From an uncultured Bacteroidales bacterium (GTDB lineage: Bacteria; Bacteroidota; Bacteroidia; Bacteroidales; UBA932): a stretch of DNA of 46,843 nucleotides. The notes beneath the pieces were generated by a model, which made no database searches, was not told the DNA's origin, and worked only from the letters and a program-made list of their open reading frames with translations. The stretch is taken from assembly GCA_900318355.1 (NCBI GenBank), contig ONKE01000023.1, positions 1-46,843 on the forward strand, read 5' to 3'. The translations under genes were made by a program, and so were the position numbers. Below are positions 1 to 46,843 of this stretch, in pieces; within the stretch, counting starts at the first letter, position 1, and the number at the start of each line of letters is the position of its first letter.

Positions 1-17
1 ACAGTCAGCATTTACGG

Positions 18-821
18 TTACTTTACGTTGAGGGTAAATACGAAGTTATAACCGATATTGGCGAAGCGGGTGTAAACGGACATCTTCCACTTACCGGGCG
101 TATCAGGCCGCACATACAGGAAGGAGGTGTCCTTGTTACTGTTAGAAGCGAAGGAGCAACCGGCAGAGACAGCGGCAGCCTTGCCATCGACGGTAAGCTT
201 GATATGTTCTTTTTTGACTTTATGGGAGAAATCCGATGCGACCTCTTCAAATGTATAACCCGCGTAATAATGCTGATGGACGGAATAAACAGCCTCAATC
301 GGTGAAACCGGGATATTGACAAATTCAGAAGAGCGTTCTATCTCGACAGGATCCAGCTCGATTGTCACGTCGGCCGGACGGGCCTTGACGACATAGTTTA
401 ATTCACCGAAGTACGTGATACCTTCCTCTTCATTCCACTTACCGATATAGAACACGTATGTGGAGTCCTTTACACCGTACTCGGCACCGGAAACAAGATT
501 AACATCGATAGCTTGGTCATCATTTGTATGTTTGGAAACTGCGCCCATTCCCTCGGTATAAATAAAACCGGTCTTGGCATTCCATGTGCCTTGTACGGTG
601 CAGGGTATGAGTCTGTTGCGGTCACCGTCTACAAAAATCTTGGGGACATACAAGTCTTTTATATTATCATAGAATTTGTAATCCCAGTCAATTATGATCG
701 GGGATTCAGGAGTAAGGACGATCCTGCCGGGGAGATCCGGTTCTTTCGGATTATCCTTTTTGCACGATACGGCCGCAAACACCATCAGGGCGGCCATTGA
801 GAGACAGAACAGTTTTTTCAT
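18..821 (-). CDS. Unrecognised secreted lipoprotein, 267 aa
   Basis: I do not recognise the family. The N-terminus is a lipoprotein signal peptide: MKK, a hydrophobic run, then the lipobox AVSC followed by KKDNPKEPD, so the mature protein should be anchored in a membrane, probably the outer membrane. The rest is rich in Val, Thr, Tyr and Asp, has no further membrane segment, and looks like one or two beta-sandwich modules (residues about 30-150 and 150-267). No catalytic motif is visible. The ATG at 821 is fixed by the signal peptide. A weak -7-like element (GAAAGATA read on the plus strand, 848-855) lies upstream. Downstream context is cut off by the window edge. Confidence 0.8.
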   Translation of the reverse strand: MKKLFCLSMAALMVFAAVSCKKDNPKEPDLPGRIVLTPESPIIIDWDYKFYDNIKDLYVPKIFVDGDRNRLIPCTVQGTWNAKTGFIYTEGMGAVSKHTNDDQAIDVNLVSGAEYGVKDSTYVFYIGKWNEEEGITYFGELNYVVKARPADVTIELDPVEIERSSEFVNIPVSPIEAVYSVHQHYYAGYTFEEVASDFSHKVKKEHIKLTVDGKAAAVSAGCSFASNSNKDTSFLYVRPDTPGKWKMSVYTRFANIGYNFVFTLNVK

Positions 822-941
822 ACGCCAATGAATTTATATTCAGCATCGAAAGATAATCATTTCCCGTTAATCCTGCAAGCCGGCCGACCGCGTCTTGAAA
901 TAGCCCTATACACGCTCGGTCCTCCAGGCGGACACAAAAAA

Positions 942-1054
942 GGCTGACTAAATAGATTCTTCACTTCGTTCAGAATGACAGCCTTATGTCATTCTGAGGC
1001 ACTCATGTCATTCTGAGGCAGGTCCACATGCCGAAGAATCTAATTCTTAGTGGC
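942..1054 (+). repeat. Interspersed inverted-repeat element, left copy
   Basis: It begins GGCTGACTAAATAGATTCTTC and ends GAAGAATCTAATTCTTAGTGGC, so its ends are roughly inverted. The inside holds CAGAATGACA and TGTCATTCTGAGGCA arms. The same element, inverted, occupies 46748-46843. In this copy the 16-base segment ATGTCATTCTGAGGCA is directly duplicated (986-1001 and 1005-1020). It has no coding capacity. It resembles a MITE or REP-like non-autonomous repeat; its mobility is not shown. It accounts for most of the gene-free stretch between the lipoprotein and the tRNA. Confidence 0.8.
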
Positions 1055-1069
1055 TTCCGCTCACAACGC

Positions 1070-1094
1070 AAAAAAGGCAACCTTTCGGCTGCCT
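1070..1094 (-). terminator. Rho-independent terminator of tRNA-Gly
   Basis: Read on the minus strand, just after the tRNA, AGGCAGCC, a GAAA tetraloop and GGTTGCCT form an 8-bp stem with one G-U pair, followed by a run of T. The position, 5 bases past the mature tRNA end, fits a single-gene transcript. Confidence 0.9.
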
Positions 1095-1099
1095 CTTAG

Positions 1100-1172
<73 letters not shown>

Positions 1173-1205
1173 ATTAATAATCCCCGTTTTGGTGAAGCGG
1201 GATTG

Positions 1206-1236
1206 CAAAGGTACAACAAAATTCTGAATGTGCAAA
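1206..1236 (-). promoter_or_regulatory. Bacteroidetes-type promoter for tRNA-Gly
   Basis: On the minus strand a -33 TTTG (1236-1233) is separated by exactly 19 bases from a -7 TACCTTTG (1213-1206). This matches the Bacteroidetes consensus TTTG / TAnnTTTG. The element lies about 34 bases upstream of the mature tRNA end. The stretch 1237-1390 beyond it shows no gene or clear structure. Confidence 0.85.
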
Positions 1237-1391
1237 TATTTTTTTCATTTTTTCACATCGGACTCATGAGTGTGAAAGCCAAGGCCGTCAGCCTCATGAG
1301 CGAACATGCAATAATTGGAAAGGACGCAGGTGGCCGGAAAAAATGATGAACAAATAATCATCAAAATCCGGTGACATATGCTGAAAGATGT

Positions 1392-1399
1392 TACCTTTG
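1392..1399 (+). promoter_or_regulatory. Possible -7 element before the PAP2 gene
   Basis: TACCTTTG matches TAnnTTTG but ends only 5 bases before the preferred ATG at 1405, and no -33 TTTG is seen. If it is used, the mRNA would be leaderless or nearly so; otherwise it is a chance match. Confidence 0.4.
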
Positions 1400-1404
1400 C
1401 AGGG

Positions 1405-2166
1405 ATGAAATGGTGGTTGAAATACTTCGTGGTCTTCGGACTGCTGCTGCCGATGGTCGGCGGCCCGGCAATGGCGCAGTTCAGACGCGATACGACGGCA
1501 TCATCCCTTACCGGATTTCGTGCGACGCAGATAATAGCGCCGGCGGTTCTTGTCGGGTCGGGACTGGCGATCCATTTCGCCGCCCACGAGTCGTGGGACG
1601 CATCGATTCGCAACTATGTGCTTGAAAATACCGCCGGATGCAACATCGCGCCGTTCGACGACTACATCCAATACGTCCCCATGACGCTTCACCTCGGGCT
1701 GGGGCTGACCGGCATCAAGAGCCGTCACGGGATATGGGACCGAATGATCGAATCGGCGCTGGCCCATGCCGTCTGCGGCGTCATCATGCTGCCGTCCAAG
1801 ACACTTTTCCACACTTTGCGGCCGAACGAGGCCAACTACATGTCCTTCCCCTCCGGACACACGGCATTCTCCTTCACCGGCGCCGAGCTCACGCGAATGG
1901 ACTACGGCTGGGCGTGGGGCGCAGGGGCATATGCCGTCAGCTCCACCGTCGCATTCATGCGCATATACCGCAACTGGCACTGGCTGAGCGACGTGCTGGC
2001 CGGCGCGGGAGTGGGCATTCTGGCCGCTCAGGCCGGCGGATGGCTCCTTGAGCCCGTCAAGCGCCTCCTTGGCATCCGCACCGGCGGCTCCACCGACCTC
2101 GCCCTCGTTCCTGTCTGCGACCCGTTCTCACGTACCGCCGGCCTCTCCTTCGGCATGACCTTTTAG
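1405..2166 (+). CDS. PAP2-superfamily phosphatase, 253 aa
   Basis: This is a membrane or periplasmic acid phosphatase of the PAP2 superfamily. These enzymes remove phosphate from lipid phosphates such as undecaprenyl pyrophosphate or phosphatidylglycerol phosphate, or from soluble phosphoesters; the substrate cannot be told here. All three signature blocks are present: K-x6-RP (KTLFHTLRP), PSGH (FPSGHTAFSF) and R-x5-H-x3-D (RIYRNWHWLSD), which give the catalytic histidines. I chose the ATG at 1405, not the in-frame ATG at 1378. It starts directly at a signal-like sequence (MKWWLKYFVVFGL with a likely cleavage after AMA), and the extra nine codons overlap a -7-like box. The gene stands alone and converges on the nitroreductase. 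Confidence 0.88.
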   Translation: MKWWLKYFVVFGLLLPMVGGPAMAQFRRDTTASSLTGFRATQIIAPAVLVGSGLAIHFAAHESWDASIRNYVLENTAGCNIAPFDDYIQYVPMTLHLGLGLTGIKSRHGIWDRMIESALAHAVCGVIMLPSKTLFHTLRPNEANYMSFPSGHTAFSFTGAELTRMDYGWAWGAGAYAVSSTVAFMRIYRNWHWLSDVLAGAGVGILAAQAGGWLLEPVKRLLGIRTGGSTDLALVPVCDPFSRTAGLSFGMTF

Positions 2167-2211
2167 ATAGACCGGCATTGCCGCTCCGGATGATGGTCGG
2201 AGAAAGGCAGA

Positions 2212-2829
2212 TTACAGTTCCGTAACGATGTCTTCCAGCTTCTTGCGCTGATCGTGAAGCTCGGTGGGACGGCCGTCGGTGGCGGAAGGGTGGCCGATGG
2301 CGAGAAGGCCGTAGATGCCATGGTTGCGGGTTTCGGGAAGGAGCTCGCGGACCTTGGACGGGTCGAAATCCCATATCCACATGTTGGCAAGGCCGGCGTC
2401 GGTGGCGGTCAGCATCAGGTGGGAAAGGACGACTGCTGCGTCGGTCTTGGCGGCGTTGATGCCGTCGCTCGGACGGACCCATGCTTCTTCGTTGCGGCAG
2501 CCGACAACCAGGACGACAGGCGCTCCGTAGCACGGATGGACCTGACGAAGACGCGCGAGGGCCTCTTCGCTCTTGACCACCCAGATGCGGACAGGCTGGC
2601 AGTTGCCCGCCGAGGGAGCCAGACGGCCGGCTTCGAGAATCATCTCCAGCTTGGAGGCCGAAACGGGATGATGGTTGAAGGAATGGCAGGAGTAACGGCT
2701 CTGCAGAATGTTCATGAAGGCGTCGGAGCCGTATTTGTGCTTTTTGATGTGTTGCTCCACGTCGGCGAAGGCTGCGCGGTCCTTGACTTTGGTCAGATCG
2801 GTAAGTCTGCTAAAGAATTTCTTTTTCAT
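2212..2829 (-). CDS. Nitroreductase-family flavoprotein, 205 aa
   Basis: This is an FMN-dependent NAD(P)H oxidoreductase of the nitroreductase fold. The core begins at about residue 42 with SRYSCHSF (the usual S-R-x-S-x-R/H-x-F phosphate-binding start). It continues with LAPSAGNCQP at about 72, a typical FMN-site segment, and the helix DAAVVLSHLMLTATDAGL, which packs against the flavin and the dimer partner. About 40 basic N-terminal residues precede the core. There is no signal peptide, so the protein is cytosolic. The substrate is unknown; family members reduce nitroaromatics, quinones or flavins. It is convergent with PAP2 and divergent from the transporter at 2908. Only 45 bases separate it from the PAP2 stop, with a weak CTCCG/CGGAG hairpin and no strong terminator. 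Confidence 0.9.
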   Translation of the reverse strand: MKKKFFSRLTDLTKVKDRAAFADVEQHIKKHKYGSDAFMNILQSRYSCHSFNHHPVSASKLEMILEAGRLAPSAGNCQPVRIWVVKSEEALARLRQVHPCYGAPVVLVVGCRNEEAWVRPSDGINAAKTDAAVVLSHLMLTATDAGLANMWIWDFDPSKVRELLPETRNHGIYGLLAIGHPSATDGRPTELHDQRKKLEDIVTEL

Positions 2830-2878
2830 GGCGTACAGTTCTTATAGCGCAAGATAAGAAAAAATCCGAAAAAAACAG

Positions 2879-2886
2879 TACTTTTG
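2879..2886 (+). promoter_or_regulatory. -7 promoter element of the transporter gene
   Basis: TACTTTTG matches TAnnTTTG and ends 21 bases before the ATG at 2908. No clear -33 TTTG is present at the expected distance. Confidence 0.6.
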
Positions 2887-2907
2887 CAGCGCAAAAAAGC
2901 ACATGGT

Positions 2908-4587
2908 ATGTTTAAAGACGCATTTCACGACTTGTTTTTCGCTGACGGAACCGGCCATTCCCTTATGGTTCTGGCATTTGTGATAGGTATAGGCCTCATG
3001 CTGGGCAAAATCGACATAAAAGGCATTCCACTGGGCGCCGTATGGATCCTGCTGGTCGGCATCGCCGCCGGAGCGCTGGGCGTCAAGGCCTCGCCGCTCT
3101 TCCTGCATTTTGCCAAGGAAATGGGCCTCGTGCTGTTTGTATTCGCATTCGGCCTGCAGGTGGGCCCCAGCTTCTTCCATTCCTTCAAGGGGGAAGGCCT
3201 CAAACTCAACCTGATGGCCGCGCTGCTGATCGGCCTTACGCTCGGCGGTGCGCTGCTGCTGTATTCGATCACGGGCGAAGACCTCCCCAACCTTGCCGGC
3301 GTAATGACGGGCGCATCGTCCAGCACCCCCGGCCTTGGCACGGCGCAACAAGCTCTGTATGAAGTCACTGAAGGCACCTTCAGGGCCGAAATCGACCATC
3401 CGGAAAAGGGCGCCGGCATCGCCAACGCATTCGCGGTAGCCTACCCCATAGGCATTGTCGTGCTGATGCTTGTCCTCTACGGCTTCCGCTACCTCTTCCG
3501 CGTCAACCTCGGCAACGAATGCAAAGTGACGGAAGACCCTAACGCCGTGGTGGAGATGCTCGCGCAGGTGGCCAATCCCGCCGTGGAAGGCCTTGCCCTG
3601 AGCGAAGCCGGAAAGCGTTTTGAGGTTGATTTCGTGCCGATGACGGTCAACCGCGCAGGCAAGATCATCCCCGCCGCGGACGACCCCGCCATCAAGGAAG
3701 GCGACATCGTGACGCTGGAAGCCAAGAAAGCCGACCATGCCTCCATCATCATGCTGTTCGGACGCGAAGCGCAAAAAGCGTCGCAGAAAGAGGTGCAGGT
3801 CAGCGGCAACATGGTAAGCCGCCGCCTGACCGTCACCAAGCCGGGTCTGACCGGGAAAAAGCTTGGCGATCTCGACATTCTCGGGAAATACAGCGTCACC
3901 ATTACGAGGGTAATCCGTTCGGGCGTGAGCCTTGTCGCAAGGCCCGACCTGGCCCTGCAGATGGGCGATGTTCTAAAGGCCGTCGGCGAAGAAAAGACCA
4001 TGGACGAAGTGGCCAAACTGGTGGGCAACAGCAGCGTCAGCCTCGAAAAGCCCAACCTGGTGCCGATCTTCATCGGTCTGGGCCTCGGTATCGTCCTTGG
4101 CACCATTCCCTTCAAGGTTCCGGGCATGTCCCACGCAATGCGGCTGGGTCTTGCCGGCGGTCCCCTCATCGTGTCCATCCTCCTGGGGCATTTCGGCCCG
4201 AAGATGAAGATTGCGACCTACGCGACGTCAAGCGCCAAGCGGATGCTCCGCGAAATAGGTCTGGCCCTGCTCATGGGCTCCATCGGCCTCAGCGCCGGAG
4301 CTTCGTTCCTGCATGACTTCGACCCCGCCTGGATATGGTACGCGGCATTCCTCGCCGGAGTGCCGGCGATAATCATCGGTCTGGTGGCCCGCTATATATT
4401 GAAGCTCAATTTCTTCCAGATCTGCGGCCTCATCATTGGCGCCAACACCAATTCGACCGTCCTCAGCTTCTCCGAGAAGGCATTCGGCTCCGACAGGGCC
4501 GCCGACAGCTTCGCTACCGTCTATCCCCTGTCGCTGTTCCTGCAGGTGCTTATAGCCCAGCTGGTTGTCCTGCTATACTTTGTGTAG
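2908..4587 (+). CDS. AspT/YidE/YbjL-family transporter with RCK domains, 559 aa
   Basis: This is an inner-membrane transporter of the aspartate:alanine exchanger family. It has five or six hydrophobic helices at each end (about residues 15-185 and 385-559). Between them is a cytosolic part with two RCK/TrkA-C-like modules (about 205-290 and 290-375; PMTVNRAGKIIPAADD is typical). The GASSSTPGLG and GANTNSTVLSF segments are the paired re-entrant signatures, one per half. Substrates of the YidE/YbjL branch are largely unknown, so a dicarboxylate or amino acid is only a guess. I rejected the upstream TTG at 2884 because it lies inside the -7 box; the ATG at 2908 is preferred. The 3' end overlaps the convergent glycosyltransferase by 15 bp. 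Confidence 0.88.
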   Translation: MFKDAFHDLFFADGTGHSLMVLAFVIGIGLMLGKIDIKGIPLGAVWILLVGIAAGALGVKASPLFLHFAKEMGLVLFVFAFGLQVGPSFFHSFKGEGLKLNLMAALLIGLTLGGALLLYSITGEDLPNLAGVMTGASSSTPGLGTAQQALYEVTEGTFRAEIDHPEKGAGIANAFAVAYPIGIVVLMLVLYGFRYLFRVNLGNECKVTEDPNAVVEMLAQVANPAVEGLALSEAGKRFEVDFVPMTVNRAGKIIPAADDPAIKEGDIVTLEAKKADHASIIMLFGREAQKASQKEVQVSGNMVSRRLTVTKPGLTGKKLGDLDILGKYSVTITRVIRSGVSLVARPDLALQMGDVLKAVGEEKTMDEVAKLVGNSSVSLEKPNLVPIFIGLGLGIVLGTIPFKVPGMSHAMRLGLAGGPLIVSILLGHFGPKMKIATYATSSAKRMLREIGLALLMGSIGLSAGASFLHDFDPAWIWYAAFLAGVPAIIIGLVARYILKLNFFQICGLIIGANTNSTVLSFSEKAFGSDRAADSFATVYPLSLFLQVLIAQLVVLLYFV

Positions 4588-5739
4588 CAGTTTGGCCTGG
4601 TAGTCTTTGTAGACATCTTCGACTACCTTGTCCCAGCTCAGGTAAAGGTCACGGAATGCGGCCTCGGAAACGCGCTTGTAGCCTTCGGGATCGGACATTA
4701 TGTCCATCAGCATACGCGCATAATTGTCTTCCCCTGCGGGGGAGACATAGCCGTTGACGCCCGGAGTCACCGTCGCGGCGGTCTTGGCGCCCTCCAGGAA
4801 GAGCGTTGGAGTGCCCTGGCAGGCGGCCTCGATCTGGACCAGCGAATTGGCGTCGTAGAGCGAAGGGAAAAGGAAGAGTTTTGCGCGGGAATAGAGGTTT
4901 TCCAGCATTTCGCGCTCGGATACAAGTCCGCACATTATCGCCTCATTTTCAAGACCTTGCTCCCGGATCAGGGCGGCGAGTTTCTCCTCGTCCTGCCCGC
5001 GGCCGACAAACAGCATGCGGAAATTGCTCAGTCCCATCTGCTTGGCCCGTGCCAGCGCGCGGACGGTAAAGTCGATGTTCTTGATGAAATTGATCCTTCC
5101 CACGAAGAGGAAGACCGTCGCATCGGAGGGAATGCCGTAGGCCTTGTTGACCGCCTCGGCGGCCGCTGCCTTATCCTTGACCGGAAGATGGTCGGTGGCG
5201 TTGAGACGCACCTTGCAAGGGGCTGTGAGGCCGTATTCGTTGACGTAGAGGTCCTTTATGCCGCTGTTGACGGCCCAACACTCGTCGCAGGCGTTGAACA
5301 CGCGCATTACGGCGCTCATTGCCATGTCGACCGCCGGACGGAATTTTATCGGCTTCTCGAAGTCCTGACGGTACTGGGAGTGGAGCGTCGCCACGAGAGG
5401 AAGCTTGTGCAGCTTGGCGTACAGCATGCCGGAAATACCGACCGCGAACGGGGAATGGATATGCACGATGTCTATCCCGCTCCGAATCAGCCGCGCCTCG
5501 AAAACGGGGTCGAGCGACGCTGCCGGAAGATCGTAATCAGACTTGAGCAGCGGCAGCGAAGAGCAGCGGACCACCTCGTAGGGCATGGCGGCATCCTGCT
5601 TCTTGTCGTAGTCGCGGGTCTCCGGGCAGAAGACCACCACCTCACCATAACGCACAAGGCGGCGGGCATAATTGTCCACCACCTTGATTACACCGTCCAC
5701 CATGGGATACCAGGTGTCGATAAACAGTCCTATTTTCAT
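4573..5739 (-). CDS. GT4-type glycosyltransferase, 388 aa
   Basis: This is a retaining GT-B glycosyltransferase of family 4, resembling enzymes that glycosylate diacylglycerol or polysaccharide precursors. The N-terminal Rossmann half begins KIGLFIDTWYPMVDGV and carries VHIHSPFAVG near residue 97. The C-terminal half binds the sugar nucleotide, with FLFVGRINFIKNID near 210 and YDANSLVQIEAACQG near 300. The usual E-x7-E pair is D-x7-E here, a substitution seen in some lipid glycosyltransferases. There is no signal peptide; it acts at the cytosolic membrane face. It follows the DUF5689 lipoprotein by 10 bases and may be its last cotranscribed gene, though its function looks unrelated. Confidence 0.88.
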   Translation of the reverse strand: MKIGLFIDTWYPMVDGVIKVVDNYARRLVRYGEVVVFCPETRDYDKKQDAAMPYEVVRCSSLPLLKSDYDLPAASLDPVFEARLIRSGIDIVHIHSPFAVGISGMLYAKLHKLPLVATLHSQYRQDFEKPIKFRPAVDMAMSAVMRVFNACDECWAVNSGIKDLYVNEYGLTAPCKVRLNATDHLPVKDKAAAAEAVNKAYGIPSDATVFLFVGRINFIKNIDFTVRALARAKQMGLSNFRMLFVGRGQDEEKLAALIREQGLENEAIMCGLVSEREMLENLYSRAKLFLFPSLYDANSLVQIEAACQGTPTLFLEGAKTAATVTPGVNGYVSPAGEDNYARMLMDIMSDPEGYKRVSEAAFRDLYLSWDKVVEDVYKDYQAKLLHKV

Positions 5740-5749
5740 GTACTGACCT

Positions 5750-6724
5750 TTAGTAGGCTATCCTCACCGATTCAGCGGAATCGTCGTTGAGAGTGAGCTG
5801 ATATTGGCCGCTGTAGGTGGTCAGGATGCCGGTAATGTCGACCTTGGCACCCTTGAGCACGCCTTCGGGAATCTCCGAATCGGCGAACTTGGCGTAGCCG
5901 CTCGTGCGCACCTGGAGGGGCTCGGAAGCTCCCGGAACGGTGAAATACTGGCTGGTGTTGACCGCGGAGGCGCCTGCAAGGTAGGCATCGACCTCGGCCT
6001 CGGGAATCTTGCCCTGGAAACGGTCGGCAAGGATATGCCTGCGCACGTTTTCGGCCGACATGGACCATGTTGTTATGCCGAAGTTGCCGCCGTTGCGAAG
6101 ATAGGTGGAACCGCCGCCGTTGTCATAGACGATGGTGAAGACCTGATTGCCGTAGGTGAGGTTTCTGAAACGTACCCTGCGGCCGAAATTCTTACCGTCG
6201 GCCATGTTCTCGGCCGTAATTTCGACGGGCTCGGGAAGAGGGTCGATGCGTCCCTTGAAAATATGGGTGTCGATCAGGGACTGGACGTCGATGTAGGCGG
6301 TCTCGTAGCTGGGATCGTCCGACTTGTAGCCGAGGCTGATCATGCCGTAGCTGGCGCCCAGGGTAAGGTCCTGGCACTTGATGTAGACCCATTGTCCGAG
6401 GCGGTAGTCGTTGTAGTTCTGGGACTTGCCGATCTTGACCTCGAGCCCGCCCGAGATGTCCTCGATATAGAACATGCGGTAGTTCTGGCCGTACTGGTCG
6501 GAGGAGACGATCTGGCCGCGGATCACGATATCGTCGGTGATGGTTACGGGAGTGCCTTTGTACATCGCCTTCAGTTCCGCGATGGACACCGTATTGGCGT
6601 CCAGGGCATAAGGTTCGGAAGCGGAAGCCTCGCCGTAGTCGGGCGTGAAGACAGGCTGCCATTCCCTGCAGGAAACCATGAGGGCCGTCAGGCACGCGGA
6701 CAGAAGAATTAACTGCTTTCTCAT
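5750..6724 (-). CDS. DUF5689-type lipoprotein with OB-like modules, 324 aa
   Basis: This is a surface or periplasmic lipoprotein: MRKQ, a hydrophobic run, lipobox MVSC. From about residue 45 (VSIAELKAMYKG) it matches the DUF5689 pattern. There is a beta-barrel-like unit with VIRGQIVSSDQYGQNYRMFYIED near 67-92 and GLEVKIG, then a long middle, then a second similar unit near 285-320 (DITGILTTYSGQYQLTLNDD). The G-x-V...FYIED...G arrangement is like an OB fold, which often binds nucleic acid or sugar; binding here is inferred. It lies 6 bases after the receptor gene at 6731-9715, so it is probably the lipoprotein partner of that receptor, where a SusD protein would be expected. Confidence 0.82.
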   Translation of the reverse strand: MRKQLILLSACLTALMVSCREWQPVFTPDYGEASASEPYALDANTVSIAELKAMYKGTPVTITDDIVIRGQIVSSDQYGQNYRMFYIEDISGGLEVKIGKSQNYNDYRLGQWVYIKCQDLTLGASYGMISLGYKSDDPSYETAYIDVQSLIDTHIFKGRIDPLPEPVEITAENMADGKNFGRRVRFRNLTYGNQVFTIVYDNGGGSTYLRNGGNFGITTWSMSAENVRRHILADRFQGKIPEAEVDAYLAGASAVNTSQYFTVPGASEPLQVRTSGYAKFADSEIPEGVLKGAKVDITGILTTYSGQYQLTLNDDSAESVRIAY

Positions 6725-6730
6725 ATTGCC

Positions 6731-9715
6731 TTAGAATCTGAAGTAGATGTTCAACATGTAATTGAAACCGGTCATATAGAAGTATTTGGCCGGGAAACGG
6801 TAGTAGCGCGTGTCGCTTTCGGTGTTGTCGACGACGCGGGTCTGCTCGTAGCCGCCGGTCTTGACGGAGGTGTTATTGAGCAGGTTCTTGGCGTTGAGCG
6901 AGAAACCGATGTTGTATTTGCGCTGGATGTACCACGACTTGCCGACGCTCACGTTGAGCAAGAAGCAAGGGTCGAACTTCTCCTGGGAGGCCATGTATTC
7001 GATCTCGCGGGGAGTGAACTTGTTGTCGGTACCGACGGTGGCGGCGTCAGTGCGGTAGAACGGGTTCATGTCCAGGTAGGAGTTGGCGAAGTAGTCACCG
7101 CTCAGTTCGACGAACCAATAGTTGTAGTTCCAGTTCAGGCCGAGGCTGGCAGCCAGTTCGGGAGTGCCGGGGACATGGTGCTGCTGGAAGCCGGTCTGGA
7201 CGAAGTTGCCGTCGAAGTCGGTGACATAGTCGCCGTCGGGGTATTTGCGGTAGACCGGATGGCTCTGCCAGTAAGGGATAAGTTCGTCTTCCATAACCAC
7301 TTCCGTGCTGTTGTCGACCGTCATGGTCATGCGGGGGTTGGAAGCGTAGACGAAGTTGCCGAGGGCGAGGACGCCGCGCAGGGACAGGCTGGGGATCGGG
7401 GTGGGAACCCTGAATCCGAACTCAAGGCCGATGTGGCGCTCGTCGATGCCGCTCATGGCGAAGTTGGTGAATGCATTCTGCAGGTCGTTGTAGAAGCTCA
7501 TCACCTTGGACTTGTCGTTGATGCGGGTGTAGTAGCCGGTCAGGCGGAAGTTGTAGCCCGCCGAGGAGAACTGCCAGTTGATGTCGGAGGAGAAGGTCTT
7601 GACCGTCGTGAGGCCGTTCATCAGGGAGTTGCGCGTACGCGGGGAGATGAATGCCTGGTTGAAGGTCGGAGCATCGCTGAAGTAGCCGGCGTTGGCGTAG
7701 AAACGCATGTTGCCGCCGATGACGTAGGCCAGGTTGACCTTTGCTGCACCGGTCAGGAAACGGGACACTTTCGACTGTCCGAAGGACGTGACGGCCTCGT
7801 TGGTGATGGGGTCGTAGGAGGTGAGGACGTTGCCGGAAGGGTCGAGGATTTCGTCGCCCTCGGGAGTGAGGCCGGCGAAGAGGCCCTTGCGCACCAGACC
7901 TTCGCGCCAGAAAGCGTTGTAGCCCAGACGGCCGGCGAGGTTGGCGCTGAAGCCGCCCACGGCGAAATGGCCGTTGACCCAGCCTTCGAGGTTGCGCACC
8001 TGCGCATAGTAGTCGTAGCCGTATTTGTCGCCTACGCCGAGGGTTTCGACCTGGCCCGCCGACATGAAGTAGTCGAGGTTGTTGGCCACCTTGGCGGGAA
8101 TTGCGGCGAAGTCGCGGTCGGCGAAGTTGTCGAGGTTGAGGTAGTAGTCGCCGCCGAGGAGGTCGCCCACCGTCTTGTAGTATTCAGTGCGGTTGATGCG
8201 GGCGGAAAGGCCGCCGGTGAGGGTGAACCAGTCGGCTGCACGCCACTTGGCGTTGGCCGCGAAGTTGAAGTCGTTCTGGTCGACGTGGCGGTGTTCGAGG
8301 ATGTATTTCGAACGTTTCTTGCCCCACTCGTTGACGCTGGCACGGTTCACGTCGTAGATACGCTGCCAGTTGAGCTGGGTGACCGAAAGGTCGCCGTGGG
8401 TCCATGCGTCGCGGGCCCATTCGGCCTTGACGGGGCTGTTGCGCTTGAAGTCGGCGACGTCGATGCCATAGCCGCCGTAGTAGGGGTTGTTCTCTTCGAG
8501 ATAATAGTAGCTCGGGAGGTTGCGGTAGTAGTCAGGCGACGGGTTGGGGGCGTCGTACCAGTCCATGGCCGAAGTCACGTTGGAACCGAAACGGCAGAGG
8601 AACGTGGCCGAGGCGCTGAACTTGTAGTTGGGCGTGAAATCGTATTTGAGGATGGCGATAGGCTCGTGGGTGGTACGGACGCGGGAGTTGCGCACCTTGC
8701 CGTCCTGCATACCCCAGTTGGAGTTGTAGAAGTTGCTGCGCACCAGATCGTAGACCTCCTGGGTGGAGGAATTCTGCATGCCGCGGGAGCCGGGAGAGGC
8801 CAGGAACGCCGCGCTCAGCTTATGGGCGTCGCCGAATTTCTTTTCGGCCGAGGCATAGTAGGCGAAACTGCGGTAGAATACGCCGGGAACCCAGTCGTTG
8901 CCGCCGAAACGGCCCGAGACGCTGAATGCGTAGGACCAGCCGTTGTCCAGGGGGCCGGATGCATATGTCATCATCAGACGCAGACGGTAGAAGGCGCTGT
9001 TGGTCAGCACGCTCCCCCGCCATCCCTTACGGACGTAGGAAGCCGTCATTGGCATATTGACGAGGCCGTTGTAGCCGCCGAGACCGTAGTCGGAAACCTC
9101 CAGTCCGGAAGAGGACATCTTCGCACGGGAAGCCTCGTTGAGGCCGCTCCACAGGCTGAACGGAGAATAGCCGGTGACGGCGTCGTTGAGGCGGACGCCG
9201 GCCACGTAGACATCCTGGGTCTCGCTGCTGTAGCCGCGGGCCTTGAAGCGGACGTTGCTGAAGTTGAACGCCGCAACCTGCTCGAAGACGTCGTTCTGCC
9301 CGAAGAGGACCGTAGGATTGTCGTTGTAGCCGCTGTCGTCCATGTCGAACTCCAGGAGGTTGTCTTCCATGGTGTCGTCCACGACCTGCGTCGGCGTCAT
9401 CGAGAGGTTGAACATATTTTTGACGAAACCGTCGTTGACCGTCACCGACACGCGGTTTTCCAGGAAGGCCGGGGCCGAGATGACGAGGTCATACATGCCG
9501 TTGTCCAGGTTTTCTATGAGGAAGGTGCCATCCTGTGACGACAGGATCTCGGTCACCAGGACGTCGCCCTTGTAGAGTTTGAGCGAGGCCTGCTGGATGG
9601 CCGACCTGTCAGCACGGCTGACGACCGTTCCTTTCACGCCGCCCGTGTATTCCTGGGCGGAAAGACCCAGGCAGCAGAGAGCGGCGGCAAGCACCAGGAT
9701 AAATTTCTTTGACAT
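6731..9715 (-). CDS. TonB-dependent outer-membrane receptor (third of three), 994 aa
   Basis: It has a signal peptide (cleavage after LGLSA, about residue 20), then a carboxypeptidase-regulatory-like domain (about 22-110, EYTGGVKGTVVSRAD). A plug follows (about 115-250; VRFKARGYSSETQDVYVAGVRL is the plug core), then a long Tyr/Asn/Gly-rich barrel ending in YFRF, the aromatic C-terminus of outer-membrane proteins. It should import a ligand using TonB energy. Unlike the other two receptors it lacks the VTKSGTN-type motif, so it belongs to another subfamily. The gene sits 6 bases after the EEP nuclease-like gene and 6 before the DUF5689 lipoprotein. That tight packing suggests it imports what the secreted enzymes release. 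Confidence 0.9.
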   Translation of the reverse strand: MSKKFILVLAAALCCLGLSAQEYTGGVKGTVVSRADRSAIQQASLKLYKGDVLVTEILSSQDGTFLIENLDNGMYDLVISAPAFLENRVSVTVNDGFVKNMFNLSMTPTQVVDDTMEDNLLEFDMDDSGYNDNPTVLFGQNDVFEQVAAFNFSNVRFKARGYSSETQDVYVAGVRLNDAVTGYSPFSLWSGLNEASRAKMSSSGLEVSDYGLGGYNGLVNMPMTASYVRKGWRGSVLTNSAFYRLRLMMTYASGPLDNGWSYAFSVSGRFGGNDWVPGVFYRSFAYYASAEKKFGDAHKLSAAFLASPGSRGMQNSSTQEVYDLVRSNFYNSNWGMQDGKVRNSRVRTTHEPIAILKYDFTPNYKFSASATFLCRFGSNVTSAMDWYDAPNPSPDYYRNLPSYYYLEENNPYYGGYGIDVADFKRNSPVKAEWARDAWTHGDLSVTQLNWQRIYDVNRASVNEWGKKRSKYILEHRHVDQNDFNFAANAKWRAADWFTLTGGLSARINRTEYYKTVGDLLGGDYYLNLDNFADRDFAAIPAKVANNLDYFMSAGQVETLGVGDKYGYDYYAQVRNLEGWVNGHFAVGGFSANLAGRLGYNAFWREGLVRKGLFAGLTPEGDEILDPSGNVLTSYDPITNEAVTSFGQSKVSRFLTGAAKVNLAYVIGGNMRFYANAGYFSDAPTFNQAFISPRTRNSLMNGLTTVKTFSSDINWQFSSAGYNFRLTGYYTRINDKSKVMSFYNDLQNAFTNFAMSGIDERHIGLEFGFRVPTPIPSLSLRGVLALGNFVYASNPRMTMTVDNSTEVVMEDELIPYWQSHPVYRKYPDGDYVTDFDGNFVQTGFQQHHVPGTPELAASLGLNWNYNYWFVELSGDYFANSYLDMNPFYRTDAATVGTDNKFTPREIEYMASQEKFDPCFLLNVSVGKSWYIQRKYNIGFSLNAKNLLNNTSVKTGGYEQTRVVDNTESDTRYYRFPAKYFYMTGFNYMLNIYFRF

Positions 9716-9721
9716 ATGCTG

Positions 9722-10792
9722 TTACTTATTACTTACTACAATATAGGTCGGGAAGTGGTCGCTGTACCCGTTGGTGAAAACTCCGTTGGAGAAGGTGCGC
9801 TTGGGCTGGTCTTTGTACTGACCTTCGTCCTGGCGCATCCACGGCGTCGAGAAAATGCGGCCGTAGAATTTCTTCTTGACGATGGGCCTGATGGTAAGGC
9901 TTCCGGCGGGGGCTTTCACGAGGTTGGAGTTGACTACCAGGATGTCGTAGATGTTCCACTCTCCGCGGTAGGCCAGGGAGCCGTAACCGGCCTTGAGCAT
10001 AGAAACAAAGGGCGAGAAGAAGTCTTCCTCCTTAACGTCTTCAATCTTTTCGCGGCCGTGCATGTAGACCGCCATGCTGTCGTCGGTGGGGTTGTCGTTC
10101 ATATCGCCCATGGCGACTATCTTGATGCCGGGATATTTCTCCATGAGCTTCATGGATTCATCATACATGATTTCGCCGCCGCGGCTGCGCAGGTCGCCGC
10201 CCTTGCCGCCGATACGGGAAGGGAGGTGGGCTACGAAGAAGGCGAACATTTCGCCGTTCAGCATGCCCCTGACCATGAGGATGTCACGGGTGCGGAACCA
10301 GTTTTGCTGCTCCTCGTCCATGGAGAACTCGATTTCGTCGGAGTCGAAATTGAAGGGGATGCTGCGGCTTTCCAGCACGGTGAACTGCTCGGGCTTATAG
10401 AGCAGGGCGACGTCAACGCCACGGCGGTCGGGGCCGTCGTAGTGGACGATCTGGTAGTTGGCCTCGGCGATCTCCGGCTGGCTCACGAGGTCTTCAAGGA
10501 CGTGGCGGTTTTCGATTTCGCTCACGCCGAGGATGGTGTGCCAGACCTTGTTTTCGTCCTTCATCGCACGGATGACGGAGGCCATGTTGTGGAGTTTCTT
10601 CTCGTATTTCACCTCGGTCCACTGGTTCGCGCCGTCGGGAAGATATTCGTAGTCGTTCTTGCCGTCGTCGTGATAGGTGTCGAAGAGGTTTTCGAGGTTG
10701 TAGAAACCTATGACGTAGCTGCGCTTCGGGCCTGCGGCGGATGCGGTGAGCACCACCAGGAGGCTAAGGAGTATGGTCAGTGTCTTTTTCAT
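9722..10792 (-). CDS. Secreted endonuclease/exonuclease/phosphatase-family enzyme, 356 aa
   Basis: This is a metal-dependent phosphodiesterase of the EEP (DNase I-like) superfamily. The motifs appear in order: FYNLENLFDT near residue 32 (Asn for metal or phosphate), VSEIEN near 92 (metal-binding Glu), DRRGVDVALLY near 125, MGDMNDNP near 225 (G-D-x-N) and GYSDHFPTYI at the C-terminus (Asp-His). It has a type I signal peptide (MKKTLTILLSLLVVLTASA), so it is secreted, not lipid-anchored. Family members cut DNA, RNA, phosphoinositides or sphingomyelin; beside a DNA/RNA endonuclease, nucleic acid is the likelier substrate. The ATG at 10792 starts the signal peptide and leaves 11 bases to the previous stop; the in-frame upstream start would overlap it. 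Confidence 0.88.
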   Translation of the reverse strand: MKKTLTILLSLLVVLTASAAGPKRSYVIGFYNLENLFDTYHDDGKNDYEYLPDGANQWTEVKYEKKLHNMASVIRAMKDENKVWHTILGVSEIENRHVLEDLVSQPEIAEANYQIVHYDGPDRRGVDVALLYKPEQFTVLESRSIPFNFDSDEIEFSMDEEQQNWFRTRDILMVRGMLNGEMFAFFVAHLPSRIGGKGGDLRSRGGEIMYDESMKLMEKYPGIKIVAMGDMNDNPTDDSMAVYMHGREKIEDVKEEDFFSPFVSMLKAGYGSLAYRGEWNIYDILVVNSNLVKAPAGSLTIRPIVKKKFYGRIFSTPWMRQDEGQYKDQPKRTFSNGVFTNGYSDHFPTYIVVSNK

Positions 10793-10803
10793 AGCCCGGT
10801 AAA

Positions 10804-12048
10804 TTATCTCCACCATTCAACGGTCTTGGGATCCTGTGTCTTGATCTGGGCGGCCTTGTCGGCGCCTACGCGGCTCTCAAGGGCGGCGAACAGCTTGTAG
10901 CCCAGCTTCTTTTCCAGTTCGTCGATGGAAATGGCCCAGTCGCGGGTGTATTTGACGTTGCTCTTGCTTTCGGCGCTCCATTCCTCGTGGTCGAACCAGA
11001 AGCCGGCGGCCATGAAACCGTCGATGCCAACGCCCTTGATGGAGGAGTAGCGGAGGCAGGCCTTGAAGTAGGCGGTGGGGACGGTGATCTGATGGCCGGA
11101 GCGGTCGTAGACGTAGTATTTCGCGTTCTTGGTCACGCAACCGGTAACGCAGAAGAGGGTGTCACGGTCCAGCGACGGGGTCCAGGCGTTGGAAATCTTG
11201 TTTTCAAGATTGGCCCAGGTGCCGCCGTTGAAATTGTTGTTCTGCGGAGTCATGTTGGTGCCGTAGAAGGTCATGGCATTGTTTTCATACACTCCCTGAC
11301 GGTGGTAGGAAGGAATCTGGTGGCCGCGTGCGTACCAACCGTTGTTGCCTTCGCGGTAGCCGCCGGAGACATCCTGCTGCAAGGCACTTTCCATAAAAGG
11401 ATCGTAGCCCCAGGCCTCGGTGCGGGTGCCGCTCTGGAGGTTGGAACCGCGGATGGCGGCGTTGGTCGGATATGCAACCCAGAAAGCTACGCGGTCGTCG
11501 TAGTTGAAGTAGTAGGAGAAGTTGCGCGTCTTGACGCCCGCCTGGGTGGTCATGGCGTGGGCGACGAAGTCCATGCCGTCGCCGGCCTTGGTCTCGGGCA
11601 ACTCAAGCCATGAAACGGGGGCGACCGCAACCGGAGTGATGTCCAGGGCAGAACCCGAAGCAGTGCCGCCGTCGCTTATCTTGCCGGACTGGGTGAAACG
11701 ATATTCGGAGGCGTAGCCGGCGCAGTGGAGCGTAATGATGCAGGTGCGCGCGTCGTTGGCATCGTTGATGCCGTAGCTGAGGGTGACGTCAGCCTGGCCG
11801 GTGCCGCGGTTGGGCTCAACTTTGGCCCAGCCGGAACCGTTGCCCTCGGGATACGAGACCGAGAGGGTCCACGAGCTTTCCGCCTCAACATTGATGTGTT
11901 GCTGCTTGCTGTCCTGGGCCGCGGGAGTACGGAGCTGCAGGATGACAGGCACCTCTTCCGGCCCCTGCTTGCGGCATGAGACCGGGAGCATCGCCATGGC
12001 GGCAAGGACCGCCGCCACGATCGGCATAAAGTGTCTGGTTGCTTTCAC
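10804..12048 (-). CDS. Lipoprotein DNA/RNA non-specific endonuclease with BACON domain, 414 aa
   Basis: This is a beta-beta-alpha-metal nuclease (Endonuclease_NS, NucA-like) that should cut single- and double-stranded DNA and RNA outside the cell. The signal peptide ends in the lipobox LPVSC at about residue 25. A BACON-like beta-sandwich follows (about 35-125, with SSWTLSVSYPEGNGSGWAKV). The nuclease domain spans about 150-405: ARGHQIPS near 245 supplies the general-base His, and TNMTPQNNNFNGGTWANLE near 270-290 supplies the Mg-binding Asn and the Glu. The common DRGH is ARGH here. The start is GTG at 12048; an ATG at 12027 would lose the basic N-terminus of the signal. The start lies 3 bases past the preceding stop. 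Confidence 0.88.
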   Translation of the reverse strand: MKATRHFMPIVAAVLAAMAMLPVSCRKQGPEEVPVILQLRTPAAQDSKQQHINVEAESSWTLSVSYPEGNGSGWAKVEPNRGTGQADVTLSYGINDANDARTCIITLHCAGYASEYRFTQSGKISDGGTASGSALDITPVAVAPVSWLELPETKAGDGMDFVAHAMTTQAGVKTRNFSYYFNYDDRVAFWVAYPTNAAIRGSNLQSGTRTEAWGYDPFMESALQQDVSGGYREGNNGWYARGHQIPSYHRQGVYENNAMTFYGTNMTPQNNNFNGGTWANLENKISNAWTPSLDRDTLFCVTGCVTKNAKYYVYDRSGHQITVPTAYFKACLRYSSIKGVGIDGFMAAGFWFDHEEWSAESKSNVKYTRDWAISIDELEKKLGYKLFAALESRVGADKAAQIKTQDPKTVEWWR

Positions 12049-12051
12049 GGC

Positions 12052-15000
12052 TTATTTTGTTACGAGTTGGATATCGTCGATACGGACGTTCTGGGCAAGG
12101 GAGTTGGTAAAGACCAGGGTCATGGTGCTTACACCCGCGGAAATGGTTATCGGGTAGGAGATGGTGAAGGGCTTGGCAGCCTCGGTGCCGGTAACTACAT
12201 TGCCGACAGTGACGCCGGAAGTAGTCGAAGAAACGGCGTATTTGCTGGCGCTCTTAATGTTGTTGACCTTGAAGGTCAGGGTCGCCTGCGTTGCGCCTGC
12301 AGTAGGAATGCCGGTGATCGTCCATTCATCATCCGGATCAGCCGCCTCGGCCTTGCCGCGGAAGATAAGATTGGGCTGGGCGGTGCCGCCATCCATTTCG
12401 CTGTCCACTTTGATGGTGGAATTGGCCATCGTAACCGTATAGGAGACTTTTCCGCCGCCATAGACCGTGGTGCCGGAGTAGGTGTAGGCGGAGAGGGCCG
12501 TCTCGGCCGCAGCGCCGGTCCAGGTTTCGGCCCAAAGGACGGTGCCGGAGCCGGAGGGATCGGTGTTGCCGCCCTGCTGACCACCCTGCTCGCCGCCTTG
12601 TTCGCCGCCCTGCTCGCCGCCTTGTTCGCCGCCCTGCTCGCCGCCACCCTGCTGGCCACCGCCGCCTTCGACGGTGCCCTTGCCGGCTACCTTAACATTC
12701 CAGATCTCCCATGTACCGGCAGCGGAGGATGTGCTCTTGTAGACGAACGCGACCTTGATCTTCTGGCCAAGGAAGGAGGCCAGGTCGATGGTCTGGGCGT
12801 CGCCCGCGGAGGCGGACCAGTTGCCGGAAGCGATCTCCGGATATGTGATGGTCTGCTTGACCGGGTTGCCGTCGGCGCCTATGATGTAGACCATGGCCTC
12901 GTCGGCGACCGTGCCGAAGTATTTGTTGATGATCTGCAGGAAAGTCAGCTTCGCCTCGGTGGCCTTGGAGAGGTCGATTTCAGGCGAAACGAGCCAGCTT
13001 TCGGCGGCCTTGTTGCTGCCGGCGTAGGCGGAGGCCTTCATGTAGTGACGCTCGGCGTCGTGCTTCCAGACATAGCTCAGGCCTTCTTCCATGTTCTTGT
13101 TGTCGATGGTGAAGTTGCCCTGGCTGGCCTCGAACGTCTCCTCGAGGAAGGTCACGTCACCGACGACGGGCTCGGACTGGCCTGCGGTTACGGTCACCGT
13201 GCAGGTGGCGCTGGCGGCCGTGAATTTGCCCTCGACAGCGGCGACGGAGGCAGTGATCGTGGCGGTGCCGGCGGCCTTGGCGGTGATAACGCCGCCGATG
13301 ACCGAAGCGACCTGGGGATTGGATGTGCCGTAGGTTATGGTGGCGGTGGAGTTGGTCGTGGCGGCATTGGTCACGGACTCGCCCACTGTCATGCTGAGGC
13401 TGGCCTGCGGGAACGTCACCGTGGCTGTCACCGGCTGGGAAGGAGCCGGAGCGGAGCCCTTGGCATAGAGCGTCGGGAGGGAGCGGGTCTCAGAGGTCGC
13501 ATCGTAAGCGCCGGCGGAGTTGTACGAGGAATCGTACTGGATGAACTTGTTCCGGGCGGCGTTCGTGATCTTGAACGTGCCGTCGTTCTGCGGCTCGACC
13601 GTCCAGACGCCGGCCTCGGCCGGGATGCCTTCGGAGACGTTGAAGTTGTTGTGGGTGGCGTCCATGTAGAGGTAGCGGCCGTCGGGCTGCTTGATGTAGA
13701 AGCCGTTGTCCGCCGCCTCGAAGACGAACTCATCGGAGGTTTCGGCCTCGATGGTGCCCGTGGCGGAGACCGTCACGGCCGTGCTGTAGAGCCAGCCGTA
13801 GGTCTTGTCGGCAGCGACGCCGCTGACTTTCTGGTCGCCGAAGACAATCACGTAGCCCGTGCCGGCCACCACGGAGGAGACTTTTTCATAGACGTTGCCC
13901 GTCGGGGTGTCGGGGCCGGGGCCGGGAGTGTCGCCGCCCGGGGTGATGTCGATGACGGTGCCGGCAGTCGAGGACTCGGCGAGGGTCACGTCGTCGAGGC
14001 GGTAGCTGCTGGCTTCCTTGGTCGCAAAGCGGATATAGAGGGAATTTACGCCTTCAGGCAGGGTGAAGGTCGAGGTAGCGAGGGCCCAGGTGGCCGCTTT
14101 CACGCCGCCGTCAAAAGCGTAGGTAAGGTCGGCCCAGGTGGAGCCGTCGCCGCTGAGGGAAACGATGAACTTGCTGTAATCGAAGTTGTTGGCATCACCG
14201 GTGGCGCCATAGAGGCTGTGATAACCGCCGAAGGAAAGCGTATAGTTGCGGCCGGTGGCCAGGGTGATCTTCTCGATGACGAAGTTGCCCGTCTCGCCGA
14301 AGAAGATGTTGTTGGTGCCGGAAGCGCCGGTGTAGTCCTTCGACGGGGTGTTGCTGCGGACCGTGATCTTCGCACCGCCGGAATAGGTGACCGTGGTGGC
14401 GCCGGAGCCGGACTGGTTCTTATAGACATCGGAAGAACCGATCGCAGGCCAGGCCGTGCCGTCCTGCGTGGCGGCCGTCTTGTCGAAATTGTTCGTGTAC
14501 ACCACGCCGCCCGGGGTCGGGGTGGGGCCCGGATCCGGAGTTTCACCGCCGCCGGAGGTGCCGGTTTCGATCTTCACCAGACGGACTTCCCATGTGCCGG
14601 CCTTGGTAGTGGAGCCTTTGTAGCAAAGGCCTACCTGAATCTTCTTGCCGATGAATTCCTTGATGTCCATAGCTCCGGAGGAGACGAAGGTCCAGTCGCT
14701 GCCGGAAGGATAAGTGGGGATGGTGAACTGCTTCCATTCGCCGCCGACAGGACGTACATACACGAGCCACTCCTTGCTCATCGTGCCGGCGTAGCGTCCG
14801 GCGTGCTCGATGGAGAGCAGGGCGCTCGGGGCGTTGGTCAGGTCGATCTCCGGGGAGATGAGCCAGCTTTCGGCGTTGTAGTTGGTCGAATTGACATATG
14901 AAGTCGCCTTCATGCCCTGGGAGGTGCCGCCATAGGTCCAGACGTTGGAGACCGCGGCGTCCTTGCTCTTGTCCTCGATGGTCCAGTCGCCCTGGCCGGT

Positions 15001-15408
15001 CAGGAGGTTGAAGGAAACGATCACGCCTTCGACGGGAGCCGGGCCTGTACCCTTCTGGGAAATCTTGACCGAACGGGTCATGAGGTTGTTGCCGAGAACG
15101 AAGTCCACCTGGCCGGAGCGGTCGTAGCTGTCGTTAGGGTCGACGGTGATGACGACTGTGCTGGCGCCGGCAGAGGCCTGGCCGCGGGTGCGGCTGATAC
15201 CGATCCATGAATCGCTGGAAGTGGCGCGCCAGTCGCGCGTCGAATAGATGGACAGGTTGTGACGGCCGCCAGCCTGATCGAAGTTCAGGTCCTGGCTTGA
15301 GAACATCGCGCTGGGAGCGCCCAGATTGGCATCTTTCTCCTCCTGGCAGCCTACAAACAGCGCTGCGGCCATGGCGAGGAGGGGTAAGAGAAGGTTTTTG
15401 ACTTTCAT
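12052..15408 (-). CDS. Large multidomain lipoprotein (BACON, choice-of-anchor-J-like, Big_2), 1118 aa
   Basis: This is a surface-exposed modular lipoprotein (lipobox FVGC, about residue 21). In order: a BACON domain (about 35-120); a choice-of-anchor-J/cleaved-adhesin-like sandwich (about 128-285, AESWLISPEIDL); a jelly-roll-like unit (about 305-480); a beta-rich unit with possible trefoil character (about 505-650). Then come a Big_2 Ig-like domain (about 655-740, TYGTSNPQVASVIGG), a second anchor-J unit (about 750-905, AESWLVSPEIDL), a GGEQ-repeat linker (about 915-945) and a final sandwich (about 955-1118). There is no catalytic motif, so adhesion or binding of substrate is likely. It opens the second block and is followed 3 bases later by the nuclease. 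A -7 box lies at 15441-15448. Confidence 0.85.
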   Translation of the reverse strand: MKVKNLLLPLLAMAAALFVGCQEEKDANLGAPSAMFSSQDLNFDQAGGRHNLSIYSTRDWRATSSDSWIGISRTRGQASAGASTVVITVDPNDSYDRSGQVDFVLGNNLMTRSVKISQKGTGPAPVEGVIVSFNLLTGQGDWTIEDKSKDAAVSNVWTYGGTSQGMKATSYVNSTNYNAESWLISPEIDLTNAPSALLSIEHAGRYAGTMSKEWLVYVRPVGGEWKQFTIPTYPSGSDWTFVSSGAMDIKEFIGKKIQVGLCYKGSTTKAGTWEVRLVKIETGTSGGGETPDPGPTPTPGGVVYTNNFDKTAATQDGTAWPAIGSSDVYKNQSGSGATTVTYSGGAKITVRSNTPSKDYTGASGTNNIFFGETGNFVIEKITLATGRNYTLSFGGYHSLYGATGDANNFDYSKFIVSLSGDGSTWADLTYAFDGGVKAATWALATSTFTLPEGVNSLYIRFATKEASSYRLDDVTLAESSTAGTVIDITPGGDTPGPGPDTPTGNVYEKVSSVVAGTGYVIVFGDQKVSGVAADKTYGWLYSTAVTVSATGTIEAETSDEFVFEAADNGFYIKQPDGRYLYMDATHNNFNVSEGIPAEAGVWTVEPQNDGTFKITNAARNKFIQYDSSYNSAGAYDATSETRSLPTLYAKGSAPAPSQPVTATVTFPQASLSMTVGESVTNAATTNSTATITYGTSNPQVASVIGGVITAKAAGTATITASVAAVEGKFTAASATCTVTVTAGQSEPVVGDVTFLEETFEASQGNFTIDNKNMEEGLSYVWKHDAERHYMKASAYAGSNKAAESWLVSPEIDLSKATEAKLTFLQIINKYFGTVADEAMVYIIGADGNPVKQTITYPEIASGNWSASAGDAQTIDLASFLGQKIKVAFVYKSTSSAAGTWEIWNVKVAGKGTVEGGGGQQGGGEQGGEQGGEQGGEQGGEQGGQQGGNTDPSGSGTVLWAETWTGAAAETALSAYTYSGTTVYGGGKVSYTVTMANSTIKVDSEMDGGTAQPNLIFRGKAEAADPDDEWTITGIPTAGATQATLTFKVNNIKSASKYAVSSTTSGVTVGNVVTGTEAAKPFTISYPITISAGVSTMTLVFTNSLAQNVRIDDIQLVTK
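12586..12645 (-). repeat. Tandem 12-bp repeat encoding GGEQ linker
   Basis: There are five 12-bp units. On the plus strand CTGCTCGCCGCC and TTGTTCGCCGCC alternate, so the true period is 24 bp. They encode repeated Gly-Gly-Glu-Gln with alternating Glu/Gln codons. Less regular copies flank it (about 12568-12666). The linker joins the second anchor-J unit to the last domain of the lipoprotein, and copy number is likely to vary between strains by slippage. Confidence 0.9.
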
Positions 15409-15440
15409 TGTATGGTTATTTGTTTAATTTGCCTAGTTTG

Positions 15441-15448
15441 CAAATATA
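15441..15448 (-). promoter_or_regulatory. -7 promoter element of the large lipoprotein/nuclease block
   Basis: Minus-strand TATATTTG matches TAnnTTTG, 32 bases before the ATG at 15408. No -33 TTTG is at the expected distance. Its place after the terminator at 15493-15523 supports a new transcription unit here. Confidence 0.6.
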
Positions 15449-15492
15449 CACATTATTCCGCGCATTTCCGCGCGCGCCCGCGATAAAAAGCC

Positions 15493-15523
15493 AAAAAAAG
15501 TCCGGCCCCAGAAGGAACCGGAC
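15493..15523 (-). terminator. Rho-independent terminator after the second receptor
   Basis: On the minus strand GTCCGGTTCC, loop TTCT, GGGGCCGGAC form a 10-bp stem with two G-U pairs, then CTTTTTTT. It begins about 22 bases after the receptor stop and separates the two blocks of surface genes. Confidence 0.88.
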
Positions 15524-15545
15524 AATCGGCAGTATTATATTGCTG

Positions 15546-18500
15546 CTAGAAGGTCAGGCGAACGCCGAAAATCATGCTCCAGCAGTTGCCGGCAGCCAAT
15601 GCGCGGTCCCACTTGGTGTAGGACTTGAAGGCATCGACGCCACCGTTTGCGGCGGTTTTGGCCGTGGCGTTGGTATTCAGGGCGAAAGTAGGAGCAGTAG
15701 TGCCGCCACCATTGTTGACAACCTTGAGCAGGTTGAGGTTCTGGTAGCTCAGTGCGCTGGCGGTGTAGTAGTTGCCCCATGCCGGGTTGATGAGGTTGGC
15801 GACGTTGAGGATATCCAGGGTCAGCTGGAGGCCGAAGCGGTTCTTCGTGCCGAAGTTGCTGTAGATATCCTGAGCGAACTTGAAGTCGATGCGGTTGACC
15901 CACTTCTGCAGGTCACCGAAGCGCTCGACATACTGGCCCTTGTGGCTGCTGAGGTACTTGTTGCCGTCGACATACTCGAAGAAAGCAGTGCTCTGGTCGG
16001 CTGCGTTGGCAAGGAGAACATCGCCCTCTCCGCCGGGGAAATCGCCATATTTGACCTTACCGCCCGAGACGTAGATGTCGGCGAACTTGATTTCGCTTGC
16101 ATCCTTCGGGACGTAGAGGAGGTCGGCCTTGGCACCGTCGCCGTTCAGGTCGTCAGCGTAGGTGTAGGAGATGCGGCCGTTGTGGGCGCCCTGGTAGAAG
16201 ATCGAGAACGTGGAGGCGAAGTTGCGGGCGTAGCTGATCTTATAGCTCAGGCTGGCGACAACGCGGTGAGGGATCGAGAAATTGGAGTAGCTCAGCACCT
16301 CGTCGTTGAGGGAACCGACAGCCGTGTTGGCGGTCCAGACGGAGTAGGCGGTGGAACCGGGGTTGGCGGTCACGTCCTTGACGTCGGAATAGGTGTAGGC
16401 CACCATACCGGACAGGCCGTTGGAGAAGTTCTTGGTGAGCTGTGCGGTGAACTGTGCGGCGTAGCCCTTGCGGGTGTTGGTGAAGAGCATTGCCGAGGAA
16501 ACATCGTTGTTGATCTTGTTGCCAGCGGCCCAAAGGGGACGGTTGTCGGCGCCTGCGAGGGTGGTGCTGGGGTCTTTCTGGTTGGCGTTGACCTGGAACA
16601 CGGAGTAGATGTCCTTCGTGTAGAGGGCTTCACCCGTAAAGACCATGTCCCAAGGGAGCTTCACGTCGAAGGCAAGGTTGCTTCTCCACACCATCGGGAA
16701 GTGGAAGTTCTTGTCGACCATGGCCAGGTTGGCAGGAGTCGGCAGGCTGTTGGCATTAGGCGCGTCGGGGAATACCGTAGGATATTTCTTCAGCAGGTCG
16801 AGATAGTCGGGAGTGAACTTGAGATCAGGGAAGTTGGCTGCGACGGCCGTTGCATCGAAGGAAAGTTCAGGAGACTGGACCATGCCGCTGCCGCCCACCT
16901 GGTTGGTGAACCATACGAAGGGGTTGACACCGGTGAAGAGACCCGTGCCGCCGCGTACCTGCAGGGAACGGTCGCCGAGGACATCCCAGTTGAAGCCGAC
17001 GCGCGGGTTGATGCTGATGCGGCTCTTGGGCCATGTGCCGGTATCCCATGCCCCGCCGGGATATTTGCCTTCCTGGGCGACCTGGAGGATCTTGTTGTTG
17101 GTCTCCATCTTGTCGAGGTAGAAGGGCATCTCGAAGCGGACGCCGTAGGTCAGACGGAACTTGCGGGTGATCTCCCACTCGTCCTGGATGTAGGCGCTGG
17201 CCTGGCTGTAGTGCATCTGCTGGCCGGGAACATTGCCGCCGTAGTAGCCGTAGGTAAGACCCATTCCGATAGGAGCCTTGTCCTGGAGGAAGTCGTCGAC
17301 AGAAGCATAGCGGTAGTAGGAGGTACCTTCACGGGTGTAGATGTTGTTGACGAACATGTACTCGAAGGAGGCGCCGGCGGTCAGGGTGTGGTTGCCGAGG
17401 TTGAAGGTGATATTGTCGGTAATGTCGACGGTGTTGTTGTCGACGGTGTTGCCCCATGTGAAGAGCTCGTAACCCAAGGACATGTAGGCATTGCCGTCCT
17501 TCCAGATGTCCACCTGCGGGAACTTGGCGGAGGGAGAGCCGCGGCGGTCGCTGATAAGGTTGACAGTTGCAAGGAACTGGTTGGACACGACGTCGGAGAA
17601 ACGGGAACTGAGTTCAGCGGCGAAGGACAACACATTGTTGTTCATCGTATAGAAGTTGTTGCTGAACGGGACGGACTGGTCGCTGGAACGGCCGGCGGTG
17701 GCCCTGGCGAGACCCGACGGGCCGGAAGTGGGGTTAGGGGTGTTCCAGACGGAGTTGACGACATCGTTGAAGCGGAACATCAAGTGGTGGTCGTTGTTGA
17801 TGTTCCAGTCGATGCGGGCCATGATCTTGTAGCCGTAGTTGTTGAAGTTGGCCCATCCGCCCTCTCCGAAGGTACCGGGATCATAGGTCCAGCCCTTCGA
17901 AGGGTCGAGCAGGTAGTCCTTGACCTTCTGGAGGTCTTCAACGGTGGTACGGGCGATGCCTTCAGCCTTGTTGGCTACACCGTCGGTCGAAGGACGGTAG
18001 GCAGGGCCCTGGGCACTTGACGGAGCATATTCGGCATTGACGAAGAAGAAGAGCTTGTCCTTGACGATGGGGCCGCCGACGGAGAAGCCGTAGGTCTGGC
18101 TCGTAAGGTCCTTGGCACCGTTGACGGTCTTGTCGGCCACCTTGTCACCGTGCATGCCCTTGAACATCTGGTAGGTGTAGACGCTTCCGTCCCAATCATT
18201 GGTACCGCTCTTGGTTACGGCGTTGATGGCCGCACCGGTGAAACGGGACTGACGCACGTCGTAGGGCGAAAGGTTCACCTGGATTTCCTCGATGGCTTCG
18301 TAGGAGACGGGGTTGCCGCCGCCCGGCATGTCGGCATTGAGGCCGAAGTTATTGTTGAAGCCCGAACCGTCAACCATGAAGTTGTTCATACGGTTGTCGC
18401 GGCCGCCGAAGCTCAGACCATTGGACTGAGGGGTGAGCTTGAGAACATCGGAGATGGAACGGGTGCCGGTAGGCAGGTTGGCCAGGTCGCGGCTGGTGAA

Positions 18501-18920
18501 GTTGGAAGATGCACCGGCTTTCTCGGAATTGAGGATGGGGTTGCCCACATCGGCCGTTACGACCACACCTTCAAGGGAGAGGGACTCCTCGACCAGACGG
18601 ACGTCGTGGACGTAGGTTTCACCGAGCTTGAGGATGATGCCGTCGGTCACGGATTTGCCGTAGCCAAGCATTTCGATCTCAACGCGGTAGGGACCACCGA
18701 CGCGCATGTTGTGGATACGGTAGTTACCGCTGCGGTCGGTAACCGTGTGGTAAGTTGTTCCGGAAGGCGTGTGGACCGCGAGGACCACTGCACCTGCTAC
18801 ATCACCGGTCGAGTCGTAGACGCGACCTCCAAGGGAAGACGTTGTCACCTGTGCGAAGGCGACGGAACCTGCAAACATCGTAGTGATTGCAAGCAAAACC
18901 AACAGAATTGATTTTTTCAT
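15546..18920 (-). CDS. Oar-like TonB-dependent receptor (second of three), 1124 aa
   Basis: This is an outer-membrane receptor. The signal peptide MKKSILLVLLAI... ends near residue 23 (AFA before QVTTSS). A carboxypeptidase-regulatory-like domain follows (about 27-105, LGGRVYDSTGDVAGA). The plug region (about 115-235) includes the Oar-type motif INAVTKSGTNDWDGSV, and the barrel ends in VRLTF. I chose the ATG at 18920 rather than an upstream in-frame one, because the signal peptide begins there. It is clearly paralogous to the receptor at 20567-23989. It lies 77 bases after the OB/BACON lipoprotein, across a terminator-like hairpin, so its expression may depend on read-through. No SusD gene is next to it. 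Confidence 0.9.
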   Translation of the reverse strand: MKKSILLVLLAITTMFAGSVAFAQVTTSSLGGRVYDSTGDVAGAVVLAVHTPSGTTYHTVTDRSGNYRIHNMRVGGPYRVEIEMLGYGKSVTDGIILKLGETYVHDVRLVEESLSLEGVVVTADVGNPILNSEKAGASSNFTSRDLANLPTGTRSISDVLKLTPQSNGLSFGGRDNRMNNFMVDGSGFNNNFGLNADMPGGGNPVSYEAIEEIQVNLSPYDVRQSRFTGAAINAVTKSGTNDWDGSVYTYQMFKGMHGDKVADKTVNGAKDLTSQTYGFSVGGPIVKDKLFFFVNAEYAPSSAQGPAYRPSTDGVANKAEGIARTTVEDLQKVKDYLLDPSKGWTYDPGTFGEGGWANFNNYGYKIMARIDWNINNDHHLMFRFNDVVNSVWNTPNPTSGPSGLARATAGRSSDQSVPFSNNFYTMNNNVLSFAAELSSRFSDVVSNQFLATVNLISDRRGSPSAKFPQVDIWKDGNAYMSLGYELFTWGNTVDNNTVDITDNITFNLGNHTLTAGASFEYMFVNNIYTREGTSYYRYASVDDFLQDKAPIGMGLTYGYYGGNVPGQQMHYSQASAYIQDEWEITRKFRLTYGVRFEMPFYLDKMETNNKILQVAQEGKYPGGAWDTGTWPKSRISINPRVGFNWDVLGDRSLQVRGGTGLFTGVNPFVWFTNQVGGSGMVQSPELSFDATAVAANFPDLKFTPDYLDLLKKYPTVFPDAPNANSLPTPANLAMVDKNFHFPMVWRSNLAFDVKLPWDMVFTGEALYTKDIYSVFQVNANQKDPSTTLAGADNRPLWAAGNKINNDVSSAMLFTNTRKGYAAQFTAQLTKNFSNGLSGMVAYTYSDVKDVTANPGSTAYSVWTANTAVGSLNDEVLSYSNFSIPHRVVASLSYKISYARNFASTFSIFYQGAHNGRISYTYADDLNGDGAKADLLYVPKDASEIKFADIYVSGGKVKYGDFPGGEGDVLLANAADQSTAFFEYVDGNKYLSSHKGQYVERFGDLQKWVNRIDFKFAQDIYSNFGTKNRFGLQLTLDILNVANLINPAWGNYYTASALSYQNLNLLKVVNNGGGTTAPTFALNTNATAKTAANGGVDAFKSYTKWDRALAAGNCWSMIFGVRLTF

Positions 18921-18954
18921 ATAAAAATAAGTGATAAAAAAAGGTTGTTTCAAA

Positions 18955-18995
18955 AAACGTTAAAATGGCGTCCCGACACTCGGAAACGCCATTTT
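18955..18995 (-). terminator. Intra-operon terminator or attenuator hairpin
   Basis: The minus strand, two bases past the lipoprotein stop, has AAAATGGCGT and ACGCCATTTT as a perfect 10-bp stem (plus coordinates 18962-18971 and 18986-18995). It is followed by AACGTTTTTT. It should cut transcription between the lipoprotein and the second receptor. No good promoter lies between it and that receptor, so partial read-through is likely. Confidence 0.8.
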
Positions 18996-18997
18996 CA

Positions 18998-20554
18998 TTA
19001 AGGTGCTTGTTGGGTCAGTGTGGCCTTCAACGGGTCTGCCACTCCTGCGACCCTTATGGTAAAGCTCGCCGAGCGCTCGGCTCCGGTAGTGTTCTGCAGG
19101 ACTACCACGGTAAGGGTGCCGTTGTCGGTGCCGCCGGCGGAGTATTCGGTCACCCAAGGGTAGTCGCCGTCAGCCTCGACCGTCCAGCTGCCCGACATGT
19201 TGGTAAACTCTATTGCAAACGAGGCGACGGTGCCGGTGGCGGGGAGAGTCAAGGTCGCAGGATTTACGACAACCTGGCTCACAGCCTTTTTGTGGTCTTT
19301 AAGCACCGAGGTGGCCGCTATCGGGATGCCCCAGTCGCCGCGGCTGGACCAGATGGTAACCTGGTCGCCGACCTTGATGCCCTTGGAGTTGAGCTGGCCG
19401 TCGGTGTATTCCTTGCCGCCAACCCCGTCGTAGAGGCCTGCGACGTAGATGGAGCCTGTTTCATCTTTGATGTAGAAGTTGCTGTATTGCTCGCCGTCCA
19501 CGATCTGGAACACCGTGCCGGTAAGGGCGTAGAACATTTCGGTGTCGACCGGTTTGGCCATGAATTCGGCGATGGTGAGGGCGTCGACGTCGGTCCGGCC
19601 GGTCTGGACAAGCGTCAGTTCGAGGTCTTCAGCACCTTCGGAACTTACGACGAATGTGGCCGTGCGCTGCTTCATGGTGGTGTTGGCCGCAAGGGTGACG
19701 GTGATGTCGCCGCTTTCGGTGCCTTCCTTCGTGTAGTCGGTGACCCAACTGCATTCTTCCTTGAGCGCGACCGTCCATTTCTGTTCGAGGTTGGCAACCT
19801 TGAGGGCGAACTTGGCGGAAAGGTCGGCAGCCGCGGCCGTCACCTTCGGGTCCGCGCAGGTCAGCATCGGGTCGGTCGGCTCGGTCCACTCTATCGGATA
19901 GGTCTTCATACCTTCGGGAGTGCCTTTGTAGGATCCGCGGGTGGTCCCGATCTTGAAATGCCATCCGACGTTGACGCCATTCCTGTCGAGCCAGCCGTCG
20001 GTGAACTGAGGGCCGTTTTTGCCGTCGTACAGGCCGTAGATGTAGATTTCGCCGGTTCCGTCGTTAAGGTAGAAGTTGGAATACCTGTCGGATTGCGTGA
20101 CCTTGGTGATCTTGCCGGTGAGGATATAGAAGATGGAGTCGTCGTCTTTCTTTTTCAGGAATTCGGCGACGGTGATTTCCTGGATGAGCTCGCCCAGGGC
20201 GCCTTCCTGCTCCACTCGGGCGGCCGAGCCGACGAAATCGCCGGTCAGGGAAATGAGGGCGCTGCGGTTGTAGTCTTCATTCTTGCCCATGTGGACCGTC
20301 AGGGTGGTCTTACCTGCGCCGCCGGCAGTCGGGAAGACGCTCACGTCGTCGACATTGTCGCGCGAGGAACCGGGGTATACGACGGCTTTCCAGTCGACGG
20401 TGGAATAGACCGTGATCGTTACGTCACCGCCGTCTGCGCCTAGCTGATAGATGCCCTGGTCGGTGGAGACGAGCGGCTGGTCGACAGGTGTTGACATCCG
20501 GCAGGAAGCGATTGCCAGAATTCCGAGGATTGAGAGAATATGCTTGACTTTCAT
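18998..20554 (-). CDS. Lipoprotein with alternating BACON and OB-like modules, 518 aa
   Basis: This is a surface lipoprotein (lipobox AIASC, about residue 18). It reads as BACON (about 30-105), OB-like (about 110-230), BACON (about 238-318), OB-like (about 322-420) and BACON (about 430-518). The two OB-like units share a signature: ITVAEFLKKK / LTIAEFMAKP, then YILTGKI / YALTGTV, then RYSNFYLNDGTGEIYIYGLY / QYSNFYIKDETGSIYVAGLY, and both end with a TRGSYKGTPEG- or SRGDWGIP-type stretch. Such units resemble nucleic-acid-binding OB folds, though ligand binding is inferred. It lies 12 bases after the first receptor, so it is probably that receptor's surface partner in place of SusD. Confidence 0.85.
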   Translation of the reverse strand: MKVKHILSILGILAIASCRMSTPVDQPLVSTDQGIYQLGADGGDVTITVYSTVDWKAVVYPGSSRDNVDDVSVFPTAGGAGKTTLTVHMGKNEDYNRSALISLTGDFVGSAARVEQEGALGELIQEITVAEFLKKKDDDSIFYILTGKITKVTQSDRYSNFYLNDGTGEIYIYGLYDGKNGPQFTDGWLDRNGVNVGWHFKIGTTRGSYKGTPEGMKTYPIEWTEPTDPMLTCADPKVTAAAADLSAKFALKVANLEQKWTVALKEECSWVTDYTKEGTESGDITVTLAANTTMKQRTATFVVSSEGAEDLELTLVQTGRTDVDALTIAEFMAKPVDTEMFYALTGTVFQIVDGEQYSNFYIKDETGSIYVAGLYDGVGGKEYTDGQLNSKGIKVGDQVTIWSSRGDWGIPIAATSVLKDHKKAVSQVVVNPATLTLPATGTVASFAIEFTNMSGSWTVEADGDYPWVTEYSAGGTDNGTLTVVVLQNTTGAERSASFTIRVAGVADPLKATLTQQAP

Positions 20555-20566
20555 GGCTTTCTGCTT

Positions 20567-23500
20567 TTAGAAGATGTAACGTGCGCTGAAAATCATCTGC
20601 CAGGTGGAATCGAAGCCCGTGTAGCGGTTGAAGGTCTCATAGAGCTTGTCGGACCCGTCGGCGCGGAAATTGAACACCGGTTTGGCACCCTCCGTATACA
20701 CATCCTTGGCATTGGTCAGAACCAGGGGCTTGGCGCTCTGGCGTGCGCTCCACTCGTTGCCCCATGCGGGATTGAGCAGGTTGCCGATGTTCTGGATGTC
20801 GAGGCCCAGCTGGATGGTGTGTTTGTAGGAACCGGTGAAGAAGTAGAAGTTCTGCTTGAACTGCAGGTCGAAGTGATGGGTCCAGGGACCGACGAGGGCA
20901 TAGCGCTCGGCGACCTTGCCGGTGTGAGAACGCAGGTAGGGGTCTTGCTGGATGTAGTTCCAGAAGTCGCGCTTCTGGTCTTCGGCACGATAGACGATGG
21001 CTTTCTGGGCGTCGGTGTAGCCGGAGCCGGTGAAGGGCTTGTAGTCTTCGAACTTCCAGCCGTCGTTGCCGTAGATGTCTTCATAGGTCGGGATGTCCAT
21101 CGGATCGTAGGCGTTGGCGCCGGTGTTGAGGATGCTGCTGCCGGCGTAGTAGCTCGGAGTATAACGGCCGACCGGGCCGCCATAGTAGGTAAGGGTCACC
21201 GAGGATCCGGCCCATTTGAGATAATCTATGGAATAGGAGACGTTGGCGATAACGCGGTGGGGCATCACGTAGCTTGCCCAGCCGAGCTCGGGCTCGTTGG
21301 CGCCTCCGATGCCGCTCAGACCGTTCCAGACGCTGTAGAGCTGGTCGCCGACTCCGTCGTTGATGACCCGGGATGCGGCGTGGGTGTAGGAAACGGAACC
21401 GCTCAGGCCGTGCCAGGGTTTCTTTTCGAGCTTGGCGGTTACGCTGTAGTACCAGCCCCAGAGTTTCGGGTTGGTTACATTATAAAGAAGATAAGCCGCC
21501 GTGATCTGGCTGTCATAGGAACCGTTGGCATAGTAGGGACGCGCGACGATGTCCTGCGTCTCGGTGAGCCTGGTAGGGTTCTTCAGGCCGATGTTGCGCA
21601 CGGTCACCGGGTTGATATCCTTCTTGAAAGTGCCTTCGACCGAAGCGACGAAACCGCCGGGCAGCTCGGCATCGAGGGCCAGGGATGATTTCCACGACAT
21701 CGGGCTCGTCAGGTCTTTGTCCATAAGGGTGATGCTCGTGAGGTTCAGGCCCGAGGCTTCCGGCGAGAATCCTTCAGGATAAACCTGGGCCAGAAGGGCG
21801 TCGCGGCTGCCGGAAATGGTCGGAACCGTCTGGCCGGCCGCTACGCTGCGGGTAACCGTGGTCTGGAGCACGCCGGCGTCGCCGCTCTGGGCTACTATCC
21901 ACACGAAGGGGATGCGGCCGATGAAGATGCCGGTACCGCCGCGGGCGACAAGCTTGCGGTTGCCGAGGATGTCCCAGTTGAAGCCTACGCGGGGAGATGC
22001 GGTCAGGCGCGACTTCGGCATGTCGACGGTGTTGTATTTGCCGTCAGGATAGCTCAGAGTGGGAGCGAAGGTGGTCTGTTCGACACGCTGGTTGCGGTTG
22101 AAATCGAGGCTGGGATAGATGGGAACTTCGAGGCGGACGCCCGCATTGAGCTTGAAGCGGTCGCTCACCGACCAGTCGTCCTGCAGGTAGAGGGCGAACT
22201 GGTAGAAATTGAAATGGGGATATTCCTGGGCGAAGGTGGAATTGTTGCCGTGGGTGATGGCGAACTGCGAGGGCGTGTCCAGCCATGTGCCGGCTTTCAG
22301 GGCATCGTAAAGCTCCTGCTCGTCGTCAAATTCATAGACGAAAGCGCCTGCACCCATACGCTGGAAGCCGTTTTTGGTCACGTCGCTCTCGAACTGGACA
22401 CCGGCCAGGAGAGAGTGGCTGCCAAGGCTGTAAGTGAGCTCATCGGTCGCAACCAGGGTGGTCACATCGCGGAGGTTGCCGTAGGAGAAAGGCTCGTAAC
22501 CGAAAGAGGTGTAGGTGTTTCCGCCAACGGCAACATCAACGAAGGGGAAGAAGCCACCATCGACATGACGGGGCTCGTACTGGTGGGACCAGGTAAAGCG
22601 CAAAGCGTTGCCGAGCGTGCCGTCGAGGAAGCGGGAGTTGAGTTCGGCAGCGACCGAGGAGTGGTTCTGGTCCTGATAGTAACGCGCGTTCTGGAAATAG
22701 AGGGCGTACATCGAAGTACGGTTTTGCGATGTATAGCCCGTGTTGGCAAAGCCGGTCGTCGAGGTGGACGGAGCCGAGGCATAGCCGCTGTTGACCAGGG
22801 AGTAGCGGATGTTGAGCCTGTGGTCGCGACTGATGTTCCAGTCGATACGGCCGAGGAACTTGAAGGAAGGAGTTTCGGTGTTGTAGCCGAGGTACATACC
22901 GGGGTCGTAGCCGTATTTGGAGCGGAGCTGGCTCTGGATCAGGTCGAGTACCAGGGCGCTCGGACGGGCGACGCCGTTGCTGCCGTTGGAGAAGACGTTG
23001 CCTCCTTCCACGTTGACTATCTTGCCGTCCGCGTCAAGGGTGCGGTCGGAGAGCTTGCGGGTGGGGCCGGGGGATACGCTGCGGTCCCATTCGGCGTTGA
23101 TGAAGAAGAAGAACTTGTCCTTGACGATGGGGCCGCCGACCGTGAAACCGCCCATGTTGTAGTGGTTGTTGGTCTTGGAGAGCTCGACGCCATTGACATT
23201 GTAGCCCTGCATGTCCTGGTTGCGGAAATACCAGTAGGCGGTGGCGTGGTATTGGTTGGTACCGGACTTGGTGGTGGCGTTGATGCCGCCGCCGGTGAAG
23301 CCGGACTGACGCACGTCGTAAGGGGTGATGGAGATGGCGACCTGGTCGAGAGCCTCGAGGGAAATCGGGCTGCCGCCGGCCGGAAGGTTGGAGCCGATAC
23401 CGAAGGCGTTGTTGAACGCCGCACCGTCGACGGTCACATAGGAATCGCGGTAGGAACCGCCTCCAATGTAGGTCTTGGTGCCACTGACATAGGCCTGCGG

Positions 23501-23989
23501 CGTCTGCTTGAGGATATCGTTCATGCTGCGCGAGATGCTCGGCAGCGACATGATCTGCTTCGACGAAAGGGAGGTCATGGCGCCGGCGCGGTCGGAACGC
23601 ATGTTGGACGAGCCGCTTTCCGCGGATACGGTGACGGCGTCAAGCTGCATCGACTCTTCAGAGAGGTTGGCATTGAGCAGCATGTTGTCCGACAGGGCGA
23701 GATTGACCCCGGTGTAGACCTTGTCGGAGTAGCCGAGGCACGAAACCGTGACGGTGTAGGGGCCGCCGGCGGTCATGTTGGGAATCCTGTAGAGGCCCTT
23801 GGTATCGGTTACGGAGTAGAATTGGGATCCGGTCGGCTGGTGGACGGCAACTACGGTTGCGCCCGCCAGGGGCCCTTGCTTGTCAGTGACTTTGCCGCTT
23901 ATGGAGGAAGTAGTCACCTGGGCATGGGATACCACCCCCGCGACCAGAAGACTGATAGCGAGAAGGACCGATTTGATAGCTTGCTTCAT
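20567..23989 (-). CDS. Oar-like TonB-dependent receptor (first of three), 1140 aa
   Basis: This is an outer-membrane receptor. The signal peptide MKQAIKSVLLAISL... is cut near residue 23 (SHA before QVTTSS). A carboxypeptidase-regulatory-like domain follows (about 27-105, ISGKVTDKQGPLAGA). The plug (about 115-235) includes GGINATTKSGTNQYH, and the barrel ends in ARYIF. The open frame runs 66 codons further upstream, but that part lies across the promoter and has no signal peptide, so I start at 23989. It is paralogous to the receptor at 15546-18920 along its length. It is driven by a textbook promoter (24021-24051) that is divergent from metK, and it heads the first block. Ligand unknown; nucleic acid or a breakdown product is inferred from the neighbours. 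Confidence 0.9.
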   Translation of the reverse strand: MKQAIKSVLLAISLLVAGVVSHAQVTTSSISGKVTDKQGPLAGATVVAVHQPTGSQFYSVTDTKGLYRIPNMTAGGPYTVTVSCLGYSDKVYTGVNLALSDNMLLNANLSEESMQLDAVTVSAESGSSNMRSDRAGAMTSLSSKQIMSLPSISRSMNDILKQTPQAYVSGTKTYIGGGSYRDSYVTVDGAAFNNAFGIGSNLPAGGSPISLEALDQVAISITPYDVRQSGFTGGGINATTKSGTNQYHATAYWYFRNQDMQGYNVNGVELSKTNNHYNMGGFTVGGPIVKDKFFFFINAEWDRSVSPGPTRKLSDRTLDADGKIVNVEGGNVFSNGSNGVARPSALVLDLIQSQLRSKYGYDPGMYLGYNTETPSFKFLGRIDWNISRDHRLNIRYSLVNSGYASAPSTSTTGFANTGYTSQNRTSMYALYFQNARYYQDQNHSSVAAELNSRFLDGTLGNALRFTWSHQYEPRHVDGGFFPFVDVAVGGNTYTSFGYEPFSYGNLRDVTTLVATDELTYSLGSHSLLAGVQFESDVTKNGFQRMGAGAFVYEFDDEQELYDALKAGTWLDTPSQFAITHGNNSTFAQEYPHFNFYQFALYLQDDWSVSDRFKLNAGVRLEVPIYPSLDFNRNQRVEQTTFAPTLSYPDGKYNTVDMPKSRLTASPRVGFNWDILGNRKLVARGGTGIFIGRIPFVWIVAQSGDAGVLQTTVTRSVAAGQTVPTISGSRDALLAQVYPEGFSPEASGLNLTSITLMDKDLTSPMSWKSSLALDAELPGGFVASVEGTFKKDINPVTVRNIGLKNPTRLTETQDIVARPYYANGSYDSQITAAYLLYNVTNPKLWGWYYSVTAKLEKKPWHGLSGSVSYTHAASRVINDGVGDQLYSVWNGLSGIGGANEPELGWASYVMPHRVIANVSYSIDYLKWAGSSVTLTYYGGPVGRYTPSYYAGSSILNTGANAYDPMDIPTYEDIYGNDGWKFEDYKPFTGSGYTDAQKAIVYRAEDQKRDFWNYIQQDPYLRSHTGKVAERYALVGPWTHHFDLQFKQNFYFFTGSYKHTIQLGLDIQNIGNLLNPAWGNEWSARQSAKPLVLTNAKDVYTEGAKPVFNFRADGSDKLYETFNRYTGFDSTWQMIFSARYIF

Positions 23990-24020
23990 ATTGGGATTAC
24001 GTCGTATTATTCCAGTCCAC

Positions 24021-24051
24021 AAAGATAACCATTTCCCCCGGATTGACAAAC
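24021..24051 (-). promoter_or_regulatory. Promoter of the first receptor block
   Basis: On the minus strand a -33 TTTG (24051-24048), 19 bases and a -7 TATCTTTG (24028-24021) match the Bacteroidetes consensus exactly. The start codon follows 31 bases after the -7 box. It is divergent from the metK promoter; the two -33 elements are 57 bases apart. Confidence 0.88.
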
Positions 24052-24108
24052 CGCTCGAGTAAAAGATTTTCAAAGTTTCTTTCTTTCGGCAAACTTTTCC
24101 CGTAAAGC

Positions 24109-24139
24109 TTTGCGGTCTCGGAAAAAGGCCGTATCTTTG
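24109..24139 (+). promoter_or_regulatory. Promoter of metK
   Basis: A -33 TTTG (24109-24112), 19 bases and a -7 TATCTTTG (24132-24139) form an exact Bacteroidetes promoter. Transcription should start near 24145, just before the SAM-II aptamer, leaving a leader of about 125 bases before metK. Confidence 0.9.
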
Positions 24140-24157
24140 CACCTGCCTTGAATGGGG

Positions 24158-24215
24158 ACGTGGACAGATTTGCCTGCTTGCAACCACGGAAAAAAATGCT
24201 AAAATCGTCTGGCGG
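24158..24215 (+). promoter_or_regulatory. SAM-II riboswitch upstream of metK
   Basis: P1 is CGTGG (24159-24163) with CCACG (24184-24188). The loop holds the conserved GATTTG and CTTGCA, and the 3' strand has an A-run followed by TGCTAAA (24197-24203). Order and spacing match SAM-II (the metA motif) as known from Alphaproteobacteria. The H-type pseudoknot would use loop GCA with UGC, and perhaps GCC with GGC near 24211. The controlled gene makes SAM, so feedback repression fits. Possible switching arms lie just downstream: TTTAGCA (24232-24238) is the perfect complement of TGCTAAA, and CGTCCCC (24242-24248) is complementary to GGGGACG (24154-24160). There is no Shine-Dalgarno sequence; a T8 run lies at 24261-24268. 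Confidence 0.88.
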
Positions 24216-24271
24216 CCCGTCCGCCCTCCGCTTTAGCAGCCCGTCCCCACGGCGCTGTTATTTTTTTTACC

Positions 24272-25606
24272 ATGCACTATCTATTTACATCCGAAAGCGT
24301 TTCCGAAGGCCATCCGGACAAGGTGGCCGACCAGATCAGCGATGCCATCCTGGACGAGTTCCTCCGTCAGGACCCCGAAGCCAAGGTGGCCTGTGAGACC
24401 TTCTGCACCACCGGCCTGGTGGTCGTAGGAGGCGAAGTTACCTCCGACTCAGCCTATGTCGACATCCAGAAGACCGTCCGCCGCGTCATCCGCGAAATCG
24501 GCTACGACAAGGCCGAATACCAGTTCGACTGCAACTCCTGCGGCGTTCTGAGCGCCATCCACGAGCAGAGCGCCGACATCTTCCGCGGCGTCGAGCGCAC
24601 GGACGGCGAGCAAGGTGCCGGCGACCAGGGCATGATGTTCGGCTACGCCTGCAGCGAGACTTCCGAATACATGCCGCTGCCCCTGTACCTGTCGCACCTG
24701 ACGCTCAAGATCCTGGCGGACATCCGCAAGAAGGAGCCGTCGCTGATGCCCTACCTGCGTCCCGACGCCAAGGCCCAGTTCACGGTGGAATATGACGCGG
24801 AGACGCGCCGTCCGGTCCGCATCCACACCATAGTCCTTTCCACCCAGCACGACGAGTTCACCCCCGGCTACGGTTCCTATGCCGAAGCGGTGAGCGCAAT
24901 CGGCGAGGCCGCGGCCGACCGACTGATGCATGACGCCATCGAGGACGACGTCCGCAACATTCTCATTCCCAATTTGATATCCCATCTTCCCGAAGAATCG
25001 GCCGCGCTCTTCGACGGCAAGTTCATCCTGCACGTCAACCCCACGGGCAAGTTCGTCATCGGCGGTCCTTCCGGTGACACCGGCCTCACCGGAAGGAAGA
25101 TCATCGTCGACACCTACGGCGGTCGCGGGGCCCATGGCGGCGGCGCATTTTCCGGCAAGGACCCGTCCAAGGTCGACCGCAGCGCAGCCTACATGGCGCG
25201 TTACGTCGCCAAGAACATGGTGGCGGCCGGAGTGGCCTCCGAGATGCTGGTCCAGCTGTCCTATGCCATCGGCGTGGCGCGTCCGGTCAGCATTTTCGTC
25301 GACACCTACGGCACCGCAGCCCCGGAAGTCGCCGCGCTCGCCGGCGGGAAAGCCCTCGCCGACGGTTTCATCGCCTCGAAGATCGCTTCGCTGTTCGACC
25401 TTCGCCCCGCAGCCATCACCGAGCGCTTCGGCCTGAAAAACCCCATCTACGCCCCTACGGCAGCCTACGGCCACATGGGCCGCACCCCCTACCGCAAAAC
25501 CCTCCGCCTCCAGCGTAACGGCCGCTCCGAAGACATCAACGTCCAGTTCTTCGGCTGGGAACTCCTCGACAGCGTCGACCCCATCAAAAAAGCATTCGGA
25601 CTATGA
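24272..25606 (+). CDS. metK: S-adenosylmethionine synthetase, 444 aa
   Basis: This enzyme makes SAM from methionine and ATP in the cytosol. The landmarks are [15 protein letters not shown] near residue 10 (ATP and metal binding), the [12 protein letters not shown] loop near 115-126, [12 protein letters not shown] near 265, and [22 protein letters not shown] near 285-306 (the P-loop-like nucleotide site with the catalytic Lys and Asp). At 444 residues it is longer than the roughly 385 of E. coli, as usual in Bacteroidetes. The ATG at 24272 gives the conserved [17 protein letters not shown] start. It is preceded by a SAM-II riboswitch and overlaps the GH20 gene by 4 bases (ATGA), so that gene is probably translationally coupled. 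Confidence 0.97.
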
Positions 25607-27255
25607 AAAAGGTTTTGTTGATAACCGCCGTTGCTGCTGCAATGTTCAGTTGCGGTTCGCAGAATGGCGAAATTTCCATCGTTCCGGCCCCTTCGCAGAT
25701 GGAAGCCCGTTCCGGGTTTTTCCGCGCCAAGGGTGCACAGGTCAGCTACGATGCCGCTCTGGACGAGCGCAGTGTCGCCGTGGTGGAACGCTTTGCAGGC
25801 CATCTGTCCAAAGCGACCGGAAAGGCCGCAACTCCGCAATCGGGCGCCCTCAACAAGGGTTTCGTTTTTTCGGCAGACACCTCCGTTCCGGCCGAAGGCT
25901 ACACGCTTTCCATCGACCGCAAAGCCGTCCGGATCGGCGCATCCGACGCCAAGGGCTTTCTCAACGCCGTCCAGACCATCGGGCAGCTGATGCCGACCGA
26001 CTGGTTCGCCGACGAGCCCGGCCGCTCCGTCCGCTGGGTGTTGCCGCAGCTGACCATCACCGACACGCCGCGCTTCGGCTACCGGGGCCTTCATCTCGAC
26101 GTCGCCCGCCACTTCTTCGCCGTGAACGAGGTCAAGAAATACCTCGATTTCATGGCCCTGTACAAAATGAACCGGTTCCACTGGCACCTGACCGACGACC
26201 AGGGCTGGCGCATAGAAATCAAGCGATATCCCCGTCTGACCGAGGTGGGTTCACGTCGTCTGCGCGAGAGTCTCGAATTCTTTGAAAAAGAGCCCGTGAC
26301 CGGCAACGAAACCCCTTACGGGGGCTATTTCACCCAGGATGAGATCCGCGAGGTCGTTGCTTACGCCGATTCGCTCGGCATCACGGTGATTCCGGAAATC
26401 GACCTGCCCGGACACATGGTCGCGGCGCTTGCGGCCTATCCCGAACTTGGATGCACAGGCGGTCCTTACGAGGTCCGTCCGACCTGGGGGCTTTCAGACG
26501 ATGCGCTCTGCCCCGGTAAAGAGGGGACGTTCCGCTTCCTGGAAGATGTTCTGACCGAAGTCATGGAACTTTTCCCCGGCGAATATATCCATATCGGCGG
26601 CGACGAGTGCAGCAAGGTCATATGGGCCAAATGCCCCGACTGCCAGCGCCGTATCAGGCAGCTGGGACTGCGTTCTGACGACCACTTCTCCAAGGAACAA
26701 TACCTCCAGGCCTACGTCACGGCCCGTATTCAGCGTTTCCTCGCCGACCATGGCCGCAAGATTATCGGCTGGGAAGAAATCCTCGAAGGAGAGCTCGGCC
26801 CCGGCGCGACGGTCATGTCGTGGCGCGGCGCCAAGGCCGGCATCAAGGCCGCCCAGATGGGGCTTGACGTAATCATGAGTCCGACGACACATTTCTATTT
26901 GGATTACTACCAGAGCGCCGAAGACAAGGAGGCAGAGAGTCCGCGCGCCATCGGCGGCTTCCTGCCCGTCGACACCAGCTACACTTTCCGCCCGCTGGAC
27001 GGTATCCCCGAGCAGTTCCACAAGCATGTGCTCGGCGTCCAGGGCAACCTCTGGACCGAGTTCATCGCCACTCCCAAGCACCTTGAATACATGCTCATCC
27101 CCCGCGGCCTCGCCCTCGCCGAGGCGCAATGGAGCAACGAAGACCGGAAAGACTTCGAACGCTTCAAGGCGGCCCTCCCCCACCAGTTCGAAATCCTCGA
27201 AAACCTCGGCTACACCTGCTGCTACGCCATCTTCGGGCATAGCGGGCTGGAGTAA
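25603..27255 (+). CDS. GH20 beta-N-acetylhexosaminidase lipoprotein, 550 aa
   Basis: This enzyme releases terminal GlcNAc or GalNAc from glycans by substrate-assisted catalysis. The lipobox MFSC (about residue 18) puts it in the periplasm or at the outer membrane. A GH20b-like domain (about 22-150) precedes the barrel (from about 155, [16 protein letters not shown]). [16 protein letters not shown] near 188 is the family signature, and IHIGGDE ends in the catalytic Asp334-Glu335 pair. SWRGAKAGI and QGNLWTE near the end line the sugar pocket. It overlaps metK by 4 bases and so may fall under the SAM riboswitch if it has no promoter of its own, an unusual pairing. Mucin or host-glycan use is the likely role. 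Confidence 0.95.
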
Positions 27256-27360
27256 GGCGGCGGGCGCGCGGCTGCGGCGCGTCGGCTGGGGCTAGCGGCG
27301 GCAGCTGGCGGGTAGGGCTGCGGCTGGCGACGGGCTGCGTTACGGCTGGCGGATTGCCGC
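27256..27360. repeat. GC-rich degenerate GGCTG/GGCGG tract
   Basis: About 100 bases of low-complexity G- and C-rich sequence follow the hexosaminidase stop, with many partial copies of GGCTGCGGC, GGCTGGCG and GGCGGC. It encodes nothing convincing in any frame. It lies between the stop and the terminator at 27371-27404, so it would form a long structured 3' UTR. Confidence 0.6.
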
Positions 27361-27370
27361 CCCAAAATAT

Positions 27371-27404
27371 TCCGCCCCCGACTTTAGGAGGGGCGGATTT
27401 TTTT
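27371..27404 (+). terminator. Rho-independent terminator after the hexosaminidase
   Basis: TCCGCCCC (27371-27378) and GGGGCGGA (27390-27397) form a perfect 8-bp stem around an 11-base loop, followed directly by seven T. It ends the metK-GH20 transcript; the next promoter starts 4 bases later. Confidence 0.93.
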
Positions 27405-27407
27405 AGT

Positions 27408-27415
27408 TATTTTTG
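27408..27415 (+). promoter_or_regulatory. -7 promoter element of the cyclophilin gene
   Basis: TATTTTTG matches TAnnTTTG and ends 15 bases before the ATG at 27431, which implies a very short leader. The -33 position has only TTTA, and it lies inside the terminator loop. Confidence 0.6.
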
Positions 27416-27430
27416 CAAAAACTTCGTGGT

Positions 27431-28174
27431 ATGAAATATATTATCCGTATTCTCCTTTGCAGTGTCGCCGCGCTTGCGGTGGTCTGCTGCGGCGGACGCA
27501 AGGCCCGCAAAGAGGCGGCTGCAGCTGCCGAGAAAGCACGTCTGGACTCAATCGCACAAGCAGAAATGATTCTGAAACAAAAACAGGCCGAAATCACAAT
27601 GGCCGCCCTCGAAGACGAACCGGTCTTCGACATCGTCACCAACCTCGGCACCATCAAGGTCCGCCTCTACAGCAAGACCCCCAAGCATAGGGCCAATTTC
27701 GAGAAACTCGCCCTCTCAGGCTACTACGACGGCCTTCTTTTCCACCGCGTCATCAACGGTTTCATGATTCAGGGCGGCGACCCCTTCACGAAAGACACCT
27801 CCATGGTGGCACGCTACGGACAAGGCGGCCCCGACTATACCGTTCCCGCAGAGTTCGTCCCTGAATACCGTCACAAGAAAGGCGCCCTCGCCGCAGCACG
27901 ACGTGGCGACGCAGCCAACCCGATGCGCGAGTCCTCCGGTTCGCAGTTCTATCTCGTCCAGGACGAGCGCGCCTGCGCCCAGCTTGACGGGCAGTATACC
28001 GTCTACGGTGAAACGGTTGAAGGTCTGGATGTTATCGACAAGATCGCCCGCGTCGCCACCGACCGCCGCGACATGCCGTTCAATCCCGTCCGAATCCTGC
28101 GCATCGAGCTTGACGAGGTCTCAAAGCCCGCTCCCGCCGATTCCACGGCCGCCGCGCCTGCGCCCGAAAAGTAG
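27431..28174 (+). CDS. Cyclophilin-type peptidyl-prolyl isomerase, exported, 247 aa
   Basis: This enzyme catalyses cis-trans isomerisation of Xaa-Pro bonds during folding of exported proteins. A signal-like segment (MKYIIRILLCSVAALAVVCCGG) is followed by a charged helix (about 25-60, rich in Ala, Lys and Glu) and the cyclophilin domain (about 68-230). That domain has TNLGTIKVRLYSKTP, FHRVINGFMIQGGD (with the catalytic Arg and core Phe and Met/Gln) and SGSQFYLV. The double Cys could be a lipobox, but VVC is not an ideal one. The C-tail is Pro/Ala-rich. The upstream TTG start is rejected because it overlaps the -7 box. It is monocistronic and convergent with the small helix-turn-helix gene. Confidence 0.92.
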   Translation: MKYIIRILLCSVAALAVVCCGGRKARKEAAAAAEKARLDSIAQAEMILKQKQAEITMAALEDEPVFDIVTNLGTIKVRLYSKTPKHRANFEKLALSGYYDGLLFHRVINGFMIQGGDPFTKDTSMVARYGQGGPDYTVPAEFVPEYRHKKGALAAARRGDAANPMRESSGSQFYLVQDERACAQLDGQYTVYGETVEGLDVIDKIARVATDRRDMPFNPVRILRIELDEVSKPAPADSTAAAPAPEK

Positions 28175-28219
28175 TCCGTCGTCCGATGAAACGCCATATT
28201 CACGTAATAGGCCCGTAAA

Positions 28220-28331
28220 CGCGTGGAGGATAATCCATTAACTAGCATAAACTTATGCAAAATGGCTGTCACGATTTCGAGACAGCCATTTTGCGTAATG
28301 CGCTGATTTGTAAGTATTTTGCCTCCACGCG
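28220..28331. repeat. Nested inverted repeats between convergent genes
   Basis: The inner arms GCAAAATGGCTGTC (28257-28270) and GACAGCCATTTTGC (28281-28294) are a perfect 14-bp inverted repeat with a 10-base loop. The outer arms CGCGTGGAGG (28220-28229) and CCTCCACGCG (28322-28331) are a perfect 10-bp pair around it. The inner hairpin could act as a terminator for both convergent genes, although T-runs are short. The outer pair is not needed for that. Otherwise the gap 28175-28407 has no gene. Confidence 0.8.
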
Positions 28332-28407
28332 GTTGCGGAGCCAGGCGGCTTATTCAGTTATTCATTGGAAGCAGAACAGAATTAGCAAGGTGTTGCTAAA
28401 GAGGTGG

Positions 28408-28788
28408 TTAGTTCTGTTTGAATAAGCTGAGTCGGAGCCTGACGAGGCGGGAGACGATAGCGGATTCGCTGCGGCCGAAACGCTCAGCCATTTGACCGAA
28501 GGTGGCACCGTCTTCGTACATGGTTTTCAATGTTTCATCGTCTTCGGCGAGCCATGGTTTTCCCGCGGGTTTCGGGACATAGAGTCCCAGTTCTTCGAGC
28601 TTGATTCTTATCGAAGAGGGGGACCGTTGCAGTTGCGCCGACATCTCCTCGCGTGTTCGAGCGTCGTTTGCCATCATGGTCAATTCCAAAATCTCGTCGT
28701 CGGACCATGGTTCATTGAATTTCGGGTACTTCTCCTTGATTTTAGCATACGCTTCGGGAGACATGAAAAAAGCGCTTCTTCCAGACAT
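28408..28788 (-). CDS. Small protein with two Myb/SANT-like helix-turn-helix modules, 126 aa
   Basis: This is probably a DNA-binding protein of unknown role. Two tandem modules of about 43 residues each begin with Pro-Trp and acidic residues. Module 1 is at about 27-69 (PWSDDEILELT..., then REEMSAQLQRSPSSIRIKL). Module 2 is at about 78-119 (PWLAEDDETLKTM..., then FGQMAERFGRSESAIVSRL). The pattern resembles eukaryotic Myb/SANT repeats and GcrA-type or sigma-like helix-turn-helix units. The final QRSPSSIRIKL and GRSESAIVSRL would be recognition helices. There is no signal peptide. The ATG at 28788 is preferred over the upstream in-frame start, whose 19 extra residues are not protein-like. A palindrome at 28859-28887 upstream could be its operator. 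Confidence 0.75.
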   Translation of the reverse strand: MSGRSAFFMSPEAYAKIKEKYPKFNEPWSDDEILELTMMANDARTREEMSAQLQRSPSSIRIKLEELGLYVPKPAGKPWLAEDDETLKTMYEDGATFGQMAERFGRSESAIVSRLVRLRLSLFKQN

Positions 28789-28858
28789 AGTACTAGTTTT
28801 ATAAATATGGACCGCTTCCCTGGTGGGCCCTGTAACCGACTGCAAGTTTCGTAAATGA

Positions 28859-28887
28859 TATCCGTTTACAGAACTTGTAAACGGATA
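28859..28887. promoter_or_regulatory. 11-bp palindrome, candidate operator
   Basis: TATCCGTTTAC (28859-28869) and GTAAACGGATA (28877-28887) are a perfect inverted repeat with a 7-base spacer. It lies in the divergent region about 71 bases before the helix-turn-helix gene. It could be a protein-binding site, or a hairpin in a plus-strand RNA. Confidence 0.5.
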
Positions 28888-28932
28888 ATTTTATATCTAT
28901 ATGAATATCAATATTTTACAGCGGTGATATCT

Positions 28933-29148
28933 ATGAAATTATGCGAAAAACCTGTTCGACTTACGCCGAACGCGAAAGAAAAAACGGCCTCAGAAGCATC
29001 TCAGAGAGCGATTGCGGCGGACAAAAAGCGAAAAAAGCGTTTCACTTCGGGCGCGGGGGACGTAGCAGTGGTGGAAGACGAGGAGGACGCGGCGCGGGCA
29101 AGGGCGGATGAAGCAGCGAAGGCGCGCGGCGGGGAGTGTTGCAAATGA
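28933..29148 (+). CDS. Doubtful small ORF, 71 aa
   Basis: I do not recognise it. From the ATG at 28933 it encodes a basic first half (KEKTASEASQ, KKRKKRF) and an acidic, Ala-rich second half (VVEDEEDAARARADEAAKA), then GGECCK. The composition suggests a charged helix, but it may only reflect a G-rich, purine-biased stretch. No -7 box is seen at its start. It ends 34 bases before the SPFH gene, which has its own promoter overlapping this ORF's end. It has no signal peptide. If it is not coding, the region 28888-29137 is simply unexplained intergenic sequence. Confidence 0.25.
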   Translation: MKLCEKPVRLTPNAKEKTASEASQRAIAADKKRKKRFTSGAGDVAVVEDEEDAARARADEAAKARGGECCK

Positions 29149-29169
29149 AGAAAAAAGTCTTTAATTTTG
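29138..29169 (+). promoter_or_regulatory. Promoter of the SPFH gene
   Basis: A -7 TAATTTTG (29162-29169) has an imperfect -33 GTTG (29138-29141) 20 bases upstream. The ATG follows 13 bases after the -7 box, so the leader is very short. Confidence 0.65.
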
Positions 29170-29182
29170 GGATTGAAAAATA

Positions 29183-30034
29183 ATGAAACAAGCCATGGTC
29201 AACAAAGCTACAAAAGCCACGATTATCTCGCTGGTCTCCACGGTACTGGTCATCATCGTGATGGCATCATGCTGCACAACAATCGATTCCGCTTCGGTGG
29301 GAATCCGTTTCAAGAAATGGTCTGCGAACGAGCAGCTGAAAGGCGGCGTGGAGGGGACATGCCGCGGATGGGTGTGGTACAACCCCATCACCGAGCGCAT
29401 TTTCGAGTATCCGACATTTATCCAACGCGTTACATATGAGCCGTTTACGGTCAATCCGAAGGATGCGGCCATTTTCTCGATGACCCCGACCCTGGCCTAC
29501 CAGATCGACGAGTCGAAGGCCGTGGACATCTTCGTCAAATACCGCAAGCCGGTGCGCGAACTGGAGATGGGCTACATAAACACCTGTATATTCGAGGCTT
29601 ACCGAACCTGCGCCAACAACTACACTTCCGACGAGCTCATGGCCAACCGCGCCAAATTCGAGACGGAAGTCCGCGCGCGGCTCGACGAGTCGATGAACCA
29701 GGAAGGCTTCATAGTCAGGGAGTTCACAACGAAAATCGACCCTCCGGCATCGTTGACCGCCGCCATCAACGCCAAGAACGAAGCCGTCCAGAACGCCCTG
29801 AAGGCCGAAAACAAGGTCAAGGAAGCCGAGGCCGAAGCCAAAATCGCAATCGCCAAGGCCAAGGGCGAAGCCGAGGCCATGAAGATCCAGGGCGACGGTG
29901 AAGCCTACTACAACCGCGTAGTCGCCGCATCCCTCAACTCGCTGCTGGTCCAGCAATATGCTATCGAAAAGTGGAACGGCGAACTGCCCACCTACTCCGG
30001 AGGCGGCACCCCGTTCATTAATCTCGGAAAATAA
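29183..30034 (+). CDS. SPFH/Band-7 (prohibitin-like) membrane protein, 283 aa
   Basis: This is a membrane-anchored SPFH-domain protein of the prohibitin, flotillin and HflK/C superfamily, which forms rings that organise membranes or hold proteases. There is one N-terminal hydrophobic segment (about 12-30; it ends MASCC, which could also be a lipobox). The SPFH domain covers about 33-190 (SVGIRFKKW, AAIFSMTPTLAYQID). It is followed by an Ala/Glu/Lys coiled coil (about 195-245, with NALKAENKVKEAEAEAKI) and a Gly-rich C-terminus. Its own promoter lies just upstream. The stop overlaps the DUF1015 start by one base (TAATG), so the two are probably coupled. Function in this organism is unknown. Confidence 0.88.
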   Translation: MKQAMVNKATKATIISLVSTVLVIIVMASCCTTIDSASVGIRFKKWSANEQLKGGVEGTCRGWVWYNPITERIFEYPTFIQRVTYEPFTVNPKDAAIFSMTPTLAYQIDESKAVDIFVKYRKPVRELEMGYINTCIFEAYRTCANNYTSDELMANRAKFETEVRARLDESMNQEGFIVREFTTKIDPPASLTAAINAKNEAVQNALKAENKVKEAEAEAKIAIAKAKGEAEAMKIQGDGEAYYNRVVAASLNSLLVQQYAIEKWNGELPTYSGGGTPFINLGK

Positions 30035-31293
30035 TGGTAAAAGTCAAACCCTTTGCGGCGATACGTCCGCCAAAGGAGCTGGTCACGGAAGTGGCGGCCC
30101 CTCCATACGATGTTCTTAACTCCGTGGAAGCCAAGCGAATGGCCCGCGAGAAATCCCTCCTCCACATCACCAAGCCGGAGATAGATTTCGACCCCATCGC
30201 CCCCGAGCACAGCCAGCAGGTCTACGACGAGGCCGTGGCCAATTTCAAATCGTGGCAGGAGCGCGGCTGGCTGGTCAGGGACCCGAAACCATGCTACTAC
30301 GTCTACGCCCAGCGCATGGGCAAGCGCACGCAATACGGCCTGGTCCTCTGCGCCAACACCGACGACTACGCCACCGGACGCATCAAGAAGCACGAGCTCA
30401 CCCGCAAGGACAAGGAAGACGACCGCATGATCCACGTCCGCATCCAGAGCGCCAACATCGAGCCGGTCTTCTTCGCCTACAAAGACAACGACGAACTCTC
30501 CGCCATCGTGGCAAATGCCGTCAAGGCTGCGCCGGAATACGATTTTACCGACGAAAACGGCTTCGGCCACAAGTTCTGGCCCATAACCGACGATGCCGTC
30601 ATTTCGCGAATCACGGAAATATTCTCAACGCAGGTCGACGCCTTCTACGTCGCTGACGGTCACCACCGCACGGCAGCTGCCGCACGTGTTGGCGCCGAGA
30701 AGAAAGCCGGCAACCCGCATCACACCGGAAATGAAGAATACAACTGGTTCATGGCAGTATGCTTCCCGCAGAGCCAGCTCCAGATCATCGACTACAACCG
30801 CGTCGTCCGCGACCTGAACGGACTCACCCCGGAGCAGCTGCTCGACGCCCTGACCGAAGACTTCGAGGTCAAACTGGCCTCCAAGCCCCGCTGCGGCCGT
30901 CCTGCCAAGCCCGTGGCCCCTTCCGCCCTGCACGAATTCTCCATGTATCTGGGCGGATGCTGGTACAGCCTCACCGCCAAGCCCGGCCGTTACGACGATT
31001 CCGACCCGATCGGAGTCCTGGACGTAACCGTCCTATCCCGTCTCGTACTGGACAAGATACTCGGCATCAAGGATTTACGCACGGACAAGAGAATCGACTT
31101 CGTGGGTGGCATCCGTGGCCTCGGCGAGCTGGCCGCACGCGTCGACAGCGGTGAAATGGCCGTAGCGTTCGCGCTCTACCCCGTGTCGATGGCCCAACTC
31201 ATCGCCATCGCCGACAGCGGTCAGATCATGCCGCCCAAAACCACATGGTTCGAGCCGAAACTCCGCAGCGGCCTCGCAATCCACACTTTCTGA
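30034..31293 (+). CDS. DUF1015-family protein, 419 aa
   Basis: This is a cytosolic protein of the DUF1015 family, whose biochemical role is not established; family members are often near serine-biosynthesis genes. The N-terminus has the family start (KVKPFAAIRPPKELVTEVAAPPYDVLN). The central YVADGHHRTAAA motif near residue 207 contains the conserved Asp-Gly-His-His-Arg, likely the active or binding site. The C-terminal part ends KTTWFEPKLRSGLAIHTF, also typical. There is no signal peptide or membrane segment, and the length is normal. It is coupled to the SPFH gene by a one-base overlap. Neither serA nor serC is in the window, so the usual context is only partly kept. Confidence 0.9.
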   Translation: MVKVKPFAAIRPPKELVTEVAAPPYDVLNSVEAKRMAREKSLLHITKPEIDFDPIAPEHSQQVYDEAVANFKSWQERGWLVRDPKPCYYVYAQRMGKRTQYGLVLCANTDDYATGRIKKHELTRKDKEDDRMIHVRIQSANIEPVFFAYKDNDELSAIVANAVKAAPEYDFTDENGFGHKFWPITDDAVISRITEIFSTQVDAFYVADGHHRTAAAARVGAEKKAGNPHHTGNEEYNWFMAVCFPQSQLQIIDYNRVVRDLNGLTPEQLLDALTEDFEVKLASKPRCGRPAKPVAPSALHEFSMYLGGCWYSLTAKPGRYDDSDPIGVLDVTVLSRLVLDKILGIKDLRTDKRIDFVGGIRGLGELAARVDSGEMAVAFALYPVSMAQLIAIADSGQIMPPKTTWFEPKLRSGLAIHTF

Positions 31294-31328
31294 AAACTTT
31301 TTGAATAAAACGTGCAAAAAAGTTCCGA

Positions 31329-31360
31329 TTTGGCACGAAAATGGTAATATGAAACGTTTG
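31329..31360 (+). promoter_or_regulatory. Possible promoter of a small RNA
   Basis: TTTG (31329-31332), 20 bases and AACGTTTG (31353-31360) match the promoter pattern except for one base (A for T) in the -7 box. A transcript from here would run about 85 bases to the terminator at 31414-31450 with no real gene in between. Confidence 0.3.
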
Positions 31361-31413
31361 AAGACATATTACATAAGCTCGTTTCATTCATATTGAATAA
31401 GTGAAAATCAAAG

Positions 31414-31450
31414 CCCGGAACCAGTCGTGAGACTCGTTCCGGGTTTCTTT
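31414..31450. terminator. Strong hairpin terminator with GTGA tetraloop
   Basis: CCCGGAAC (31414-31421) and GTTCCGGG (31436-31443) pair perfectly. After a C-C mismatch the stem goes on as AGTC/GACT closed by a GTGA (GNRA-type) tetraloop. TTTCTTTTA follows on the plus strand, and CTTTGATTTT on the minus strand. It can serve the DUF1015 gene and the convergent esterase operon. Confidence 0.85.
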
Positions 31451-31478
31451 TACTTCAATGACTGGAACAAGGCGAAGG

Positions 31479-32957
31479 CTACGGCAACACGGGCCAGTCG
31501 TCGGTACGGAAGGGAACGGCAGGAATGCCAAGGACGTTGGTCAGGTTGCCGTCGGGAAGGTTGTGGAAGCTATAACGCACGGCGACGGGCCGGGGAACGC
31601 GCGGGCTGCTGACCACGACGTCACGCGAGAAACGGTAGAAGCCGTCCTTGCGGATATGGGCGTCGGCAGGATAGAATTTGCGGTCGGCTCCGGCGATCTC
31701 AAACCCCTTCAGAGGCACGTCAGCGAGCGGATCGAGCGGGCAAAGCGTGCCGGGAGAATCGAACGAAACCGTCGCCTCGTTGCCGGAGAACGTCACCCCC
31801 TTGTAGATCGGCGCGTGCCACGACACCGTAGCACCGTCTTCAATGCCGCCGGCATCGCCGTAGGTATCATGAAGGGCCAGCATCACGAGCCGGTCGGCCA
31901 CCTCCTTCTTGCGGGAAGGATGGATGAAATGAGGGTCGCCAAGGTCATTGGTCGGCGCCATGCCGCTGTTGGGAATCAGCGAAAGCGCCTTGGTCTGGGC
32001 CTCCCACAGCAGCGGAAGGGTCAGGTCGCCATAGCGGGAACTGTCGAAAGGATTGCAGTAGTCATATGGCGCGAGCATCGCATAGTAGAACGGCATCTCC
32101 TCGCCGCCTCCGAAGGCAGTGCGCCACTCATCCACCATCTCGGCCATAAGCCCGGCATAGACCTCGGAATGTTCCTTGTTGCTTTCGCCCTGATACCAGA
32201 GGAAACCCCGAACCGTATAGTTGCGAAGCGGCCATATCATGCTGTTGTACAATACTGCAAGGGCGTTGGGACCGTCCATCTCCCCTACTTCCGGGAAAGC
32301 CTTCGCCGAAAGTTCGCGGCTCATCCAGGCCTCGATGCGCGTGCCTCCCCAGTCGGCCTCGATTATTCCGACAGGCACTCCGAGCGCATCGGACAGCCGC
32401 GCGCTGAAGAACCAGCCGAGTGCCGAAAACTCGCTCACGGACGCGATGCTGGCATGGGACCACGACGCGGGAACATCCTCCTGAGGGCCGTCGAGCGCAC
32501 GCCTGGGCGTCTTCATCACCCTCACCAAGCGGTGGGACGGAGCCTCCAGCAGAGCCTCCAGCGAACCCTCAACGGGCTGGGACTGATAGCCCATCACCGG
32601 CATCTGCATGTTGCTCTGGCCCGAGCATATCCAGACTTCGCCAAGCAGGACATCGCTGACCACTGTCTTTTCGCAGCCCTGACGGAAGCTTACGCTGTAA
32701 GGGCCGCCGGCCTCCGTTGTCGCGACCGACACCTTCCATAGGCTGTCGGCATCGGGCCGCACCCTGTAAGTCTCTCCATTCCAGGAAGTTTTAATAGTAA
32801 CCGTGCGCCCCGGGACGGCCTTGCCCCAAAGATACGCCGAACCATCGCGCTGCAGGACCATCCCGTCGGAAATCGGCCCGGGCAGTTCGACATGACCGGC
32901 ACACGACCATACCAGGAACAAGGGAGCAATAAAACGGATGATGTTTTTCATTTTCAT
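31479..32957 (-). CDS. Sialate O-acetylesterase-like SGNH hydrolase, 492 aa
   Basis: This enzyme removes O-acetyl groups from sialic acids or other carbohydrates outside the cytosol. The signal peptide ends in a lipobox-like VWSC (about residue 19). A beta-sandwich domain (about 25-105) precedes the SGNH/SASA domain. That domain has WICSGQSNMQMP near 112 (nucleophile Ser in GQSN), WGGTRIEAW near 205, WYQGESN near 250 (oxyanion Asn) and GDPHFIHPSRK near 340-350 (catalytic Asp/His). The length is normal. It is the last gene of a minus-strand run starting at the ATP synthase operon and follows the patatin gene by 21 bases. Host-mucin use would fit with the GH20 enzyme. Confidence 0.93.
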   Translation of the reverse strand: MKMKNIIRFIAPLFLVWSCAGHVELPGPISDGMVLQRDGSAYLWGKAVPGRTVTIKTSWNGETYRVRPDADSLWKVSVATTEAGGPYSVSFRQGCEKTVVSDVLLGEVWICSGQSNMQMPVMGYQSQPVEGSLEALLEAPSHRLVRVMKTPRRALDGPQEDVPASWSHASIASVSEFSALGWFFSARLSDALGVPVGIIEADWGGTRIEAWMSRELSAKAFPEVGEMDGPNALAVLYNSMIWPLRNYTVRGFLWYQGESNKEHSEVYAGLMAEMVDEWRTAFGGGEEMPFYYAMLAPYDYCNPFDSSRYGDLTLPLLWEAQTKALSLIPNSGMAPTNDLGDPHFIHPSRKKEVADRLVMLALHDTYGDAGGIEDGATVSWHAPIYKGVTFSGNEATVSFDSPGTLCPLDPLADVPLKGFEIAGADRKFYPADAHIRKDGFYRFSRDVVVSSPRVPRPVAVRYSFHNLPDGNLTNVLGIPAVPFRTDDWPVLP

Positions 32958-32978
32958 ATGGTTTTAGATACAACAAAA

Positions 32979-33989
32979 TCAGCTGCGGCCCTCGAAGCGG
33001 TCGAGGGCGGCGGAAGTGAGGGCGCGGCCGAGATCGGCGATTTCGCGGGCGCGGGAGTAGCCGTCGACGCCGTGGAAGGAGTCGTAGGGCAGCGAAATGA
33101 GCACGTCCGGAGGGCAGACTTCGATGGCCATGCGGGCTATGGTGTGGTTCATGATGCCGAAGCTGCGGTCGAGGATGGAGACGTAGTTGTCATCGGCTGC
33201 GGTGGGGATGCCGCGCTCCCGCATGCCGGATTCCAGTAGGCGGACCTTGCGGTCGTTACGGATGGTCTCGCGAAGCAGTTTGCCGCTGATTTGGCCGGCA
33301 GCCCGAAGACGGTCCAGAACGGGGCCTTCATGATCAGAAAGAGTCTCACGCAGCCTCTCAAGGGCACTTTCGCGCATGGCGGCTTCGTTGGCCGACAGCG
33401 CCTTGCGCCCGTCGAGGAAGCGGCCTATGTCCTCGGCATCGATCCTGTTGACGTTGAACCCGACGAGGATGTCGCCCTCCGTGCGCGGAACGCGATTGAG
33501 CGGGAAAGTATTGGTCATGCCTCCGTCGACAAGGGTACGGCCGCCGCGACGAACTGGACGGAACATCGAAGGGATGGAGATGGACGCGCGGATGGCGTCG
33601 AACAGCGGACCTTCGCGGAACAGGACCTCCTCGCCGGTATAAAGGTCGGTCGCAATGGCGACAAACGGAATAGGAAGATCCTCGATGTTGCACTCCGGGA
33701 CATTGGCCTTGATGGCCTTGATGACACGGTCACCCTTGACGAGATAGTTGCGGCTCAGCGAGAAATCCATCAGTCTCATCACCTTAAGGGGGTCGAGGGC
33801 AAACAGCCATTCCTTGAATGCCTCCAGACCGCCTGCGGCATATACGCCGCCGACAAGCGAACCGGCGGAAGAACCTGCTATCGACGAAATTTCATATCCG
33901 CGCCGGAGAATTTCCTCGATGGCGCCGATATAAGCAAACCCGCGCGGCCCGCCGCTGGACAGGGCCAATGCAACTTTTCCCTTACTCAT
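32979..33989 (-). CDS. Patatin-like phospholipase, 336 aa
   Basis: This is a lipid acyl hydrolase with a Ser-Asp dyad. The oxyanion loop SSGGPRGFAYIG is near residue 11, the nucleophile motif GSSAGS near 39, and the Asp lies in VDGGMTNTFPLN near 152. The patatin core covers about 7-190; the C-terminal 140 residues are helical and less recognisable. There is no signal peptide, so the protein is cytosolic or works at the inner membrane face. It is the second gene after the ATP synthase operon, 9 bases after the ENPP gene. The substrate is unknown; such small bacterial patatins probably trim phospholipids. Confidence 0.93.
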   Translation of the reverse strand: MSKGKVALALSSGGPRGFAYIGAIEEILRRGYEISSIAGSSAGSLVGGVYAAGGLEAFKEWLFALDPLKVMRLMDFSLSRNYLVKGDRVIKAIKANVPECNIEDLPIPFVAIATDLYTGEEVLFREGPLFDAIRASISIPSMFRPVRRGGRTLVDGGMTNTFPLNRVPRTEGDILVGFNVNRIDAEDIGRFLDGRKALSANEAAMRESALERLRETLSDHEGPVLDRLRAAGQISGKLLRETIRNDRKVRLLESGMRERGIPTAADDNYVSILDRSFGIMNHTIARMAIEVCPPDVLISLPYDSFHGVDGYSRAREIADLGRALTSAALDRFEGRS

Positions 33990-33998
33990 CGTAAACGC

Positions 33999-35210
33999 TT
34001 ATCGCAACATTGGTGCAACTTCCTCGATGGCGCCGTCGTTAGGCGAAGGCTCTATGCCAAGCAAATGGCACACAAGCGGATAGACGCTGACATTGCGGAA
34101 CTGCGGACAGCGGAATCCACGCTTGAAATCAGGGCCTTCCGCACGGAAAATCGCCTGCATGTCGCGGTCGGAAGGACGGTAGCCGTGGGCGCCGCGCTTC
34201 TTGCGGGGCTTGTCGACAAGCTGCCAGCCACATTCGGGAATAACCACAACGTCGCCGATGCGGGGACTGGTGCCATAGTTCAGCTCGGCCGGAACCTCTT
34301 CCTTCTTGTAGACGGAAACGTGTTCCACATTCGCAAATGCGGCGAGGACGGAGTCGCGGCAGGCCTCATTCTTCGTGAAAATGGAAGTGGGGGCGCCTGT
34401 CGTGATGCGGTCGTACCACGATTTCTTGATAAAGTCATGCGGCTTGACGCAGCGGTCGGGGCTGATTCCCGTCATTCCGTGGTCGGACAGGACGATAAGG
34501 TCGACCTTGTCCTTCAGACCCATCTTTTTCAAGCCGTTACGCAGGCGCGCGACCATCTTGTCGACCCTTCTGACCTCAACGCCGACACGAGGGTCGTCAG
34601 GGCCGAATTCATGCCCCGTATGGTCCGGTTCGTCGAAATAAAGCATCAGAAGACGGGGACGCTCAGACATGGGCTTGTCGAGAAGGGCAAGGGTGGAGTC
34701 GACGCGTGCCTCATAGCTGAGCATATCCACGCCGTAGCGCTTCCAATAGCTTGCCTGACGGCCGCCGATGAGATATTCCGAGGCCACCCAATAGTGGATG
34801 CCGGCCTTTACGCCCTGACGCTCGGCCGTGTTCCATATCGGCTCGCCGAGATAGAAGGCCGGATTGTTCTTTTCCGGGGAGGACATGGAATAGTATTTCC
34901 CCAGGTCGGCCGCCCAGAAAGAATTGTTGACCAGACCGTTATGGTCCGGCACAAGACCCGTGGCGATGGCATAGTGGTTAGGGAAAGTCGAGGCCGGGAA
35001 CGACGGCAGCATGTCGGCCCTGACCCCTGTGCGACCCATTTCATCTATCGTCGGCGACTTGTATTTTTCCGGATAGTCCCAGCGGAATCCGTCACACGAA
35101 ACCACGATGACGTATTCGGCCTTGGGCTTGGGAAGATTGGCCGACCGTGCGGACAGCCCCGGCAGGAGGCAGAGGCCCAGAAGCAGCAGAATGGAACGTA
35201 AGTATCTCAT
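33999..35210 (-). CDS. ENPP-type phosphodiesterase/nucleotide pyrophosphatase, 403 aa
   Basis: This is an alkaline-phosphatase-superfamily enzyme of the type I phosphodiesterase/NPP family, which cuts nucleotide pyrophosphate or phosphodiester bonds outside the cytosol. The signal peptide (MRYLRSILLLLGLCLLPGLSA) is followed by VIVVSCDGFRWDY near 34 (metal Asp) and FPASTFPNHYAIATG near 76 (nucleophile Thr). Next come FDEPDHTGHEFG near 192 (metal Asp and His), VLSDHGMTGI near 240 (Asp-His) and a C-terminal His in GAHGYRP near 340. All two-zinc ligands expected for the family appear. It begins 14 bases after atpG with no visible terminator. It could recover phosphate or nucleosides from extracellular nucleotides. 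Confidence 0.92.
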   Translation of the reverse strand: MRYLRSILLLLGLCLLPGLSARSANLPKPKAEYVIVVSCDGFRWDYPEKYKSPTIDEMGRTGVRADMLPSFPASTFPNHYAIATGLVPDHNGLVNNSFWAADLGKYYSMSSPEKNNPAFYLGEPIWNTAERQGVKAGIHYWVASEYLIGGRQASYWKRYGVDMLSYEARVDSTLALLDKPMSERPRLLMLYFDEPDHTGHEFGPDDPRVGVEVRRVDKMVARLRNGLKKMGLKDKVDLIVLSDHGMTGISPDRCVKPHDFIKKSWYDRITTGAPTSIFTKNEACRDSVLAAFANVEHVSVYKKEEVPAELNYGTSPRIGDVVVIPECGWQLVDKPRKKRGAHGYRPSDRDMQAIFRAEGPDFKRGFRCPQFRNVSVYPLVCHLLGIEPSPNDGAIEEVAPMLR

Positions 35211-35224
35211 ATCAATTGCATAGG

Positions 35225-36121
35225 CTATTGCATAGCCCCGCCGACGAGGTCGAGGATTTCGGCCGTGATTTTCTGTTGGCGGGATTTATTGTATTCGAGT
35301 TTCAGTGCCTGCAGGAGTTCCTCGGCGTTGTCGGTTGCCATCTGCATGGCGACGGTGCGGGCGGCGTGTTCCGCGGCACTGGCGTCGAGAAGCGTCGTAT
35401 ATACCTTCAGGTCAAGCACTTTCGGCAGCAGTTCGGCAATGAGGGAGTCCCTGTCGGGCTCGATGATGACGTCGGGCTCAAAGTCGCTGCCGTCATGGGC
35501 GGAGAACCCGGCAGACGCGTCCAGCGGCAGATAAGTCTCCCGGACCGACGGCTGTGAGGCAGTGGAGTGTAAATGGTTGTAGACAAGCTCGATACGGTCG
35601 AAACGACCGGAGATGTACCCCTCCGTGAGGATACGTCCAAGGGCTGCGGCACCTTCGTAGGAAGGCCTTGCGCTCAGGCTGGAATAGTCGTCGCCTGAGG
35701 TGAATCCCAGACGGCGCATGGCATCGGCCATCTTCCGGCCCACAGGGAAAACGCTGACTTCCACCCCGGCCAGGCGGTATTCCTCTACGACCTTGGTCGC
35801 AAGTTTCACCACGTTGGTGTTGAAGGCTCCGCAGAGGGACTGGTTGGAAGCGAAGCACACGAGGGCGACGCTGCGGACTTCGCTGCGCGGGGCCGACAGG
35901 GCGGCGAGCAGGTTTCCGTTCAAGGGACCGCCCTCCGCACTAGCACCAGTGGCGGCGGTGGAGAGGATGCGGGAAAGACAGGCCTGATAGGGGCCGAGGT
36001 TGCCGAGGGCCTTCTGGGCCTTGCGCAACTTGGCCGCCGCGACCATCTTCATGGCCGAGGTAATCTTCAGCGTATTGCCCACCGAAGCGATCCTTTCCTT
36101 TATTTCCTTGAGCGACGGCAT
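35225..36121 (-). CDS. atpG: F1Fo ATP synthase gamma subunit, 298 aa
   Basis: This is the central stalk rotor of F1. The N-terminal helix ([36 protein letters not shown]) is the highly conserved part of the coiled coil. The middle is a Rossmann-like domain (about 75-210), and the C-terminal helix has AARTVAMQMATDNAEELLQ near 255-275 and ends ITAEILDLVGGAMQ. The length is normal. The start overlaps the atpA stop by one base. It is the last ATP synthase gene of the operon; the ENPP gene follows 14 bases later. Confidence 0.95.
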   Translation of the reverse strand: MPSLKEIKERIASVGNTLKITSAMKMVAAAKLRKAQKALGNLGPYQACLSRILSTAATGASAEGGPLNGNLLAALSAPRSEVRSVALVCFASNQSLCGAFNTNVVKLATKVVEEYRLAGVEVSVFPVGRKMADAMRRLGFTSGDDYSSLSARPSYEGAAALGRILTEGYISGRFDRIELVYNHLHSTASQPSVRETYLPLDASAGFSAHDGSDFEPDVIIEPDRDSLIAELLPKVLDLKVYTTLLDASAAEHAARTVAMQMATDNAEELLQALKLEYNKSRQQKITAEILDLVGGAMQ

Positions 36122-37707
36122 TATTCAGCTTTGAATTGCGAAGCGACTATTGCGGCCTCGGCGTCGAGGACCGACGACTGCTCCGGACCGTATTTCCCGC
36201 TGCCGAGCGCTTCAATGACATCGGCGTGAGACGCGCGCATCCTGTCGAGGAACACCGTCTGGAACTCGCGGACGCGGTCGACCGGCACATCGGCGAGCAG
36301 ACCGTGCGTACCGCAATATAGGATGGCCACCTGCTCCCCTACGGGCATGGGGCTGTATTGAGGCTGGATGAGCAGCTGATTGTTCTTGCGGCCCTTGTCG
36401 ATGGTCATCGCCGTGACCTTGTCCATATCCGACGAAAACTTCGAAAACGCCTCGAGCTCAGCATATTGCGCCTGGTCGATCTTGAGCGTACCGGCCACTT
36501 TCTTCATGCTGGGCACCTGGGCCGAACCGCCGACACGCGACACAGAAATGCCCACGTTGATGGCCGGGCGGAAGCCCTGGTTGAACAGCGAACTTTCCAG
36601 ATAGATCTGACCGTCGGTGATGGAAATCACGTTGGTCGGAATGTAGGCCGAAACGTCGCCGGCCTGGGTCTCGATAATAGGCAGGGCGGTAAGGGAGCCT
36701 CCGGCCTTTACGCGGCCGCGCAGGGACTCCGGAAGGTCGTTCATCTTCTCGGCAACTTCCTGCTGTCCAATTATTTTCGCAGCGCGTTCCAGAAGGCGGG
36801 AATGCAGATAGAACACGTCGCCAGGATAGGCCTCGCGACCCGAAGGACGGCGAAGGATAAGCGACACCTCGCGATAGGCCACGGCCTGCTTTGAAAGGTC
36901 GTCATACACCACGAGGGCATGGCGGCCGGTGTCGCGGAAGTATTCCCCTATCGCTGCCCCGGCAAAGGGCGCATAGTATTGCATGGCGGCCGGATCCGCA
37001 GCGGTGGCGGCAACGACTATCGTGTAGTCCATCGCACCTTTCGCGCGCAGCGTCTCGACGATGTTGGCCACCGTGCTACCCTTCTGGCCCACAGCGACAT
37101 AGATGCATATCACCGGCTTCCCGGCAAGGAATTCCGAGCGCTGGTTGATGATGGTGTCGATCGCGATGGCCGTCTTTCCCGTCTGCCTGTCGCCGATAAT
37201 GAGCTCACGCTGTCCGCGGCCGATGGGGATCATGGCGTCGATGGCCTTGATGCCGGTCTGCAGGGGCTCGCTCACCGGCTGGCGGAAAATCACCCCGGGA
37301 GCCTTGCGTTCGAGCGGCATGTCGACCATGTCGCCTTCGATGGGGCCCAGGCCGTCGAGAGGGTTGCCGAGAGGGTCGACCACGCGTCCCAACAGGCTCT
37401 CCCCCGCAGGGATGGAAGCGATGCGGCCTGTTCGGCGGACCGACATCCCCTCCTTGACCTGGTCGGTGGGACCGAGCAGGACGGCGCCGACGTTGTCCTC
37501 TTCCAGATTCATGACCACGGCCATGACTCCGTTTTCAAACTCCAGCAGTTCGCCCGCTTCGGCGCTCGCGAGTCCGTAAATACGTGCTACGCCGTCACTT
37601 ACCTGCAGAGTGAAGCCCACCTCCTCGTATTTGACCGAAAGGTCGATATTGCGGAGCTGCTCAAGCAGGACGCCGGAAATCTCACTCGGGGTTATATTGT
37701 TTGTCAT
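36121..37707 (-). CDS. atpA: F1Fo ATP synthase alpha subunit, 528 aa
   Basis: This is the non-catalytic nucleotide-binding F1 subunit. Its P-loop [13 protein letters not shown] is near residue 171. It also has the family signature [17 protein letters not shown] near 375-392, which includes the Arg reaching the catalytic site. The N-terminal beta-barrel (about 25-95) and C-terminal helical bundle (about 390-528) are complete. The start overlaps the end of atpH by 4 bases and the stop overlaps atpG by one base, so translation is coupled all along the operon. Confidence 0.97.
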
Positions 37708-38264
37708 ACTATACGTTTGTTCTTGTCTATGAATTCAGTACGCAGTGTTTCGAGCTGCCGCCTGACGCTGGCGTCGATGCGATAGCCGTCTACGGTGAAG
37801 ATGATGCCGCCCAGGATGGACGGATCCACCTTCTTGTCGAGCCGGACCTCGCTGCGGGTCATCTCGGAAGCCGTGCGTATAATCTTGTCTTCGAGCCACT
37901 TCGGAGGCTCCGACGCCGTCACCATGGAAGCGAAGCGTATGCCCTGGGAACGGTACCAGCGGTCCACGAACCCGTGGAGAATGAGGCCGAGCACAGGCAG
38001 CCGGCCCTTTCGGGCAACCAATTCGAGGAAAGTCTCGAGCGAAGGCGATATCGCCTCGGGCGCAAGGGCGGCACGGAGCAGGTCCATCTTTTCCTTGAGC
38101 GACACCCCGCCAGCATCGGCAAGAGCCCGCCTGAATTCCGGCTGCCCCGACCAAATGGCGACAATCTTTTCGGCCTGGGCCCTCACCGCCTCCCCGTCAC
38201 CCCTTTCCTGGACATACAGGAGCAGGGCGCGGGCATACCTGGAAGATATGAGGCCTACATTCAC
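37704..38264 (-). CDS. atpH: F1Fo ATP synthase delta subunit, 186 aa
   Basis: This is the peripheral stalk subunit linking F1 to the b subunits. It has the usual six-helix N-domain ([23 protein letters not shown] start) and a C-terminal part with [27 protein letters not shown], a typical OSCP/delta signature of L-G-G-x-x-x-x-x-D-G-x-x-x-D. The length is normal. It overlaps atpF and atpA by 4 bases each. Confidence 0.94.
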
Positions 38265-38773
38265 GATTTATCCGTATTTTGACGGGAGGTCATTTCGTCC
38301 ACGAGACGGTTGAGGTAGGCTGCCTGGGCGTCGTCGTCGGAGAGTTCCTTGCGCAGGACCTTTTCCGCGATTCCGGTCGAGAGCAGCGCCACCTCGCGAC
38401 GAACTTCGCGCAGCGCACTCTCTTTCTCGGCGGCAATCTCGATGCGTGCCTTTTCGATGAGCTTATCCGCCTCCTGGCGGGCTTCCTCGCGGGCCTGGGC
38501 GATCATCTGCTCCCTCGTGCGGGTGGCTTCGCGGATGATTTCGGTCTGCTCGGCGCGGGTCTTGTCGAGAAGGCGCTGCTGCTCACCGGCGAGCTCCTGC
38601 ATCCGGGCCTCCGCCTCACGGGAAAGCCGCAGGGCCTCATCTATATGCCTCGTCCGCTTTTCCACGCCCTGGGTGATGATCGGGAAACCGAATTTCCACA
38701 GGAGGAAAAGGACGATGCCGAAGATGAGGACCATCCAAAACAGGAGGCCGCTGTCCGGAGTGATCAGGTCCAT
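38261..38773 (-). CDS. atpF: F1Fo ATP synthase b subunit, 170 aa
   Basis: This is the peripheral stalk of Fo. One N-terminal membrane helix (about 9-28, LLFWMVLIFGIVLFLLWKFG) is followed by a long charged coiled coil (about 30-165) rich in Arg, Glu, Ala and Gln. This is the normal form for a homodimeric b subunit. It starts directly after the atpE stop (no gap) and overlaps atpH by 4 bases. Confidence 0.95.
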   Translation of the reverse strand: MDLITPDSGLLFWMVLIFGIVLFLLWKFGFPIITQGVEKRTRHIDEALRLSREAEARMQELAGEQQRLLDKTRAEQTEIIREATRTREQMIAQAREEARQEADKLIEKARIEIAAEKESALREVRREVALLSTGIAEKVLRKELSDDDAQAAYLNRLVDEMTSRQNTDKS

Positions 38774-39022
38774 CTACTTGAGGATAATGGCCAGGAAACA
38801 GACGATGATGGCGAACAGCGCGGCGCCTTCCACCATACCGGCGGCGATAATCATGGCCGTGCGCAGGGGGCTGGCGCTCTCGGGCTGGCGCGCGATGGCT
38901 TCCATGGTGGATTTGCCGATCATGCCGATACCGAAAGCGGCTGCGAAAGCGGCGATGGCGGCTCCGAAGGCGGCGGCTACTTTGCCGAGCACTGCGGACT
39001 GGAGTAAAATCATGCTAATCAT
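38774..39022 (-). CDS. atpE: F1Fo ATP synthase c subunit, 82 aa
   Basis: This is the proteolipid ring subunit. Two membrane helices (about 10-38 and 53-80) are joined by a polar loop ARQPES. The ion-binding Glu is in AAGMVEGAALFAI near residue 64. It is followed by Gly, not the Ser/Thr of sodium-binding c subunits, so proton use is likely. Helix 1 is rich in Ala and Gly (AAAFGAAIAAFAAAFGIGMIG), as needed for ring packing. The gene lies 21 bases after atpB. Confidence 0.95.
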   Translation of the reverse strand: MISMILLQSAVLGKVAAAFGAAIAAFAAAFGIGMIGKSTMEAIARQPESASPLRTAMIIAAGMVEGAALFAIIVCFLAIILK

Positions 39023-39043
39023 ACGTTTATACTTTAATTGAGT

Positions 39044-40060
39044 TTATTCTTCCTTTTGGCGGGCAAGCCCGATATATATGGACGAGAGCATAGTGAAAAC
39101 ATAGGCCTGTATGAAGGCCACGAGGCATTCCAGCAGGTCCATGAACACTCCGAAGACGACCGACACCACCGTCATGGCCCCGAAGAGCACGGCCCCGTAT
39201 TTGGCCATGATGAAAATGATGCACACCAGACTCAGGATAAGTATGTGACCTGCAAGCATATTGGCAAAGAGACGGATTGTCAGCGACACCGGCTTCATCA
39301 GGGTGCTGAATATCTCGATGACCGGCATTATGGGCTTGAGGAATCCCGGCACGTCGGGATTGAAAATATCTTTGTAGTAATGCTTTGTACCGGTAAGGTT
39401 GACGGTCAGGAAGGTGCAGATGGCCAGGACCATGGTTATGGCGATATTGCCGGTCAGGTTGGCCCCTCCGGGGAAAAACGGCACGATGCCGAGGAAGTTA
39501 TTCAGGAGAATGAACAGGAATGCCGTGCAGAGATAGGGCGAATAGCGACGGTAGTCCTGCTCGCCGATATTGTCGCGGGCCATCTCGTGTATCATCATGA
39601 CCAGCGGCTCCACGGCTGCGGCAAGGCCGGAAGGCGCTTCCTTTTCAGGGTCGTGACGGCGGTACCATCGCGCCGTAAGGAGAATCACCACCACCAGAAG
39701 CAGGCAGCTCATCATCAGCGACAACACGTTCTTCGTGATGGATATATCGAACGGCCTGACCCCTGCGGAATCGACGATCTTGCCGGAATCCGGGTCGATA
39801 TGGAAACCTTCATACTCCCCCTCCTCGAGATGATGGGATGAGAAAACGTGCCATCCGGTGGTGCGGCTGCGCACGATTACGGGCAGCGGGATAGCTATGG
39901 AATGGCCGCGCCAGGTTGTTATATGCCACTCATATGAGTCGCCGATATGGCCGAATATGATGCCCGGAACGTCGACGTCGGTCCCGCCTGAAGGCTGGTC
40001 CGCTCCGGCGGCCCTTAGGCTGCAGGCAATAAGCAACAATATGAGCATCAGCCGTTTCAT
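39044..40060 (-). CDS. atpB: F1Fo ATP synthase a subunit, 338 aa
   Basis: This is the membrane stator with the proton half-channels. The essential Arg lies in SLTIRLFANMLAGH near 255. Several membrane helices follow a long N-terminal extension of about 100 residues. That extension starts with a signal peptide (MKRLMLILLLIACSLRAAGA) and looks periplasmic (GTDVDVPGIIFGHIGDSYEWH), as in other Bacteroidetes. I start at the ATG at 40060, which shares ATGA with the atpC stop; the upstream in-frame GTG at 40072 is less likely. The family's normal length is about 270 without the extension. Confidence 0.93.
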   Translation of the reverse strand: MKRLMLILLLIACSLRAAGADQPSGGTDVDVPGIIFGHIGDSYEWHITTWRGHSIAIPLPVIVRSRTTGWHVFSSHHLEEGEYEGFHIDPDSGKIVDSAGVRPFDISITKNVLSLMMSCLLLVVVILLTARWYRRHDPEKEAPSGLAAAVEPLVMMIHEMARDNIGEQDYRRYSPYLCTAFLFILLNNFLGIVPFFPGGANLTGNIAITMVLAICTFLTVNLTGTKHYYKDIFNPDVPGFLKPIMPVIEIFSTLMKPVSLTIRLFANMLAGHILILSLVCIIFIMAKYGAVLFGAMTVVSVVFGVFMDLLECLVAFIQAYVFTMLSSIYIGLARQKEE

Positions 40061-40308
40061 CCTTCTATGCACACGTTTACGACGTTGTCACGCACCTGGG
40101 CAAAGCCGCCCGATACGGGAATTGAGCTTTCCGAGCCGTCTTCGGCGCGGTAGGTTATGTTCCCCGCTGAAAGCGAAGTCACCAGCGCGGCATGGTTGCG
40201 CAGCACCTGGAAGGCGCCCTTGCGCCCCGGCAGGGTCACCATCTGTACCCCGCAGGAAACAAGCACCGCCTCCGGCGACATGACTTCGAGTCTGAGAAGG
40301 GCTTCCAT
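40057..40308 (-). CDS. atpC: F1Fo ATP synthase epsilon subunit, short form, 83 aa
   Basis: This is the rotor subunit joining gamma to the c ring. Only the N-terminal beta-sandwich is present (LRLEVMSPEAVLVSCGVQMVTLPGRKGAFQVL... to FAQVRDNVVNVCIEG). The C-terminal two-helix arm that inhibits ATP hydrolysis in E. coli (total about 139 aa) is missing. The short form is usual in Bacteroidetes, so it is not a truncation. It starts 3 bases after the atpD stop and shares ATGA with the start of atpB. Confidence 0.92.
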   Translation of the reverse strand: MEALLRLEVMSPEAVLVSCGVQMVTLPGRKGAFQVLRNHAALVTSLSAGNITYRAEDGSESSIPVSGGFAQVRDNVVNVCIEG

Positions 40309-40311
40309 TGC

Positions 40312-41850
<1,539 letters not shown>

Positions 41851-41880
41851 TTAATCCGCGGCCTTCCGGCCAGCGAACTA

Positions 41881-41888
41881 CAAAGATA
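41881..41888 (-). promoter_or_regulatory. -7 promoter element of the ATP synthase operon
   Basis: Minus-strand TATCTTTG matches TAnnTTTG exactly, 42 bases before atpD. No clear -33 TTTG is at 19 bases. A small GGCC-TTCC-GGCC hairpin lies in the leader near 41865-41876. Confidence 0.65.
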
Positions 41889-41987
41889 CAAAAAATTCCG
41901 GACAGCCTCACGGTTTCCGGCATGATTGAGTCAGATTAGCTATGTCGGTAATGTAAAATCGCAACTAGCCGTTTATGATCACCGGAT

Positions 41988-43427
41988 TTAAAGAGGAAGG
42001 GAGCCGAAGGCGAAGCGGCCGGGGAGGGAGGGTTCTGGCTTGGGGAGGAGGCGGAAGGAGGAGCGGCGGGCGGAGGGCCGGCGGACGGCCAGGGACTGGT
42101 CGCCGTCTATGAGGGCAAGGACGGCTGCGAGCATGGGCTCGGACGGGTCGCCGAGGGCCACCTGGTCTCTGGGATCGTCGTCAGCGGCGAAATCGGGAAC
42201 AATGCCGGAAGGGGCGCAACGAGTGTAGCCGTCCTTGTCGGCAAAACGGGAAATCATTACGTAGATACCCCAGGAGGCCGTTGCCTGGACAGCAAGGTTC
42301 ATCTCGCGGGGGGAAATCTGCGAACCGAGAGACCTGTACCAGGACGGGGCCTCCAGCACGATGCCGCTGCAGAATTTACCGTGGGTCTGCTTTCCGACAA
42401 CGGTCACATCGCCGTAAGGAGCGAGGCAGCCGATAAGCGACTCGGAAGCGGAGGCCGTACCCTCGGAAACGATGAAATAAATATGCTCGGGCGACAATAT
42501 GGCGTCGGAGACGTCGACGACCTGAGGGCTGTCCGCGACGGACGAAAGGTTGATGGAAGTGCTGAACCTGACGGTGTTGTCTTCAACCTCCGCAGCTACA
42601 TCGCTGTTGTAGACTTCCGTCGAGTAGATGCTGCCGGCAAGCACCTCCCCTTCCTGGGCAAGAAGCGCCGCAAGTACCTGCTCGGTAAGGACATAGCCGC
42701 CGCCATTGTAGCGAAGGTCGAGGATTACGTCCTGCACCCCGGCATTTTTGAACTGCCTTGCGACGGCAGGCAGGTCCTCGCCGGAACGGGGCGTGAAACC
42801 GGTGTAATGCAGATAGCCGATAGTCCTTCCTGCGTGCGAAAAGGTCTTGACCGTCTGGATGGGGTCTTCGTACATCTGGACGGCCGAGAGGCTGATATTG
42901 CGCGACCCGGCGTCGGTAAGGGTCATCTCGTCGGAGGAAAACGCTGCGGTCAGGACTTCGACATAGTTGTCGAATGTCATCTGCTGGTTGTTGAGCATCG
43001 TGATGACGTCGCCGCGCACGAGGCCGGCTTTTGCCGCCGGAGAGCCGTCGAAGGTGTATGCCACGACCATCTGGACGCTGTTGTCTTCCAGAAGATAGAG
43101 CACATAGTCAAATCCGAAGGTCTTGCCGGTTCCGTTTACTGCCGACAGGAAAGACTCGATGTCGTCGGTCATCATCGACCAGCGGTCGTCTTTGTAGCGA
43201 ACCTGCTGGACCTTTTCTATGGGGTCGTCGGAGTAGGACCATGAATCTATGGCGTCGGCGACCTCCTTGTTCCAAAGGTAGAAGGAGCTCATTACGCTGG
43301 CGCCGAACAGGTTGGCATAGCGCCACTGCTGGGAACCCTCGCCGGTGCCGCCTCCGTCAACGCCGTGGCAACCGACGGTGAGCCACAGAAGCGGAAGCAG
43401 CATGATATATCTCAGAACTTGTCTCAT
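41988..43427 (-). CDS. S41-family (C-terminal processing) peptidase lipoprotein, 479 aa
   Basis: This is a secreted serine protease of family S41. The signal peptide ends in the lipobox LTVGC (about residue 19). A helical N-domain (about 30-110) is followed by a PDZ domain (about 115-185, YTFDGSPAAKAGLVRGDVITMLNN). The protease core runs about 195-420, with DLRYNGGGYV near 238 and the nucleophile Ser in VSEGTASASESLIG near 333. The C-terminal 30 residues are low complexity (RRPSARRSSFRLLPKP). Unlike tail-specific proteases, the enzyme is lipid-anchored, so it likely trims extracytoplasmic proteins. A -7 box lies at 43454-43461. No terminator is seen between it and the atp promoter region. Confidence 0.9.
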   Translation of the reverse strand: MRQVLRYIMLLPLLWLTVGCHGVDGGGTGEGSQQWRYANLFGASVMSSFYLWNKEVADAIDSWSYSDDPIEKVQQVRYKDDRWSMMTDDIESFLSAVNGTGKTFGFDYVLYLLEDNSVQMVVAYTFDGSPAAKAGLVRGDVITMLNNQQMTFDNYVEVLTAAFSSDEMTLTDAGSRNISLSAVQMYEDPIQTVKTFSHAGRTIGYLHYTGFTPRSGEDLPAVARQFKNAGVQDVILDLRYNGGGYVLTEQVLAALLAQEGEVLAGSIYSTEVYNSDVAAEVEDNTVRFSTSINLSSVADSPQVVDVSDAILSPEHIYFIVSEGTASASESLIGCLAPYGDVTVVGKQTHGKFCSGIVLEAPSWYRSLGSQISPREMNLAVQATASWGIYVMISRFADKDGYTRCAPSGIVPDFAADDDPRDQVALGDPSEPMLAAVLALIDGDQSLAVRRPSARRSSFRLLPKPEPSLPGRFAFGSLPL

Positions 43428-43453
43428 TCAGTAAAAAATTATTATTCCGCTTG

Positions 43454-43461
43454 CAAATATA
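43454..43461 (-). promoter_or_regulatory. -7 promoter element of the S41 peptidase gene
   Basis: Minus-strand TATATTTG lies 26 bases before the start codon and is divergent from the kinase promoter at 43484-43491, so the two cores are about 22 bases apart. Confidence 0.6.
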
Positions 43462-43483
43462 CATTTTCCCCGCGGTTTTTTCG

Positions 43484-43491
43484 TAACTTTG
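43484..43491 (+). promoter_or_regulatory. -7 promoter element of the first deoxynucleoside kinase
   Basis: TAACTTTG matches TAnnTTTG and ends 21 bases before the ATG at 43513. No -33 TTTG is found at 19 bases. Confidence 0.6.
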
Positions 43492-43512
43492 AGGGACTAA
43501 ACCAAAATTTCC

Positions 43513-44133
43513 ATGCATATCGGCATAGCAGGCAACATAGGCTGCGGAAAGACCACCCTTACCAGGATGCTCGCCAGCCACTACGGATGGATCCCAAAAT
43601 ACGAATCCGTCACCTATAATCCGTATCTTGAAGACTACTACAAGGATATCCCGCGCTGGTCATTCAACCTCGAGGTCTATTTCCTGGAGCAGCGTTTCCG
43701 CGACGTACTGGAGATTTCCCGCAGCAAGGACGTCATAATCCAGGACCGCACCCTGCTCGAGGGCGTCTACATCTTCGTGGCCAACAACTACGCGATGGGC
43801 AACCTCTCCGAACGCGACTACACCACCTACATGAACCTTTTCCGCGCCATGATGTCGCTGGTCAAGGAGCCCGACCTGCTGATCTACCTGCGCTGCGGCA
43901 TCCCCCACCTGGTCTCCCAGATCCAGAAGCGCGGCCGCGACTACGAGCAGTCCATCAGCATCGACTACCTCACTGGCCTTAACGAACGCTACGAAAAATT
44001 CATCGGCGAAGACTACAAGGGCCGCGTGCTGACCATCGAGGCCGACAATCTGGACTTTGAAAACCGCCCGGAAGATTTCGAGCTAATCACCGAAAAAATC
44101 GATGCGGAACTTTATGGGCTGTTCAGTAAATAA
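43513..44133 (+). CDS. Deoxynucleoside kinase, first paralogue, 206 aa
   Basis: This cytosolic kinase phosphorylates a deoxynucleoside for dNTP salvage. The P-loop GIAGNIGCGKTTLTRML is at the start. ESVTYNPYLEDYYKD near 32 carries the catalytic Glu and substrate residues, and IIQDRTLLEGVYIF near 76 is the D-R-S/T motif. A LID-like region with QKRGRDYEQSI is near 138. The family covers dAdo, dGuo and dCyd kinases, and the substrate cannot be fixed from sequence alone. It forms a tandem pair with the next gene (about two-thirds identical by eye), as in the paired kinases of Lactobacillus and Bacteroidetes. Confidence 0.92.
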   Translation: MHIGIAGNIGCGKTTLTRMLASHYGWIPKYESVTYNPYLEDYYKDIPRWSFNLEVYFLEQRFRDVLEISRSKDVIIQDRTLLEGVYIFVANNYAMGNLSERDYTTYMNLFRAMMSLVKEPDLLIYLRCGIPHLVSQIQKRGRDYEQSISIDYLTGLNERYEKFIGEDYKGRVLTIEADNLDFENRPEDFELITEKIDAELYGLFSK

Positions 44134-44140
44134 AAATTCG

Positions 44141-44148
44141 TACCTTTG
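44141..44148 (+). promoter_or_regulatory. -7 promoter element of the second deoxynucleoside kinase
   Basis: TACCTTTG lies in the 35-base gap between the kinases, 20 bases before the second ATG. It suggests the second kinase can be transcribed separately. Confidence 0.6.
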
Positions 44149-44168
44149 CATACTTTAATTTGCGCATT

Positions 44169-44795
44169 ATGCATATCGCCATCGCAGGAAATATCGGCAG
44201 CGGAAAGACGACGCTGACCAAGATGCTGGCCGCACACTACGGCTGGACCCCGAAATTCGAATCCGTCGACTACAACCCCTACCTCGCCGATTTCTACGAG
44301 GACATGGAGCGCTGGTCGTTCAACCTCCAGATCTACTTCCTCAACAAGCGTTTCAAGGATGTGGTGGACATTTCCCGGCAGAGCGAGGTCATCATCCAGG
44401 ACCGCACCATCTACGAAGATGCCCGCATCTTCGCGCCCAACCTCCACGCCATGGGCCTGATGAGCAGCCGCGACTTCGAAAACTACTCCGACCTCTTCGA
44501 CCTGATGATGTCGCTTGTGCGCAAGCCCGACCTCCTTATCTACCTCAAATCTTCCATCCCCAACCTTGTGGCGCAGATCCAGAAGCGCGGCCGCGAATAT
44601 GAAAAGAGCATCCGCATCGACTACCTCACCGGCCTTAACGAGCGCTACGAAAACTGGATCAAGGACTACGACGGCAACCTGCTGGTCGTGGACGCCGACC
44701 GCTACAAGTTCGGCAACAAGCCAGAGGACTTCGAGGCCGTCACTGAAATGATTGACAATCAATTGTTCGGATTATTCCCGCAAAATAACAAATAA
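44169..44795 (+). CDS. Deoxynucleoside kinase, second paralogue, 208 aa
   Basis: This is the same fold as the preceding gene: P-loop AIAGNIGSGKTTLTKML, ESVDYNPYLADFYED near 32, IIQDRTIYEDARIF near 76 and QKRGREYEKSI near 138. Differences near the substrate site (TIYEDARIFAPNLH against TLLEGVYIFVANNY) suggest the two have different base preference, perhaps forming a heterodimer as in lactobacilli. I chose the ATG at 44169; an upstream TTG is in the leader. The acyl-CoA ligase follows after 11 bases. Confidence 0.92.
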   Translation: MHIAIAGNIGSGKTTLTKMLAAHYGWTPKFESVDYNPYLADFYEDMERWSFNLQIYFLNKRFKDVVDISRQSEVIIQDRTIYEDARIFAPNLHAMGLMSSRDFENYSDLFDLMMSLVRKPDLLIYLKSSIPNLVAQIQKRGREYEKSIRIDYLTGLNERYENWIKDYDGNLLVVDADRYKFGNKPEDFEAVTEMIDNQLFGLFPQNNK

Positions 44796-44806
44796 CCAGA
44801 CTCACC

Positions 44807-46726
44807 ATGGCAGAAAGACCAACAATCATCGATTTCGTAGAAAAGTATACCAGGCAGTTCCCGAATAACGTCTATCTTCGCGAAAAGGTGGACGGACAGT
44901 GGAAGGAAATAACCCAGGAGCAGACCCGCCAGACCGCCTACAAGATCGGCGCGGGCCTTATGTCCCTCGGCCTTGAAAAGGGCGACAAGATCGCACTGCT
45001 CTCCGAGAGCCGCGCGATGTGGATCCTCTCCGAGCTCGGAGCAATGTACGCCGGCGCCACCGACGTTCCCCTTTCGGTCAACCTCGGCGAAGGAGCCGAC
45101 CTTATCTTCCGCATCAACCATTCCGAGTCCAAGTGGGTTCTCGTTTCCTGCAACCATCTGCCGAAGATCCGCAAGATTCTTCCCGAGTGCCCTCAGGTCC
45201 AAAAGGTTATCGTCTTCGACGACACCGCCTTCACGGTCGACGCCCTCGAGGACAAGGAAATCCGCATCTCGGAAGTCATCGCCGCCGGCGAGGAGTTCCT
45301 CAAAACCCGCTACGACGAGTTCGAGGCCCGTTTCAAGAGCATCGGCCCCGACGACTACGCAAACATTTCCTACACCTCCGGCACCACCGCCGACCCGAAG
45401 GGCATCCTCCTGACCCACCGCAACTACACCGCCAACGTAGCCCAGGGCAACAGCGTCATCTCCATCGGCGAGAACGACGTGATGCTTATCATCCTCCCGC
45501 TCGACCACTGCTTCGCCCACGTAGCCGGCATGTACACCATGATGTTCTACGGCGGCAGCATCGCCTTCGTCCCCATCGGCAAAAACGCCCTGGCCACCCT
45601 CAAGAACGTCCCTGTCGCCATCCGCGAAACCCGTCCCCACGTGATGCTTTCCGTGCCGGCGCTGGCCCGCAACTTCAAGAAAAACATCGAAAATGGCATC
45701 AAAGCAAAGGGCCCCTTCGTGGAGAAACTCTTCAATTTCGCCCTGCGCAACGCCATCAAATACAATAAGGAATACTACAACCGCGGCACGGGCGGCACCT
45801 TCTGGCGCAAGCCCCTCGTCGACCTCTTCGACAAGACCCTCTTCAAGACCGTCCGCCAGAGCTTCGGCGGCCGCATGAAGTTCTTCGTCGGCGGCGGCGC
45901 CCTGCTCGACATCGAGCTCCAGAGGTTCTTCTGCGCCGTCGGCATGCCTATGTTCCAGGGCTACGGCCTCACCGAGGCGACGCCTATCATCTGCGCCAAC
46001 TCCACCGGCCACGCCATCTTCGGCTCCTCCGGACGTATCGTCAAGCCCATGGACTGCAAGATCTGCGACGACCAGGGCAACGAGGTCCCCATCGGCCAGA
46101 AGGGCGAAATCGTCGTCCGCGGCGAAAACGTCATGGCCGGCTACTGGAAAAACCCCAAGGCCACGGCCGACACCGTCGTCGACGGCTGGCTCCACACCGG
46201 CGACATGGGCTACATCTGCCCCTTCGACACCGACTTCCTCTATGTCGTAGGCCGCTTCAAGAGCCTGCTCATCGGCGCCGACGGCGAGAAATACTCTCCC
46301 GAAGCATTCGAAGACAGCCTCCCCGAAGTGTCGAAATACGTCTCCCAGGTCGTTCTCCACAACAATCAGGACCCCTACACCATGGTGCTCATCGTTCCCG
46401 AAAAGGACGCCCTGAAGGACTATGTCAAGAAGGCCGGTCTCGATCCGGAGAGCCGCGAAGGCAAGATTGCCATGCTCGACAAGATCCAGGCTGAAATCGA
46501 CACCTACAAGACGGGCGGTCCCCACGCCGACCTCTTCCCCGACCGCTGGCTCCCCAACGCCGTCGTAATCTGCGACGAGGCGTTCAGCATCGCCAACGGA
46601 ATGATGAACTCGACGATGAAGATTGTCCGCCGCAAGGTCGAAGACCACTACGCCGACCGCATCGCCTATTCCTACACCCCCGAAGGCAAGCAGCTTCACA
46701 ACGAGAAGAACATCGCCTCGCTGTAA
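44807..46726 (+). CDS. Long-chain acyl-CoA ligase (AMP-forming), 639 aa
   Basis: This enzyme activates fatty acids to acyl-CoA through acyl-AMP, for phospholipid or beta-oxidation use. It belongs to the ANL superfamily. YTSGTTADPKGILLTH near 188 is the AMP-binding P-loop-like motif, and QGYGLTEATPII near 385 is the second. GWLHTGDMG near 463 has the Asp that binds ribose, and the catalytic Lys is in MMNSTMKIVRRK near 606. There is no signal peptide; the protein is cytosolic or peripheral to the membrane. It is close to FadD15-like Bacteroidetes enzymes. It follows the kinase by 11 bases and is likely cotranscribed, though unrelated in function. After its stop comes only the repeat. Confidence 0.95.
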   Translation: MAERPTIIDFVEKYTRQFPNNVYLREKVDGQWKEITQEQTRQTAYKIGAGLMSLGLEKGDKIALLSESRAMWILSELGAMYAGATDVPLSVNLGEGADLIFRINHSESKWVLVSCNHLPKIRKILPECPQVQKVIVFDDTAFTVDALEDKEIRISEVIAAGEEFLKTRYDEFEARFKSIGPDDYANISYTSGTTADPKGILLTHRNYTANVAQGNSVISIGENDVMLIILPLDHCFAHVAGMYTMMFYGGSIAFVPIGKNALATLKNVPVAIRETRPHVMLSVPALARNFKKNIENGIKAKGPFVEKLFNFALRNAIKYNKEYYNRGTGGTFWRKPLVDLFDKTLFKTVRQSFGGRMKFFVGGGALLDIELQRFFCAVGMPMFQGYGLTEATPIICANSTGHAIFGSSGRIVKPMDCKICDDQGNEVPIGQKGEIVVRGENVMAGYWKNPKATADTVVDGWLHTGDMGYICPFDTDFLYVVGRFKSLLIGADGEKYSPEAFEDSLPEVSKYVSQVVLHNNQDPYTMVLIVPEKDALKDYVKKAGLDPESREGKIAMLDKIQAEIDTYKTGGPHADLFPDRWLPNAVVICDEAFSIANGMMNSTMKIVRRKVEDHYADRIAYSYTPEGKQLHNEKNIASL

Positions 46727-46747
46727 ACGCTCCTTATACGACAATTG

Positions 46748-46843
46748 GGGCTGACTAAAAGAGATTCTTCGGCAGGCCTTACCTGCCTCAGAATGACATC
46801 AGGCTGTCATTCTGAACGTAGTGAAGAATCTTTTTGGCCAGCC
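46748..46843 (-). repeat. Interspersed inverted-repeat element, right copy
   Basis: The reverse complement begins GGCTGGCCAAAAAGATTCTTC and continues with CAGAATGACA, TGTCATTCTGAGGCAGG and GCCGAAGAATCTCTTTTAG, ending TCAGCC. That is the same order as the left copy at 942-1054 but inverted and without its internal 16-base duplication. The two ends are inverted repeats of each other (GGCTGACTAAAA / TTTTTGGCCAGCC with mismatches). The element ends exactly at the window edge, as happens when an assembly stops at a repeat. Confidence 0.82.

Follow-up and report, generated by a model that had tools for sequence, protein, structure and literature searches.

A candidate TonB-dependent nucleic-acid importer in a Bacteroidales gene block, related to a receptor and lipoprotein pair required for natural transformation

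What is the purpose of a gene block that combines nucleases, TonB-dependent receptors and lipoproteins and holds no SusD? This question is raised by the window, which is the whole stretch of 46,843 nucleotides of contig ONKE01000023.1 (GCA_900318355.1) analyzed here. The lineage is Cryptobacteroides-like, a bacterium of gut type, and its genome is a draft of 2.31 Mb. Eight genes, designated H-G-F-E-D-C-B-A, are all present on the minus strand at 5750-24187, and the last four (D-C-B-A) span 12048-5750. Gene calls and Pfam profiles bore out the gene list of the original prediction, namely eight genes for nucleases, receptors and lipoproteins. Its intergenic gaps of 3-12 bases were found for H-G (12), E-D (3), C-B (6) and B-A (6), and for the 10 bases between A and a GT4 glycosyltransferase gene (4573-5739), which follows 3' of A in minus-strand order, but not for G-F (44) and F-E (137). 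Signal peptide and lipoprotein types were assigned by eye and with a crude pattern. In many close relatives, the position after A is occupied not by the GT4 gene but by a gene of ~660-680 aa, whose product we take to resemble a Dcp-type peptidase lipoprotein. Elsewhere in the window (36121-41838, minus strand), two ATP-synt_ab proteins point to an operon for an A/V-type ATPase; one of them has a V/A-type C-terminal domain.

Loci for ribonucleosides belong to the SusC/SusD nutrient loci. In such loci, including the phosphate-induced PusCD as described in the accessible text, a TonB-dependent receptor, a surface lipoprotein and secreted enzymes are likewise combined in one operon. The window differs in that SusD is lacking, the partner lipoprotein is of a predicted OB type, and receptor B gave no match to the Pfam plug or SusC barrel. 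Pfam and NCBIfam profiles of the SusD family were absent from all eight block proteins, and the Pfam scan of these proteins placed no SusD, GH or PL family above its cut-off, as the original prediction had stated. Reading E as a hyaluronate-lyase-type protein was disregarded; its N-terminal beta-sheet match scored 17.6 bits, below the cut-off of 27. Glycan utilisation loci often contain BACON domains, and a GH20 gene lies at 25603-27255, beyond a divergent SAM synthetase gene. Nevertheless, a locus for glycan use in which the nucleases are incidental is a very improbable reading of the block, given the lack of SusD, GH and PL genes and the fact that the genes shared across the class encode the nuclease, the receptor and DUF5689.

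B (6731..9715, minus strand) encodes a protein of 994 aa which, on the basis of structure models and alignment, is a TonB-dependent receptor homologous to RA0C_RS04915, with an N-terminal CarboxypepD_reg domain, a plug and a barrel. Pfam recognized two receptors as OMP_b-brl_4 (F and H) and assigned to B only CarboxypepD_reg and related N-terminal matches; a PDB sequence search with B also gave matches through the CarboxypepD_reg part only. The structure model was clearly that of a TonB-dependent receptor with a plug domain within a large beta-barrel. BtuB and BtuB-BtuG resemble B at the fold level only, with 16% identity to BtuB and a different lipoprotein. The best 80 of at least 583 named matches to B showed 39-65% identity in the best segment. 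These 80 were Bacteroidales-type records, mostly rumen or gut metagenome bins, including Candidatus Cryptobacteroides, Rikenellaceae, Alistipes and Bacteroides.

A (5750..6724, minus strand) encodes a DUF5689 lipoprotein of 324 aa (PF18942, 1.7e-40), predicted to be an OB-type surface receptor for DNA. Its lipobox cysteine, Cys19, was invariant among 41 aligned proteins. The AlphaFold model had a pLDDT of 89.8. In the Foldseek search the model matched RADX-ssDNA at the top (4.5e-6), followed by RPA (1.1e-5) and HIN-200, and it also matched MCM10, all at low TM-scores. The model thus predicts OB-type domains that resemble DNA-binding multi-OB proteins, and binding of DNA is itself a prediction. 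A PDB sequence search with A returned one match (E 0.78). The NF052645 profile covered the first part of A at 59 bits against a cut-off of 475, and neither Pfam nor NCBIfam detected a choice-of-anchor J / DUF5017 C-terminal part in A. When 67 lipoproteins were scanned (66 adjacent to B in loci of the order and the inferred R. anatipestifer one), all 67 carried DUF5689 and 40 carried choice-of-anchor J. Because the latter part varies among the neighbors of B, it was not treated as defining for a transformation-type pair.

C (9722..10792, minus strand; the open reading frame opens at 10816) encodes a predicted secreted EEP nuclease (PF19580 Exo_endo_phos_3, 1e-90). By eye, the ATG at 10792 suits the signal peptide better; with this start, C and D are separated by 11 bases, and they overlap by 13 bases when counted from the opening of the frame. 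For the EEP family we assumed the motif set N, E, D, H, GDxN and SDH, and the key residues of the six motifs were invariant or nearly so across 149 C proteins. D (10804..12048, minus strand) encodes a lipoprotein with BACON (PF13004, 4.3e-6) and Endonuclease_NS (PF01223, 5.2e-29) domains, a predicted surface DNA/RNA non-specific nuclease. RGH, the metal-site N and the E were conserved without exception in an alignment of 76 D proteins; we presume that RGH provides the catalytic His and that the Asn is the metal site, with the Glu downstream. The motifs of both enzymes are therefore intact, as originally predicted, except that D reads ARGH instead of the usual DRGH, with A at that position in 16 of the 76. 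Four more Endonuclease_NS matches are found in the genome outside the block. Streptococcus pneumoniae EndA is a surface DNA/RNA non-specific nuclease linked to DNA uptake. D resembles it by description as a surface non-specific nuclease, although the envelopes differ.

We examined the neighborhood of these genes in related genomes. DUF5689 was detected at 1e-8 in 81 of 149 genomes of the order, and the loci of 69 were fetched, leaving out the window's own and 11 weaker matches. Although the loci were sampled through A alone, A was located directly after B in 66 of 69, indicating that B-A is not a chance pair. Loci without B were L048, L065 and L073 in one count, or L048, L065 and L069 in another. 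L048 ends at the contig end, L073 holds a fragment of B adjoining A at a contig end, and the genome of L065 carries B elsewhere, beside C (L110). C was directly upstream of B in 42 of the 66 loci, divergent in 39 and co-directional in 3; in the remaining 24, B was at a contig edge (6) or preceded by another gene (18). The threshold for C in this locus count was 365 bits. A separate search detected B above 640 bits in 69 of 149 genomes of the order; G113, whose B scored 428 bits beside A, was negative in this genome-level count. EEP matches of at least 395 bits were present in 53 of the 69 B-positive genomes versus 2 of the 80 B-negative ones, with the 395-bit cut set by eye after the list had been seen. 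Since genomes of one order are related, p-values overstate this association of B with EEP.

Some further arrangements of these families were observed. Lower-scoring paralogues of B (424 and 535 bits) lie near C-type EEP genes in L118 (one gene away) and L030 (adjoining), and in L030 the true B-A pair is on the other side of the EEP gene from the paralogue. In the window's own genome, another locus (L088, G000:C47, 2091-14414) encodes a SusC-type receptor, SusD, a BACON lipoprotein, a DUF5689-bearing protein with a second DUF5689 match just past it, and a different EEP-family protein (PF03372). Thus, DUF5689 and EEP genes occur together twice in this genome, once with SusCD.

The arrangement was tighter among the close named relatives, for which the best 80 of at least 583 were picked by B similarity. 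In these 80 loci, A followed B in 78, C preceded B co-directionally in 78 and D preceded C in 77, and the misses fell at contig ends. D-C-B was lacking in three of the 80, two of which start at B, while the third (L158) has no more than a short stretch ahead of C. D was found in 7 of the 69 loci of the order and in 0 of 24 Flavobacteriales loci. We thus regard D as a partner that belongs to the window's lineage and its relatives. Another gene on the same strand preceded D in 72 of the 77 D-C-B loci from these best 80; its product was best labeled E-like in 35 and carried a lipobox-like motif, by a crude pattern, in 56.

NF052645 was detected at 1e-60 in 10 of 295 genomes of the class, all ten loci being from Flavobacteriales. 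In every one, a gene for a B homologue (855-959 aa) lies upstream of that for the lipoprotein, immediately in 8 and with one small gene interposed in 2; a divergent EEP gene was beside B in 8 of the 10. Of 86 NF052645-positive Flavobacteriales genomes, 14 were fetched. In these 14 further loci, all from one Flavobacteriales family, B was beside A in all 14 and a divergent C was present in 12; four divergent C genes seen in this survey scored 360-364 bits and escaped the count that required 365 bits. The original prediction would have been refuted if the nuclease genes did not stay beside receptors in relatives, and C did stay there in most loci of each of these sets. Judged from gene order, the conserved unit is C-B-A. 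The homology of B between the orders rests on synteny, scores and a FastTree phylogeny of 105 rows (the protein of L069 was entered twice), in which B of both orders was on one side and two paralogues were on the other with a support of 0.978. The tree was rooted on one paralogue, and Flavobacteriales B did not form a separate clade.

E (12052..15408, minus strand) encodes a lipoprotein of 1118 aa with a BACON-like part (BACON_2, 9.4e-5, below cut-off) and two choice-of-anchor J stretches (NF038128, 4.7e-19); NF052645 matches its last part, far below cut-off, through the common choice-of-anchor J part only. F (15546..18920, minus strand; frame opening at 18953) and H (20567..23989, minus strand; frame opening at 24187) encode accessory TonB-dependent receptors, which we presume to be Oar-like from PF25183 (OMP_b-brl_4; 1.5e-56 and 2.2e-56), H also matching PF00593 (7.5e-7). 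For H, a start at 23989 is likelier than the GTG at 24187. The two are paralogues (phmmer about 1e-188). Between them, G (18998..20554, minus strand) encodes an accessory lipoprotein with BACON repeats (PF13004, 3e-19) and two OB-like stretches whose matches were below cut-off. G was rejected as a DUF5689 relative, because the profile comparison with A gave a probability of 20% (E 0.0011, residues 342-397). Relatives of F, G and H appeared in 1 of the 69 order loci of up to 20 kb (L083 in the case of F), and F- or H-like frames in 10 of the best 80 of at least 583 named loci, whose flanks extended no further than 7 kb. The view that the entire 18 kb is a single functional unit, as originally predicted, was therefore given up in favor of C-B-A, which D joins in the window's lineage and its relatives. 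F, G and H appear to have been added locally, and nothing in these results links them to nucleic acids.

The B-A pair has a counterpart with published genetics. According to the accessible text of PMC8459023, 3000 transposon mutants of R. anatipestifer were screened, followed by markerless deletions, and eight genes, including RS04915, RS04920, comEC, dprA, comF and recA, were essential for natural transformation. RA0C_RS04915 carries CarboxypepD_reg and is predicted to be in the outer membrane, and RA0C_RS04920 carries DUF5689 and DUF5017. With either gene removed by markerless deletion, transformation was abolished, falling below the limit of detection (about 4e-10), whereas loss of the SusC/RagA receptor gene RS09840 had no effect. 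Those authors proposed RS04920 as the DNA binder and RS04915 as the carrier across the outer membrane. In the same available text, the nuclease converting dsDNA to ssDNA in their model was not identified, pilus homologues were not found in R. anatipestifer, and homologues of RS04915 were reported from Flavobacteriaceae only. RS04910 is named once there with no annotation, and the word exonuclease does not occur. In the accessible part of PMC8383284, R. anatipestifer tonBA and tonBB mutants transformed less, with iron effects confounding part of the result.

One Flavobacteriales genome, G488 (2,164,087 bases in one contig), matched this locus. Its eleven genes from recA to A correspond to the tags RS04870 to RS04920 in steps of five, when a gene split between two fetched stretches is counted once, which places comEC at RS04895, EEP at RS04910, B at RS04915 and A at RS04920. 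comF and dprA follow at a distance; in our gene call, the spacing between them is one gene less than the tags RS05105 and RS05130 would suggest. The Pfam domains agreed with the published ones, with DUF5017 below cut-off. From gene order and domains we infer that G488 is R. anatipestifer, and by the same evidence the Flavobacteriales set includes RA0C_RS04915/RS04920. A few genes downstream of B-A in this genome (L119, 15495-18932), a protein of 1145 aa is encoded whose start, in our estimation, resembles Cas9. The window B showed 26.8% identity to the G488 B over 1028 columns (residues 1-994 to 1-935), with PF13620 in both, and the window A showed 30.6% identity to its counterpart over 72 residues. 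The window shares with the R. anatipestifer pair (NF052645, M949_1556 lipoprotein) a B with CarboxypepD_reg and barrel, a DUF5689 lipoprotein gene directly downstream and an EEP gene beside B. It differs in that A lacks the C-terminal choice-of-anchor J part, two such stretches being in the separate gene E, C is co-directional rather than divergent, there is an additional Endonuclease_NS lipoprotein, and ComEC is short. The EEP gene beside the pair is a candidate for the dsDNA-to-ssDNA nuclease of the R. anatipestifer model.

The B-A pair itself is already published but barely studied. PMC8459023 was the only paper to mention DUF5689 in the literature searched; the original prediction was thus fair in calling the gene combination little described. 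The literature searched contained no EEP partner, no B in Bacteroidales, no D-C-B-A operon and no OB reading of DUF5689. New here are the occurrence in Bacteroidales, the EEP gene as a frequent partner, and the operon D-C-B-A.

Taken together, we consider it probable (roughly 0.6) that B-A is an outer-membrane importer of nucleic acid, most likely DNA, that C and D cut it, and that in the window's lineage its use is mainly nutritional. A would hold DNA at the cell surface, and B would move it to the periplasm on TonB energy. The surface nuclease D and the secreted EEP nuclease C would cut or trim the DNA, either ahead of its passage or afterwards, and E may serve as an additional surface binder. 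The counterpart in R. anatipestifer is needed for natural transformation, and B-A would be a device of the same kind. With D added and ComEC reduced to a membrane core, the window's lineage may use DNA mainly as a source of nucleotides, phosphate and nitrogen. The genes, their synteny, homology and motifs are established here, and the effect of deleting B or A on transformation is published for the homologue; we infer DNA as the substrate in this organism, transport through B, the roles of C, D and E, and the nutritional purpose. The original reading of nucleic-acid uptake is supported by the genetics of the homologous pair in the accessible text of PMC8459023 and by the OB-type model of A, but for C-B-A (with D) and not for the whole block. 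That reading had proposed uptake of the cut products and missed the homology to competence genes, so the import of long DNA was not weighed in it.

Alternatively, the locus could be a machine for natural transformation, in which long DNA would reach the periplasm through B-A and be nicked or trimmed by C (and D), and even the short ComEC would hand a single strand over to DprA and RecA. The homology and shared synteny with the R. anatipestifer pair are consistent with this, as are ComEC matches in 139 of the 149 genomes of the order. P. gingivalis is a Bacteroidales species. It requires ComEA and ComEC for transformation, and the route of DNA across the outer membrane into the periplasm was called unclear in the accessible text of a 2024 study (PMC11532111). 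The window genome and two relatives have an open ComEC frame of 360-373 aa that comprises the membrane core (L137, 196-1278; L219, 2726-3847; L220, 3081-4178), but DUF4131 was not found in these three genomes. Short ComEC proteins can function elsewhere. On the other side, B was present in 7 of the 10 genomes of the order without a ComEC match; with a second ComEC query, 6 of these 7 remained negative and the seventh yielded a fragment, whereas the query was positive in two near relatives. Within the window's family, 58 of 59 genomes had a ComEC match, with 32 frames of at most 500 aa, 20 of at least 650 aa and 6 set aside, and B was unrelated to ComEC length (14 of 32 short, 8 of 20 long; p = 1.0). 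Moreover, two nucleases in the operon could destroy transforming DNA. Transformation as the main purpose here is therefore judged rather unlikely.

Loss of ComEC was not accepted as proof of nutritional use, because the counts were not significant and B was unrelated to ComEC length in the family. As B does not track ComEC and the operon holds a second nuclease, we favor DNA foraging in the window's lineage, with the caveats that a nuclease gene also adjoins the pair in the transformable species and that the genomes are drafts. In the accessible text of PMC8289736, a study of feeding on sediment DNA, Bacteroidota were important DNA degraders and Lutibacter incorporated extracellular DNA; its main text, as available, makes no mention of TonB, the outer membrane or DNA uptake. 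Separately, a second, lower-scoring EEP paralogue (PF19580) was seen by eye near comEC in two genomes of the order (L235, 1898-4030, and its neighbor; G040:C92, 43569-46756), another possible link between a nuclease and competence.

Phospholipids and inositol phosphates also count among the substrates of EEP enzymes. The module might import RNA or another phosphodiester nutrient, the R. anatipestifer defect being an indirect effect of nutrition. Transformation of R. anatipestifer is affected by phosphate and peptone, and in the accessible text of PMC8115612, phosphate depletion in Flavobacterium johnsoniae induced receptors, lipoproteins and extracellular nucleases of another family. We consider this improbable, since the reported defect was total for both genes and the window operon holds two unrelated nuclease families.

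Beyond the window, we tentatively propose, at slightly less than even odds, that B-A is a general outer-membrane DNA importer of pilus-less Bacteroidota with an EEP nuclease, used for transformation or feeding depending on the lineage and replacing the type IV pilus route of other Gram-negatives. For the step that takes DNA across the outer membrane of Bacteroidota, this module offers three candidates, namely a receptor, a binding protein and a nuclease that is frequently linked to them. If this is true, Bacteroidota of the gut and rumen would have a dedicated TonB-type path to eat or acquire DNA.
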